Positions 1 to 64,000 of a DNA stretch of 64,000 nucleotides are shown here, piece after piece. How positions within the stretch are numbered: position 1 is the first letter of the stretch; every line of letters begins with the position of its first letter. The position numbers and the translations under genes were made by a program. This stretch comes from Massilia sp. H-1 (GTDB lineage: Bacteria > Pseudomonadota > Gammaproteobacteria > Burkholderiales > Burkholderiaceae_D), in NCBI GenBank assembly GCA_024703915.1, contig CP087969.1:1-64000 (forward strand), given 5' to 3'. Under the pieces are notes generated by a model, which saw only the letters and a list, made by a program, of their open reading frames with translations, ran no database searches and was not told the DNA's origin.

Positions 1-2
1 GG

Positions 3-76
3 CGGAGCGGACGGGACTCGAACCCACGACCCCCGACGTGACAGGCCGGTATTCTAACCAACTGAACTACCACTCC
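3..76 (-). tRNA. tRNA-Asp (GTC)
   Basis: On the minus strand the sequence folds as a cloverleaf. The acceptor 5' strand GGAGTGG pairs with CCGCTCC through one G-U pair, the anticodon loop is CTGTCAC with anticodon GTC, and the T-loop is GTTCGAGTC. CC of the CCA end is at the window edge. It is the last of a tRNA-Val/Asp/Asp string downstream of hup. It differs from its neighbour copy at one acceptor-stem base (GTGG against GCGG). Confidence 0.95.
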
Positions 77-96
77 AGAATTTGGGTATTTTTTGG

Positions 97-170
97 CGGA
101 GCGGACGGGACTCGAACCCACGACCCCCGACGTGACAGGCCGGTATTCTAACCAACTGAACTACCGCTCC
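97..170 (-). tRNA. tRNA-Asp (GTC), second copy
   Basis: Near-identical to the copy 20 bases further along the minus strand, with acceptor stem GGAGCGG/CCGCTCC fully paired and anticodon GTC. The short AT-rich spacer suggests both are processed from one transcript with tRNA-Val. Confidence 0.96.
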
Positions 171-197
171 TAAAAAATACGGGTACTGCATGTTTGG

Positions 198-273
198 TGG
201 TGGGCGCTGAGAGGCTCGAACTCCCGACCTAAGCCTTGTAAGGGCTCCGCTCTACCAACTGAGCTAAGCGCCC
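198..273 (-). tRNA. tRNA-Val (TAC)
   Basis: The minus strand begins GGGCGCTTAGCTCAGTTGG. The anticodon loop is CTTACAA with anticodon TAC, the T-arm GTTCGAGCC is present, and an encoded CCA end follows AGCGCCC-A. It lies between hup and the two tRNA-Asp genes, a common arrangement in Burkholderiales. Confidence 0.96.
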
Positions 274-335
274 GAGTCTGTCACAACCTGGGCCTGCCAA
301 ACATTCTCCGGTGATTGTCACCTCACCGAAGGCAA

Positions 336-604
336 TTAGTTTACTGCATCTTTGAGCGCTTTGCCAGCTTTAAATTTGGGAACTTTCGCTGCGGCGATCT
401 TGATGGTTTCCTTGGTGCGTGGATTGACGCCCGTGCGCGCGCGCTCCCCACCGAGAAGGTGCCAAAGCCGACCAGGGTCACGCTGTCGTTGTTGCGCAGG
501 CTGGTCGTGACGGCCTCGAGCACGGCGTCCAGGGCGCGCGTGGCCGATGCTTTGGAAATGTCCGCCGACTTGGCGATAGACTCGATTAATTCAGTTTTGT
601 TCAC
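336..604 (-). CDS. hupB: HU family nucleoid DNA-binding protein (frameshift in sequence)
   Basis: HU is a small histone-like dimer that bends DNA. The start [15 protein letters not shown] and the core [12 protein letters not shown] are typical HU. The expected second half ([28 protein letters not shown]) is in another frame and ends at a TAA at 336. The break lies in a GC repeat near 440-450, where ERAARTG would be expected, so one or two bases are probably wrong. Corrected length is about 90 residues, normal for HU-beta. It lies downstream of lon on the same strand, separated by lon's terminator, the usual proteobacterial order. Confidence 0.92.
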
Positions 605-655
605 TGGGACCTCGGAATGAAAAAGTGCAACCGCCCATTATAAACAGTGACGGCG

Positions 656-685
656 AAAAAGACAGGCACCCGAAGGCGCCTGTCT
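656..685 (-). terminator. Rho-independent terminator downstream of lon
   Basis: Read on the minus strand, AGACAGGCGCC, loop TTCGG and GTGCCTGTCT form a strong stem followed by TTTTTCG. It starts just past the lon stop at 706 and separates lon from hup. Confidence 0.85.
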
Positions 686-705
686 GGTACAGCGGTACTA
701 CCGGT

Positions 706-3118
<2,413 letters not shown>

Positions 3119-3275
3119 GGCATACCTTATAGAAAGCGTGTTTATGATGTTGGCACTGACTGCCAAAACACAAGACCGGCGGAAAACAATATTTTCTACA
3201 AGTAGTTTGAATAATTCAGCAACTTGAATCGAATACAACCGGGTTAATCTAAAAGAGTTTAACGGAACATCAAAT

Positions 3276-3318
3276 AAAAAGCCACCGCGCAGCTGGGTGC
3301 TGCGAGTGGCTTTTCGAT
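3276..3318 (-). terminator. Terminator between clpX and lon
   Basis: The minus strand reads AAAAGCCAC, a GC-rich inner stem (TCGCAGCACCCAGCTGCGCG) and GTGGCTTTTTAT. The A/T flanks make it usable in both directions. It follows clpX, so lon probably has its own promoter in the AT-rich 3120-3275 stretch. Confidence 0.75.
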
Positions 3319-3404
3319 TGAAGCCTGATTCTTTTATTGAGGTAAATTGTACCGCCAAGAATTAGGTATTCAAACCCTTTTTGTTGCGTGCACGCGGCAC
3401 TCGC

Positions 3405-4677
3405 TTAGTTTTCTCCGGAGGCCTTGGCAGTTTCGCTATAGATCAACAGGGGTTTTGCACCATTCGTGATCGTATTTTCATCGATAACGACTTTGATGAC
3501 ATTCTGCTGATTTGGCAATTCGTACATCACGTCCAGCAAAGCGTGTTCGAGAATCGAACGCAGACCGCGCGCACCGGTTTTACGCGCCAGCGCTTTACGC
3601 GCAATCGCGTGCAAAGCGGCCGGACGGATTTCCAGTTCCGCGCCTTCCATTTCAAGCAGCTTGGAATACTGTTTGATCAGCGCGTTCTTTGGTTCGATCA
3701 GAATCTGGATCAGCGCCTCTTCGGTCAGTTCGCTCAAGGCGGCCACAACCGGCAGACGGCCGACCAGTTCCGGGATCAGGCCGAACTTGATCAGATCTTC
3801 CGGCTCGGCGTCGAGCAGCACATCGCTGTTGTCGCGCTGAACCTGGCTCTTGACGCTGGCCGAGAACCCGATGCCGCTCTTTTCGGAACGGTTCTGGATG
3901 ATCTTGACCAGGCCGTCGAATGCGCCGCCGCAGATGAACATGATGTTGGTCGTGTCGATCTGGACGAAGTCCTGGTTCGGATGCTTGCGCCCGCCTTGTG
4001 GCGGCACCGATGCCATCGTGCCTTCGATCAGCTTGAGCAGTGCTTGCTGCACGCCCTCGCCCGAAACGTCGCGCGTGATCGACGGATTGTCGGATTTGCG
4101 CTGAAATCTTGTCGATCTCATCGATGTAGACGATGCCGCGCTGGGCCTTGTCGACTTCGTAGTTGCAGCTTTGCAGCAGCTTCTGGATGATGTTCTCGAC
4201 GTCCTCGCCCACATAGCTTAGCTTCGGTCAGCGTGGTGGCGTCGGCAATGACGAAAGGCACGTTGAGCATGCGGGCCAGGGTCTGGGCCAGCAGGGTCTT
4301 GCCCGAGCCGGTAGGACCGACCAGCAAGATGTTGCTCTTGGCCAGTTCGACGTCGTCTTTCTTGCCCAGGTGCTTGAGGCGCTTGTAATGGTTGTAGACC
4401 GCAACCGACAGGATGCGCTTGGCCTTCTGCTGGCCAATCACGTACTGGTCGAGCAGGTCCTTGATCTCGTTCGGCGTCGGCAGGTCGGACTTGGCGCCTA
4501 AGCAACCGACTCCACGTTCGACGTTTCGTCGTGGATGATGTCGTTGCACAGGTCGATGCATTCATCACAGATGAACACCGACGGTCCTGCGATGAGTTTC
4601 TTTACTTCGTGCTGGCTCTTGCCGCAGAACGAGCAGTAAAGGAGTTTTTCGCCGCTGGAGGATTTTTTGTCTGACAT
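3405..4677 (-). CDS. clpX: ClpX, ATP-binding unfoldase subunit of ClpXP (frameshifts in sequence)
   Basis: ClpX recognises tagged substrates and threads them into ClpP. The N-terminus carries the zinc-binding C4 domain (YCSFCGK ... [11 protein letters not shown]). Next come Walker [17 protein letters not shown], Walker B YIDEIDK, the IGF-like loop region and the C-terminal subdomain ([19 protein letters not shown]). About 424 residues are expected. Breaks are at 4499 (GCTTAGGC after ESV), 4213 ([14 protein letters not shown] with GCCGGC read as GCTAAGC) and about 4105. It is downstream of clpP with a terminator between. Confidence 0.95.
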
Positions 4678-4771
4678 GGGCAGGGTTTCTAATGGATTGC
4701 TATAAATATAACGCTAAGACGAGCGCACAACAAGTGCAGTGCGCATTGCCATGCTACCCGAAATAAAAAAC

Positions 4772-4806
4772 AAACGCCCGAACGTTGTCACGCTCGGGCG
4801 TTTTTT
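4772..4806 (-). terminator. Terminator downstream of clpP
   Basis: Minus strand: AACGCCCGAGCGTG, short loop, CGTTCGGGCGTTTGTTTTTT. It lies between the clpP stop at 4829 and the clpX start at 4677, so clpX is probably read both by read-through and from its own promoter. Confidence 0.85.
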
Positions 4807-4828
4807 CAGCAACAGTTTTGAGCGTGCA

Positions 4829-5446
4829 TCAAGCGCGGGATGTCAGTACTTTGTCGATCAGACCATATTCCGCGGCTTCGTCGCCCGACATGAAGCGATC
4901 GCGGTCCGTATCTTTGTGAATCTGTTCCATGGTCTTGCCGGTGTTTTCGGCCAGAATGTGGTTCAGACGCTCGCGCAGATACAGGATTTCCTTGGCCTGG
5001 ATTTCGATGTCCGACGCCTGGCCCTGCGATCCACCGGACGGCTGGTGAATCATGATGCGCGAGTTCGGCAGCGAGAAACGCTTGCCCTTGGCGCCAGCGG
5101 CCAGCAGGAAGGCGCCCATCGAGGCGGCCATACCGGTGCACAGCGTCGACACGTCGGGCTTGATGAAGTTCATCGTATCGAAGATCGCCAGACCCGCCGA
5201 CACCGACCCGCCAGGCGAGTTGATGTACAGCGAAATATCCTTGTCCGGATTCTCGCTCTCGAGGAACAACAGTTGCGCCACGATCAGGTTGGCCATCTGG
5301 TCGTTGACCGGACCGACCAGGAAAATCACGCGCTCCTTGAGCAAGCGCGAGTAAATGTCATACGAACGCTCGCCTCGGCCGCTCTGCTCCACCACCATCG
5401 GGATCAGGCCCAGGGATTGCGTATCCAACGCCGGATTACGGTTCAT
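4829..5446 (-). CDS. clpP: ClpP, ATP-dependent Clp protease proteolytic subunit
   Basis: Serine peptidase that forms the tetradecameric barrel of ClpXP/ClpAP. The 205-residue frame is complete. The catalytic triad is visible: Ser in [11 protein letters not shown], His in [10 protein letters not shown] and Asp in the following DTDRDRFM block. The start [18 protein letters not shown] carries the usual short propeptide before [20 protein letters not shown]. It is one of the few long genes here without a break, and it contains no expected GCCGGC. Upstream is tig, downstream clpX. Confidence 0.98.
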
Positions 5447-5498
5447 AGATGTCTCTTCCTTAAATTGGCGCGCAAGCCCGCAGGCTCGCGCCGAAGGC

Positions 5499-6845
5499 TT
5501 ACGCTTGTGCGTTACTTCCCATCAGTTCGTCAAAGGCGACCACTTTGGTGGACACTTTTGCCTTGCCGAGCACATAGTTGACGACGTTTTCTTCCAGTAC
5601 AAGGGCTTCGACTTCCGACAGGCGACGACGGTCGCTGTAGTAGTACTTGAGCACTTCTTTCGGATCTTCGTAGGACTGGGCGAAGTCTTCGATCTGGGCC
5701 TTGACCTGCTCAGCCGTGGCTTGCAGTTTGTTGTCAGCAACCAGTTGCGACAGGATCAGACCCAGGCGAACGCGGCGCTCTGCCTTGGTGGCGAACAGTT
5801 CTTGTGGGAAAGGCATGTTCTTGACATCCATACCGCGCTGGGCCATGTCCTGGCGGGTCATTTCAGGCCAGACGCTCGGAATCCTGAGCGATCATCGACT
5901 TCGGCACTTCCATGTCGGTCACGGCAACCAGGGCGTCCATCACGGCATCCTTGTTGCGTGCCTTGACGCGGCTTGGCATGACTTCGCGCTCGAGGTTGAC
6001 TTTGATGTCAGCGCGATTTTTGCCAGGTCGCCGTCTTCCATGCCCAGCGATTTGGCGAATTCAGCGTCGACTTCCGGCAGGTGCGCCCATTCCAGTTTTT
6101 TCAGGGTGATGGTGAACTCGGCGGTTTTGCTTAACCACATCTTTACCGTGGTAGTCCTCTGGGAATGCCAGTGGGAAAGTCTTGCTTTCGCCAACTTTCA
6201 GGCCAACGGTCGCCGCTTCGAATTCCGGCAGCATGCGGCCTTCGCCGAGCACGAAGGCGTAGTCGTCGGCTTTGCCGCCTGGGAATTCAACGCCGTCGAT
6301 CACGCCGACGAAGTCGACGGTGACCTTGTCGCCATTGGCAGCGATGGCAGGGCCGCCGTCGCCGTGGGCGCCAGCTTCACCCTTGGTGTGGTAGTGCACG
6401 CGTGCTTGCGCAGGATGTCGATGGTTTTTTCGATTTCCGCGTCCGACACGTCGGCCTTGACGGTTTCGATGTCCACTGCCGACAGGTCGCCAACGACCAC
6501 GTCAGGATAGACTTCGAAGGTCGCGTCGAAGGTCAGCACGCCTTCCGGGCTGTCTTCTTTTGGTTCGATTTTCGGATAGCTTAAAGCACGCGCAGCTCGG
6601 CTTTGTTCGCCGCTTCGGTGAACGCACGGCCAACTTTGTCGTTGAGCACGTCGTTTTCGATCTGGTAGCCGTATTGGGCCGCGACCATCTTCATCGGAAC
6701 TTTGCCTGGACGGAAGCCTGGGGCTTTGGCCGTTTTAGCCTGTTGTTTCAGGCGCTTTTCGACTTCCGTACGGACGTCAGTCAGCGGAAAAGAGATCGTC
6801 AAGCGACGTTCGAGTTTTACCCAGGGTGTCGACTGCAGTTGCCAT
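5499..6845 (-). CDS. tig: Trigger factor, ribosome-associated chaperone/PPIase (frameshifts in sequence)
   Basis: Trigger factor binds the ribosome exit and folds nascent chains. Visible parts are the ribosome-binding signature [13 protein letters not shown], the FKBP-like PPIase domain ([20 protein letters not shown] ... [13 protein letters not shown]) and the C-terminal arms ending GSNAQA. The start MATAVDTLG is at 6845. Breaks at 6581 (LRVLAGYPKIEP, GGCCGGC read as TTTAAGC) and 6130 (DVAGKTAEF, GCCGGC read as TTAAGC) fit the window-wide error. Others lie near 6405, 6020 and 5870. It is first in tig-clpP-clpX, the standard order. Confidence 0.95.
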
Positions 6846-6881
6846 TGTAAAAATCGTCCAAAAAAATATGAATTAAACTCG

Positions 6882-6968
6882 TGGTGCGAGGAGGGGGACT
6901 CGAACCCCCACACCATTGCTGGCGTCAGGACCTAAACCTGGTGCGTCTACCAATTTCGCCATCCTCGT
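6882..6968 (-). tRNA. tRNA-Leu (TAG)
   Basis: Class II tRNA on the minus strand. The anticodon loop is TTTAGGT (anticodon TAG) within CCAGG/CCTGA, with a long variable arm, T-loop GTTCGAGTC and an encoded CCA end. Position 1 reads A opposite C72 where G is expected, so either a one-base error or the 5' end is off by one. It lies just upstream of tig. Confidence 0.93.
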
Positions 6969-7147
6969 GGGATCGCAACCGCTATTGGCGGATGCCTCTT
7001 ACCGTCTGAAAACACAAAGGGCGCCCGACGATGAAACCGGCCGCCCTGCACTGCCTTTGTTAGGGGCTACAACATCAACCCGGTATTTTACTGGATTTCT
7101 TGACCACATAGGGGGAAATTTCATAGCGCTCTGGTGCGGGCTATAAT

Positions 7148-8641
7148 GTGAAAGCGTTTCCAAGTCCACCAGGATTCTCCCTGCATGAAACCCGAAAAAT
7201 CCAGCGCTGCTGGCAGCGGGGCCTGTTCGCCATTACCTGGCCCATCTTCATCGAGCAACTCTCGCATATCTTGCCGGGAATTGTAGATACCTTCATGGTC
7301 AGCCACCTGGGCGACAACGCCGTGGCCGGGCTGGCCGTGGCCAACCAGATCGTCGGTTTCTTCATCATCCTGTTCTCCTTTATCGGGATCGGCAGCACTG
7401 TTGTACTGACACACTTTCTCGGGCGCGACCCCTGACGGCGCCGCCCGCGTGGCCGCCACCGCGGTCGGCGTGAACTTCTGGCTGGGCGTGGCCGTGAGCG
7501 TGCTGATCTGGCTGGGGGTAGAGCGCCATGCTGCGCCTGCTGCGCCTGCCGCCCACGCTGATGCCCTACGCCCAGCCCTTCCTTGCGCTGATGGGCGGCA
7601 CCCTCTTCCTCGAATCGCTCAACATCGCCTTTGGCGCCGTGCTGCGCGCGCACGGGCACACGCGCGAAGCGATGCTGATCGCGATCGGCATGAACGTGAT
7701 CAACCTGCTGCTCAACGTCGTGCTCATTTTCGGGCTGCTCGGCTTTCCCAAGATGGGCGTGGTGGGCGCGGCCCTGTCGACCGTGGTCAGCCGCGCGCTG
7801 GCCTGCCTGGCGCTGGCCTGGGTGGTGCGGCACCGGCTGCAGCTCAAGCTGCGGCTGCGCTGGCTGACCCGCTTCTCGCGCGACGCCATCGCCCGGATAC
7901 TAAAGATCGGCATCCCGGCGGTAGACGAGAATCTGTGCTGGCAGGCAAGCTTCATGGTGATCACCTATTTCGTGGGCCAGATGGGAGAGAAGTCGCTGGC
8001 CACGTTTTCGTACGCGATGCAGCTGTCGATGATCATGATGATGCTTGGCATCGCGATCGGGATCGGCACCGAGATCATCGTCGGCCACCTGGTGGGCGCG
8101 GGCAAGCTCGATGAAGCCTACCGACAATTGCTGCGCAGTTTGCGGGTGGGACTGGGCGTGACCGTGATCACCACCTGCTGCGTGGTGGCGCTGGCGCCAT
8201 GGCTGTTCGGCATGTTCAGCAGCGACCCGGCGATCGTGGTAGGCGGCGCCCTGCTGCTGCGCGTCAGTCTTTTGCTCGAGCCGGGGCGCACCTTCAACCT
8301 GGTCGTCATCAACTCATTGCGCGCCACGGGCGACGCGTTTCCCGGTGCTGATGGGCATGTGTTCGATGTGGGGCGTGGCGGTACCGCTGGCCTGGCTGCT
8401 GGGTTTGCATCTGGGCTGGGGCCTGATCGGCATCTGGATCGCCTTCACCTGCGACGAATGGGTGCGTGGCCTGTCGATGTACGCGCTGGAAAAGCCGGGT
8501 CTGGGAAAAACACGCCCGCGCCATCCACACCGGGGTCAGACCTCAATTCTGAAATTGTTTTTTTATGGTGGTCTGACCCCGATTTTCGTCGGACTTCTTG
8601 GGCGTAAACCGAATTTTCTCAAGATCGGCGATGGGGACTGA
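7148..8641 (+). CDS. MATE-family multidrug/Na+ antiporter (frameshifts in sequence)
   Basis: Inner-membrane drug exporter of the MATE/DinF type. The start region matches the family: a basic lead then ITWPIFIEQLSHILPGIVDTFMVSHLGDNAVAGLAVANQI. Later repeats keep GAVLRAHGHTREAMLIAIGMNVINLLLNVVLIFG and VIAINSLRATGD-like text. Frames break near 7430, 7530 and 8340. The true start is uncertain; GTG 7148 gives the longest product. The C-terminus runs into the GGGGTCAGACC palindrome at 8532, so the last ~35 residues may be a read-through caused by an error at the real stop. Confidence 0.88.
8532..8580. repeat. GGGGTCAGACC palindromic repeat, copy 1
   Basis: GGGGTCAGACCTCAATT is followed 16 bases later by GGTGGTCTGACCCC, an imperfect hairpin. 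A related hairpin recurs 100 bases downstream. The form (conserved palindromic arms, T-rich loop, behind a gene 3' end) suggests a REP/BIME-like element, but I cannot test genome copy number. Confidence 0.75.
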
Positions 8642-8681
8642 CCGCTTCCACGGCCGGGCGCCACCGCACCAAACAAAAACA

Positions 8682-8730
8682 GGGGTCAGACCTCCATTTC
8701 GCAAGAATTGCAAAATTGAGGTCTGACCCC
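8682..8730. repeat. GGGGTCAGACC palindromic repeat, copy 2
   Basis: GGGGTCAGACCTCCATTT and AAATTGAGGTCTGACCCC flank a short AT-rich loop. It shares both 13-base ends with copy 1. It lies between the convergent MATE and RND genes, where it could also act as a bidirectional 3' hairpin. Confidence 0.75.
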
Positions 8731-8745
8731 GAATTGGGAAGTTGC

Positions 8746-11700
8746 TTAGCGCTGGGCGGGGCGTTTGACGCGGAACCAGGCGGCGTACAGGGCCTAAGCA
8801 GGAACAGCAGCGTGAGCGCGGTGGCCACGACCAGGCCGCCCATGATGGCGACCGCCATCGGACCCCAGAACACCGAACGCGACAGCGGGATCATCGCCAG
8901 CGCCGCAGCGGCCGCCGTCAGGATGATCGGCTAGAAGCAACGCCGCACCGCCGATTCGATCACCGCATGCCACGGCTCGGCGCCGTTGGCGATGTCGTGC
9001 TCGATCTGGTCGACCAGGATCACCGAGTTGCGGATGATCATGCCGAACAGCGCGATCACGCCCAGGTTGGCCACGAAGCCGAACGGACGGCCCAGCAGCA
9101 ACAGCGCCATCGCAGCCCCGGCCACGCCCAGCGGCCCGGTCAGGAACACCAGCAGCGCCCGCGAGAAGCTATGCAGCTGCAGCATCAGCAGCGTGAACAC
9201 GATGAACAGCACCAGCGGCACGTTGGCGGCAATCGATGCTTCGGCGGCCTTGCTGTCGGCTTCCGCCCCTTCCAGGCTGATGGTGTAGCCAGGCGGCAGC
9301 GCGGCGCGCAGTTCGCCCAGTTTCTCGCTGATCTGGCCCGAGACGGTCGGCCCCTGGATGCCGTCCACCACGTCGCATTGCGCAGTGATCGCCCATTCAC
9401 GTCCTTCGCGCCACACCACGCCCGGCTCCCACACGAAGTGGGCCCGCGCGATCTGCGAGATCGTGACCGACTTGCCCGATGCGGTAGGGATGTTGGTGTC
9501 GTTCAGGATCGAGATCGTGGCGCGCTCCTCCACCGGCTGGCGCACGACGATGTCGATCAGCTTGTTGTCTTCCCTAAACTGGCCGATGGTGGTGCCCGAC
9601 AGGATGGTATTCGCGGCCCGCATCACGGTCTGCGAGGTCACGCCCAGCGCGCGCAGCTTGTCCTGGTCCAGATCCAGCCGCAGCACCTTGACCGACTCGT
9701 TCCAGTTGTCGTTGACACCCACCGCGTTCGGGTTGGCGCGCATGATTTCCTTGAGCTTGTCGGCGTAGTCGCGCACGACCGAGATCTCGGGCCCGGCCAC
9801 GCGGAACTGCACCGGATACGGCACCGGCGGCCCGTTCGGCAGCAGCTTGACGCGCCCCGCACTTCGGGGAAGTCGTTCTTGAAGATGTCGACAATCTTGA
9901 GGCGCACCGCTTCGCGGCTCTTGACGTCCTTGGCCAGCACGACGATCTGCGACACGTTCGATTGCGGGAAAATCTGGTCCAGCGGCAGATAGAAGCGCAG
10001 GCTGCCGGTGCCGACGTAGCTGGTCACGCTCTCGATATCCTTCAGGCCTAAGCCATGTACTTCTCGAACTTCTTGACCTGCGCTTCGTTGGCGGCAAAGC
10101 TGGTGCCTTCCGGCGTCCACATCTCGACCATCAGCTCCGGCCTAAGCTCGAATCGGGGAAGAACTGCTTTTCAATGAAGTTAAAGCCGTACACGCCCAGG
10201 AAGAACACCAGCAGGGACAGGCCGATGGTGGTCTTGCGCCACTCCACGCACCAGGTGACGATGCGGCGGAAGCGCTGGAAGCCCGGCGTGTCGAACACTT
10301 CGTGCCCCGCTTCGCCCGGCGCATGCGGCTTGACCTTCAGGATCAGGAAGCCGATATACGGCGTGAACACCACCGCCACGAACCACGAGATGATCAGCGC
10401 GATCGCGTTCACCGAGAACATCGAGAACGTGTATTCGCCCGCCGCGGACTTGGCCAGCCCGATCGGCAGGAAGCCGATGGCGGCGTGATCAGGGTCCCGG
10501 TCAGCATCGGCATCGCGGTCGAGGTGTAGGCGAAGGTGGCCGCTTCGAAGCGCGACATGCCCTCCTCCATCTTGCGCACCATCATTTCGACGGCAATGAT
10601 GGCGTCGTCGACCAGCAGGCCAAGCGCGATGATCAGGGCGCCCAGCGAGATCTTGTGCAGATCGATCGACAGGATGCTCATGAACAGGAAGGTAATGGCC
10701 AGCACCAGCGGAATGGTCAGCGCCACCACCAGCCCGGGACGGATATCGAGCCGCAGCGGCTTGGTATGCAGGCCGAGCGCCAGGAAGCTGACGATCAGCA
10801 CGATCGCGATCGCTTCGATCAGGGTGTGTATGAATTCGCTGACCGAGGCCGTGACGGCGCGCGGCTGGTCCGACACGCGGGCCAGTTCGATCCCGACCGG
10901 CAGCTTGGCGCGGATGTCGGCCACGGTGGCGTCAAGCCCCGCGCCCATCTTGATGATGTTGCCGCCCTTTTCCATCGACACGCCCAGGCCGATCACTTCC
11001 TTGCCGTTAAAGCGCATCTTGTCGCCCGGCGGGTCCTGGTATTCGCGCTTGATGGTGGCAAAGTCGCCCAGGCGGAAGGTGGTGCCGCCCGCGCGCAGTT
11101 CGAGGTTCTCGATATCCTTGATCGACTTGAGCGCGCCCGTCACCCGCACTTGCAGGTCGTCGGTCGGGGTGACCAGCACGCCGGTCGACTCCACCGTGTT
11201 CTGGGTGGCGATCTGGTTGGCGATCACTTCGAACGGCACGCCCAGCTGGGCGAATTTCTTGTGCGAGAACTCGATGTTGATCTTCTCGTCCTGCACGCCG
11301 AACTGCTCGACCTTCGAGACCAGCGGCACCTGCAGCAGCTGCTGGCGCACGAAGTCGGCATAGTCCTTCATTTCGGCATAGGTGAAGCCGTCGCCGGACA
11401 GGGCGAAGATGGAGCCGTAGGTGTCGCCGAATTCGTCGTTGAAGAAGGGGCCGATCACGCCGGACGGCAGCGTGGGCCGGATGTCGCCGATCTTTTTGCG
11501 CACCTGGTACCAGGAGGCGGCCGTTTCATGCGGCGGCGTCGATTCTGCGCAGCTGCACCAGGATGATGGTCTCGCCCGGCTTGGAATAGCTCTTGATGCG
11601 GTCGATGTAAGGGGTTTCCTGCAGCTTGCGTTCGAGCTTGTCGGTGACCTGCTCGGCCATCTGCACGGCGGTGGCGCCCGGCCACACGGCCCGCACCACC

Positions 11701-11843
11701 ATCACGCGGAAGGTGAACGGCGGATCTTCGTCCTGCCCCAGATTCATGTAGCTGAGCACCCCGCCCAGCAGCAGCACCGCCATCAGGTAGCGGGTCAGGG
11801 GAATGTGTTCGAGCGCCCAGGTGGAGAGATTGAAGCCCTTCAT
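8746..11843 (-). CDS. RND-family efflux permease (AcrB/MexB superfamily; frameshifts in sequence)
   Basis: Proton-driven inner-membrane pump that joins a membrane-fusion protein and an outer-membrane channel. The span gives about 1032 residues, the RND length. Visible: TM1 (LTRYLMAVLLLGGVLSYM), porter-domain text, the TM4 region GALIIALGLLVDDAIIAVEMM with the paired Asp, and a C-terminal ESAVRRFRPIILTAAAA/LFLPALYAAWFRV end. Breaks at 8797, 8935, 9860, 10046, 10140, 10480 and 11530; those at 8797, 10046 and 10140 match the GCCGGCC rule. Its ATG overlaps the upstream fusion-protein stop (ATGA). Substrate unknown. No TolC-type gene is adjacent. Confidence 0.93.
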
Positions 11844-12996
11844 TTGGCGGCCCCGGCGCCGTCTTGGGCCGCTGCCATGGCAGGCGCGGGGTCGGATGCG
11901 GACCGCTCGGGCGGCAGGATCTTCACTTTCTGGCCCTGCTTGAGCAGGTTGACGCCAGCCGTGACCACGGTCTGCCCGGGCTTGACGCCACCCACCAGCA
12001 CCACTTCATTGCTTTAGGCCGTGCCGCCCACCTGCACCGGGATCAGCTTGACGCTGCTTAGGCGTCCACCACCCACACCGAAGTGGTCGATTTTTCATGG
12101 AACAGCGCCGTCAGCGGCACCCGGATGAAGGGCACGTCGGTGGTCGACGAGAACTGCACCAGCGCCGTCATGCCCAGCTTGACCTCGGCCGCGCTTTCGG
12201 GAATGGCCACTTTCACGGCGTAGGTACGGGTGGCGGCATCGGCCACGGGCGAGACTTCGCGCACCTTGCCGGGGATGACCTTGTCCGGATTGGCCCACAT
12301 CCGCACCGTCACGTCTTGCACCTTGCGCAGGGTGTCGACCTTGTCTTCGGGCAGGCCGATCACGATTTCCTTTTCGCCCGCATTGGCCACGCGCACCACC
12401 GGCGTGCCGGGGCTGACCACCTGGCCCACATCGGCGTCGACCGCCGTGACCACGCCGTCGGCGTCGGCCAGCAGGGTGGCGTAGCTTAGCCTGGTTGGAC
12501 TGGCCGAAGTAGCCTAGCCTGGGCGGCGTCGACATTGGCCTGGGCGGCGCGGAAGCTGGCCAGTTTTTCATCAAGGACGGCCTGGCTCACGAAATTCTTG
12601 ACCCGCAGCTCCTGGTAGCGCTTCCAGTTCGGCCTTGGCCAGGTCACGCGTGGTTTCCGCCGCTTGCAGGGTGGCCCTGGCCTGGGCCTGGGACAGGCGC
12701 AGATCTTCAGGGTCGAGCTGCATCAGCACCTGGCCCTTTTGACCATGGTGCCCGGATCGACCTTGCGCGCGGTGATCTTGCCCGGCACCCGGAAGCCCAG
12801 TTTCGATTCGACCCGGGCCCGCACTTCGCCCGAAAACTCGGCATGGATGTCCACATTGCTGGCGTTGAGTACGATGGCGCGGACAGGACGGATGTATTCG
12901 ACCGGTTCCGGCGCCTTGGCGCAGCTTAGCCAGGACGGCGGCGGCGAGCAGGCTGAGTGTCAACACGGGAGCGGGCAGGATTTTCAGGGCGAGCAC
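11840..12996 (-). CDS. RND efflux periplasmic adaptor (HlyD/AcrA family) lipoprotein (frameshifts in sequence)
   Basis: Membrane-fusion subunit that links the RND permease to an outer-membrane channel. The N-terminus MLALKILPAPVLTLSLLAAAVLA is a signal peptide. After correcting the 12929 site (GGCCGGCT read as GGCTAAGCT) it continues LAGCAKAPEP, a lipobox with acylated Cys. Next are the split lipoyl domain (GQVLMQLDPEDLRLSQAQ ... GVVTAVDADVGQVVSPGTP) and the beta-barrel. Breaks also at 12610, 12512, 12484, 12056 and 12014. It overlaps the permease by 4 bases and is probably controlled from the 13081 palindrome. Confidence 0.92.
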
Positions 12997-13080
12997 AGGG
13001 ATTTCCTTTACTATGCGGTGGGCTAAGCAGCGGACCGTCTCGGTGATGTCATGATGCTACTACCCCGGGACCACCCGCTG

Positions 13081-13100
13081 CTAACTGACTTTTCAGTTAG
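13081..13100. promoter_or_regulatory. Perfect inverted repeat, probable TetR-type operator
   Basis: CTAACTGA-CTTT-TCAGTTAG is a perfect 8-base palindrome with a 4-base spacer, followed by AT-rich TAATTATAATG. It lies in the divergent gap between the efflux adaptor (minus, starts 12996) and hpnC (plus, starts 13157). TetR repressors of RND pumps often bind ACTGA/TCAGT palindromes like this. No tetR gene is in the window. Confidence 0.6.
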
Positions 13101-13156
13101 TAATTATAATGTTAGCACTCTCAAATGCAAATGACTTTCAGCGTCATTTATTTTCC

Positions 13157-13964
13157 ATGCCTGTTGATCACTACGAAAACTTCCCTGTCGCTTCTGTGTT
13201 ATTGCCAAAAAGGCTAGTGCTTAGGCCGTGGAGGCGATTTACGCCTTCGCCCGCAGCGCCGACGACCTGGCCGACGAAGGCGACGCCGCCCCGGCCGAAC
13301 GGCTGGCCGCGCTGGAAGCCTACGAAGCGGCGCTCGCATCGATCGCGCGGCGACACCCAGACCGATCCGATGTTCGCACGCCTGGCCGCGGTGATCGCCC
13401 AGTACCGCCTGCCGCTGCAACCGTTTCATGATCTGCTGTCGGCCTTCAAGCAAGACGTGGGCACCAAGCGCTACGCCAGTTTCCGACCTGCTGCTCGACT
13501 ATTGCCGCCGCTCGGCCAACCCGGTCGGCTTGCTGATGCTGTCGCTGTACGGCGCGGCCGACGCCCGCAATATCGCCGATTCGGATGCCATTTGTTCATC
13601 TTTACAGCTGATCAATTTCCTGCAAGACGTGGCGATCGACCGCGAGAAAGACCGCATCTATATTCCGCTGGACGACATGGCGCGCTTCGGCGTGACCCAG
13701 GCCCAGCTGGACGGCGCCGTGGCCGACGCCCGATTTTGCGCGCTGATGCAGTTTGAAATCGACCGCGCGCGCCATGATGCTGGGCGCGGCGCCGCTGGCC
13801 AAGCGCCTGCCGGGCCGCATCGGCTGGGAATTGCGGATGGTGGTCCAGGGCGGTTTACGCATCCTGGCGCGGATCGAGCGCGCGCAGTACGACGTGTTCC
13901 GGCGCCGCCCCAAGCTGGGCCTGGCGGACTGGTTCGTCATCGGCTGGCGCGCGTGTGCATGTAA
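13157..13964 (+). CDS. hpnC: Squalene synthase HpnC (presqualene-diphosphate pathway; frameshifts in sequence)
   Basis: HpnC, with HpnD and HpnE, turns farnesyl diphosphate into squalene for hopanoids: HpnD makes presqualene diphosphate, HpnC releases hydroxysqualene, HpnE reduces it. The start MPVDHYENFPVASVLLPKRL is typical HpnC. Further in are AVEAIYAFARSADDLADEGD, carrying the first Asp-rich motif, and LQLINFLQDVAIDREKDRIYIPLDDM, carrying the second. Breaks at 13220 (GCTTAGGCC), 13350, 13485 and 13770. The C-terminus probably ends WRALCM at 13964. First gene of hpnCDE. Confidence 0.92.
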
Positions 13965-14050
13965 GAAGATAAGAAAAACCGCCACCGCCGCCCTGCCCCG
14001 CGCTGCACTATAGAATAGCGGCTCCGAATTGAATACTTGCACTTTTGCCC

Positions 14051-14886
14051 ATGTCCCCAGACGAATACTGCCAACAAAAAACCGTCCAGAGCGGCTCCAG
14101 TTTTTATTACAGTTTCCTGTTCCTGCCCCAGGAACGCTAAGCGCACAGATCACCGCGCTGTACGCGTTCTGCCGCGAAGTGGACGATACGGTCGATGAAT
14201 GCACCGACCAGTCGATCGCCCGCATCAAGCTGGCCTGGTGGCGCAACGAGATTTCGTCCATGTACGCGGGCAAGCCGACCCACCCGGTCACTCAGGCCAT
14301 GGCGCCCCACCTGACGGTCTACGACCTGCAGGAAAAGCACATGCAGGCGATTATCGACGGCATGGAAATGGATCTGGACCAGACCCGCTACCTCGATTAC
14401 CCGGCCATGCAGAAATACTGCTGGCACGTGGCGAGCGTGGTCGGCATTCTGTCGGCCAGCATTTTCGGCGTCACCAATCCCAAGACGCTGGAGTACGCCG
14501 AAAAGCTGGGCCTGGCCTTCCAGCTCACCAACATCATCCGCGACGTGGGCGAAGACGCGCGCAAGGGCCGCATCTACCTGCCCGTCAACGAGCTGCAGCA
14601 GTTCAACGTGACGGCCGCCGACTTGCTCAACGCGCGCCACAGCGAGAAGTTCGAAGCGCTGATGCGCTTCCAGGTCGAACGCGCCAAGAAGGTGTACGAC
14701 GAAGCGTTTGCCCTGCTGCCCAAGGAAGACCGGCGCGCCCAGCGTCCGGGCCTGATGATGGCCGCGATCTACCGCACCGTGCTCGACGAAATCGAACGCG
14801 ACAACTTCCATGTGCTGACCCAGCGGATCTCGCTCACGCCGATCCGCAAGCTGTGGCTGGCGTGGAAGACTTACGTCCGTGGCTGA
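14051..14886 (+). CDS. hpnD: Presqualene diphosphate synthase HpnD (one frameshift in sequence)
   Basis: Head-to-head condensing prenyltransferase of the squalene/phytoene synthase family. Most of it is in one frame: LYAFCREVDDTVDECTD with the first DXXXD motif, and LGLAFQLTNIIRDVGEDARKGRIYLP with the second. The N-terminus starts MSPDEYCQQKTVQSGSSFYYSFLFLPQER at 14051. It is split from the rest at 14138, where GCTAAGCGC stands for GCCGGCGC. It ends TYVRG, and its stop overlaps the hpnE start by 8 bases. Confidence 0.95.
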
Positions 14887-16230
14887 CACCGGCAAGCACG
14901 CCGTCGTCGTGGGCGCTTACTGGGCTGGCACTGCAGCGCCGCTGTCGAACTGGCCGCGGTAAGCTACCAGGTAACGCTGCTGGAAGCGGCGCGCACGCTG
15001 GGCGGTCGCGCACGCGCGGTCGAGGTCAACGGCCAGCTGCTCGACAACGGCCAGCACATCCTGCTGGGCGCCTATGCCGAAACGCTGCGCCTGATGGCGC
15101 TGACCGGCATCGCGCGCGACCAGGCCCTGCTCACGCTGCCGCTGCAAATGCGCTACCCGCAACCGGGCCCCGGCATGGACTTCGTGGCGCCGCGCCTGCC
15201 CGCACCGCTGCACCTGGCGCTCGCCCTGCTGCGCGCCAAGGGGCTGGACCGGGAAGACAAGATGGCGCTGGCGCGCTTTTCCACGATCGCGCTGGATGGA
15301 CTGGCGCATGCACCAGGATTGCAGCGTCAGCGAGCTGCTCGCGCTACGACCAGACACCGCGCCTGATCGCGCTGATGTGGCGCCCGCTGTGCCTGGCCGC
15401 GCTCAATACGCCGCCGGAGCAGGCATCGGCCCAGGTGTTCCTGAACGTCCTGCGCGACAGCCTGGGCGCGCGGCGCGCCAGTTCCGACATGCTGATCCCG
15501 AAAACCGACCTGACGGCGCTGTTCCCGGCGGCGGCGGCGGCCTTCATCACCGCGCGCGGCGGTTCAGGTGCGCACCGGCGCCAAGGTCACCAGCGTTGGC
15601 ATGCAAGGCGGGCGCTGGACGGTCGCGGCCAGCGGCAGCGCGGTCGACGGCAGCTGGACGACCGGGGCCGATGCCGTGGTGCTGGTCGGCGGCGCGCCGT
15701 CCACGGCGCCCCTGCTGGCGCAACTGGGACAGACGGCGCTGGCCGAGCAGCTCGACAGCTTCAGCTACGAACCGATCACCACCTGCTATCTGCAATACCC
15801 GGCCGAAGCACCGCGCTCGACCTGCCGTTCTACGCCCTGGTCGACGATCCGGCCAGCGGCCACTGGGGCCAGTTCGTGTTCGACCGCGGCCAGCTCGACC
15901 GCGCCCAGGCCTAAGCATGTTCTCGGTTGTGATCAGCGCCTCGTCGGCGGCGGCGGACTTGTCGCGCGAACAACTGGCCGCGGCCATCGCGGCGCAGCTG
16001 GCCGCCGTGCTGGCCCGCCCGGAACTGGCCAGGCCGGTCTGGTCCCAGGTCATTACCGAGAAACGGGCCACTTTCGCCTGCACTCCGGGCCTGGCGCGCC
16101 CGGGCGTGGCTACCGCCCTGCATGGCCTTGCCATTGCTTGCATGACTATACCGCCAGCGACTATCCCGCCACCCTGGAAGCGGCCGTTCAGAGCGGCGTG
16201 GCCGCCGCCAAAGCGCTCCGGGGCAAGTAA
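14879..16230 (+). CDS. hpnE: Hydroxysqualene dehydroxylase HpnE, FAD-dependent (frameshifts in sequence)
   Basis: Amine-oxidase-fold flavoprotein that reduces hydroxysqualene to squalene. GTG start VADTGKHAVVVGAGWAGLSAAVELAAAGY (Rossmann FAD motif GxGxxG after correction), then LLEAARTLGGRARAVE and LLDNGQHILLGAY. The C-terminal FAD segment (CTPGLARPGVATALHGLALAGDYTASDYPATLE) is partly corrupted at 16135. Breaks at 14925, 14961, 15300, 15345, 15565, 15810 and 15913. The last is in-frame AQ-AGMFSVV with GCCGGC read as GCCTAAGC. About 445 residues; translationally coupled to hpnD. Confidence 0.93.
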
Positions 16231-16376
16231 GCCAGGGCGCCAAGCACGCACGGCTGTCGCCCCATTCTGTCGTTTGCCCCGCGTTTTATGCAGACTGTCG
16301 CATTCCGGTGGTGACTGGACGGGTGTTCTCGTAAAGTAACACCATCGACATTCGCTCCTTGAAACGGGATTGCAAA

Positions 16377-16524
16377 ATGAACATCACCCTGGGATTACGT
16401 GCGCTGACCTTGCTGGCCTTTGTTGCCGCAAGTACCGCTGTGATCGTCGTGCCGGAACTGATCAGGGGCCAGCGCCGCCGACACCGACGTGCTTGACTTG
16501 ATCTTTGCGATCAACCATTCCTGA
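16377..16524 (+). CDS. Small membrane-anchored protein, unknown function
   Basis: A short frame starts MNITLGLRALTLLAFVAAST with a hydrophobic N-terminal segment. The raw frame ends at about 39 residues in an Arg-rich tail. If one extra base in the GGGGCC run at 16466 is removed, it reads on as SAADTDVLDLIFAINHS to the TGA at 16522, 27 bases before the DUF1700 gene. An in-operon small protein is plausible. I do not recognise it. Confidence 0.45.
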
Positions 16525-16550
16525 GCCACACGCCAACGGAGCCTTGCAGC

Positions 16551-17454
16551 ATGGACAAGACTGAATACCTCGACGCGCTCAAGCGCGCAATGACCGGCCT
16601 GGCGCCGGAAGCGCAAGCCAAGACGCTCGCCTTTTACGAACAGCGCTTCGTCGACGGCGTGGCCATGCTACCGCAGCGAAGCGGACATCGCCGCCGAACA
16701 GGACGATCCGAGAAAGATCGCCATGACCTTGCGCGCCAACAGCCACATGGCCGCATTCGAACAAAAGCGCAATCCGGCCAATTTCGTGCGCATGGCCTTC
16801 GCGGCCGTCGGCCTGGCGATCTTCAACCTGTTCATGGTGGTTCCGGCAGCAGTCTACGCGGCCGTGGTCACCACGATGTACATCTGCGGCCTGACCTTCT
16901 ACCTGGCCGGCGCGGCGATCACGGCGGGCGGCCTGTCGGGCTCCGACGAAATCCGGATCGACGGCCAGCTGCGCCACATCCTGTCCGAAGCGATCACGCT
17001 CGACAACGGCGACGACATGCCGTCCCGGGTCACCATCGACGAAGACGGCATCCGCATCATTACCGAGCGCGCCGAGATCGACAAGCGGCGCGAAGCGGTA
17101 TCCGACGCAGCATCCGAAGCGGTAACCGAAGCGGCCTCCGACGCGGAAAACGCCGCCAGCGAAGCGGCCGACGCGGCCAATGCGGCCGAGCGCGCCTCGG
17201 CCTCGGTCGAAGCCGATCCGATCGACGCCCTGGCCCACAAAGCGGCCCGCCGCGCCGAGACCGTCGTCAGCGACAAGATCGCGTCCGCCAGCGAGATGGA
17301 CGATGAATCGCGGGCCACGCAAGTGTTTATCGGCATCGCCCTGGTCCTGGGCGGCATCGTCCTTCTGCTGCTCAGCCTGGTCATCACGCGCTATACCTTT
17401 ATCGGCATCAAGCGCTACATCGAAATGAATATCTCCCTGCTCAAGGGCACCTGA
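16551..17454 (+). CDS. DUF1700 (HAAS domain) membrane protein (frameshift in sequence)
   Basis: HAAS-domain proteins are membrane proteins usually paired with a PadR regulator and DUF2807/DUF4097 proteins in envelope-stress loci. The N-terminal helical domain is MDKTEYLDALKRAMTGLAPE ... AFYEQRFVDGVA, then a break near 16668 (GCTACCGCAGCG), ADIAAEQDDPRKIAMTL, two central TM helices (16795-16940) and an Ala/Glu-rich periplasmic stretch that looks coiled-coil (17090-17230). The C-terminal TM helix is IGIALVLGGIVLLLLSLV. About 300 residues. It is 18 bases upstream of the DUF2807 gene. Confidence 0.82.
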
Positions 17455-17472
17455 AACCGGATCGGAATCATC

Positions 17473-18351
17473 ATGCGTACCTTACTCAAAATCGGCTTCG
17501 GCCTGCTGGCCTTGTCAGTACTGCTGATCGGCCTCATGTTCAGCTTCCTGCGCACCCACGGCAGCACCAGCCGCGCCAATCCGGAAGGCCGGACGGTCGC
17601 CAGCGAAACGCGCCCCATTACCGAAGAGGTCAGCGACATCGACCTGTCCGGCCCGATCGACATGACGCTGCGCCAGGGCGCGATCGCCTCGATGTCGGTG
17701 CGCGGCGAACAGCGCCTGCTTGGCAACATCGACACCAGCCAGGATGGCAGCAAGCTGAGCATCGGCACCAAGGGCATGCTGCTGCACCACCGCCAGCCGC
17801 TGCAAGTGGTGTTGGTATTGCCATCGATCACCAGCCTGAAGATCCGCGGCAGCGGCGACAGCACCATCAACGGCTTCAGCGGCGAGAAGGTCGACGTCCA
17901 GCTGTATGGCTCGGGCAACGTCAAATTCAACGGCCGCTACAAGGATGTGGCCGCCAGCGTGATCGGCAGCGGCGACATGGAAATGAATGGCGGCGCCAGC
18001 GACAAGGTGGAAGTGGCGCTGGTCGGTTCCGGCCAGATGACGGTGGTCGGCCAGTGCAAGCGCTTCAAGGCCGAGCAGAGCGGCACCGGCGCCCTCGACG
18101 CCGAACACCTGGCCGCGGACGCGACCGAAGTGAACCTGCGCGGCTCGGGCAACTCGGTGGTGCAGGCCCGCAAGACGGCCGACGTCACCCTGCGCGGCAC
18201 CGGCGACGTACAAGTGCTGGGCAACCCCGATGCACGCACCGTCAACCGTTCCGGCAGCGGCGAAGTGACGTTCCGACGACGAGTAAGCAGCCAGTCCAGC
18301 GCCCCGCGCCCCGCCGCGCGGCCGCTGGCAAAGCAGGCAGTGAGCAGATAG
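17473..18351 (+). CDS. DUF2807 auto-transporter-adhesin head GIN domain protein
   Basis: N-terminal TM anchor ([23 protein letters not shown]), then a right-handed beta-solenoid of DUF2807 repeats with recurring G-S-G turns ([63 protein letters not shown]). The family faces the periplasm and function is poorly known. The natural end is probably near VTF at about 18285. The extra tail runs antisense into the convergent flavoprotein and contains GTAAGCAGCC at 18291, a likely bad base. Confidence 0.85.
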
Positions 18352-19517
18352 CCCCCGGTCGGCGCTTCCCAGTCGATCATTTCCCCCGCAACGAACACTC
18401 CCGGCACGGCCCGCAGCATGGCGCTGGCCGGGTCGATCGCGTCGAAAACGCACGCCATGCCGGCTGCTGATGGCTTCGTCGATCGGACGCGCGCCTGAGC
18501 ACCAGCGGCAGCATCTTGAGAGCCGCGGCCAGGCGCGCGCTGTCGGCGAATTCGGCAGCCGACAGGCATTCGCGCAGCAGTCCCGATTTGACGCCCTTGA
18601 TCCCGAGCCGCTTTGCAGGTGCGACGACATCGAGCGCGCGCGCCGCGGGGCGCGTGACTTCCTCGAACACCTTGTCGGCGCTGAAATCCGGCACCAGGTC
18701 GAGCCAGATGGTGGCCTGGCCCTGGGTGGCGATCTGCGCGCGCACGTCGGCCGAGATCGCATAGATCAGGCTGCCCTCCACACCCGTGGCCGTGACCACG
18801 AACTGGCCCTGGCGGCGCTGCACCGCGCCGTGCGCGCCGGTCCAGCTGACGGCCACCGTGGTCAGGGGCGCGCCCGCGTGGCGGCTGCTGAAATGGTCAC
18901 TCCAGTCGGTGTCGAAGCCGCAGTTCGATGGCTGCAGCGGCGCCACGTCCACGTTCTTTTCCGCCAGCAGCGGCACCCAGGCCCCGTCCGAGCCCAGCCG
19001 CGCCCAGCTGGCTCCGCCCAGCGCCAGGATGACCGCGTCGGCCTGCACGGCGATCTCGCCGTCGGGCGTGGCGAAGCGCAGCGGTCCCCGTTCCAGCCCA
19101 GCCAGCGGTGGCGCATGTGCAATTGCACGCCCGCTTCGCGCAAGCGGTGCAGCCAGGCGCGCAGCAGCGGCGCGGCCTTCATATCGGTGGGGAAGACGCG
19201 GCCGGAGGTGCCGACGAAGGTGTCCACCCCGAGGCCGTGAATCCAGTCGCGCACGGCGGCGGCGTCGAAGCTGGCCAGCCAGGGCGCCACCTCGGGTTCG
19301 CGCGCCGCAGCGCGTGCGGCGAATGCCGCAGGCGGTTCGGAATGGGTGATGTTCATGCCGCCCTTGCTTAGCCAGCAGGAACTTGCGGCCGACCGAGGGC
19401 ATGGCGTCGTACAGGTCGACCTGCGCGCCACCCTGGCTGAGGACTTCGGCGGCCATCAGGCCAGCAGGGACCGCCGCCGATGACGGCGACGCGGGAACGT
19501 TCGGGGAGAGTGAGCAT
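18290..19517 (-). CDS. HI0933-like / TIGR03862 family FAD-dependent flavoprotein (frameshifts in sequence)
   Basis: Predicted NAD(P)/FAD-dependent oxidoreductase of unknown substrate. Start [30 protein letters not shown] (FAD Rossmann motif), then the family signature [19 protein letters not shown], broken at 19369 where GCCGGC reads GCTAAGC. The C-terminal FAD segment is [33 protein letters not shown]. Breaks at 19465, 19369, 19090, 18890, 18605, 18500 and 18455. The exact stop is unclear because of a suspect site at 18291; about 405 residues. Convergent with the DUF2807 gene. Confidence 0.85.
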
Positions 19518-19620
19518 CGGTGTTGGTTCTGGGGCACGCGAAAAAGATGTAAAGGAAGCTTGACATCGGAATCGAAGGTGCCTAACATGTAAAGCATACT
19601 TTACTACATGGAGAGACGAA

Positions 19621-20010
19621 ATGCACGAGCAAAAAGTCCGCAAAGCCTACAACACCGAGATGGTCGGCGCCCTTGCCATCTACGCGCTGATGCTGGTGCT
19701 GTCGATCCGCTTCGGGCGCCCGATGGACGGCGGCGTGCTGCGCACCATCGTGCTGGCCAGCCCCATGACCGGCTTCTTCCTGGCCGTCTGGGCCGTCGCC
19801 CGCCAGCTGCGCCGGGTCGACGAATTCCAGCGCCAGATGATACTTGAGAACCTGGCCTTCGCGGCGGCGGTGACGGCTTGCGCCAGCTTCACCTACGGCT
19901 TCCTCGAGACGGTAAGCTACCAGAAGCTGTCGATGTTCTGGGTCTGGATGGTCATGGGCGGCGCCTGGGCCGTGATCACCTTCGCGCGCTGCAGGCTCGG
20001 TCGTGGATAA
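19621..20010 (+). CDS. Four-helix small membrane protein, unknown function
   Basis: 129 residues starting MHEQKVRKAYNTEMVGALAIY. Four hydrophobic segments follow: GALAIYALMLVLSI, LASPMTGFFLAVWAVA, LAFAAAVTACASFTYGF and FWVWMVMGGAWAVITFA. Its stop overlaps the GTG start of the XRE regulator by 8 bases. This two-gene form (small membrane protein plus 60-70 residue XRE regulator) recurs in many bacteria, so co-regulation is likely. Biochemical role unknown. Confidence 0.8.
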   Translation: MHEQKVRKAYNTEMVGALAIYALMLVLSIRFGRPMDGGVLRTIVLASPMTGFFLAVWAVARQLRRVDEFQRQMILENLAFAAAVTACASFTYGFLETVSYQKLSMFWVWMVMGGAWAVITFARCRLGRG

Positions 20011-20206
20011 CGCCGTCCGCGCCCTGCGCACAGAACTCGGCTGGAGCCAGGCCCACCTGGCCGACCTGCTGAAAGTGTCGCGCCAGACCATCAACGCCAT
20101 CGAGACCGGCCGTTACGACCCGAGCTTGCCGCTGGCGTTTTCCATCTCGCGGCTGTTTTCGAAACCGATCGAAGCCATTTTCACACCCGAACAGGAGTCT
20201 TCATGA
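20003..20206 (+). CDS. XRE-family helix-turn-helix regulator (67 aa)
   Basis: Single-domain Cro/CI-type regulator: LRTELGWSQAHLADLLKVSRQTINAIETGRYDPSLPLAF contains the whole HTH. GTG start at 20003 inside the end of the membrane-protein gene; its stop overlaps the start of the next ORF (ATGA at 20203). Length and ending (KPIEAIFTPEQE) match the YozG/small XRE type. It probably autoregulates this three-gene unit. Confidence 0.9.
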   Translation: MDNAVRALRTELGWSQAHLADLLKVSRQTINAIETGRYDPSLPLAFSISRLFSKPIEAIFTPEQESS

Positions 20207-21213
20207 TTGCCCGCCTTCTCCTTGCCCTGACGCTGAGCGTCGCGGCCCCCACGTTTGCCGAAGAACCGAACCGCTTTGCTTTCACCCAGAGCGCCGCCGA
20301 GCGCATCGAGATCGGCGCCACCCTGGCCGAGCGTTTCGGCAGCGGCCCGGTGGCCGTGATCCTGATTCCCGGCCTGGCCAGCGGCCCCTGGGCCTGGCAG
20401 GACGCCGTCAACGATCTCAAGAAGGACCACACGGTCTATGTGCTGACGCTGCCCGGCTTTGACGGCCGCCCGGCAGTGGCTAAGCCTGCCGGCATCGGCG
20501 CGGCCCAGGAAGCGCTGCGCGAACTGATCGCCTCGCGCAAGCTCGACCGGCCCGTGCTGATCGGGCACAGCCTGGGCGGCACGCTGTCGCTGGGCTTCGC
20601 GGCCCGGCATCCGGACCTGGTGCGCGGCGTGGTTTCGCTGGACGGCTTGCCCCTGTTCCCGGGTACCGAAGACTGGGACCTCAAGCGGCGCGGCGGCGTG
20701 GCAGCCGCCATCGCCCAGCGCAAGCGGCGCCCGCCCGCGCAATTCGCGGCCGAACAGCAGCAGTACATGCGCGGGATCGGGGTGACGGACATGGCGCGCG
20801 CCGACGAACTGGCCAAACTGACGGCCAGGAGCGATCCGGCGGCCGTGATGCGCTACGTGGGGGAAGTGATGACGCTCGATCTGCGCCCGGTACTGGCCAG
20901 TATCAAGGCGCCGGTGCTGGTGCTCTCGCCCTACCTGCAGCTCGACGCCGACCAGCAAACCATGACCGAAGCGTCCAAGACCGCGTACTACACGGCCCTG
21001 ATGGACGGCACGCCGAATCTGAAAGTGGTGTCCGTGCCCCAGGCCCGGCATTTCGCGATGTTCGATCAGCCGCAGCTGGTCAATGGCGCGATCCGCGATT
21101 TTCTCAAGACGCTGGAAGTAGGCGAAGCGGGCGATCAGCCGCCGGTGACGGGCGGGAAGAAGGCCACTTCCCCGCCGTCCTGGATGACGGTCTCCGGAAT
21201 GCACATCACCTGA
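20203..21213 (+). CDS. Secreted alpha/beta hydrolase
   Basis: Signal peptide MIARLLLALTLSVAAPTFA, then an alpha/beta hydrolase fold: oxyanion region VILIPGLASGPWAWQ, nucleophile elbow LIGHSLGGTLSLG, acidic residue in the PVLVLSPYLQLD region and catalytic His in PQARHFAMFDQP. Substrate unknown. The last ~26 residues overlap the 3' end of moaD on the other strand. The natural end is probably around FLKTLEVG at 21125, with a base error at the stop. Coupled to the XRE gene by ATGA. Confidence 0.88.
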   Translation: MIARLLLALTLSVAAPTFAEEPNRFAFTQSAAERIEIGATLAERFGSGPVAVILIPGLASGPWAWQDAVNDLKKDHTVYVLTLPGFDGRPAVAKPAGIGAAQEALRELIASRKLDRPVLIGHSLGGTLSLGFAARHPDLVRGVVSLDGLPLFPGTEDWDLKRRGGVAAAIAQRKRRPPAQFAAEQQQYMRGIGVTDMARADELAKLTARSDPAAVMRYVGEVMTLDLRPVLASIKAPVLVLSPYLQLDADQQTMTEASKTAYYTALMDGTPNLKVVSVPQARHFAMFDQPQLVNGAIRDFLKTLEVGEAGDQPPVTGGKKATSPPSWMTVSGMHIT

Positions 21214-21392
21214 TTGAAGGCCATGCGCAGCGGCTTTTCATCGGCCAGCGCGCTGGCCCAGACGCCGCCGCGCTTTTGCAGCAGCTCGCGTACCGCCCTC
21301 ACCGTCAGCACCCCTTCGGGTAGCGCCAGAGTCTCGCTGGCCGTGCCCAGTTCCTCGCGGACGCTGGCAAAAAAACGCAATGCTATTTTCAT
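21135..21392 (-). CDS. moaD: MoaD, molybdopterin synthase small subunit
   Basis: Ubiquitin-like sulfur carrier for molybdopterin; the C-terminal Gly-Gly is adenylated and thiocarboxylated. 85 residues, start MKIALRFFASVREELG, internal AFNQVMCIPETVIQDGGEVAFFPPVTGG ending in the required GG. It follows moeA by 7 bases on the same strand. moaE is probably next, but the region is occupied by the convergent hydrolase. Confidence 0.95.
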   Translation of the reverse strand: MKIALRFFASVREELGTASETLALPEGVLTVRAVRELLQKRGGVWASALADEKPLRMAFNQVMCIPETVIQDGGEVAFFPPVTGG

Positions 21393-21399
21393 CTCTTAC

Positions 21400-22659
21400 C
21401 TAATGAAGTAATTCGCTGAACGGAATGAAGCGCACGGTATCATGCGATGGGCTATCGTTTGTCCAGGTGGATTGTCGACCAGGCCGTCGCCCCAGACGGT
21501 CGACGTCAGCACGCCCGAACCCTGGTTCGGGAACAGCTCCAGGCCCATAAGCATCATTGGTGCGCACGCGCAGGAATTCGTTGCGGCGGTCGGCCTTGGG
21601 CCAGTTGAAGTCGGCGCGCATGGCGTACGAACGGGGCGCGGCCGATCCGCTCACACCCTGCAGGCGCAGTATAAACGGCCGCACGAACAGCAGGAAGGTG
21701 ATAAAGCTCGACACGGGATTACCCGGCAAGCCGAGGAAGAAGGCCGATCCGCCTTCGCGCCGCACTTCGCCGAAGGCCAGCGGTTTGCCCGGCTTGACCG
21801 CGATCTGCCACAGGTTCAGGCGCCCTTCCGCTTCCACGGCTAGGCTTGATGTGATCCTCTTCGCCGACCGACACGCCGCCCGAGGTGATGATCAGATCGT
21901 TCTCGCGCGCGGCATTGCGCAGCGTGTCGCGGGTGGCCGCGAGCGTGTCGGGCACGATGCCGAAGTCGGCCAGTGCGCAGCCCAGGTTTTCGAGCAGGGC
22001 GCGCAGCAAAAGCGGTTCGAATTGTAGATGGCGCCAGTGGCAGCTGGCCGCCCGGCGCCTCGCCCGGCATCACCAGCTCGTCGCCGGTGAAGAACACGGC
22101 CACGCGCAGCTTGCGGTACACCGGCAGGCTGGCCAGTCCGACCGATGCGGCCAAGCCCAGCTCCTGGCTGCGCAGGCGCGTGCTTACCGCCAGGATCACG
22201 GAGCGCTGGTGATGTCTTCGCCGCTGCGGCGTATCCATTCGCCGCTTTTGGGGGTATGCCGGACCGTGACCACGCCGCCGGTCGACGCTTCGCACTGCTC
22301 CTGCATCACGACCGCGTCCGCCCCTTCGGGGATCATCGCGCCGGTGAAGATGCGGGCGGCGTGGCCGGGCGCGAGAAACTGGCCCACCTGGCTAGAGCCG
22401 GAATGCGCTGGCTGACGGTCAGCGTGGCGTCGCCGCTGGCGCAGTCGGCTGCGCGCACGGCGTAGCCGTCCATCTGGGTGTTGTCGGCCGAGGGCACGTT
22501 GATGGTCGAGGCCTGGGCTTCGGCCAGCACGCGGCCGTTGGCGACCAGGGTGGGGATGATTTCAGTCGCCCCGGGCGCGCGCGCGGCGGCCAGCATGAAG
22601 TCGAGCGCCTCCTGGACCGACAGCATGGGTGGGCGCTTGGCTGCGTCGCTCATGGTCAC
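21400..22659 (-). CDS. moeA: MoeA, molybdopterin molybdenumtransferase (frameshifts in sequence)
   Basis: Inserts molybdate into adenylylated molybdopterin. The N-terminal part is clear: MLSVQEALDFMLAAARAPG, SADNTQMDGYAVRAADC, ARIFTGAMIPEGADAVVMQE. The central domain keeps LIITSGGVSVGEEDHIK, broken after at 21840. The C-terminus ends DTVRFIPFSELLH. Breaks near 22393, 22195, 22025, 21840, 21550 and 21475. About 420 residues. Forms an operon with moaD; its start overlaps the thrC stop by 4 bases. Confidence 0.93.
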
Positions 22660-24132
22660 AGTCCCGTGTTCGCCGCGATGTAGGCCTTCATTTTCGCCAC
22701 GTCGGCGGGCATGACGACAAACTTCTGCGGCAGCGATTCGATGTCCTCGAAGCTTACCGGACGCTCTGCATCGACACCCAGCGCATCGAGAATGGTCTCG
22801 TTGAACTTGGCCGCCAGCGCCGTCTCCAGCACGATCATCGGCACGCCCGGGGCCATGTACTGGCGCGCGACCTTGATGCCGTCGGCGGTGTGGGTGTCGA
22901 TCGTGATGTCGTAGTCGTCGGCCACGTCGCGGATCGTGTCCAGGCGGTCCTTGTGGGTCGATTTGCCGGACGCGAAGCCGTATTCGGAAACCAGCTTGAA
23001 TTCGTCGCCGTCGCTGCCCGGTTTGCCGGACAAATCGAAGCCGCCTTCGGTTTCGACCTTATGGAACAAATGGCGCACGCGGGCGGCGTCGCGGCCCACC
23101 AGGTCGTACACGAAGCGCTCGAAGTTCGAGGCCTTCGAGATGTCCATCGACGGGCTGCTGGTGTGATAGGTCTCGGCCGACTTGCGCACGCGGTAGACGC
23201 CGGTGCGGAAGAATTCGTCGAGCACGTCGTTTTCATTGGTGGCGGCGACCAGGCGGTCGATCGGCAGTCCCATCATGCGCGCGATGTGGCTAAGGCGCAG
23301 ATATTGCCAAAGTTCCCGGAAGGGACGGTGAACGACACCTTCTGGCTGTTGTCGGTGGTGGCGGCCAGGTAGCCGCGGAAGTAGTAGACCACTTGCGCGA
23401 CCACGCGCGCCCAGTTGATCGAATTGACGGTGCCGATCTTTTGCGCGGCCTTGTACGGGCAGATCGTTCGAGACGGCCTTGACCATGTCCTGGCAGTCGT
23501 CGAACACGCCTTCGACGGCGATGTTGAAGATATTCGGGTCCTGCAGGCTGAACATCTGCGCGGTCTGGAAGGCGCTCATTTTCTTGTGCGGCGAGAGCAT
23601 GAAGACGCGGATGCCCTTCTTGCCGCGCATGGCGTATTCGGCAGCGCTGCCGGTGTCGGCCCGAGGTCGCGCCGAAAATATTGAGTTCGGCGCCGTTCTT
23701 GGCCAGCGCGTATTCGAACAGATTGCCCAGCAACTGCATCGCCATGTCCTTGAAGGCCAGGGTCGGGCCGTTCGACAGCGCTTGCAGGATCAGCGTCTTG
23801 TCGCCGTTTTGCTCGAGCACAGCAGCGGCGTGATCTGGGCCGTTTTTTTTTTGCAAGCATTTGCGATAGACGTCGGCGGTGTAGGTTTTCTTGGTCAGCT
23901 TGCGCAGATCGGCTTCCGGAATGTCGGTGGCGAACTTGCGCAGGATCTCGAAGGCCAGGTCCGCATACGACAGCTTGCGCCAGGCATCGAGCTCGGCGCC
24001 GGTCACTTGCGGGTACTCGGACGGCAGATACAGCCCGCCGTCGGGCGCCAGGCCACCGAGCAGGATATCGGAAAATTGTTGGGGAGCTTGCGAAGCGGCG
24101 CCCTGGTCGGCGCGGGTAGACACGTAGTGCAT
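22656..24132 (-). CDS. thrC: Threonine synthase (frameshifts in sequence)
   Basis: PLP enzyme converting O-phosphohomoserine to threonine. Start MHYVSTRADQ-, long-form N-terminal ILLGGLAPDGGLYLPSEYP, PLP lysine in NGPTLAFKDMAMQ, phosphate-binding GATSGDTGSAAEYAM around the break at 23665. Other breaks at 23465 (DLPYKAAQKIGTVNS) and 23290, where FGNICAGHIARM has GCCGGCC read as GCCTTAGCC. About 483 residues, the proteobacterial long form. Overlaps moeA downstream. The usual hom neighbour is not in the window. Confidence 0.95.
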
Positions 24133-24328
24133 AGAGGTGAGTGAGGTCCGTTTGGTGGCTGGCAAGGTACAGCTGAACAAGGCGATCGGACGATTATTAT
24201 AGTGCGGACCGGATGACCTTGGGTGGAATGCCAATTTTCCCGAATTAATTGCGGAGCCGCGCGGGTCGGCACGGCAGGAGGCTTATCTTAGCATTGCCAA
24301 TATGGCAAGCAATAGCCTGTTCAGGCGA

Positions 24329-25179
24329 TCAATAGAACCACAGCTCCTTGCGTTCGAGCGGCAAGGCCGGGGCGGCCGGGTTGACCAGGTCGATCACGCG
24401 CCTGTCCTTGAGCGCGGCGCGCCGGATCTGCTCGCCAAAGAATTTCTGGAACAGTTTCTCGAACGAACCGTCGGCAATCATGCGTTCGAGGCCTAAGCAT
24501 GCAGATCGGCGGCCAGGCGGGTGTCGCCCTTGCGCACGAAGAAGTAGACGGCCGTGCGGTAACGCAGCACGACCGAGGGTTCGACCATGAGCGCATCCTG
24601 GTGCAATTTGAGTTCGCCCCAGATCTCGGTCACGGAGCGGGGGAAATAATCGATATTGCCGGTCTCGAGCATGCGGTACAGCACGTCGTAGCTGGCTTGC
24701 GCCCCGTAGACGCGCAAGCCGTTGGCGCGCAGGATGGCGGTGTCGGGCCAGTTGCTGCCCTGCCCGGCCAGCATGGGCTTGAGCTGGTCGGCGCTGGCCA
24801 GGCCGGCGAAGCGGGCGGCCGCCGCCTTGTTGATCAGCAACAGGCGCAAGCCCCAGACGCCCTTGTCGAGCGGGATGCGGATCGGCTGCAGGCGCGCTTC
24901 GCGCTCGGCCGAGGTCATGGTGGTGACGACGTCGATGCCTTCGCTGTTTTCCAGGCGCAGCAAGGCGCGCGCCTGCTGCATGCGCACCGGATACAGTTCG
25001 ACCCGGTAACCGCGCCCGGCGTGCTGCAGCGCCTGCTCAAGCAGGCGCACGGGATACTGGGAAAGATGATCGGCCCCGCTCTCGGGGCGCGGATAGCGGA
25101 TCACGGTGTCGGCGCAGGCGGGCGCGATCTGCAGTGCCAGCCAGATTGGCAGTATCCACCTTGCCCATTGCCCTTGCAT
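24329..25179 (-). CDS. Periplasmic solute-binding-like protein (SBP_bac_3 type), paralog 1
   Basis: Signal peptide (WARWILPIWLALQIAPACA), then a compact type-II periplasmic-binding-protein fold starting DTVIRYPRPESGADHLSQYPV. One GCCGGCC break at 24493 (DLHA-GLERMIADGSFEKLFQKFFG). About 283 residues. Strongly similar along its length to the next gene, so a tandem duplicate. No ABC permease or ATPase is adjacent, so it may be a sensor or orphan receptor rather than a transporter part. Confidence 0.85.
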
Positions 25180-25257
25180 GTGCGCCTCCGTCGGGTCGCC
25201 TGCCCGCTGCGTCAAAACTACGCCTTTTCCGGCATGAAGACAAGCAGCCAGGCCGCC

Positions 25258-26107
25258 TCAGTCGTGGAACCAGAGATTCTTGCGCGCGAGCGGCATGGAG
25301 TCGGGCATCAGCGGATTCTTCAGTTCGATGGCGTGGCGCTCGCGCAGGGCGGCGCGCCGGATCATGTCGCCGAAAAATTCCTGGAACACGCGGTCGAAGG
25401 AGCCGTCGGCGATCATTTTCTCGAGTCCGGCATTCACGTCGGCCGCCAGCCGGGTGTCTTCCTTGCGCACGAAGAAATAGATCGCGGTCGGGTAGTGCAG
25501 CACAATGCCGGGCTCGACCGCCAGCTTTTGCTTGTGGAGATCGGCTTCGACCCAGATTTCCGTCACCGAGCGGGGAAATAGTCGATGCGCCCGCTTTCAA
25601 GCATGCTGAACAGGGATTCGTAACTGGTGGTGCCGTACACCGGCAAGCCGTTCTCGCGCATGATGGCGGTGTCGGGCCAGTCGCTGCCCTGCCCGGCCGA
25701 AAAATTCTTCAGCTCGGCCAGGCTGCGCAACTGGGCCATCTGCCCCAGCTTGGCGCGCTCGACCAGCAGCAGGCGCCAGCCGATCAGCCCCTTGTCGATC
25801 GGAATGCGGATCGCCTGCAGGCGCGACTCGCGCTCGGCCGAGGTCATGGTGGACAGGATGTCGATGCCCTCGTTCTTTTCCAGGCGCAGCAGCGCCCGGC
25901 CTTGCTGCATGCGCAAGGGCGAGATTTCAATGCGGTAATCGGTATCGGCGCGGGCCAGCGCCAGTTCCAGCAGGCGCAGCGGATAGCGCGAGCGTTCGTC
26001 GGGATTGCTCTCGGGACGCGGATAGCGGATGACGATGTCGGCCGCCAGCACTGCTTAAGCAGCCACGCCACCATCAGCATCAGCGCACACCATGCTTTCC
26101 ACGCCAT
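25258..26107 (-). CDS. Periplasmic solute-binding-like protein (SBP_bac_3 type), paralog 2
   Basis: Same architecture as paralog 1: ADIVIRYPRPESNPDERSRYPLRLLELAL, MTSAERESRLQAIRIPIDKGL, RIDYFPARSVTEIW, ending ARKNLWFHD. The signal peptide at 26107 (MAWKAWCALMLMVAWLL) is split from the mature part at 26054 by GCTTAAGC. A second break is at 25575. Starts 72 bases downstream of the serine dehydratase gene on the other side; order on the minus strand is paralog 2 then paralog 1. Confidence 0.85.
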
Positions 26108-26178
26108 TCACACCTCCGTATCGGCCCAGGGCCTGGGCTATACGGAAAGTAAGCTAATTTTATGGATTTGACAAGGCG

Positions 26179-27583
26179 TCAGCAGGCCGCGTGGTTGACC
26201 GTCACCACGTGAATGGCCAGGCCGCCGAGCGAGGTTTCCTTGTACTTGTCCTGCATGTCGGCGCCGGTCTGGCGCATCGTTTCGATCACGTCGTCGAGGC
26301 TGACGAAGTGGGTGCCGTCGCCCTTGAGCGCGAGCGAGGCGGCGGTGATGGCCTTGATCGCGCCCATGCCGTTGCGCTCGATGCAGGGAATCTGCACCAG
26401 GCCGCCGATCGGGTCGCACGTCATGCCGAGATGGTGTTCGATGCCGATTTCGGCCGCGTTTTCGATCTGTTCATTGCTGCCGCCCAGGGCCGCCACCAGG
26501 CCGGCGGCCGCCATCGCGCAGGCCACGCCGACTTCGCCCTGGCAGCCGATTTCGGCGCCCGAGATCGACGCATTCTTCTTGCACAGCATGCCGATCCCGG
26601 CCGCGGTGAGCATGAAGGCGCGCACCCCGGCATCCGGGTCGCTCGGACGGCAGTCTTCGGCGTAGTAGCGCAGCACCGCCGGGATGATGCTTAAGCCGCG
26701 CCATTGGTGGGCGCCGTCACCACGCGCCCCCCATGCATGGCGTTTTCTTCGTTGACCGCCATCGCATACAGGCTGACCTGGTGCAGCGCGTCGTGCGGCA
26801 GATCGTTGGCCCGGTTGTCGCTGTTGAGGGCGTCCTGGGCTTGCTTCCACAGATTGGCGGCGCGCCGCTTGACGTTCAGGCCGCCCGGCAGCTGGCCGCC
26901 GGTGACCAGGCCATGGGCGATACAGCCGCGCATGACGTTCCAGATCTTGTCCAGGCCCGCATCGAGGTCGGCTTCCGGCATGCGCGCCAGCTCGTTCGCG
27001 CGCAGCATGGCGGGAATGGTCTGGCCGGTGTTGCGGCCGTGGGCCAGCAACTGGTCCATGGTATCGAAGGGGAACGGGATCGGGGCGTCGCCGCCGGAAC
27101 TGCTCTGGCGCGCCTGCGCTTCATCTAGCCGCGTGAATGAAGCCGCCGCCGACCGAATAGAACACGCGTTCGATGGCCGAACCGTCGGCCAGGCGCAGCG
27201 TGAAGCGCATGCCGTTCGGATGCTCGGGCAGGCTGGAGGTCTTGTGCCACAGCAGATGGGTGCGCGCGCTGAACGGCACTTCCTTGGTGCCCAGCAGCTT
27301 GATGACGCCATCGAGTTCGGCTTCGGCCAGCTTGTCTTCCACCGCGTCCGGATCGACGCCCTGCGGCGTCTCGCCCATCAGGCCGAGGATGACCGCCTTG
27401 TCGGTCGCGTGGCCGACACCGGTCAGCGCCAGCGAGCCATACAGGGCCGCTTCGACGCCGACGGCGTGATCGAGCGGGACCGCACTCGACCAGGAACCGG
27501 CGCGCCGCCACCATCGGCCCCACCGTGTGGGAACTCGACGGCCCGATGCCGATTTTGAATAGGTCGAATACGCTCATGTCCAT
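26179..27583 (-). CDS. sdaA: L-serine ammonia-lyase (4Fe-4S, single chain), copy without riboswitch
   Basis: Deaminates serine to pyruvate. Start [24 protein letters not shown] (beta domain). Alpha domain with [31 protein letters not shown] and [21 protein letters not shown], the Cys residues of the Fe-S cluster. Ends VVTVNHAAC. Breaks at 27490, 27124, and 26693, where GCCGGCATC reads GCTTAAGCATC. The paralog at 50932 has GCGGGC at this point and is undamaged there, an internal control. About 466 residues. It shares the strand with the threonine-degradation genes upstream. Confidence 0.93.
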
Positions 27584-27614
27584 CGCTGTGCCTCTTATCG
27601 TTTTTGTAAAACGT

Positions 27615-28574
27615 TTATGCAGCCTGGCTGAGACCGACGTCGATGTTTGCGAGCATGTCGGTGACCAGCTGCTCAATGCCGATGCGGGCTTTCCAGCCCC
27701 AGTCGGCGGTCGCTTTGGCATCGTCCAGGCTTTGCGGCCAGGTGTCGGCGATGGCCTGACGGCTGTCAGGCTGGTAGCCGATCTCGAAGTCCGGCAGCGC
27801 GCGCTAATCGCAGCTGCCAGCTCGCGTGGATTGAACGAGACGCTAGCCACATTATAAGCGGAGCGGATCGCGATTTTGTCAGTAGCGTCCATCAGTTCGA
27901 TGGTGGCGCGGATCGCATCGGGCATGTAGATCATCGGCAGCGTGGTCTCCGGGCCGAGGAAGCACTGATAGCGTTCGCCGCGCAGGGCCGCATGGAAGAT
28001 CGCGATCGCGTAGTCAGTGGTGCCGCCGCCCGGAGGCGACTTGAAGCTGATGATGCCTGGGTAGCGGATCGAACGCACGTCCACGCCGTACTTGGTGAAG
28101 TAGTACTCGCACAGGCGCTCGTTCTACCAGCTTGCTGATGCCGTAAATGGTGGTCGGATCCATGACCGTGAACTGCGGCGTGTTTTGCGCCGGGGTGTTC
28201 AGGGCCGAAGGCGGCGATCGACGACGGCCAGAAGATGCGCAGCGGCTTGCCCTGTTCGCCGCGCTCGCGCGCCACTTCCAGGATGTTGAGCAGGCCGTCC
28301 ATGTTCAGTTCCCACGCCTTGAGCGGGGCTTTTCGCCGGTGGCCGACAGCAGCGCGGCCAGCTGGTACACCTGGGTGATGCCTTCATCGGCGACGAATTT
28401 GGCCAGGCCGTCGCGGTCGAGGACGTCGAGCTGGGTGTAGCGTGCGGCCTTGTAGACATTGGCGGCGCCAATGTCGGAAGCGATGACGTTGTTGGCGCCA
28501 TGCTGGGCTGCCAGTGCGCCGACCAGTTCACTGCCGATTTGGCCGTTGGCGCCGATGATGAGGATGCGTTCCAT
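27615..28574 (-). CDS. L-threonine 3-dehydrogenase, epimerase-like (SDR) type (frameshifts in sequence)
   Basis: NAD-dependent extended SDR that oxidises threonine to 2-amino-3-ketobutyrate. N-terminal Rossmann motif [29 protein letters not shown] and the catalytic YGISKLAGE triad region (broken at 28131), then [20 protein letters not shown], strongly characteristic of this enzyme. Breaks at 28325, 28205, 28131 and 27806. About 320 residues. 34 bases downstream of kbl, forming the two-step threonine-to-glycine pathway. Confidence 0.92.
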
Positions 28575-28608
28575 ATTGTTGTTGTCCAGTCTGTTCTTGA
28601 TGTGTTGC

Positions 28609-29821
28609 TTAGTTCTTGAGAATGCCCAGCTCGCGCCCGGCCTGTTCGAATGCTTTGAGTACGGTGTCGAGCTGTGCGCGTGTGCGCGGCCGACAGCTGG
28701 ACCCGGACCCTGGCCTGTCCCATCGGGACCACCGGGTAGAAGAAGCCGGACAGCAGCACGCCCAGTTCATACATGCGGGCCGCGAATTTCTGGGCCACGG
28801 GCGCTTCGAACAGCATCACCGGCACCACCGGGTGGGTGCCCGGCTTGATGGTGAAGCCGATGCGCTCGATCTCCTTGCGGAAGTAGGCGGTGTTCTCGTG
28901 CAGGCGGTCGCGCAGTTCGGTCGACTTGGAGATCCGTTCGAGCACCGACAGCGAAGCGCTTAAGCAATCGATGGCGCCAGGGTGTTCGAGAACAGATACG
29001 GACGCGATTTCTGGCGCAGCGTGTCGATCACTTCCTTGCGGGCCGAGGTAAAGCCGCCCATCGCGCCGCCCAGGGCCTTGCCCAGGGTGCCGGTGATGAT
29101 GTCGATGCGGCCCAGGACATTGTGGTGTTCATGCGTGCCGCGCCCGGTCTTGCCCATGAAGCCGGAAGCGTGGCATTCGTCGATCATGACCAGCGCGCCG
29201 TATTGGTCGGCCAGGTCGCAGATCTTGTCGAGCTGGGCGATCGTGCCGTCCATCGAGAACACGCCGTCGGTGACGATCACTTTGTGGCGCTTGCCTGCTT
29301 CGGTCGCGGCCTTGAGCTGCACTTCCAGATCGGCCATGTCGTTGTGCAGGTAGCGATAACGGCTTACCTTTGCACAGACGGATGCCGTCGATGATCGACG
29401 CGTGGTTCAGCGCGTCCGAAATGATGGCGTCGTTTTCGTCGAACAGGGGTTCGAACACGCCGCCGTTGGCGTCGAAAGCGGCTGCGTACAGGATCGTGTC
29501 TTCGGTGCCGAGGAAGGCCGAGATGGCTTTTTCCAGTTCCTTGTGCACGGTCTGGGTGCCGCAAATGAAGCGCACCGACGACAGGCCGTAGCCGTATTTC
29601 TCGGTCGCGGCGATCGAGGCCTGCTGGGTTTCCAGGTCGCCCGACAGGCCCAGGTAATTATTGGCGCACATATTGATCAGGGTGCGGCCGTCTTCGGCCA
29701 CCACTTCGGCGCCCTGGCGCGAGGCAAGCACGCGCTCCGGCTTGTACAGGCCCTGGCCGCGCAGGGTGTCCAGGTTGTGCTGCAGGCCGCTGAAAAACGC
29801 ATTCTTCGCTTGATCGCTCAT
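28609..29821 (-). CDS. kbl: 2-amino-3-ketobutyrate CoA ligase (frameshifts in sequence)
   Basis: PLP enzyme splitting 2-amino-3-ketobutyrate with CoA into glycine and acetyl-CoA. Visible: [49 protein letters not shown] lysine in [12 protein letters not shown] and C-terminal [19 protein letters not shown]. Breaks at 29363 ([13 protein letters not shown]), 28960 ([18 protein letters not shown] expanded to ATTGCTTAAGC) and 28685. About 400 residues. Ends ILKN at 28609. First gene of kbl-tdh. Confidence 0.95.
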
Positions 29822-30006
29822 GTTTGTCCTCGTGTTGGGGGTTGCTTAAGCTTGACCGGTACTTGCACTATGCTGTACCTTGATCACTCGGTGATGCTTA
29901 TTCCGAGATATCGAACTAAAATTCAATATAATGGATATTACCCAAGGCCAGTGAACTTGGCAAGCATCAGTTTGATTCGTTTCGCATAAAAACTTGGTAA
30001 AAGACT

Positions 30007-30588
30007 ATGAACACTCCGCTGACTGGCAATTCTCCTCCTGGAAGTGGGCGCGACGCTACAGCTGGCTGCGCCTGGCGCGGGGGCTGACGCTGGAAGATCT
30101 GTCCAGGATTGCCGGGGTGTCGAAATCGATGTTATCGCAAATCGAAAGGGAGAAGGCGAACCCGACCATTGCGATCACCTGGCGCCTGGCCAATGCCCTG
30201 GGCGTGCAGATCGGTGAACTTTTATCTTCGGAAACACGGGTGGCGGAAACCATCCGCGTGCTCGACGCCCATGAAACCCCGACCCTGCCCGGCACCCACG
30301 CTTGCTACTACACGCTGCGCATCCTGGGGCCGATGGAAATGGCTAAGCAAGTACGAATGGTATGAGCTGACGCTGGCGCCGGGCGGCGTGCTCGAGTCCC
30401 AGGCGCACGACCCGGGCACGAGCGAACACATGACGGTGCTGCACGGCGCGATCGAGGTCGAAGTCGGGCTCGAGCGCAAGAAGGTCAAGCTGGGCGGCAC
30501 CGCGCGCTACCCGGCCGACCAGAACCATGTGCTGCGCAATTCCGGCAAGACCGAAGCGAAGGCCCTGCTAGTGGTGTGTCACCGCTGA
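30007..30588 (+). CDS. XRE-cupin transcriptional regulator (frameshifts in sequence)
   Basis: N-terminal HTH LARGLTLEDLSRIAGVSKSMLSQIEREKANPT and C-terminal cupin domain (MTVLHGAIEVEVGL ... PADQNHVLRNSGK). This form commonly controls amino-acid or polyamine metabolism, with the cupin binding the effector. The likely start is ATG 30007 (MNTPLTGNSPPGSGRD), joined to the HTH by a frameshift near 30055. A second break at 30342 (MAGKYEWYEL) is GCCGGC read as GCTAAGC. Divergent from kbl-tdh across 185 AT-rich bases, so control of threonine degradation is a reasonable guess. Confidence 0.85.
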
Positions 30589-31317
30589 GTTAGGCACGCC
30601 ATGCTTGTTGCGGATGGCCTGGCTGCTGCCATCCTTTTCCATCTTGTCCAGCTCGCGCGCCAGCTTGCCGACCAGGTCCTTGCTGCAGCGCTTGGAGCAA
30701 GCCAGGTAGTTATCAGTGCTCATCAGCGCTTACCCGGCCACGATGCGCTCGCTCAGGGCTTGCGCCCGCAGGTAGACCTGCATCTCCTCGACCGGACCGA
30801 ACCAGGCGTCCATGCGTTCCTCGAGCAGCATGCGCGGCACGTCTTCGTTATTGCTGATCTCATACAGCTGTTCCGGCTTGAAGCCTTGCTCGCGCAGGAT
30901 GGCCAGATTGATGGTGCCGCGCGCAACCGCCACCGCGCGCATGGTCTTGCGGGCTTCGGCAAAACTGCGCAGGCGCGTGCCCAGCGTGAAGAAGCCGCGC
31001 TCGGCCTTGTACAGCGCACTAATCCAGGTAAAGTTCGCTTCGCGCTCGGGCCCACGGGCAATCGGCAGGATCAGCTGGTCGACGCTGCCGTATTGCTGCA
31101 CAGTAAGAATGGCCCGGTTCTTCGGCGTGTACACCAGTTTGGGCGTGATCCCGGCGCGCCGCATGGCTTCCAGCACGATCTCGCCCACCACGCCATGGCC
31201 GACGGCCGTGCTGCTCGACATGGGCGGGATATCCATCACAAACAGCTCCACCGGCTGGGCCCGGACCACGGGCGCCAGCAAGAGCAGCAGCACCGGCAGG
31301 AGGCGGACGCTACTCAT
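30568..31317 (-). CDS. Periplasmic solute-binding-like protein, second family, paralog A
   Basis: Signal peptide MSSVRLLPVLLLLLAPVVRA, then QPVELFVMDIPPMSSSTAVGHGVVGEIVLEAM, AEANFTWISALYKAERGFFTLGT and EISNNEDVPRMLLEERMDAWFGP. After a break at 30728 the C-terminus reads MSTDNYLACSKRCSKDLVGKL, with Cys spaced as in paralog B. About 250 residues. The 3' end overlaps the XRE-cupin 3' end by about 20 bases; a base error at the stop is possible. No transporter genes adjoin. Confidence 0.82.
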
Positions 31318-31387
31318 GGTTGCTTTTTGATAGTGACTATGTCTCATAGGCACATCATGCCGCATAACTGCTCCGGTGCGCACACGG

Positions 31388-32126
31388 CTAGCGGTGCGGC
31401 GGCGAACTCTTGAGCGCGTAACGGGCCCGGATCGCCCTGATCGTGCCGTCACGCTCCATTTTTGCGAGCTGGACCGAGATCCTGGCCACCAGGCGCGGAT
31501 CGCATTGCAGCGAGCAAGCCAGGTAATTGTCGGTACTGCCGACCGAGGCCCCCTCGATCACCTTGTCGCGTTGCTCGACATTATGCAGAAAGACGCGCAT
31601 CTGTTCGCCCGGGCCGAACCAGGCTTCCATGCGCCCGGCCAGCAGCAGACGCGGCACGTTGTCGTTGTCGCTGATTTCGTAAATCTGTTCGGGTTCGAAC
31701 TGTTCGGCAAGCAAGAGGACTGGCGTGACCGTACCGCGCGCCACGGCAATCGAGCGCAAGGAGCTGCGCGCTTGCGCATAGGAATCGATCCGGGTGCCAG
31801 TGGTAAAGAATGCGCGCTCGACCTTGTACAGGGGCGCGATCCAGGTAAAATCGTGTTCGCGGTCCGCCACCCGGGCCAGGGGAATGATCAGGAGGTCGCG
31901 GCTGGTAAGCAGGCGCACCGTGACGATGGCGCGATTGTTCGGTGGAAACTGCAATTGGGGCTCCATGCCGACGCGTCATGGCTTCGATCACGATGTCGCC
32001 GACCACTCCCCTGTCCGGCCCGTCCTTGATCGAGATCGGCGGCACATCCATGACATACAACTGCACCGGCTCGGCGCGCGCGCACGTGGCCAGCAGCAGG
32101 CAAGGCAGTAGGCATGCAAGGCGCAT
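31388..32126 (-). CDS. Periplasmic solute-binding-like protein, second family, paralog B
   Basis: MRLACLLPCLLLATCARA signal peptide, then EPVQLYVMDVPPISIKDGPDRGVVGDIVIEAM. It matches paralog A in FTWIAPLYKVERAFFTTGTR, EISDNDNVPRLLLAGRMEAWFGP and STDNYLACSLQCDPRLVARI. One break at about 31975. The family keeps a Cys pair (ACSLQC/ACSKRC) near the C-terminus, unlike the 24-26 kb pair. Probably periplasmic sensing or orphan binding. Confidence 0.84.
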
Positions 32127-32205
32127 CGGCGATGCTCCATCGGACGGAGCACTCACGATACATCAAGCCACTGCCATGGTCTAGTCAGTTCCGCATGGCA
32201 GCGCC

Positions 32206-32699
32206 TTACGCGGGCACTGATTCGGCGCCTATGCCAACCGCATACAGCTCGGTGTGGCCGAAGCCTTTTCGTAGTCGAGCACCGAGATGACTTGCGGCGC
32301 TACCTTGACGAAAATCGCGCCCGGCCACGGCAGGTTCAGCGTGCCCGCCGTCAATGTTTTTATTTGCGGAAAGCGCCTGAGCATGTACTCGGACGCGTGC
32401 CGTGTTTCTTCCGGGTCCCGCACGAAGTGGGCAAGGCCGCCCATGGACAAGCCCTTGATGTGGGCCCAGTCCCGGTAAGCCGGCGTGACGGTCAGCGAGA
32501 CCTTGTTGTTGTGCTGGATGTTGTGGGCTTTTTGCCCGTCCAGCCCGATGGCGAAATACAGCGTCAGCCCGTCGTTGGCGTAGCTCACGGTCGTTGCCTG
32601 CGGGTAGCCGTCGGCGCGGATGGTGGCCAGAGTGAGGTCGTTGACGCTGTGAAGGATGTCCAGTATGAACTGGCGTGCTGCGTGATTGAGTGCTTCCAT
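32206..32699 (-). CDS. Pyridoxamine 5'-phosphate oxidase-fold (FMN-binding) family protein
   Basis: Split-barrel flavin-binding fold: ILHSVNDLTLATIRADGYPQATTVSYANDGLTLYFAIG, then NIQHNNKVSLTVTPAYRDWAHIKGLSMGG. Substrate unknown; these proteins usually bind FMN, F420 or haem. One frameshift near 32268 separates VLDYEKGFGHTEL from YAVGIGAESVPA. About 164 residues. Confidence 0.85.
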
Positions 32700-32791
32700 G
32701 ATCCCTCCCGGTCTGCACCATCTTAGGCGGGCGTCAATGCAGGGGCATGAGGCAGCTCAATCGTGCCTGTCAGCTTTTGCGGAACCCGGCG

Positions 32792-33489
32792 TCAGCGCGC
32801 GACCAGCACGACGGCGGCGACGGCTGCCAGCAGGTGCTTGAGCGTATGTCCGCTGAGCGCGCCCAGCACGTCCAACCAGGCCTGGTCGGCCACTTCGCAC
32901 AGCTTGGCCAGCACATACAGGGCGACGGCCAGGCCGCATGCCCGGCGCTGGGCGGCCGGCGCGTCGTGCTGCCATTGCAGCAGCGGAACCAGGATCAGGG
33001 GCGCCGCCTGCAGCAGCAGATAGGGCCGCAGGTCGCCGCTGGCGCGCCACCACAGCACGCTGGCAACGGCGCATGCCGCCAGCAACAGCAGCGCCAGGCG
33101 CGAGCGCAAGACGGCCGCCAGCAGCGCGCCGCAAGCGAGCGCGATCGGCAAGCGGTCCCATACGAGGCGGGCGTCATCCGGCGCCAGGTGGTACCAGGCC
33201 GAACCGAGCGCGGTCAGGCCGAGCGCGGCCACGAACACGCCCAGCGCGCTGCGTTCGGCCCCGGCCAGAGCGCTGTGCCGCAGGCGCCAGGCGCCATAGG
33301 CCGCGGCCAGCAGGAAGCCCAGATTGGACAGCACGTCGCCTAAGCATGGGCGATGCCCAGCAGGCTGCGCTGGTCGGAAAAGGCGTGATAAGCGGCGCTC
33401 TGGGCGATCGGGCCGTGAATGGCCAGCACGGCGGCGAGCAGGAGGGCCGCGAACAGGGCCAGCGGCGGTTTGGAACGGGTGATGAGCAT
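32792..33489 (-). CDS. Alkaline-ceramidase-like (CREST superfamily) integral membrane protein
   Basis: Seven or so hydrophobic helices. Conserved metal-site motifs: SAWYHLAPDDARLVWDRLP in the middle and SGHTLKHLLAA at the C-terminus (the three His typical of CREST hydrolases). N-terminus MLITRSKPPLALFAALLLAAVL, then AYHAFSDQRSLLGIAHAGDVLSNLGFLL broken at 33340 (GCCGGC read as GCTTAGGC). Ceramidase activity in bacteria is inferred only from the fold. About 232 residues. Confidence 0.82.
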
Positions 33490-33607
33490 GGCAATCCTTT
33501 GCAAGAACAGGCCCTCACTGTGCCCGTCCCCCGTCAAAGTGGATACCGAAACGCAAGACGTCGCCGAAAAGGCGACGTCCGGTAGTGCATGCTAATACCA
33601 AATCCGC

Positions 33608-35769
33608 TTACTGGGCCGCCACCTTGGCTTGGCGCTTGCATCTTCAGCGCGGCTGAGGAAGCCCCAGCGGTCGGCCGTCTCTTCAATCACCTTGGCGGTC
33701 GGCTTGCCGCTGCCATGGCTTAGCCTTGACGTCGATCCGGATGATGATCGGCGCCGCCCCGCCCTGCGCCGCCTGGGCCGCTGCCGCGAACTTGAAGCTG
33801 TGCGCGGGGACCACGCGGTCGTCGTGGTCGGCGGTGGTGATCATGGTGGCCGGATAGCAGGTGCCCGGTTTCAGGTTATGCAGCGGCGAATACTTGAGCA
33901 GCGCCTTGAACTGGGCCGGATCGTCGGCGGTGCCGTAGTCCGAGGCCCAGTGCTTGCCGATCGTGAACTGGTGGTAGCGCAGCATGTCGAGCACGCCCAC
34001 CTGCGGGACGGCCGCGCCGAACAGCTCGGGACGCTGCAGCATGGTGGCGCCCACCAGCAGGCCGCCGTTGCTGCCGCCGCCGATGGCCAGCTTCGATGGC
34101 GAGGTCACCTTGTTGGCGATCAGCCATTCGGCCGCGCCGATAAAGTCGTTGAACACGTTCTGCTTCTTGAGCACGGTGCCCGCTTCATGCCAGGCTTCGC
34201 CGTATTCGCCGCCGCCACGCAGGTTGGCCACCACGTACACGCCGCCCATTTCCATCCAGGCCAGGTTGCCCACCGAGAAGCTCGGCGTGAGCGACACATT
34301 GAAGCCGCCATAGCCGTACAGATAGGTCGGGTTGCTGCCGTCGAGCTTGATGCCCTTCTTGGACACGATGAACATCGGCACCTTGGTGCCATCGCGGCTG
34401 GTGAAGAATTGCTGGCGCGTTTCATAGGCCGAGGGGTCGAAGTCCACCTTCGGCTGGCGGAACACGGTGCTCTCGCCGGTGGTCAGGTCGAGCCGGTAGA
34501 TGGTGGTCGGGTTGGTGAAACCGGTGAAGGAATAGAAGGTCTCGGTGTAGTCGCGCTTGCCGCCGAAGCCGGACACGCTGCCGATGCCTGGCAGCGCGAT
34601 TTCGCGCACCAGCTTGCCTTGCAAGTCCATCACCCGCACCACGCTGCGCGCATCGGCCAGGTATTCGGTCACGAACTGGCGGTTGACCAGGTTGACGCTG
34701 CTCAGGGTCTGGGCGCTCTCGGCGATGATCTGCTTCCAGTGCGCTTCGCCCGGCTTGCGGGTATCGATAGCGATCACGCGCGCGGCCTTGCGGTCGGTGT
34801 TGAAATAGAAGACGGCGCCGTCATTGTCGATGAATTCATAGCTTAAGCATCGAAGTTGGCGATCAGCGGCTGGACCTTGGCGCCAGGCACGCCCAGCGCC
34901 TTGTAATAGACGTGGGTGCGGCGCGAGGTGTCGCGCGAGACATTGATGACCAGGTACTTGCCGTCATTGCTCACCTGCCCCGAGACGTTCCACTCCTTGT
35001 TTTCCTTGCTGCCGAAAACCATCTGGTCCGCGCTCTGGGGCGTGCCGACCACGTGGTAGTACAGGGTGTGGAAATGGTTCACGCTTAGCCAGCGCGCTGC
35101 TCGCCTTCGGTTCCGGATAGCGGCTGTAGAAGAAGCCCTTGCCGTCCGGCGTCCAGGAGGCGCCCGAGAACTTGACCCACTTCCAGGTGGTCGTCCAGGT
35201 CCTTGCCGGTCTCGATGTCGCGCACCTTCCATTCATTCCAGTCCGAGCCCGAGGCGGCGGTGCCGTAGGCCAGGTACTTGCCGTCCGGGCTGACGGCAGT
35301 GCTTAAACCAGCGCGACGGTGCCGTCGGCAGCCAGCGTGTTCGGGTCGATCAGCACGCGCTTCGTCGCTCAGCGACTGCATGGTGTACAGCACGGCCTGG
35401 TTCTGCAAGCCGTCGTTACGGCTGTAGAAGTAGCGGCCGCCTTCCTTGTAGGGCACGCTGTAGCGCTCGTAGTTCCACAATTTGGTCAGGCGCGCCTTGA
35501 TCGCGTCGCGCTCGGGAATCTGGCCCAGCACCGACTGGGTGACCTTGTTCTGGGCTTCGACCCAGGCCTTCGTGTCGGCGCTGTCGGCGTCTTCCAGCCA
35601 GCGGTAAGGATCGGCGATGACGGTGCCATGATAGCTGTCTTTTTGTTCGACCTTGCGGGTGTCCGGATAGCTCAGGCCAGTGCCGTTTGCAGGGGCAGCT
35701 TTGCGCGAAGGCGTTCGCGCTGAAGGCCGCAAGCAGGCTCAGGACCAGGGATGCGTGTTTCAATTGCAT
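33608..35769 (-). CDS. Prolyl oligopeptidase family serine peptidase, secreted (frameshifts in sequence)
   Basis: Signal peptide MQLKHASLVLSLLAAFSANAFAQ, then YPDTRKVEQKDSYHGTVIADPYRWLEDADS (POP N-terminus), a seven-bladed propeller, and the peptidase domain. Catalytic Ser in AIGGGSNGGLLVGA, Asp in TTADHDDRVVPAHS, His in KAGHGSGKPTAK, the last broken at 33719 where GCCGGC reads GCTAAGC. Breaks also at 35700, 35365, 35303, 35175, 35086 and 34842. About 720 residues, normal for POP. Cleaves after proline in short peptides in the periplasm. Confidence 0.93.
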
Positions 35770-35908
35770 GGAAGTGGCGTCTTTCGGAAAAGATTCGGGG
35801 CGTCGGCCCGGTACGGGGAGATTGGCGGGGAATGATAGCGCGAACGCTAGAGCATTGCCATATACATACGTCTAGTTGACGGTATTCATGCGTGCAGGCA
35901 AGGCCGAT

Positions 35909-38286
35909 TTATGCAGGGGGCACCCAGTTGGCGATCCACGCGGCCAGCTGGTCGCCGGGGATCGCGCGGCTCATGAAGTAGCCCTGGGCCTGGTCGCAGC
36001 CGAGCGCACCGAGCAGGCGCCACACGGCTTCGCTCTCGATGCCTTCGGCCACTACGCGTAAAACCCATGTTGTGTCCGAGGTCGATGGTGGAGCGCACGA
36101 TCTTGGTGTCGCCGATATCGTTCTCCATGTTCATCACGAAGGACTTGTCGATCTTGAGTTCGTCGACCGGCAGCCGCTTGAGGTAGGCAAGCGAGGAATA
36201 GCCGGTGCCGAAATCGTCAATCGACAGGTCCACGCCCATCGCGTGCAGGCGCTCGAGCGTGGTCTGGGCCCGCACCGGGTCGTCCATGATGGCGCTCTCG
36301 GTGATTTCGAGGCAGAACGAGGACGGCGCGAGCTTGTGGCGCGCCAGGATCTCGCCGAATTTCTCGGGCAGGTTCTGGTCCAGCAGGTCGCGCGTGGACA
36401 GGTTCACTGAGATCTTCAGGTGGATGCCCTGCCCGGCCAGCTCGCTGCACAGCGCCGCCGAGCGGTCCAGCACCCAGCGCGTGAGCACGCGTATGAAGCC
36501 GGTCTGCTCGGCGAAGGGAATGAAGTCGTCCGGGTACACATTGCCGCGCACCGGATGCTGCCAGCGCACCAGCGCTTCGGCGCCGATCACCGCGCCCGTG
36601 TCCAGGCGCAGCTTGGGCTGCAGGTGCAGGCGGAATTCGTCGCGTTCGATGGCGTTGCGCAGCTCGGTCAGCAGGCCCAGGCTCTTGGCGCTGGCGGTGT
36701 CCATTGCCGCGTCGTAGACGATGGCGCCGTCGTGGCGCTGCTTGGCCGCGTACATCGCCACTTCGGCCATCGACAGCAGTTCCTCGGCGCTCTCATGCCA
36801 CCGCCGGATAGCTGATGATCCCGAGGCTTACCCCCCGATGTCGACCGTCTGGTCTTCCAGCGAGAGCGGCACTTCGAGCGCTTCCAGGATCCCGGCCGCG
36901 ATGCGCTGCGCCGCTTCGACCGAACAGTCGGGCAGCAGGACCGCGAATTCGTCGCCGCCCAGGCGCGCCAGCTGGGCCGAGGGGTGGACCTGGGCCATGC
37001 GAAGGCGCAGGCGTTCGGCCACCTGGCGCAGCAGGTCGTCGCCGAAATTGTGGCCGAGGACATCGTTGACGTGCTTGAAGCGGTCCAGGTCCATCATCAG
37101 CACATACACGGCGTGTTCGCGCTTGCGCGCCTGCCCAGCGCTTCGTCGAGCATCAGCACGAACTGGGCGCGGTTGGGCAGATTGGTCAGCTGGTCCCAGT
37201 AGGCCAGGCGGCGGATTTCCTTTTCGCGCCGCGCGATCCCGTCGCGCATGCTGTCGAAGGCCTTGGCCAGCGCGCCCACTTCATCGTCGCGCTTGACGTC
37301 GATCTGGCCGCGGTAGTCGCCCCGTTCGAGCGACGCGCGGTGCCAGGCCAGCTCGCGCAGCGGCTGGGCGATGCGCTTGGCCGTGAACACGGCGGCGCAG
37401 GCGGCCACCACGATGCCGAGGATGGTGAGCGCAACCAGGGTGCGCTCGAGGCGGGTGTACTGTTCGGTGGCGGCGTCGATCGAGCGCACCAGCAGCACGC
37501 TGGCGCTGTGGGCATCGTCCTGGCCGATGGCAAGCAGGCGCGCGCTGTGGCGGGCCTCGCCGATGGCCAGGTCGAACGGGGCGCGCGGGTCGGCCGCCAG
37601 CGGGCGCAAATCGGCGGCCAGCGCGGGCATGAACTTGGGGGCAGCGTCGACTCGACCGTGGTCCAGGCGCCGTCGCGCGCGCGTGAGAATGACGACATCG
37701 AGGGCCGACAGCTCGCGCATGTCCACCGCCATCTGGCGGTCGATCACGAAGCCCATCACGACCCAGGCGATCGTGACCGGGGCCTTGACCGGCATGACCA
37801 CGATCTGCACCGGCTTCTGGTCGACGATGGCGACGGCGCTGGCGCCATTGCCCTGGTCGGCGCGGTCGAGCAAGCCCAGGACCAGCTGCCCGAGCGCGCC
37901 CGCGCCGGAGCGATGATGCCGGTCGATACCGAGACCTTGCGCTCGCCGTCGATCAGCATGGTCAGGTCGGCGCGCGCGCTTCTACTGCTGTTGTCGAGCG
38001 CCGATTCGATGGTGGCGCGGTCGTCCTGGCCGCCGTTGCCGATCGCCTGCACGAAGGCGGTATCGCGCGCCAGCACTTGCGCCTGGAAGCGCTGCTTTTG
38101 CGCGCTTTGCTCCATCAGCTTGCGGAAGACTTTTTCCCCGTTGGCCAGTTCGGTGGCGATCGTGGCGCGCGCATTGGCGTCGATGCCGCGCTGGATCATC
38201 AGCAGGCCGATCACCTGGACCGAAATGATGAGGACCAGGAACAGTGTCGCGATCCGGCCTTCGAGGCTCTTGAAGCGGGTCAGCAT
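35909..38286 (-). CDS. Membrane-bound GGDEF-EAL protein with HAMP (c-di-GMP turnover; frameshifts in sequence)
   Basis: Layout: TM1 (IATLFLVLIISVQVIGLLM), a periplasmic sensor of about 240 residues, TM2 (LVALTILGIVVAACAAVF), HAMP (RIAQPLRELAWHRASLERGDY), GGDEF with intact RLGGDEFAVLL, and EAL with intact AEALVRWQHP plus DDFGTGYSSLAYLKRLP. Both active-site motifs look complete, so either cyclase or phosphodiesterase activity is possible. Breaks at 37910, 37640, 37130, 36825, 36795 and 36057. The C-terminus should read VVAEGIESEAV. About 790 residues. The upstream cupredoxin-like gene ends 4 bases before its start. Confidence 0.93.
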
Positions 38287-38290
38287 GGGC

Positions 38291-38926
38291 TCAGTAACCC
38301 TGGTCGGTCTCGGCGACCGGCGGTTTGAGGGCGAGCTTGAACATCAGCGGCGCGGCAGCGTCGGCTTTCACCACGACGCTCTGGTCGGCCACCGAGGCGC
38401 TCTGGTTGTAGTGCCATGCCGAGACCGTGTATTTGCTTTAGCCGCCTAAGAAGGCAATTTTTGCAACGCTTACTCCGTCCGTCTTGGCAAAGAATGGCGA
38501 ATCGACCACTTTGACGTAGGCGACCATGCGGTCGTGGATATTGCAGCCGAGGACCACGGTGCCTAGCCTTGTCGAAGACCTGGGGCGCAGCCACGACGCC
38601 CGAATACAGTTTCTGGTCGAACTTCTTGGCGGGCGAAAAAGAATAGATGTGATGTTTGACTTTGTCGTTGTTCGGAAACGACATCTGGCTGCCGGTCTGG
38701 ATCACGCTGACCAGCGGAACGAACTTCAGGCCCCGTTGTTCAATTTCTCCGGCGCGCAAGGGTCTGGTCATGACGGCATGATTTTCCGGCTCGGCCACGA
38801 TCACCACATCGGCCAGCGGCTTGCCCGCGGCGTCGCTGACTTGCACCGTCACCCCGTTGGCAACAGCGGTCGCACTGCTGCTTAAGCAGCAACAACAAGG
38901 AGGACGTTTCGCAAGGCTTTGAACAT
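38291..38926 (-). CDS. Secreted cupredoxin-like protein (often named methylamine utilisation protein)
   Basis: N-terminal signal MFKALRNVLLVVAA, then VTVQVSDAAGKPLADVVIVAEPENHAV. The block SFPNNDKVKHHIYSFSPAKKF and GCNIHDRMVAYVKVVDSPFFAKTDG gives the His/Cys/His copper-site pattern of a plastocyanin-like fold. Breaks at 38880, 38560 and 38450 (last two are CTAGCC/CCTAAG type). About 210 residues. It is translated just ahead of the GGDEF-EAL gene, so it may serve that protein's periplasmic sensor. Confidence 0.78.
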
Positions 38927-39094
38927 GGACGCGGCCGGTAGTGAGGGGAGCACCGGACATGCGTGCAGCCTAAGCAAATCTATTGTAGCGTCTGCCGGAA
39001 AATTCCGAAAAGAAGTTTCTCCAAATGAACACTGTGAACACGGCGCGCCCCCGCAGCCAAAACGGCAATCATGCAAGGAATGCCAGCGCCTGGC

Positions 39095-40487
39095 TCAGTC
39101 AGCGCCGCGCGGTGCCGGTGCCTGGTGCGCCAGCTGCCACTGGCGCGACTGGTCGAGCGCGCAGCCGATCTCGGTGGGGGTGAGGCGGCGCGCGATGATG
39201 CTCTTGTTGGCGCTGGCGGTCTCGTCGCTTGGCGTCGGCCGCCAGCAGCATCCACATGTAAGAGCGCACGCTGTCGCGCTGCACGCCGCGCCCGCTGCCG
39301 TACATACCGCCCAGGTTGTACTGGGCCAGCGCGTGGCCCTGCTCGGCCGCCTGGCCATACCAGAACACGGCCATGGCATCGTCCTGGGCCACACCCTGGC
39401 CATTGGCATACATGACCCCGAGATTGTTTTGCGCGCTGGCGTCGCCCTGCTCGGCCGCCACCCGGTACCAGCGCGCGGCCTGGGCGTCGTCGCGCGGCAC
39501 GCCCTGGCCGGTAGCATAAATAACGCCCAGGTTGAACTGGGCGTTGGGTGCTCCCTGGTCGGCGGCGCGCCGGTACCATTCCAGCGCCCGCAGTTCGTCG
39601 CGCGGGGCCCCTCGGCCGTTGGCGTACATGCTGCCCAGATTGTATTGCGCCAGCATGTGGCCCTGGTCGGCCGCGCGCAGGTACCAGGCCATGGCGCCCG
39701 GCTCGTCGCGCTCGACGCCCTGGCCGTTGGCCAGCATGACGCCCAGGTTGAACTGGGCGTCGCGTTCTGCCCTGTTCGGCGGCGCGCTGCAGCCAGGCGA
39801 AGGCGCGCAGCGGATCGGCGCGCACGCCCAGGCCCTCGGCATAGGCGACGCCGAGCTGGCGCTGGGCCGTGGCATTGCCTTGCGCGGCCGCCTGGCGGAA
39901 CCAGCACAGCGCTTGCGCATCGTTGCTGTCCACGCCCTGCCCGCGCTTGTACATCAGACCCAGGTTGAGCTGGGCCTGGGCGTCGCCCTGCACGGCGGCC
40001 TTGCGGAACCAGGCCATGGCCAGCGGGTAATTCATGGGGGCGCCGTGGCCGAACAGATAGCATTCGGCCAGCAGGCTCTGGGCGCTGGCCACGCCTTGCT
40101 CGGCGGCGCGGTAAAACCAGGCGAGCGCGAGCTCGTGATTTTGTTCCAGGCCGCGGCCCTTCTTGTACATTTGCCCCAGATTTTGCTGGGCCGACGCGTC
40201 GCCCTGCTCGGCCGCGTGACGGAACCAGTAAGCCGCTTCGGCGTCGCTGCGGTCCACCCCGCGGCCGTTGTAGTAGAGCGCGCCCAGGTGGTTTTGCGCG
40301 AAGGCCAGGCCTTGCAGGGCCGCCTGGCGCAGCCACTTGTAGGCATGGGCGTAATCGCGCTCGATGCAATCGCCTTTTTGTACATGAGGCCAAGGTTGAA
40401 CTGGGCGTAGGCGTCGCCCCGTTCGGCTGCCTGCCGAAACCATACGTAGGTCTGATAATTTTCATGAGAGATATTCTGGCGGTTCAT
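39095..40487 (-). CDS. Sel1-repeat (SLR/TPR-like) protein
   Basis: About 464 residues made almost wholly of 36-residue Sel1 repeats: eleven clear units with the pattern WFRQAAEQGDAxAQxNLGxMYxxGxGV and a weaker twelfth ending IIARRLTPTEIG. No signal peptide or membrane segment; starts MNRQNISHENYQTYVWF. Sel1 proteins are adaptor scaffolds. Frameshifts lie near 40370, 39770 and 39225. No partner gene is evident. Confidence 0.88.
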
Positions 40488-40642
40488 GCTGATCCTCCGG
40501 CCAACGGCCGTGACAACGCAGGAGTATGGGAGCGGCACAGGCAGCAGGCGACCTGAGAGGTATTGCTAAAAGTTTAAAACGCGAGGCGCACCACCGTTTG
40601 ACGGCCCGCAAAAGCGCGGGCGGCGGGACGATGTGGGACATG

Positions 40643-40678
40643 AAAAAACCCCGCGGTGATCGCTCACGGCGGGGTTTG
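40643..40678 (-). terminator. Terminator after the znuB-type gene
   Basis: Minus strand AAACCCCGCCGTGAGCGATC-ACCGCGGGGTTTTTTC: AACCCCGC/GCGGGGTT stem with a T-run. It begins about 18 bases past the permease stop at 40696, ending the metal-uptake unit. Confidence 0.85.
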
Positions 40679-40695
40679 TAGGCAGCAGGGAAAAG

Positions 40696-41470
40696 TTACT
40701 CGGCGCGGACAGGTTTCGGACCGGCGCTGTAGACCGCCATGGCCAGCAAGGCCAGGCACCACACGATCAGCGCACCGGACGGCAGATCGAGCATCACCGA
40801 CAGCACCAGGCTTGGCCGCATAGCCGCCGATGCCGGTCAGGTAGGCCAGCGGCAGCTTGCGCCGCTCCGGATAGTGGCGCACCGCCAGGCTGGGCACGAT
40901 CAGGCTGGCGAACACGAGGTACACGCCGACCAGTTGCACCGAGGCCGTCACGGCCAGCGCGAACACCAGGTAGAAGCCGAGCTAAGCCCAGCCGCTGATG
41001 GAAGCAGCGCAGCGCCGCCAAAATCAGCGCGGCGCCCACGGCCGAAGCATCAGCAGCTGGCCGTAACTGACCCACAGGATCTGTCCGGCCAGCAGTTCCT
41101 GCATGTGCTCGCCGCCATGGGGATTGTGCGCCACCAGCAACAGCCCGGCCGTGGCGGCCAGGATGAACATGACCCCGATCTGCGCTTCCTGCACGTCGGG
41201 CCAGCGCTTCTCGGTCCAGGTCAGGAGGACCGCGCCGAGCACGGCGGCGGTGCTTAGGGGCCAGCTGCACCATCCATCCGCTCGGATCGAGCTGACCGGA
41301 ACCGGCCACGATGACGCCCAGCGCCGCAATCTGCGCGATGGCAAGGTCAATGAACACGATCCCGCGCTTGAGCACTTGCGCGCCCAGCGGAATGTGAGTG
41401 GCAAGCACCAGCACGCTTCTACCAGGAAGGCTTAAGCAGGATGATCAGCAGGTCGCTTGGCGCCGTTCAT
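40696..41470 (-). CDS. znuB: Metal ABC transporter permease, ZnuB/MntB family (frameshifts in sequence)
   Basis: Multi-TM permease of the zinc/manganese ABC family: LATHIPLGAQVLKRGIVFIDLAIAQIAALGVIVAG, ATAGLLLVAHNPHGGEHMQELLAGQILWVSYGQLL, VQLVGVYLVFASLIVPSLAVRH and C-terminal VYSAGPKPVRAE. Start ATG 41470 overlaps the binding-protein stop (ATGA). Breaks at 41460, 41430 (LLPAFL with GCCGGCC read as GCTTAAGCC), 41253, 41040, 40981 and 40803. About 258 residues. No ATPase gene adjoins. Confidence 0.88.
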
Positions 41471-42386
41471 TTGGACGCTTCCAGCAGACGCTTGACGGTG
41501 CTGTCGAACAGGCCGAACAGATCCTTGGCCTGGTCGTCACCGCCGACCGTGAACGGCAGCACCACCGCCGGGATGGCGGCACGCTGGGCCAGCCAGCCCG
41601 ATGCGCGGCCATCCTGGTAGGCCCCGCGCAGCACCATCTTAGTGGCTACTGGCGCTGCAGCTGCGCCAGCAGTTCGTTCAGGTGCGCCGCGCTCGGCTCG
41701 ACGCCGGGCTTGGCTTCGAGCGTGCCGACCTGGCGCATGCCGAGCCAGCCCATCAGGTACTCCATGTTTTTATGGTGCTCGACCACGGCCACATTGCGCA
41801 GCGGCGCGGCCTGCTGTTCCCAGCGCAAGACTGCCGCATTCCAGCGCGTGCTGAAGTCCTTGTAGCGCGCCTGGTAAAAGGCGGCATTGGCCGGATCGAT
41901 TTCGGCCAGGCGCTTGGACAAGGCCGTGGCGACCAGCGCGATGTTGCGCGGATTTTGCTGGATGTGGGGATTGCCCGAGGCGTGCACGTCGCCTTCGCTG
42001 CGGTCGACCTTGGACGGCACGTCCAGGCGCGGCACGAAGCCGCCCGCGGCAAAGTTGCCCGGCTGGCCAGCCGCGATCCTGGCGTTGCCCGATTGCTGGA
42101 TCAGCACCGGCAGCCAGCCCACTTCCAGTTCCAGGCCGGTGCAAACCAGCAGGTCGGCATTGCGGGTGCGGGCGATCAGGCCCGGCCGCGCTTCGATCCG
42201 GTGCGGATCCTGCATGGCATTGGTGGCGCTGCTGGCCTTGACCTTGTCGCCGCCCAGTTCATTGGCCAGCGATTCCCATTCGGGTTCGCAGGCCAGGACG
42301 TTGACGGCCGCCTGGGCCGCGCACGGCAGCAGCACGGCGGCAGCCAGCAGCAAGCGGGCGAAATGGATGTTGGTGATCTTGTTCAT
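41467..42386 (-). CDS. znuA: Metal ABC transporter substrate-binding protein, ZnuA type (frameshift in sequence)
   Basis: Signal peptide MNKITNIHFARLLLAAAVLLPCAAQA, then cluster-9 SBP text AVNVLACEPEWESLANELGGDKV. Metal-site His residues lie in AMQDPHRIEARP, NPHIQQNPRNI and VVEHHKNMEYLMGWLG. A break at 41645 separates LLAQLQRQ from KMVLRGAYQDGRASGWLAQRA. About 305 residues. Zinc rather than manganese is suggested by the three-His pattern, not proven. Confidence 0.9.
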
Positions 42387-42396
42387 GCCTGACTCC

Positions 42397-43777
42397 TTAG
42401 AAAGCGTGGGCAGCGTGGGTGCCCAGACTCATGATGTATTGCAGATAGAGCTGGTTGTCGGCGACGCCGGGACGGGCTTCATCGCGCGCCAGTTGCAGCC
42501 GCAGCCGGGAAAATTCCGAAGGACTGTAGTCGAGCATGAGGCTGCTCCGCTTGGCGTTGTAGGCGCCCAGGATCGGGAACACGGGCTCGCTCAGGCCGAT
42601 CGCCGGGGTGCCCGATTGCAGGCGGTCCAGGCGCAAGCCCAGGCGCCAGGCCAAGCATGAACTGGTAGACCCCTTGCAGGTACCAGCCGGACTGGGTGCT
42701 GTCGAAGGCGCCGACGGCGTCGCCTGCGGCCAGCGTGCCGCTTTCCGTGCGGCGCAGATACTCGCCCTGCAGCTTGAAGTTCTGGCGCGTGGAATTGCCG
42801 TTCGGCGCCCACTTGTAGATGGCGTCCGCGATCCACATGGTCGAGCGGCCGCTGAAGGCGCCTAGCCAGGCCCTCGTCTTCGAAGCCGCGCTCGGCCGCG
42901 CCGGTGCGCAGATAGGACAGGCCGGCGCGCCAGCTGCCCGAGTCGCCGATGTCGTTGCCGATGTGGGCGAACACGGCCGTGGCACCGCTGCCGTTCTTGT
43001 TGCAGTCGTTGCCGGGCGCAGGCGCGGCCGTTGCCCGCTTCCGCGCCCAGTTCGATAAAGGTGTCGGTCGGCGCCAGCCATTTGGCTTGCAGGCCGTCGG
43101 TCTTGTACTGTCCGCCGAAGAACACCTGGTAAGCCAGCGGCGCGTCGACGAAGTCCCAGGTATGGGCATGCTGGCTGTTCAGGTAGCCGATCGAGGACAG
43201 GAAGCGACCGGCGCGCGCATTGACGCCATTGCTGAGGGCGCGCGTCTGGACAAACGCTTCCTCCACGCCGACGCCGTCCTCGCCGTCCAGGGCGAAGGTC
43301 AGGCGGCCGGAAAACATGGGATCGATATTGGCCGCGAAGGTCAGTTCCGATTCGCCCAGATTGAAGCTGCGCGCGCCGGGACCGACTTCGCCGCCCTGCG
43401 GCATGAAGCCGCCGATGCGGTAGCTGGCCGGATCCTGCGACAGGCGCGCATAGGTGCCGCCAAGCACCAGCGAGATATCGGGATTGAAGGTATTGCTGGC
43501 CGAGCGTGGCCGACGCCACCAGGGCGGCCGCGGCCGCCGGTGAAGCGGACTGGGCCGCGACTTTGGCTTCCTCGGCACTGGTCTGGGCTTGCGCCGTGGC
43601 CGCCTGGGCGTCCTGCAGACGTTGTTCGAGGGCGGCCAGGCGCGCCTCGTACGATTGTTTCATTTCCTGGATCTGGGCGCGGATCGCGGCCAGTTCTTTG
43701 TCATCGGCTGCAAAGGCGGCGCCGGGCGCGGCGAAGACGGCGCACAAGGCGGCGCCGAGCATGGTTCGTTTGAACAT
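42397..43777 (-). CDS. Outer-membrane beta-barrel protein with N-terminal coiled coil, linked to zinc uptake
   Basis: Signal peptide MFKRTMLGAALCAVFAAPGAAFA, then a coiled coil (ELAAIRAQIQEMKQSYEARLAALEQRLQDAQ). A barrel follows with porin-like text (LGESELTFAANIDPMFSGRLTFALDGEDG, YLNSQHAHTWDFVDAPLAYQVFFGG) and C-terminal YLQYIMSLGTHAAHAF ending in Phe. Frames break at 43500, 43040, 42860 and 42655. About 460 residues. First gene of the putative barrel-znuA-znuB unit, a plausible zinc porin. Confidence 0.8.
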
Positions 43778-43834
43778 GGTCATTCCTGTCTGATAGATAG
43801 CGGCGTGCCGCTGCAGCACAGGCAGCGGTCACGT

Positions 43835-44205
43835 TCATGGCGGGTCGATCAGGACAGGGCGGGCAGCGCGCGAGCGGAACGCGAGCGTGATGCGGGTGGC
43901 AGGGTCGGCGGCAGCAATGGCCAGCGGGGAGTAGGTATTCGGCGCCAGCGCGGGGCTGGAAGCGTGCTTGCCGGAAATGGCTCCGGCCAGTTGGGCGAAG
44001 GCCAGGCACTGGCTGCAATTCTTGTGCTGGGTAACGGCGACCGACAATTCCTCGTCGCCGCCATCGTTGCTGCTGAGCGCCGCGCTGGCGACCGTGCGTT
44101 CGTAGGAGCTAGAGCGAAGTGCGAAATGACGTGCGTACTCGCCATTTGCTGGGAGACCAGCAAAAGCAGCGAGAGCAATACACGAACAAAGGCCTGGCGT
44201 TTCAT
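43835..44205 (-). CDS. Small secreted Cys-containing protein (DUF2946-like), unknown
   Basis: MKRQAFVRVLLSLLLLVSQQMASTHVISHFAL is a signal or TM segment. After a frameshift near 44105 the likely frame reads ELSVAVTQHKNCSQCLAFAQLAGAISG, with a C-x-x-C pair, and ends ARPVLIDPP. About 122 residues. Upstream of the barrel-znuAB unit on the same strand. His/Cys content near a metal-uptake locus suggests a metal link (inference). Confidence 0.6.
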
Positions 44206-44235
44206 CTTGCCGCTATTGTAAGACGTTTCTGAACG

Positions 44236-44871
44236 CTATGACGATTTTCTTGAAACAGCGTATTTCTGCAGGAAATCGGGCACTTTCGCCGCACTTAATT
44301 TATTGACCGCAACTAACAACGGCGGTTCGACCGGGCCCAGTCCATACAGCGTGCCCAGGTGTTTACTGATATGCAGCAGCACTTCGGCCGCCACTTCCGC
44401 ATCCGATTCGGCGCGGTGGGCGGCACTGCGAAAGCGGATCCCCAGCTGGCCGGACAACTGGCCCAGCTTGTAGCTGGACAAGCCGGGAAACACGCGGCGC
44501 GACAGTTTGAGCGAACACACCAGGCTTAGGCATGGCGCGGCGCCAGGTCGAGCCGGGCCGCTTCGGCCTTGAGGAATTTTTCGTCGAAACTGGCGTTGTG
44601 GGCCGAGAGCGTGGCGTCGCCTATGAAGTCGAGCAAGGCTAGCACCACCTCGTCAGTAGGCAGGCGCGGCGTCGACCATGGACTGGGAAATCCCGGTCAG
44701 CTGGGTAATAAAGGAAGGAATGCGCACGCCGCAATTGATCAGGGACACATAGCGGTCGGTGACGCGCCCGCCCTCGATGCGCAGCGCCGCCACTTCCGTG
44801 ATCCGGTCGCCCATGACGGGCGACAGGCCGGTGGTTTCGAAGTCCAGCATGACGATGGCTTGCTCGAACAT
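44236..44871 (-). CDS. DnaQ-like 3'-5' exonuclease (DEDDh; frameshifts in sequence)
   Basis: Exonuclease motif I VMLDFETTGLSP, motif II LSAHNASFDEKFLKAEAA and motif III HRAESDAEVAAEVLLH are all present. Start MFEQAIVMLDF at 44871; C-terminus KYAVSRKSS at 44236. Breaks at 44660, 44638 and 44524 (HAGLVCSL, GCCGGC read as GCCTAAGC). About 210 residues. Separated by 7 bases from the Hsp70-like gene, so co-transcribed. Substrate (DNA or RNA) not deducible. Confidence 0.88.
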
Positions 44872-44878
44872 GGCGGCC

Positions 44879-46153
44879 TTATCCGTATTTGCGCACGGCA
44901 TCGAGCGCCAGGCCGGCGCCGATGCTGCCGAACAGGTCGCCTTCGACCTTGCGCGCGTTCGGCAGCAGTGCGCCGATCCGCTCGCGCAGCATGCGCACCC
45001 CGCTCGAGCCGCCCGTGAAGAACACGGTATCGACCGCGTCAGCGCGCACAGCCTAAGCATCGGTCAGCAGCTTGAGCACGGTGTGCTCGACCGAGCCGAC
45101 CAGGTGGCCGATCGCTTCCTCGAAGGCGGGACGCTGCAGCAGGACCGAGGTGGACGGCGACAGGCGTTCGAGCGCCAGTTCGGTCTCGGTGGCGCCCGAC
45201 AGCGCGATCTTGCCCTCTTCCACCTTCATCGCCAGCCAGTGGCCGGCGCGCTCGTCGATCAGGCGCTGCAGGCAGGGCCAGCTTGTCCGGCTCGCGCGTC
45301 GCGCGCCACGTCGGCCAGCTGGGTCCAGGTTTTCTTGGTGTACGCCAGGTTGATCGTGTGCCAGGTCGCCAGATTGAAGTAATAGCTCGACGGAATCGCG
45401 CTGTCATTGGTCAGCAGGGACTGGTAGCCCAGCAGCGGCATCACCGACGACAGGCTCAGGTACTTGTCGAAATCGGTGCCGCCGATGTGCACGCCGCCGG
45501 TGGCGAGGATGTCGTCGCGCCGTTCGGCCTTGCGCGCGCTCGGGCGACAGGCGCACCAGCGAAAAGTCCGAGGTACCGCCGCCGATGTCGGCGATCAGCA
45601 CCAGTTCTTCGCGCTCGATCTGGGATTCATAGTCGAAGGCGGCGGCGATCGGCTCGTACTGGAAGGACACGTCCTTGAAGCCGACCGCGCGCGATGCTTA
45701 AGCCAGGGTGTCTTCGGCCAGCTGGTCGGCCTCTTTACTGTCGTCAATGAAGAACACGGGGCGGCCGAACACGGCCGAAGTGAATTCACGTCCCGCTTCG
45801 CGCTCGGCGCGGCGCTTGACCTCGCCAATGAAGTGGGCCAGCAGCATGCGGAACGGCAAGGCACGGCCGCCGACCTCGGTCTGGCCGTCGATCAGGCTGG
45901 TCCCGAGCAAGCTCTTGAGCGAGCGCATGAGACGGCCTTCATAGCTTACCAGGTAGTTAGCCAGGGCCGCACGGCCGTAGCTGACCTCGTCGTCGTCGGC
46001 GTTGAAGAACACCACCGACGGCAAGGTCGCCTTGCCATCTTCGAGCGCCAGCAGGCTGGTGGCGGCGGCCGGACGCGGGCCGCTCCCCTGGGAGCGGACC
46101 CACCCTACCGTGGAATTGGATGTGCCGAAATCGACGCCGCAAGCAGTGGCCAT
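44879..46153 (-). CDS. YegD-like Hsp70-family protein (frameshifts in sequence)
   Basis: Short Hsp70 without the substrate-binding tail. Start MATACGVDFGTSNSTVGW (phosphate 1), LIADIGGGTSDFSLVRL (phosphate 2), ADAVDTVFFTGGSSGVRMLRERI (adenosine motif). Breaks at 45697 (TLAGIARAVGF), 45540, 45270 and 45052 (TDAGCARPD); the first and last match GCCGGC. About 425 residues, YegD size. Its operon partner is the DEDDh exonuclease. Confidence 0.9.
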
Positions 46154-46316
46154 GGAACCCTTTATCGTAAGGGGCGGTATTTTACCAGAAATGCGGTCCC
46201 GGCGGCCAGCGATGGCGCTGTCGTCCATTTCGGCAACACATCGCGCGTATTCACGCAATTGTAGTTGCCTTGGGGAAATTAAGAGGACTACACTGCAAGC
46301 AGCCCATATTGACACC

Positions 46317-47394
46317 ATGACCAAATCCACGCCACCGCTCAGTTACACCATTGCCGACATCAAGGCCCTGATTCACCGCGAGGCGCGGCGCGTCACCTCG
46401 TATGACGTGGCCTCGCTGGCCGGGGGTATCGCAGTCGGCCGTGTCGCGCTGCTTCAAACCGGGGGCCAGCGTGTCGAAAGCAACTTACGCCCGCGTGATG
46501 CAGGCCGCCACCGCGCTCGACTACACCCCGAATGCGGCCGCGCGCAGCCTGATCACGCGCCGCTCGAACCAGATCGCCCTGCTGGTGTCGAACGTGGTGA
46601 CGCTGCACTATCCGGAAGTCATTGCCGAGCTGAGCCGCCAATTCAGCCTGCAGGGCATCCGCATCCTCTTGTTTACCCTGCCGCGCGAAGCCGATGTCGA
46701 CCAGATCCTGGCCGAAGTCTGGCGCCATCCGGTGGACGGCGCCATCGTCGCCGCCCGCCTGGGCGCCCAGCAGGTGGCCGAATTCGAGCGGCGCGGCATT
46801 CCCTTCGTCCTGTTCAACCGCAACCTGCGCGAGCGCACCGTCAACGCGGTCGTGTGCGACCAGGTCGATGCGGCGCGCACGCTAGTGTCGCGCCTGGCCA
46901 TCGCCGATGGCCACAAGCGCTTTGCCATGATCGAAGGACCGCGCGATTCCGTGATTGCCCAGGACCGCTCGCGCGGCGTCACGCAGCGGCTGGCCGAACT
47001 GGGCCTGGCCGCCCCGCTGGTGGTGAGCGGCAACAACGATTACGACAGCGGCGGGCGCGGCTTGCGCGAAATCATCGCCCGCCTGGGCGAGGTGCCGGAC
47101 GCCGTCATTTGCGGCAATGACGTGACCGCCATGGGCTGCGTCGACACCGCGCGCCACGACATGAAGCTCGATGTGCCGGGCCAGCTGTCGATCACCGGCT
47201 TCGACGGCGTGGAACAGGCGGCCTGGCTCAGCTACCGCCTGACCACCGTGCGCCAGCCGGTGCACGTGATGACCCTGGCCGCGGCCGAGATGCTGACCGG
47301 CCTGATCCGCAATTCCGGCGCCGCCACCGAGCGCCGCGTGTTCGCCGCCTGCGTGGTGGAAGGCGCGACCGCGCGCCTGGGCCCGGCCTCCTAG
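46317..47394 (+). CDS. LacI-family transcriptional regulator (frameshift in sequence)
   Basis: N-terminal HTH VTSYDVASLAGVSQSAVSRCFKPGASVSKATYARVMQAAT, split near 46425-46460, then the periplasmic-binding-like effector domain (ALLVSNVVTLHYPEVIAELSRQF ... GRGLREIIARLGEVPDAVICGNDVTAMGC ... ITGFDGVEQA). About 359 residues. The start MTKSTPPLSYTIADIKALIHR adds ~25 residues before the HTH, an unusual leader. Divergent from the Hsp70 gene; target unknown. Confidence 0.9.
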
Positions 47395-47415
47395 TCCCAG
47401 CCTCCTAGTCCCGGC

Positions 47416-48014
47416 TTAAGCAGCCAGGCGCACGGCGTCGTCGAGCCGGTCGTTACCCCAGAACATCTCCGAGCCGACCAAGAAGGTGGGCGCGCCAAAC
47501 ACGCCCATCCGGTGTGCATGGGCAACCTGGTCGCGCAGGCGCGCCTTGACCTCGTCGGCCCTGGCGGCGGCCATCAGGGCCTCGGCCTAAGCAAGCCCAT
47601 GTCCTTGAGCACGGCGCTGACCAACGCATCGCCGCCGATGTCCTGGTCGAGCGCGAAATTGAGCAGCATGATGCGGCGGCTGAACTCGGCGCCCCAGGGG
47701 GCTTGCGCGCCCAGCAGGGCGACCCGCGTTGCTTGCACGGCGGTGCGCGGAAAGACGCTCGGACGGCGGAACGGCAAGCCGTATTTGGCGCCCTCGCGAA
47801 CCATGTCCTTCCAGACATACTCGCCCTTCTCTTTCTGCAGCACGAAGGGCGAATTGTCCCAGCCGAAGGACTTGAAGATCGGGCCGAGCAGAAAGGGCCG
47901 CCAGACCAGCGGCACGCCGTGCGCGGCAGCCAGCGCTTCAATGCGCATGACCGACAGGTAACTATAGTTACTGCCGAAGTCGTACCAGAATTCGATGGGA
48001 GTGGGCGTGCTCAT
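47416..48014 (-). CDS. DsbA-fold 2-hydroxychromene-2-carboxylate isomerase / GST-kappa family protein
   Basis: Start MSTPTPIEFWYDFGSNYSYLSVMRIEALA, the family N-terminus with Ser in place of the DsbA CxxC (GSNYSYLS). It continues WRPFLLGPIFKSFGWDNSPF and ends MGVFGAPTFLVGSEMFWGNDRL. A break at 47585 is GCCGGCC read as GCTTAGGCC. The stop (TAA inside GCTTAAGC at 47416) is itself suspect, so the true C-terminus may differ. About 200 residues. In catabolism it is glutathione-dependent; here the pathway is unknown. Confidence 0.85.
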
Positions 48015-48151
48015 ACGGCCTCATGAAAAGTTCGAGCATCCATACTACACATTAATCTTTTTCTATGATTGTGATATTTGGTGATGGACTTTCTCTGATT
48101 CTCCTCTAGCCTGTAAGTGGACTCCCTCGCCACTTCTTGCGAAAGATCATC

Positions 48152-48757
48152 ATGCGACTGACAGAAATGATTTCAGAAGTTCAGACCAAGCTCGGCATTG
48201 CCCACGACGGCAAGGCCGGTCCCGAAACCTGGAATGCGATCTACAACCGCATCGTCAGCCCGCAAGCGGCCGATCTGGCCGCCAGCACGCCGCTGCTGCC
48301 GGTGGATGCCCGCAGCGAAAAATGCATTGCCACCTTGCATCCGTCGGTGCAGCCGTATGCGCGCGTGATGGAAAAGGCGAAATCGGTCGGCATCACGATC
48401 AAGATCATCAGCGGCTTGCGCACCTACGAGGAACAGAATGCCCTGTACGCCCAGGGCCGCACGGCGCCCGGGCGCATCGTGACCAATGCGCGGGCCGGAC
48501 AGTCGAACCACAATTTCGGCATCGCCTTCGATATCGGCGTGTTCGAATCAGGCCAGTACAAGGGCGAGTCGCCCAAGTACAAAGTGGTCGGTGCGCTGGG
48601 GGTGGAACTGGGTCTGGAATGGGGCGGCAACTGGAAAACGATCCACGACGAGCCGCACTTCCAGCTGCGTCCGATCTGGGCCGATGCCCTGGCCGAAAAG
48701 CAAATGCTGGCCGCGCTGAGAATGCGCCATGATGCGGGGGCGGATTACTTTGCGTAA
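48152..48757 (+). CDS. M15-family L,D/D-Ala peptidase (peptidoglycan hydrolase)
   Basis: N-terminal peptidoglycan-binding-like stretch (EVQTKLGIAHDGKAGPETWNAIYNRI). M15 domain with zinc ligands in SNHNFGIAFDIG and DEPHFQLRP, plus ISGLRTYEEQNALYAQGR. About 201 residues, complete. No signal peptide, as in phage endolysins and T6SS-type effectors. Start 48152 gives MRLTEMISEV; an upstream GTG-like start at 48137 is also open. Next to a TagH-domain gene on the opposite strand. Confidence 0.88.
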   Translation: MRLTEMISEVQTKLGIAHDGKAGPETWNAIYNRIVSPQAADLAASTPLLPVDARSEKCIATLHPSVQPYARVMEKAKSVGITIKIISGLRTYEEQNALYAQGRTAPGRIVTNARAGQSNHNFGIAFDIGVFESGQYKGESPKYKVVGALGVELGLEWGGNWKTIHDEPHFQLRPIWADALAEKQMLAALRMRHDAGADYFA

Positions 48758-48818
48758 CACGCAGGCAGCCAGGCGCATCGCGCGCCCGGCCTGAGGCGGT
48801 CGCTCAGCTCAGCGCTTG

Positions 48819-49436
48819 ACGCCGGGCGACGCGGCGTTCACTTCCTTTTCGTAGGCGTCGAGGAAGTCCGGTCCGAACAGCAATTTGAAATTGTCTTGCG
48901 CTTCAGCCTAAGCAATCTTGGCGTGCTGCTGGCAGAACTGATCCCACAGGGCCGCCTTGCGCTGCATCGGAATCAGGCGATACTGCATGCTGTTCTTGAT
49001 CGATGCTTCAGAAACGCTCGGGACGCAGGCGGTGCAAGACCTTGTTCATGCTGGCCTTGGTTCCCGCGACCACGCCCTTCTGGTGTCCTTGCAAATCGGC
49101 CATGGCATCCTCGATCGCTTCGAGCGGTTCCATAAAGCCAGGCATCTTCTTGCGCAACATCTGGGTCATCACGGTCTGGCTGTCCGGGAAGAACTTCAGC
49201 GGATTATTGTTCCGCAAAACAACCACCGTCACCCCAGCCTTGACCTCTTGCTTGACCAGCGAACGCATGGCCAGCAAATCGATCACGCCCTGCAGGCTAC
49301 CGGCAAGCATCTTGCCCATGGTTTCCATCATTTCAGGGCTCAGGCTGGCGATCGCTTCCGGAGTCAATCCGGCGCCGCGCAGGAATGCTTGGCGTAACAC
49401 TTCATTCTGGTCGATGTGCATGTCCAAGTCCGTCAT
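48819..49436 (-). CDS. Orphan TagH-like C-terminal domain protein (type VI secretion FHA-associated)
   Basis: NEVLRQAFLRGAGLTPEAIASLSPEMMETMGKMLAGSLQGVIDLLAMRSLVKQEV and NNNPLKFFPDSQTVMTQMLRKKMPGFMEPLEAIEDAMADLQGHQKGVVAGTKASMNKVLHRL match the conserved C-terminal region of T6SS FHA proteins (TagH/ImpI). The protein starts MTDLDMHIDQ and has no FHA domain. A break at 49010 and one at 48907 precede the LLFGPDFLDAYEKEV end. About 205 residues. No other T6SS genes are near. Confidence 0.75.
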
Positions 49437-49645
49437 AAAGATGTCTCCTGACTAATAATTGTTAGTATTCAGAAATGATGCCAGATGTTCAGGAATTGTG
49501 GCAAGACGGTTGCCAATTATTACAATTAAAATGCCGGAAAATGAAAACGGTGGACGAGACAATTGCCCCTAGGTCATGAGTCTGGACAGATGTTAAGATA
49601 CTCCGCTGCTTAAGCCCCCGAGTAAGCCTTTGCCTCAGGAATTTC

Positions 49646-50500
49646 ATGCCAGTGCAAGCGCCATCGACACGCTATTCTCCCCTGCTTTCCGGTCCGGGCA
49701 AAGTCCAGGAACTCCCGTTTGCCCCGCCCCCCTGGGTGCTGCAGCAATGCCTGGAAACGGATTTCATCTTCCTGGCCAATCCATTAGCCTACGAAGAACT
49801 GAGCGAGACCTATGCCTACGAGGTCACGTTCGAGAAGGAATCGCGCGCCCGCAAGGAAGCCGAACCGGTGCGCTACGCCATCAGCACCGCCCTCAAACGC
49901 TTCCGCTCGCAAGTGCTAAAACGCAACAAAGTGCTGGACATGCTGAAGACCCTGATCGGGCAATCGGACGCGGCGCGGATCAATGTGCTCGACGTGGGTT
50001 GCGGCTGGGGTGAACTGCTGCAGCACATGATGACCTCGCTCCCGGATGCGCAGCGCGCGTGGCCCCCGCACGGCGTGGAAATATCGCGCCAGCTGGCCCG
50101 CCTGTCCGACGAAAAGCTGCAGCCATTGGGCGGACGCTGCATTCATGCCTCGGCCCAGGATGGCATCCTGCGCTTCGACGAGAACTACTTCGACATCATC
50201 GTCATGGCGTCGTTCCTGGAACACGAATCGAATCCGCTGGCGGTGCTGGAAAACTGCCGCAAGCGCCTCAAGCCGAACGGCACCATCATCGTCAAGGTGC
50301 CCAACTTCGCCTGCTACAACCGCATGCTGCGCGGCGCGCTGGAGCGGCTTCCGCTGGCCCGATCACGTCAATTACTTCACCCCCGCCACCTTGCGCGCCA
50401 TTGCTTAAGCAAGGCCGGGCTGGACATCACCCGCATGGGCGTGCTGGACCGGACCCCGTTCAGCGACAGCATGTACGCCCTGATGCGGGTCGCCGCCTGA
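49646..50500 (+). CDS. Class I SAM-dependent methyltransferase (frameshifts in sequence)
   Basis: Motif I INVLDVGCGWGELLQHM, then HGVEISRQLARLS, FDIIVMASFLEHESNPLAVLENCRKRLKPNGTIIVKVPN. C-terminal WPDHVNYFTPATLRAIAGKAGLDI is split at 50355 and 50403 (GCCGGC read as GCTTAAGC). About 285 residues, ending MRVAA. Substrate unknown; the 'PDHVNYFT' signature is frequent in sugar and lipid-glycan methyltransferases. Ends just before the riboswitch. Confidence 0.85.
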   Translation: MPVQAPSTRYSPLLSGPGKVQELPFAPPPWVLQQCLETDFIFLANPLAYEELSETYAYEVTFEKESRARKEAEPVRYAISTALKRFRSQVLKRNKVLDMLKTLIGQSDAARINVLDVGCGWGELLQHMMTSLPDAQRAWPPHGVEISRQLARLSDEKLQPLGGRCIHASAQDGILRFDENYFDIIVMASFLEHESNPLAVLENCRKRLKPNGTIIVKVPNFACYNRMLRGALERLPLARSRQLLHPRHLARHCLSKAGLDITRMGVLDRTPFSDSMYALMRVAA

Positions 50501-50559
50501 GCCGCGAAAATAGTATTTGGAAAAACATATCATTTCGATTATGCTGCCGCTGCGGTCTC

Positions 50560-50770
50560 GCTGAGGCCGCACCCGTGATATCGGGAGAGACTGCCTGCGA
50601 GGCAGCGCCGAAGGAGCAACCGCCCTGGAAACTCTCAGGCAAAAGGACCGATATCGCAATCAAACTCTGAAGAGCTGCTTAGGCCCTTGTCGACCGGTGC
50701 ACCGAAGGAGCAAGCATTGCCTGCCCGCGCAGGTGGATGCGAAATCTCTCAGGTCCAGAACAGAGGGGGT
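50560..50770 (+). ncRNA. Tandem glycine riboswitch (gcvT type), two aptamers
   Basis: Aptamer 1 (about 50570-50665) has the signature GGGAGAGACTGCC, GCCGAAGGAGCAACC and ACTCTCAGGCAAAAGGACCG. Aptamer 2 (about 50695-50770) has CACCGAAGGAGCAAGC, AAATCTCTCAGGTCCAGAAC and AGAGGGGG. A linker of about 30 bases joins them; it holds a suspect GCTTAGGC at 50680. Two co-operative glycine aptamers normally switch glycine cleavage or export genes on. Here the next large gene is L-serine dehydratase, so glycine would induce serine breakdown. Confidence 0.92.
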
Positions 50771-50826
50771 GTCACAGGCGCGCGTTGCGCCTGGACTCCC
50801 CTTTTGACATCTGGAGCCTGCACACC

Positions 50827-50910
50827 ATGAACACCCTCACCGCTGCTGGTGGCTTTGCCACCGCGCCCTCTGACGCCCGCGCGCCGCGTGGCCGACCGCG
50901 TCTTCACGTT
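50827..50910 (+). CDS. Short ORF between riboswitch and serine dehydratase
   Basis: ATG 50827 opens MNTLTAAGGFATAPSDARAP and ends at 50910 in this frame. If one base near 50888 is removed the frame continues [17 protein letters not shown] and overlaps the serine dehydratase start. This could be a leader peptide, a fused N-terminal extension or a gene remnant. I recognise no family. Confidence 0.3.
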
Positions 50911-50931
50911 TAAACTGAAAGAAACTCCGCG

Positions 50932-52324
50932 ATGGACATGAGTGTATTTGACCTCTTCAAGATCGGTATCGGGCCATCGAGCTCGCATACCGTCGGCCCG
51001 ATGGTGGCGGCGCGCCGCTTCCTGCTCGAATGCGGTTCGCTCGAGCGCGCCTGCGCAATCGAGGTCGAGCTGTACGGCTCGCTGGCCCTGACCGGCATCG
51101 GCCACGCCACCGACAAGGCCGTCATCCTCGGCCTGATGGGCGAAACGCCGCAGCGCGTGGTGCCGGGCCAGGTCGACGCCATGCTGACTGCGGCCGAGCT
51201 GGCCGGGGTGCTGTTCTTGCTGGGCACGCAGCCGGTGCCTTTCTCCGCGCGCAAAAATCTGGTCTACCACAAGACGATCAGCCTGCCCGAGCATCCGAAC
51301 GGCATGCGCTTCACACTGACCCTGGACGATGGCAGTTTCATCGAACGTGTTTTTTTCGGTCGGTGGCGGGTTCATTCGCGCCGCCGATGAATCGCAGGCG
51401 CCCCAGCAGGATGGCGGCAAGGCGCCACTGCCCTTCCCCTTCGACACCATGAGCGAGCTGCTGGCCCATGGCCAGCGCACCGGCTTGTCGATCGCGCGAT
51501 GCTGCGCGACAACGAAAAGGCGCGCATGAGCGAGGCCGAACTGGACGCCGGGATCGACAAGATCTGGCAAGTCATGCACGACTGCATCGACCAGGGCCTG
51601 GCCACGGATGGCCACCTGCCAGGCGGACTGAACGTCAAGCGGCGGGCGGCGAAGCTGTGGTCGCAGGTGCAGGAAGCGCGCAAAAGCGAGGACCTGAGCT
51701 AGGCCGCTGCCGCACGCGGCCATGCATCACGTGAGCCTGTACGCCATGGCCGTCAACGAAGAGAATGCGGTCGGCGGGCGCGTGGTCACCGCGCCCACGA
51801 ATGGCGCGGCGGGCATCATTCCGGCCGTGCTGCGCTACTACGCCCAGGATTGCGCGGCGGCCGATCCGGTCGGCGGGATCCGCGACTTCATGCTCACGGC
51901 CGCCGCGGTCGGCATGCTGTGCAAGCGCAACGCCTCGATTTCCGGCGCCGAGGTCGGTTGCCAGGGCGAAGTCGGCGTGGCCTGCGCCATGGCGGCGGCG
52001 GGCCTGGCGGCGGCGCTCGGTGGCAGCAATGAACAGATCGAGAACGCGGCCGAGATCGGCATCGAACACCACCTGGGCATGACCTGCGACCCGATCGGCG
52101 GCCTGGTGCAGATCCCCTGCATCGAGCGCAACGGCATGGGCGCGATCAAGGCGATCACGGCCGCGTCGCTCGCGCTCAAGGGCGACGGCAGCCACTTCGT
52201 CAGTTTCGACGAAGTGGTCGAGACGATGCGCCAGACCGGCGCCGACATGCAGGAAAAGTACAAGGAAACGTCGCTGGGCGGGCTGGCCATTCACGTGGTG
52301 ACGGTCAATCACGCGGCTTGCTAG
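50932..52324 (+). CDS. sdaA: L-serine ammonia-lyase (4Fe-4S), riboswitch-controlled copy
   Basis: Second complete serine dehydratase, start [24 protein letters not shown], with [47 protein letters not shown] and [19 protein letters not shown] and end [10 protein letters not shown], nearly identical in motifs to the copy at 26179. Breaks at 51355, 51495 and 51705. About 464 residues. It lies behind the tandem glycine riboswitch. Confidence 0.94.
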
Positions 52325-52665
52325 GGAGGCGGGCCATTGACACCGAGGCGCGGAAAAGGTGTGGCCCATTTGATTCATTCCCGTCATTCGAACAGCAGCG
52401 CATCTCAATTTGAGATTGGCGGCTCTCATGCGCGTGATTCCCGACACCCCCGGGCAGCGTTGCAGGAATGCGATAAATTGACGCTGATATGAATCAGGAG
52501 GCTGCTACTTCGCATCGGACCTTTCCAGTGCGGCGCCGTGCGTAAGCCAAACCATGATGCAGGGGCGAGTTTGCATACTGCAAAATGTAAGCCGATTGGC
52601 GAGTCTTCCGGTAAGTCTCGAACCGGTACGGATGATCGAACGAATCGGTCGGCAAGCTCACTAGG
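52325..52665. other. Intergenic stretch, no gene seen
   Basis: 341 bases between the serine dehydratase stop and the IS256 left end. I see no convincing ORF, tRNA or terminator. Local GC falls. A short AATTTGAGATTG segment at 52406 is the only inverted-looking motif. The IS interrupts the sequence here, so the gene remnant seen at 54020 has no partner on this side that I can read. Confidence 0.6.
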
Positions 52666-52691
52666 GGGTGTCCTGAATTTTGTGTAAAACG
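52666..52691. repeat. Left inverted repeat of the IS256-family element
   Basis: Starts GGGTGTCCTGAATTTTGTGT. Shares TTTTGTGTAAAACG and GGGTGT with the right end in inverted orientation. Confidence 0.88.
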
Positions 52692-52700
52692 GGGTTTCGT

Positions 52701-53958
52701 TTAGTGCTGCGAGATTCGGTCTTCAAACTGGATGGTGAAGCGGTTAAGCGCTCCTTTCCAGTCCCGTATTGGCATCGTCCACTTCTTGCTGATGTTGTTA
52801 AGCGCCAGGTAGAACAGCTTGCTGACGGCTTCATCGGTTGGGAACGAGCTGCGGGTTTTAATGACTTTTCGCAGGCTCATATTAATCGATTCAATGGCAT
52901 TGGTGGTGTAGATGACTTTGCGGATTTCCGCTGGGTAGTCGAAGAATGGGATGATGCGCGCCCAGTTGCGGCGCCACGACTGGCCGATGGGCTCGTACTG
53001 CGCATCCCATTTGGACTCAAACTCAGTGAGCATGAGGTCTGCCTCGTCGGCGGTAGCGGCTGTGTAGATGAGGCGTAGATCGGCGGCCACTTCCTTCTGG
53101 ATTTTCCACGGCACGAAGTTCAGGCTGTTGCGCACCATGTGAACGATGCAGAGCTGGACCGCCGCTTTCGGATAGACCGCTTCGATCGCATCAGGGAAGC
53201 CTTTCAGACCGTCGACGCAGGCGATGAAGATGTCCTGCACGCCACGATTTTTCAGTTCGGTGACGACCTGCAGCCAGAATTTAGCGCCCTCGGTCTGGGC
53301 GATCCACAAGCCCAGCACTTCCTTGTGGCCTTGCATGTTGACGCCAATGGCCAGGAATACGGCCTTGTTGCGTACAGCGCTTAAGGCATCACGCACTTTG
53401 ACGTGGATACAGTCGAGGTACAGGATGGGATAGAGCACGTCGAGCGGGCGGGCCTGCCAAGCCTTCACATCTTCGCTGACGGCGTCCGTGACGTTGGAGA
53501 TGAGAGTTGGCGACACCTCGGCACCGTACATCTCTTCCAGGTGGCTCTGGATCTCATGTACCGTCATTCCGCGGGCGTAGAGTGAGATAATCTTGTCGTC
53601 GAAGCCGGTCCAGCGGGTCTGGTGCTTGGCAATGATTTTCGGATCGAACGTTCCCTGGCGGTCGCGGGGAATATCGATGGGCAGCGCGCCGAAATCGCCC
53701 TTGAGCGTCTTGGCGCTGTGGCCATTGCGGGTGTTGGCGCTGTCGTTGCTGACGGCCCCGCTCTTATCGTGGCCCAGGTGATCGGTCATTTCGACCTCCA
53801 GGGCGCGCTCGACCAGCATCTTGGTCAGTTGCTTCCAGCAGGCCGTTTTCGCCGATCAGGTCTTCAGGTTTTTTGTAGTTGGCCAGCAGGCTGTCGGCCA
53901 GGCTTAGCAGTTCTGGGTCTGGCTTAGCCCGCTTGTTACGCTTTACAACGGTCATCAT
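52701..53958 (-). CDS. IS256-family (Mutator) DDE transposase (frameshift in sequence)
   Basis: MLVERALEVEMTDHLGHDKSGAVSNDSANTRNGHSAKTL is the IS256 N-terminal signature. The catalytic Asp residues lie in YLDCIHVKVRD and IFIACVDGLKGFPDAI, with the C-terminal VIYTTNAIESINMSLRKVIKTR. The first ~40 residues (MTVVKRNKRAKPDPELLSLADSLLANY) are in another frame, joined near 53830. About 418 residues with start 53958. Otherwise intact, so the element may be active. Confidence 0.93.
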
Positions 53959-53993
53959 TTCTCCTTGATGGTGGCAGTTTCCTGCCAAATGAC

Positions 53994-54019
53994 CGTTTTA
54001 CACAAAATTATTTACACCC
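53994..54019. repeat. Right inverted repeat of the IS256-family element
   Basis: Reads TTTTACACAAAATTATTTAC then ACCC on the plus strand, the complement of the left end with three internal mismatches. Confidence 0.88.
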
Positions 54020-54199
54020 TCGACGGTGGCGGCGCCGATCGAAGGAAGAGACACGAAATACGTGTCGCTACGCTGGGACGTCAGAAAGAACACCACAGTC
54101 AAGCTCCAGTACGATATTAGCAAGGACAAGTCCGAATATGCATACCCCTTCTTCGGCGACTCCAAATTGCTGTCGGTGGCCCTGCAAGGGATCTTTTAG
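54020..54199 (+). pseudogene. 3' remnant of an outer-membrane-type gene cut by the IS
   Basis: Open from the IS edge: YVSLRWDVRKNTTVKLQYDISKDKSEYAYPFFGDSKLLSVALQGIF, then TAG at 54197. The alternating polar/hydrophobic pattern and final Phe fit the last strands of an outer-membrane barrel. The N-terminal part is not found on the other side of the IS. Confidence 0.6.
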
Positions 54200-54421
54200 A
54201 GCGCGCAGATCGAACTCCACCCAAGTCAAAGGCCCGATTTCGCCTAGTCGCCATTGGATGTTCGCTGTGGTCTGTGGCTGGCAGGAGTTAACAAGCGTCC
54301 GGTGCCCCCCAACTCGAACGCATTGCTTAGCCGATTCGGTTCGCCGGGGCCCTTCTGCAGCCCGCGCCCGCGCGGTCGAATAGCAGATCCCATACTTTTC
54401 CCATCCAATTACATGATCGGC

Positions 54422-56273
54422 ATAGGGGGCAGCCCTGAAGGGCCGCTCCCCTGCCACACCACCCGGCATGCGGGTCCGCACCGGGCGGTTCGGGTAGTTG
54501 AGGTCAGGACAGGCGCGGTACGCCAAGCCGGTCGAAGTAGGCAATCGTCAGGACTGTCTTTAACAGCCCGTTGGCATTGCGCCACCAGCGGCGGCTGTTT
54601 GCCGCCACCTGTCGCAGCACCAACGGCGCGGCCCCGAGCCGGGTCAGTTCCCGATACATGGTTTTCCCGCGTTTCCAGTGCTTGAGCTGGATAGCTCGCA
54701 GTCTGTGACGCAGCCATTCATCGAGTTCTCGCCAAACCTTGGGAGTTTCCGCCAGCTTGTAGTAGCCTTCCCAGCCAAGCATGTAGGAGCGCAGCTTTGC
54801 AACGATCTGGGGCATGCTGCGACCTCCAGAGCGTCCCGTCAGCTCACGGATACGCTGCTTGAACGTTGCCAGCGGCTTTTCCGCAACCTTCAGCTTCACC
54901 ACTCTCCCACGTCCTGCCCACAGGCTGTAACCGAGGAACTTGCGGCCGAAGGCATTGCCGACCGCACTCTTGCTTTCGTTGACCACGAGGTGCAACTTGG
55001 CATAGAGGCGACGCAGCAACGCCATCACCCGCTCGCCAGCGCGTTTGCTGCGAACATAGACGTTTGCGTCATCGGCGTAGCGTGCGAAGCAGTGGCCGCG
55101 TCGCTCCAGTTCCTTGTCCACTTCGTCGAGCAGGACGTTGGCAAGCAGCGGCGACCGCGGGCCGCCTTGCGGCGTGCCTTCGTTGCGCGCCTGCACCACG
55201 CCATGGTCCATGATGCCGCTGTTCAGATAGGCACGGATCAGCCGGATCACCCCGGCGTCGTCGATGCGTTTCCGTAAGCGGTCAATCAAGATGTCATGGT
55301 TGATCCGGTCAAAGAACTTCGACAGGTCCACGTCCACCACGACCCGCCGTCCCGACTGGACGTACGCTCGGGCGGCAAGTACCGCGTCCTGCGCTCGCCG
55401 CCCCGGACGGAAACCGTAGCTGTGCTCGCTGAATGTGGGATCAAGAATCGGTTTGCAGCACCTGGAAGCAGTGCCTGCTGGATCAGCCGATCCGTCACCG
55501 TCGGAATGCCGAGCTCGCGCTCACCACCGTCGGGCTTCGGAATCGTCACCCTGCGTACCGGACTGGGCCGGTACGTTCCTGTCAGCAATTGTTCGCGTAT
55601 TTCCGGCCAAGCCACGGCCAGGTAGCGCGCGGTTTCGTCGATGTCCCGACCATCCACCCCGGCTGCGCCCTTGTTGGCGCGCACACGCTTGAACGCCTGC
55701 AGCAGATTTTCCCTTCTCAACGCTGCGCGCAGCAGCATCGATCCTGCGTCTCCTGTCTCATGCCGCGGGCCACAAGCTTCGTCGCTGGAAGTTCCAGTCA
55801 AGGCTTCACCCTGACCTACGGCCTCCCGCCCCGCCTTCGCGGGCATCTGACGCATTGCCTGTCGCATCGACATGCCGGATGACACTCCTACTCGTTCAGT
55901 CCTTCACCGATGGGGTCGAGCCTTCCCGGCGCTACCACCAGCTACTATGACCTCTGCTGAGACCCTGCTACGGCAACACCGCCGTCCTTTCAGACGTGAG
56001 GCAGGGCGTCCCCAGGTAAGGGCCGCACTCCTTCATCACACAACCGCCGCATCTACGCCGCTTTGCCTTGGCCACAAGAGCTTTGCGGTTTCTGGCCCGC
56101 TCGCCCTGCTCGGCAGCGCCTTCTATGCGATTCGTGTTCCTCGGCTCGTGATTTACGCTCCACGCTTCCTCCCCACGGTCGATTGCTCTCCCGCAGTTGC
56201 GCTTCACTTCGCTCGCTGTGGCCAGCTCACGGCGGGACTTTCACCCACAGGAGTGCGCCCATGCTGGGCGCAC
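54422..56273 (-). mobile_element. Class C group II intron
   Basis: On the minus strand the 5' end is GTGCGCCCAGCATGGGCGCA, the hairpin start typical of bacterial class C introns, followed by CTCCTGTGGGTGAAAGTCCC. The 3' end carries a domain V-like stem (CCGCCCGGTGCGGACCCG region, 54447-54490) and a domain VI-like stem ending CTGCCCCCTAT. Length about 1852 bp with an internal maturase/reverse transcriptase. It sits 6 bases past the stem of a 13-bp terminator hairpin, the known target preference of class C introns. Confidence 0.88.
54504..55885 (-). CDS. ltrA: Group II intron reverse transcriptase/maturase (frameshifts in sequence)
   Basis: RT0-RT7 text is clear: LLQAFKRVRANKGAAGVDG, KPDGGERELGIPTVTDRLIQQ, VVDVDLSKFFDRINHDIL, GTPQGGPRSPLLANVLLDEVDKEL, catalytic FARYADDANVYVRS. 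The maturase X domain is FLGYSLWAGRGRV then GWEGYYKLAETPKVWRELDEWLRHRLR. Ends RLGVPRLS at 54504. Extra bases near 55445-55460 (ALLQVLQPILDPTFSEHSYGFRPGRR) break the frame. About 460 residues. No En domain, as expected for class C. Confidence 0.93.
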
Positions 56274-56278
56274 AAAAC

Positions 56279-56310
56279 AAAAGGCCTGCGTCGGAAGACG
56301 CAGGCCTTTG
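56279..56310 (-). terminator. Terminator hairpin that serves as the intron's target
   Basis: Minus strand AAAGGCCTGCGTC-TTCC-GACGCAGGCCTTT followed by TGTTTT, a perfect 13-bp stem with a T-rich tail, then the intron 5' end GTGCG at 56273. The gene it served is upstream (higher coordinates) but I cannot identify it. Confidence 0.85.
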
Positions 56311-56799
56311 CTGTGATGCAGAATTCTTGGTGGGAAGTGCAAGTTTCGAATTTGACAACTAATTTCAATGGATCACGATAGATCACTCTCACGTAGCAGG
56401 AGCTGTCCTACATACTCCACCATAGGCATCTGGAAGCGCTCTAAGATGCGCTGCGGCTGCCCCAAATTTGCCCCAAATTCGTCCCTCTAGCCGGAACAAA
56501 AAAGCTGGGCGCCCGCGGAGCTGCGCCGAAAATCGTGCGGCTGACCTTCGTCAATACCGATACGGAATTTAGCGGCGGCAGTATTTGGCGACCCTTCTCT
56601 AGTCGGGCCCCTAAGGTTGCGCTGGCAAAATATAAAATCTCGGACCTATCAATCCACACCGCGTGGAAAGTAGAACATAGCAGCGCCCAAGATGTCCAAC
56701 TAATCAGGCACGCAAGGAAAATTCCCTACACCACGTTTCCACTTCGCGTTAATCTCAGGCCGCCTCTCCTGTACAACCTGCTAAGTGCGGAGGATGTGA
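56311..56799. other. AT-richer stretch without a recognised gene
   Basis: Lower GC than the surroundings. At 56333-56355 the minus strand has CAAATTCGAAACTTGCACTT CCCACCA-like text that resembles a decayed tRNA 3' end. Frames such as the one reading TNLGQIWGSRSAS on the minus strand are short and have no family features. May be the edge of an integrated element. Confidence 0.45.
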
Positions 56800-57018
56800 A
56801 TGAACTCAATTGGGATATTAGACATCTTTGAAGTAGCAGCCGCGCTCAAGACAGACGAACGTTGTGTCGATCTGTTGGCATCACGGGGAGAAATTCCCGC
56901 CACCAAGATTAATAATCACTGGATTTTTCTTCAGGAGGACCTGATGTTATTTATCCGGGCCCGCATCGATATCGAAACGGCAGAGCGAAAAAGGCGGCGA
57001 CAGAGCGCAGCGCCGTAG
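56800..57018 (+). CDS. Excisionase/MerR-type helix-turn-helix protein (72 aa)
   Basis: IFEVAAALKTDERCVDLLASRGEIPATKINNHWIFLQEDLMLFIRARI matches the winged helix of excisionase-family (HTH_17) proteins, where the recognition helix is followed by a xx-W wing and an acidic helix. Ends in an Arg-rich tail (AERKRRRQSAAP). Start ATG 56800. No integrase is readable nearby, so it may be a leftover of a larger element. Confidence 0.7.
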   Translation: MNSIGILDIFEVAAALKTDERCVDLLASRGEIPATKINNHWIFLQEDLMLFIRARIDIETAERKRRRQSAAP

Positions 57019-57497
57019 CACACGGCTCAGCTAGTCGACGACGTAGTCGAGAGCGAAACGAAAGATTACTTGAAGAAATGAGAGCGTTATCGCTGGCGAA
57101 TGGATTACCTATGCCCAGTACATTGTCCGGCCCAAGTACGTGACACTCCGAGCAGCCCGCTATTGCGCGCCAAGAACGTTGAGGGCTTTGCAGGCCGTTT
57201 AACTACCAGTGAAATCAACCACTTACACCAACACCACACCGAGAGCCTCTTGAGCTTGATCAAACAGGCAGGGCACAAAGACTCGGCAGGCGCCGAGGTT
57301 CTGGCTAGGCCTCGCTCCTCACCGGGTTCAATGGCAGTAAGGAGGCTTTGACACTCACATTTCTTACGCAATTGATCCTCGTTGAGTCACTGAAGTTTTG
57401 CAACAAGGTGAGCTATACACCAACTCGTGTACGAGCGCCAAACTTGCCCCTGCCGTCCGGCGACGCGGAACTGCCCTGCACGCCCGGCGAGGTTCGC
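57019..57497. other. Stretch without a recognised gene
   Basis: 479 bases between the excisionase-like gene and the TonB-receptor stop. Both strands hold frames of 80-140 residues but none has a family pattern. The plus-strand frame at 57100 (MDYLCPVHCPAQVRDTPS) has no ribosome site I can support. I call nothing here. Confidence 0.5.
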
Positions 57498-59681
57498 CTA
57501 GAGCTTCAATTCCAGCGCGGCCTGGAGGCGCGGCGATCCATGCCCCACGTTCCAGGTTTCACTGGCCCCGTCCGCATTTCGGTAACGCACGCGGGTTGGG
57601 CTATCTTCACCGAGCAGATTGGTCAGCGCGACGCGTACTTGTGTGCGCGGATCGACTTTGTAGAGAATGTAAGCCTCGAGGTCGCTTGCCATGGTACAGC
57701 TGGGCACTCTGTCGCTCCGATTGCTGTGTGCGCCCTCCGGCCCGGTAGGCAAAGCTGGCACCGCTGGTAACCTTGTCCGCTTTGTAGTCGAACCCAAGCA
57801 CGGCACTGAACGGCACTTGCTCGTCCAGGCGGTTGTCCGGGCCTGGCACCGCGTCCACGATCGACCAGTTACGGCTCGCTGGCGCGCACATCGACTGACG
57901 CCGCCGCCGTCCAGACTGCCTTGAGCGGAAATTTCGCTTCCACATCCAGCGTGCGCACGTGGGCGCGCCCACTGTTGACTGGCTGATCGAACCACTGGCC
58001 ATTGTCGTCCTGGTCCCGCTGCGACCGAATATAGTCGGTGATCCGGCGCGCCCCAAAGGCCACCGAAAACAGGGCCGAGGGGGCCCAGAAATGCTCGTAG
58101 GTCAGATCGATACCGCTGGCCAGTTCTGGCTTGAGGGCCGGGTTACCGATACTGTCCGGACTGAAACGGGTGTTCAACGACGCAATATAACGGCGCGCGC
58201 TCAACTGGCCTGGTTCGGGCGCCTTGTACGTGCGCGTCAGCGCGACCCGCACCTGACGCCCACTTTTGTCTGGGAATTTGTACAAGCTTTGCGCGACCGG
58301 ACTGAGCACCTGGCTGCGCGAGCTGCTGCTCGGAATCCCGGTCCCGCTGCTGTCGGTGGCAATTTTTTCCCAGCGCGCCCCCAGGTACAGTGACCACTGC
58401 TTGGTCACACTCCACTCGTCTTGCGCAAAGGCCGCGAGGCGCCGCACTTCAGGCTCGAAACGCTCGTCGACCATGGTTTCCTCCGCACCGCTCAGGCGGT
58501 CGCGGCGCATCACGTGTTCATCACTCTGGCGTTTGCTCACTTCCCACCCGGTAGCGAGGTTATGACCGTCAAAGAAGGTGCGCGCGAACTTGAGCGTACT
58601 GGTCAGCGTCAGATAGCCACTGTCGGCCAGGGTTGCGCGCTGCAGCCGGTCCTGCAGGGTCCGCCGCCCGATATAGCGCGTCGATATGGTTCTCAACCCA
58701 GCCGCGATTGATGCTGACCTTGACATCAAGTTTGCCATGCCTACTTACTACTGACTGACCAGACTGGCGTCGGCGCCCGCGTAGCGGATGCTGCCGTCGC
58801 TGTTCAGGTTGCGGCTGAGGTAATCAGGCGCGGCGAAACTGCCGATCAGATTGGTGGCCTCGGCGCTCACCGCTGTGTCGGTCCGGATCGACTGGAGAAA
58901 TCCTCCTGCATTGAGCTGATCGCCATCGGCCAGTTTCCAGTTCAGGCGCGGCTGCACGATAAGCTGCTCGGTATGGCCATTCTGGGTCGAGTGGCTGATG
59001 CGCAGCTGCACCAGTTCCCCCTGCGGATCGGTCAGTTGGTCTTTGCCGCTCGATTCGGGCGTGGTGTGCGTTTTGGTCGCCGTCGCATTGAGAAAATACG
59101 ATAGATTGCCAGTCCGGTCCGCCAAGGTCAGCGTAGCCGAGGCGTTCTTGCTCTCGCCGGTGAGCACGGAATTGATGCGCAGATCGCGCTGCGCCTTCGA
59201 TACCACTTTCTTGAGGACGATATTGATCGTTCCGGCAATCGCCTGCATGGAAAACTCGGCCGTCGCGGCACGCACAATTTCAATACGTTCGATCTGGGAC
59301 GGCGGCACGTTTTCGAGCGAGAAGCCGGGCGCAGGACGCTCGCCATTGACCAAAATCTGGGTATATCCATTGCCCAGCCCGCGCATGCGAATACTGTTGC
59401 CAATCACCGTGACACCTGGAGCACGCTTGAGGACATCGAAGATGTTGCTGTCGCCGTATTTCAGCAACTCCTCTTGATTGATGACGGTCTTGCTGGCGGT
59501 GTCGTCACGGCGCGGATCGTAATCGCCCGCGCTGGCCTTGATTTCGACTTTGCTCACGGCTTAGCTCATCGGCTTTCGCCTTCGCCAGGACACGTTCATT
59601 GCTGCTTTCTTGTTGCGCGGCGACTGTACGGGAAAGACCCAACAGCATCAGGGCCGCAACCCGTCGTTTCGAAGAGGACAT
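57498..59681 (-). CDS. TonB-dependent outer-membrane receptor (frameshifts in sequence)
   Basis: Signal peptide MSSSKRRVAALMLLGLSRTVAAQ. After a GCCGGCC break at 59563 the plug domain reads VSKVEIKASAGDYDPRRDDTASKTVINQEELLKYGDSNIFDVLKRAPGVTV, GLGNGYTQILVNGERPAPGFS and VRAATAEFSMQAIAGTINIVLKK. The barrel follows to LQAALELKL at 57498. Breaks near 58745, 58145, 57950 and 57640. About 728 residues. No substrate-specific neighbour transporter; the unit is on the same strand as the oxygenase genes 1.2 kb upstream. Confidence 0.93.
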
Positions 59682-59805
59682 CAAGCTCGATCAATTAGTG
59701 TAGTTCGTTTCCGCAGCGAGAAACAGTCAATTCCAGGCACGCGGTCCGTGCCAGTGCAGCGCCGGGCGCGCACGCCCGGACGGTTGCACCGCCGCCATGC
59801 GCCAA

Positions 59806-60092
59806 TCAGGGCTGCGGCTTGCCGATCACAGGCGCGCCGGTCGTTTTGCCTTCGCTGTTGAACTGAATCGACACGCTGCGCCCGGTCTGGGGCGCGTCCG
59901 GGTGCTCGGCATAAACATACCCGCTGCCGCTGTCGACGATCCGGTCAGGCCGCGCGCCCATGACCTTGACCACTTCCTGGCGTGTCATACCGCTGTGTAC
60001 GCCCGCAGCGTTGTCGAACATGCGCGCCTTCATATCGGAGGCGCATCCCGCCCCCCTGCTATCAATGCCATTGCTATCAAAAATTTTTTCAT
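59806..60092 (-). CDS. SmpA/OmlA-like small lipoprotein
   Basis: N-terminus MKKFLIAMALIAG, a G-run with a probable one-base loss, then CASDMKARMFDNAAGVHSGMTRQEVVKVMGARPDRI. The lipobox would be ..G-C-A-S. The GMTRQEVVKVMG helix and GSGYVYAE/VSIQFNSEGK strands match BamE-like SmpA/OmlA folds. About 95 residues; ends GKPQP. 29 bases downstream of the methyltransferase stop, same strand. Confidence 0.78.
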
Positions 60093-60121
60093 ATTCACCT
60101 TTCTGGAAAATGGAGCTCAGT

Positions 60122-60921
60122 TCAAGCTGACGGAATACGCACCGGCTTAAGCAACAGGCTCGGTGTGATGATTTTCAACCACGCAGTACTGTTCTGCGGC
60201 CGATCGTGCCGTTCCACCAAGTGGATCAGCTTGAAAATCGATCCCGTCACCACATCGTGAATCTTCTTGCGTTCACGTTCATTGCCCGCAGCATTGAGAA
60301 GTTCGACAGGCACCTTATTGCCTTCCAACATAGTCGTCAATGCTTCCAGCATATAATACGACGTCATATTGGTCGATGCGGAATCAATGAAGATGGAGGC
60401 ATTCGTATTCAGCCGCGGCAGGAAGGTGGCGAGTACGTTAACGATGGTGGGCACCGAGTGGTTAAAGTCGGAAAACACCATATCGATCTTGATGTCGTCT
60501 GCGCCCCCCCAATCGCCTCGTCCAGCCAGCGCCGGTCTTGCAGATCGATCTCGCGCTCGATGCACTTGACGTGCGCGGCGCCGCCACTGCGCTCAAACGT
60601 CTTTGCCAGAAAATCAGGCAGCGTCGTGCAGCCCGACAGCACTTCCAAGGGGCCATTCAATGCCGCCACTCTGCCAATTTCATATGACCGCGCAAAGTGG
60701 CCGCCGTTATCGACCGTGTAAATGGTGCCGCCGCCATTCTCGGCCATGGCGGCGGCGATCCACGCCGTCGACACGCCCATGCCGGTTCCCAATTCGACGA
60801 CCACACGCGGTTTCTCCCGCTTGACCAGACTGTACAGCAAGACGCACAAATCTTCACTGCCGTACATGGGACCGAGCTGGTCGCGCATTGCCTGCAAAAA
60901 CTCAAAGTTGCCGATATTCAC
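60122..60921 (-). CDS. Class I SAM-dependent methyltransferase of the oxygenase cluster (frameshift in sequence)
   Basis: Motif I PRVVVELGTGMGVSTAWIAAAMAENGGG, then ENGGGTIYTVDNGGHFARSYEIGR, ADDIKIDMVFSDFNHSVPTIVNVLATFLPRL. The C-terminus TSYYMLEALTTMLEGNKVPVELLNAAGNERERKKI is in another frame, joined at a C-run (60507). About 267 residues. GTG start overlaps the upstream oxygenase stop by 20 bases, indicating translational coupling. The fold is like CmcI/rhamnosyl-O-methyltransferases; substrate unknown. Confidence 0.84.
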
Positions 60922-62199
60922 GCCACATCCATTTCCATGATTGATACATTCGCTTGGGCACGATGCAGACGCCCTTGCGCACGATAAGCTGATTGACCAG
61001 CACCAGGCATACATCGAGATCGAGTTCGGAACGCTGGCTTAGTTCCGTCATGCTCAGCGGTGTTCCGCTGTTGAGCAGCACAACAAGCGCGCCTATACGG
61101 GTATCGTGGCGCATTTCCAGCCGGGTGCCGCGCACATACAACGCCACTTCTTTACCGTTGTCGCAGACGCGCAGCTGCATAGTGAACGGGGCCGCGCTGC
61201 AAACGACCGTGTCAGCAGACAGCACCACATCTTCCTTGAGCGGTAACGGTGCATTGCGCAGGCCGCCATTACTGAACAGCGAATAGCGCAGGTCGACATA
61301 GGTTGCACGCAGCAATTCTGCCAGGGTCTTGTTGGCATCCTGAGCCGTACCGAACAATGCCAGGGTGCGGTCCACAGCCGAGCAGTCATCGATGCCGTTC
61401 TTGTCGGCCTTGAGCATCACGGGCGATTCGGCAATCAGATTGTTTGCCGTCATTTGCATCAGCGTGTGCGCAAAGTCGGTGCTGGCACGGTTATTCCACC
61501 AGCACGCGATGCCCATTGAAAGGCCGTCTTGCGTCCCCAGGTGAAACCGGTTCTCGGGCATGAAATAGATATCGCCCTCGGCAAAAGTATGCTGCTGCGC
61601 ATAAGGAAGATGGGGCACGATGTCCATATTGTTTTGCGCGGCGTCACCTGCGCGCGCCATGTATTCTTCGTCGTCCCAACAGTACATGGTCTTGGCGCCA
61701 GGCCCCAGATGGAAATGCATCACCGATTTCCCTGGTAAATCCTTGTGAATGCCGAGCGGTGTCGAATCATAGTTGCCGACAAAAATTGTAAACAACAATC
61801 CTTCGCTGGGCATGCCGATCTGCTCGATGAGTGGGGCAAGTTTGACGCGCCACCACCGACGACATAGCATCGCTGAATTTTTCGCCGCAGGTTCAGAATG
61901 ATGCCGAACTTTTCTCCGACAAAAATTCGCTGGACCCATGCGTCGAGATCCTCGCCGGGCAACGGGGCGCGCCGGAAGATATCGCGCTCGTCGTCGACTT
62001 TACGCCCGCCCACCCACAGCCGATAACCATATTTGCGTTTATAGTCGGTGTGCAGATCACGAATCATGCCCATGACTGCCATGCGCATTTGCCTGGTTTC
62101 GGCTGGGTCAAAACTGTTCGGAAGCACCGCAGGGGCCGACATGCCTTCGGTCGCAGCCAGGAAATCGGACCACCAGTTACTGGAAAATTTTTCGGCCAT
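60902..62199 (-). CDS. JmjC/cupin-fold Fe(II)/2OG oxygenase-like protein 1 (frameshift in sequence)
   Basis: Core: LLFTIFVGNYDSTPLGIHKDLPGKSVMHFHLGPGAKTMYCWDD, in which GIHKD supplies the H-x-D metal ligands, then FAEGDIYFMPENRFHLGTQDGLSMGIACWW with the distal His. N-terminal part MAEKFSSNWWSDFLAATEG and GYRLWVGGRKVDDERDIF. The C-terminal winged-helix-like block is ALVVLLNSGTPLSMTELSQRSELDLDVCLVLVNQLI. Frame break near 61850. About 430 residues. Start 62199 overlaps the upstream paralog by 23 bases. Layout (JmjC plus wHTH) recalls the ROXA/YcfD type. Confidence 0.82.
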
Positions 62200-63594
62200 C
62201 ATATGCAGTTGCAGTCTCATTTTGTTGTTCGACAAGTTCGATACCCCGACGCTTGTACAATTCCAATAAAAAATACTGGCCGATGCTGCGGTCCCACGCA
62301 GGATCGAGCAAGTCCAGCAGCCTTGCCACGGCAAGGGGTCCTCCAGCGTTGATCGCCGCCACTAGGGCATGAATGCAGGCAAAATCGCGCATCTCGATCC
62401 GGTGCCCGCGCACGTACACGTGCAATTGCCCGTCGCCGTCGGCCACGCGCAGCAAGATCCGATATGGCGTAACACCGCGCACCACGCTTGCCTCGCTCAG
62501 TTCCACGGGCTCGGTATTAAAGAAAGGCGTGCCACGATAACCGCCATTGCTGTGCAAGGCGTAGCGCGCGTCGCGATACGCCTCGCGCAACAGGTCGGCG
62601 TAACTGCGCGGTCCGAAGGCAGCGTCGATGTCGTGGGCGAGCAGGGCTTGAGCCAGGCCTAAGCAGTGCTCTCAAGCTCGTTGCGGTCGCTGCCAATGAC
62701 CACATCATCGGTTGTGGCGATCAGCTTGCCCACCCGCGTGCAGGTTTTTGAGCAGCAGCGCGTCTGAATGGTTGTACTGCCATACCGTCAGTCCCATCGA
62801 AAAGCCGCTTTGCTCGCCGATATGGAAGATCCCTTCAGGCATGAAAAACACGTCACCGGGCCCGAAGTTGTATTCCGTCGCATGCGGTTTGAAGGCGTCC
62901 ACATCACTGCGCAGGGTGCGACTTGAGCAATTCGCGGTAGGTCGGCTCGTCCCACAGGAACATGCTCTTGCGCGCTGGGCCGAGATGGAAGTGCATGACA
63001 TTTTCGCCGCGCTTGTCCTGATGGATACCCAGCGGTGTCTTGTCATAGTTGCCGATAAAGATGGTGTAGTTGATGCCTTCCCTTGGAAAACCGAGCGCGG
63101 CAAACAAAGGCGCGAGCATCAGCGATTTCCTGAGACAGGGCATGCACAAATTTTTCGCCGGTATTGATGATGATACCGAATTCTTGCTCCGGAAATACCC
63201 GGGCCACCCACGCCAGCAAGTGTTCGCCAGGTGCGGGCGGATGATCGTAAAAATGGTCCAGGCGCTTGCGCGGCAGTTGCTCGCCATTGATATAAATGCG
63301 CAGCCCATACTCATTGGTGCGCAGGCGGCACAGCTCACGCAGCACTTCCAGCACGGACTGCTCGAAAAGTCGCGCCTGGCGGGATCGACGCAACCCTGTA
63401 GTTCCCACAATGCCATCGAAACGGTGGAACTGGCAAAACTCACGCGCGAACAAGTCTAAGCTTTCGGGTCTGAGATCGACGTAAGGATGGCTGCTCGTTT
63501 GCTCGCAGATTTGATAACCATCCACTATCACGTCTCGGACAAGTACATCGCGCTGTTCACCCACTTCATCCCGTGCGATGTTTATCCCCATCGG
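62177..63594 (-). CDS. JmjC/cupin-fold Fe(II)/2OG oxygenase-like protein 2 (frameshifts in sequence)
   Basis: Start MGINIARDEVGEQRDVLVRDVIVDGYQICEQTSSHPYVDL at 63594. Core INYTIFIGNYDKTPLGIHQDKRGENVMHFHLGPARKSMFLWDEP, with the H-x-D in GIHQD, and FGPGDVFFMPEGIFHIGEQSGFSMGLTVWQYN with the distal His. C-terminal ALVAAINAGGPLAVARLLDLLDPAWDRSIGQYFLLELYKRRGIELV is wHTH-like. Breaks at 63125, 62925 and 62656 (TAGLAQALL, GCCGGCC read as GCTTAGGCC). About 470 residues. It is 10 bases after the outer-membrane factor gene. Confidence 0.82.
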
Positions 63595-63604
63595 CTTCCG
63601 GCAT

Positions 63605-64000
63605 TCAGCGCAGCGCCACCGCGTCGGCCTGCGGAGACTGCCAACCACCGCCAAGCGCCTTGAAAGCAGCAACCGCCGCACGCGCGGACTCAGTTTGCGC
63701 TTGCGCCCGCATGTCCAAGGCCCGCAGCAAGTTCTCGTCGGCCTGGAGGACTTCGATCAGGCTAACCACGCCCTTCTGATAAGCGGCGAACGATGCCTTC
63801 CTTGCAAAGCCCAGGGAGTCCACGCCTTGCCCCAGCATGGCCGCCTGCCCTTCACGCTTGACCAGATCCGACAGCGCGTTTTCCACGTCCGCGGTCGCCC
63901 GCAGCGCCGCCAGCCGGTAAGCGGACAGCGCCTCCGCCTCCTGCCCCTTGGCCTGATCAATTTGGGCATTGATACGGCCGAAGTCAAATAGCCGCCAGCG
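63605..64000 (-). CDS. TolC/NodT-family outer-membrane efflux factor, 3' part
   Basis: Partial; the 5' end lies beyond the window. RWRLFDFGRINAQIDQAKGQEAEALSAYRLAALRATADVENAL is the second alpha-helical repeat of the outer-membrane factor family, followed by GVVSLIEVLQADENLLRALDMRAQAQTESARAAVAAFKALGGGWQ. Ends DAVALR. It leads the minus-strand unit with the two oxygenases and the methyltransferase, so a secretion function for their product is likely. Confidence 0.88.
   Translation of the reverse strand, partial: RWRLFDFGRINAQIDQAKGQEAEALSAYRLAALRATADVENALSDLVKREGQAAMLGQGVDSLGFARKASFAAYQKGVVSLIEVLQADENLLRALDMRAQAQTESARAAVAAFKALGGGWQSPQADAVALR

What the first reader, a model, noticed from the sequence alone, without database searches (positions are those of the whole stretch)
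1..64000. Recurrent TAAGC/TTAGGC lesions mark former GCCGGC sites and break dozens of genes
At more than 30 gene breaks the protein family predicts GCCGGC on the coding strand, but the text shows GCTTAGGC, GCTTAAGC, GCCTAAGC or GCTAAGC. Examples: tig 6130 (VAGKT), RND 8797, 10046 and 10140, adaptor 12056 (DAGSV), hpnE 15913 (QAGMF), thrC 23290 (CAGH), sdaA 26693 (AAGII), regulator 30342 (MAGKY), POP 33719 (KAGHG), exonuclease 44524 (HAGLV), Hsp70 45697 (LAGIA) and 45052 (DAGCA), methyltransferase 50403. Insertions are mostly +1 or +2, so they ruin frames. Essential genes (lon, clpX, tig) cannot all be dead. The simplest reading is a modified palindrome GCCGGC that a single-molecule basecaller or consensus misreads, i.e. 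an unannotated methyltransferase specificity written into the assembly.
Basis: partly seen in the sequence, partly recalled or inferred. Interest (0 to 1): 0.85.

Follow-up and report, generated by a model that had tools for sequence, protein, structure and literature searches.

The report
Methylation scars in a nanopore-only genome
The odd TAAGC strings that seem to break dozens of genes are most likely sequencing mistakes made where this Massilia-like bacterium carries methylated GCCGGC sites, and its genome encodes a fitting NaeI-type restriction-modification system, so it is the published sequence rather than the genes that is damaged.

Summary
In the window GCCGGC is the most depleted hexamer, and GCTTAAGC the most over-represented octamer against an order-1 model. 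Genome-wide, GCCGGC is at 11-13% of what 16 congeners predict; GCTTAAGC occurs 1773 times against 13-41 in them. Of 379 GCCGGC sites in a relative aligned to 264 kb of this genome, 11 are kept (2.9%; hexamers in general 36.4%). Persistent frameshifts are about tenfold too frequent; 213 of 468 are of this type, 255 are not. The only C5-methyltransferase gene that a family search found lies beside Vsr and a NaeI-family endonuclease; NaeI cuts GCCGGC (recalled). Three other NaeI carriers keep GCCGGC near the control count. The contig's length equals Massilia sp. H-1 (CP087969) to the base, a MinION R9.4.1 assembly with no short reads described. This is a modification-induced consensus artefact of a known kind, at a motif for which two literature searches listed no such report. 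The modified base itself could not be measured.

The parts
26053..60152 (.). GCTTAAGC, 12 copies starting at 26053, 26689, 28958, 29844, 34841, 38880, 41430, 45696, 47414, 49608, 50403, 60145
   Evidence: positions; top octamer against an order-1 model; in the 264 kb sample 0 of 51 aligned copies have the same string in G006, 16 have GCCGGC
1673..50684 (.). GCTTAGGC, 5 copies starting at 1673, 12056, 13219, 44524, 50677
   Evidence: positions; 0 of 25 aligned copies shared with G006, 6 have GCCGGC
4496..62664 (.). GCCTAAGC (reverse complement of GCTTAGGC), 12 copies starting at 4496, 8792, 10046, 10140, 15909, 24491, 33338, 38968, 45051, 47585, 48906, 62657
   Evidence: positions; 0 of 32 aligned copies shared with G006, 8 have GCCGGC
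263..40987 (.). GCTAAGC, 6 copies starting at 263, 13022, 14136, 20479, 30342, 40981; the copy at 263 lies inside tRNA-Val (198-273) and may be natural
   Evidence: positions; tRNA; 0 of 22 aligned copies shared with G006, 8 have GCCGGC
4216..59565 (.). GCTTAGC (reverse complement of GCTAAGC), 11 copies starting at 4216, 8744, 12484, 12924, 19366, 33718, 35083, 53902, 53922, 54325, 59559
   Evidence: positions; 1 of 30 aligned copies shared with G006, 10 have GCCGGC
16906..45247 (.). the 10 GCCGGC sites still spelled so, starting at 16906, 18459, 20488, 24802, 26500, 32479, 32955, 42921, 44912, 45242
   Evidence: about 52-74 expected in the window
   Evidence: sequence; both aligned relatives (G006, G011) have GCCGGC within the compared stretch
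1..64000 (.). the window as a sample of the genome-wide signature; the presumed cause, a NaeI-type cassette (C5 methyltransferase, Vsr, NaeI-family endonuclease), lies outside the window, from about 3,045,936 to at least 3,048,455 of the same contig

Best explanation
The lesions are consensus basecalling errors, not mutations. The strain carries a NaeI-type restriction-modification system whose cytosine-5 methyltransferase most likely methylates GCCGGC on both strands, probably at the inner C (position 3). Guppy 5.0.11 on R9.4.1 reads had not learned this modified context and read the inner CG between the outer GC...GC as TTAA, TTA, TTG, CTAA, TAA and so on, the choice depending partly on the base just outside the site. 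Because reads of both strands erred at the same place, Racon and Medaka kept the errors, and most became +1 or +2 frameshifts in the deposited sequence. Shown here: motif-locked loss of GCCGGC, the lesion spectrum, a flank effect, the cassette, and the nanopore-only origin by exact length match. Inferred: that the enzyme is active, that its target is GCCGGC, which C carries the methyl group, and that the reads show the errors.
For: (1) GCCGGC 1645 against control CGGCCG 8570 (0.19); 16 congeners 1.46-1.76. It is the lowest ratio that I found by reading the table of 399 genomes of the order by eye; next 0.23 and 0.27 (genomes with 23 and 39 sites) and 0.41. GCTTAAGC 1773 against 13-41 in 16 congeners. 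(2) At 379 GCCGGC sites of G006, 11 kept (2.9%) and 133 length-changed (35%); all hexamers 36.4% and 5.3%; GCCGGC is the extreme on both counts among hexamers with at least 60 sites. Of the 133, 116 are longer and 85 keep GC at both ends; inner strings TTAA 16, TTA 10, TTG 9, CTAA 8, TAA 8 lead. (3) T stands at -1 in 61% of GCTTAAGC and 72% of GCTTAGGC but 17% of kept GCCGGC, as expected of a signal-context error. (4) Persistent frameshifts 2.53 per kb against 0.20-0.31 per kb in six pairs of other congeners; 0 of the 44 shifts in those pairs have GCCGGC at the break and 4 of 44 a TA core. Completeness 48%. (5) A PF00145 search found one gene in this genome, in two pieces, next to Vsr and a NaeI-family endonuclease (PF09126 E 4.4e-48; PDB 1EV7 NaeI E 4.8e-26). 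Its N-terminal piece is 52-55% identical, over about 240 residues, to the 5 of 5 NaeI-linked methyltransferases compared, and 26-38%, over 95-250 residues, to the 10 of 11 other PF00145 loci of the order that gave a hit. (6) NaeI over the cut-off in 1 of 399 genomes of the order, this one; one other had a weak match below it. (7) PMC9933642 (whole text): Massilia sp. H-1, CP087969, 5,836,689 bp, this contig's length; MinION R9.4.1, ligation kit, Guppy 5.0.11, Flye, four Racon rounds, one Medaka round; 8,116 coding sequences. (8) Precedent: in a Klebsiella benchmark about 70% of consensus errors of then-current ONT basecallers fell in 5mC-bearing Dcm motifs (PMC6591954, passages).
Against: No reads or raw signal were examined. 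The methyltransferase and the endonuclease are themselves split over frames in this assembly, so intactness is not shown, and NCBIfam gave no hit for the endonuclease piece. In gonococcus, 5mC at GCCGGC was called from nanopore data at 32 of 33 pilin-locus sites, with no mention of such damage in the passages I read (PMC12871193, a preprint); chemistry and basecaller may differ. 255 of 468 persistent frameshifts carry neither mark. About 11-13% of the expected sites are spelled correctly. The flank effect is not seen in all forms: GCTTAGC has T at -1 in 31% and GCTTGGC in 24%, and tables on sites defined by the relative are too small to confirm it. The control hexamer GGCCGG, which overlaps GCCGGC, also shows 28% length change. 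The other NaeI carriers have no congener baseline and their sequencing method is unknown to me. The genome identity rests on length and genus.
Confidence: 0.87

Rival explanations
1. Same artefact, different chemistry: the modified base at GCCGGC is not plain 5-methylcytosine from the NaeI-linked enzyme but N4-methylcytosine, a phosphorothioate or a bulkier cytosine made by another enzyme.
For: The length errors are mainly insertions, whereas in the Listeria precedent the errors were mainly mismatches (PMC10687267, first of five parts read). In gonococcus 5mC at GCCGGC was called from nanopore data (PMC12871193 passages).
Against: The one PF01555 hit of this genome has named best relatives among adenine enzymes (RsrI, MboIIA; that RsrI is an adenine enzyme is recalled); its two best PDB matches are named only 'Methyltransferase', and N4-cytosine enzymes score far lower; NCBIfam adenine families matched below their cut-offs. 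The C5 enzyme in a NaeI cassette accounts for the motif without another enzyme. 5mC in Dcm motifs is documented to spoil consensus. Other methyltransferase families and phosphorothioate (dnd) genes were not searched for.
Confidence: 0.1
2. Real loss of sites: restriction avoidance or deamination of methylated cytosine has removed GCCGGC from the genome over evolutionary time.
For: A NaeI-type system is present, and palindrome avoidance is a known effect of such systems (recalled). Three other NaeI carriers have ratios of 0.87-1.05, lower than the 1.46-1.76 of this genus, though without baselines of their own.
Against: Avoidance gives substitutions, not +1/+2 insertions. The other carriers, each listed as 100% complete, still hold 911-4294 sites near the control count. 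GCTTAAGC is 43-136 times as numerous as in congeners.
Confidence: 0.02
3. Ordinary noise of a long-read assembly without short reads, with no special motif.
For: The assembly holds many other frame errors (255 of 468), with homopolymer and CG-repeat contractions among the raised contexts.
Against: GCCGGC stands alone: 2.9% kept against 26-48% for nine control hexamers. With these sites masked, the worst other hexamer was CCCGCG with 19% length change.
Confidence: 0.02
4. Genuine insertions at GCCGGC by a mobile element or mutagenic repair process, so that the genes really are pseudogenes.
For: The strings are recurrent and partly palindromic.
Against: Site- or lesion-type breaks fall in 105 of 152 aligned open frames of the sample, with no inserted element, only one to a few bases; two main forms track the flanking base; strain H-1 forms colonies.
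Confidence: 0.01

Closest known systems
Modification-induced systematic errors in nanopore assemblies (Dcm motifs in Klebsiella, PMC6591954; Listeria genomes, PMC10687267)
   Same: Errors that survive consensus and polishing because the basecaller was not trained on the modified base.
   Different: Here the motif is GCCGGC, the length errors are mainly insertions with a T/A core that shift frames, and the signature was read from a finished assembly without reads.
NaeI type IIE restriction-modification system (PF09126; PDB 1EV7, 1IAW)
   Same: NaeI-family endonuclease near a C5 methyltransferase. In 4 of 5 other NaeI loci the methyltransferase is the next gene, in the fifth (Rhodococcus plasmid) an HNH gene lies between. 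A Vsr-type gene is present as on that plasmid.
   Different: The match to NaeI (E 4.8e-26 over 138 residues) is at family level; specificity untested; the genes are split by frame errors in this assembly; here Vsr lies between methyltransferase and endonuclease.
NgoAIV (GCCGGC) system of Neisseria gonorrhoeae (PMC12871193, passages read)
   Same: Methylation of GCCGGC, scored there as 5mC from nanopore data.
   Different: No such sequence damage is mentioned in the passages read; the endonuclease families were not compared here.

Membership tests
Modification-induced nanopore consensus error | Errors concentrated at one short motif far above matched controls | tested here: met
   GCCGGC 2.9% kept and 35% length change against 36.4% and 5.3% for all hexamers; nine controls 26-48% kept
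Modification-induced nanopore consensus error | Assembly made from native-DNA nanopore reads without short-read polishing | tested here: met
   By exact length and genus this is CP087969; the paper, read whole, describes no short reads. Identity by length is an inference.
Modification-induced nanopore consensus error | A cognate modification enzyme in the same genome | tested here: met
   C5 methyltransferase gene in a NaeI cassette; its target is inferred from the family
Modification-induced nanopore consensus error | Errors vanish in amplified DNA or short reads | not testable with these tools
   no reads available
Modification-induced nanopore consensus error | Error form depends on local sequence context | tested here: met
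   T at -1 in 61% and 72% of two main forms against 17% of kept sites; weaker or absent in other forms
NaeI restriction-modification system | Endonuclease of family PF09126 | tested here: met
   E 4.4e-48; PDB NaeI E 4.8e-26; no NCBIfam hit
NaeI restriction-modification system | Nearby cytosine-5 methyltransferase of the NaeI-linked group | tested here: met
   52-55% identity to five NaeI-linked enzymes, 26-38% to 10 other PF00145 loci
NaeI restriction-modification system | Intact reading frames | tested here: inconclusive
   Both genes lie in two frames, as expected in an assembly with about 2.5 persistent frame changes per kb
NaeI restriction-modification system | Cleaves and methylates GCCGGC | not testable with these tools
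   needs an enzyme assay or methyl sequencing

The most novel reading that the evidence does not exclude
The mark at GCCGGC in this strain is not ordinary 5mC but a different or bulkier cytosine modification, made by this cassette or by an enzyme not yet found. Its scar in the finished sequence is a flank-resolved record of that mark, so that unusual modifications and their specificities could be read from public nanopore-only assemblies without any reads.
Probability: 0.1. Interest if true: 0.55.

Novelty: new member of a known kind. Interest (0 to 1): 0.35.

Why it matters
Very many apparent gene breaks in a public 'complete' genome are artefacts. If congeners are a fair guide, about 10,800-13,500 GCCGGC sites are overwritten, and the record carries 8,116 coding sequences. 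Anyone using it for pseudogene, pangenome or protein work would be misled. It also shows that a methylation specificity can be proposed from a FASTA file alone and then matched by finding a fitting enzyme, which could be made into a screen of other nanopore-only assemblies.

Tried and rejected
23S rRNA as an internal replicate: no GCCGGC occurs in the 23S of four relatives (18 copies), so it could not test the lesion. One search was spoiled because copies on the minus strand were not turned; one search corrected this. Three fragmentary 23S matches of G009 were left out. Own copies vary at 44 columns, relatives' copies at 24-40, so 23S is little worse than normal. A second modified motif was sought with the known sites masked: CCCGCG, GCCCGC, CG repeats and A runs are mildly error-prone; nothing like GCCGGC. 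PF01555 as cause: one hit, nearest named relatives adenine enzymes. Raw gap counts were too noisy (4.6-6.1 frame-changing gaps per kb in the five pairs of other congeners at about 80% identity), so persistent frame changes within long open frames of the relative (at least 150 codons, chosen mechanically, not annotated genes) were counted. Literature: searches (GCCGGC and nanopore, 15 papers listed; two of three terms, 8 of 175 listed) showed no title or abstract on this error; apart from the passages of two papers that I read I saw listings only, and the library is partial, so this is no proof that it is undescribed.


Full report
What was checked. The window is bases 1-64,000 of a single 5,836,689-base contig with a listed completeness of 48%. 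Its closest match among the held congeners, G006 (87% in the best stretch), has a contig of exactly the length of one of Massilia sp. CF038, so the organism is Massilia-like. GCCGGC is the most depleted hexamer in the window under both models used, and GCTTAAGC the most enriched octamer against an order-1 model.

Genome-wide signal. GCCGGC occurs 1645 times against 8570 for the reversed control, a ratio of 0.19; in 16 congeners the ratio is 1.46-1.76, which implies 12,470-15,123 sites and 11-13% kept. In the table of 399 genomes of the order, read by eye, this is the lowest ratio; the next are 0.23 and 0.27 in genomes with 23 and 39 sites, and 0.41. GCTTAAGC occurs 1773 times here and 13-41 times in 16 congeners.

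What stood there before. I aligned 264 kb of this genome (the window plus 200 kb) to 280 kb of G006; 206 kb aligned at 81.7% identity. Of 379 GCCGGC sites in G006, 11 are identical here and 133 change length; all hexamers together are 36.4% identical and 5.3% length-changed. Nine control hexamers are 26-48% identical; one of them, GGCCGG, overlaps GCCGGC and has 28% length change. From the other side, 160 copies of the five main lesion strings align to G006: the same string is there in 1, GCCGGC in 48, and the 119 six-base counterparts spell GCCGGC at 72-94% per position, as 18% divergence would leave of an ancestral GCCGGC.

Form of the lesion. Of 133 length-changed sites 116 are longer and 17 shorter; 85 keep GC at both ends and replace the inner CG, most often by TTAA, TTA, TTG, CTAA or TAA. 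T precedes 61% of GCTTAAGC and 72% of GCTTAGGC but 17% of the surviving GCCGGC; GCTTAGC (31%) and GCTTGGC (24%) show it weakly or not, and counts on sites defined by the relative are too small to decide. A mutational process has no evident reason to follow the outer base; a basecaller that reads a short stretch of signal does. That the inner CG changes suggests the modified base is the inner cytosine; this is inference.

Effect on genes. Lasting frame changes inside long open frames occur at 2.53 per kb here against 0.20-0.31 per kb in six comparisons among other congeners. Of 468, 213 have GCCGGC in the relative or a TA core here (110 and 162, both in 59); 255 have neither. In the six comparisons 0 of 44 have GCCGGC and 4 of 44 a TA core. 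So the GCCGGC artefact is the largest single cause that I found, but the assembly has many other errors, with homopolymer and CG-repeat contractions among the raised contexts. 135 of 152 aligned open frames carry at least one lasting shift, 105 at least one of the marked type.

The presumed enzyme. A PF00145 search of this genome found one C5 methyltransferase gene, at about 3,045,936-3,046,978, split over two frames. Beside it lie a Vsr gene (PF03852, TIGR00632) and a NaeI-family endonuclease (PF09126 E 4.4e-48; PDB 1EV7 E 4.8e-26; no NCBIfam hit). That NaeI cuts GCCGGC is recalled; two papers that hold both terms were listed and not read. The endonuclease family is over its cut-off in 1 of 399 genomes of the order and 4 of 398 of the phylum sample, this one included in both. 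At five other NaeI loci (three of those genomes, two plasmids) a related methyltransferase is the next gene in four and the next but one, after an HNH gene, in the Rhodococcus plasmid. Ours is 52-55% identical to those five over about 240 residues, and 26-38% over 95-250 residues to the 10 of 11 other PF00145 loci of the order that gave a hit; those ten were not checked for NaeI one by one. G006 keeps both flanks of the cassette but nothing in the 2.7 kb between them matched; it has 1.0 kb there, and PF00145 found no C5 enzyme in G006.

Controls for biology. Three other NaeI carriers, all listed as 100% complete, have GCCGGC at 0.97, 0.87 and 1.05 of the control count. The system by itself therefore does not empty a genome of its sites to this degree. 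These ratios are below those of Massilia, so some avoidance is possible; I took no baseline from their own congeners, and how they were sequenced is unknown to me. The one PF01555 methyltransferase here has adenine enzymes as its nearest named relatives. Other methyltransferase families were not searched.

Origin of the assembly. PMC9933642 (whole text) reports Massilia sp. H-1 (RCAM05339, CP087969) with a genome of 5,836,689 bp, equal to this contig, sequenced on MinION R9.4.1 with a ligation kit, called with Guppy 5.0.11, assembled with Flye 2.8, corrected four times with Racon and once with Medaka, with 8,116 coding sequences and reads under SRR21050826. No short reads are mentioned.

Comparison with what is known. 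In a Klebsiella benchmark about 70% of the consensus errors of then-current ONT basecallers fell in Dcm (5mC) motifs (PMC6591954, passages). Low-quality Listeria assemblies were traced to modifications unknown to the basecaller, mainly mismatches, cured by amplification (PMC10687267, first part of five). RIMS-seq lists 'GCCGGC (3)' for Aeromonas hydrophila NEB724, which I read as 5mC at position 3 (PMC8565308, passages). The present case is one more of that kind, at GCCGGC, with insertions as the main length error.

Verdict. What is added is the quantification, the cassette, the flank effect, the other-carrier control and the likely identity of the assembly. Interest is moderate: an artefact of a known kind, but an instructive one.

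Noticed in passing
same contig, about 3,047,218-3,047,622 (L087:2403-2807), outside the window: A Vsr mismatch endonuclease gene is part of the NaeI cassette, fitting repair of T:G mismatches left by deaminated 5-methylcytosine (function recalled).
   Followed up: partly
264 kb sample including the window: Besides GCCGGC, CCCGCG/GCCCGC, CG repeats and A runs show raised length change, with contractions prominent.
   Followed up: partly
own 23S rRNA copies (L099, L103, L108, L112, L116): A few insertions occur in only one or two of five 23S copies, some next to CC or CCC, probably residual consensus errors outside GCCGGC.
   Followed up: no
strain Massilia sp. B-10, CP087970 (5,833,599 bp): Same cave, same paper, same pipeline, 8,249 coding sequences; may carry the same artefact. 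Not examined.
   Followed up: no
same contig, 2,924,431-2,925,039 (L125), outside the window: A PF01555 methyltransferase gene, best PDB matches 9C3U and 8URK ('Methyltransferase'), next RsrI; the upstream gene looks like hisD by recall only.
   Followed up: partly
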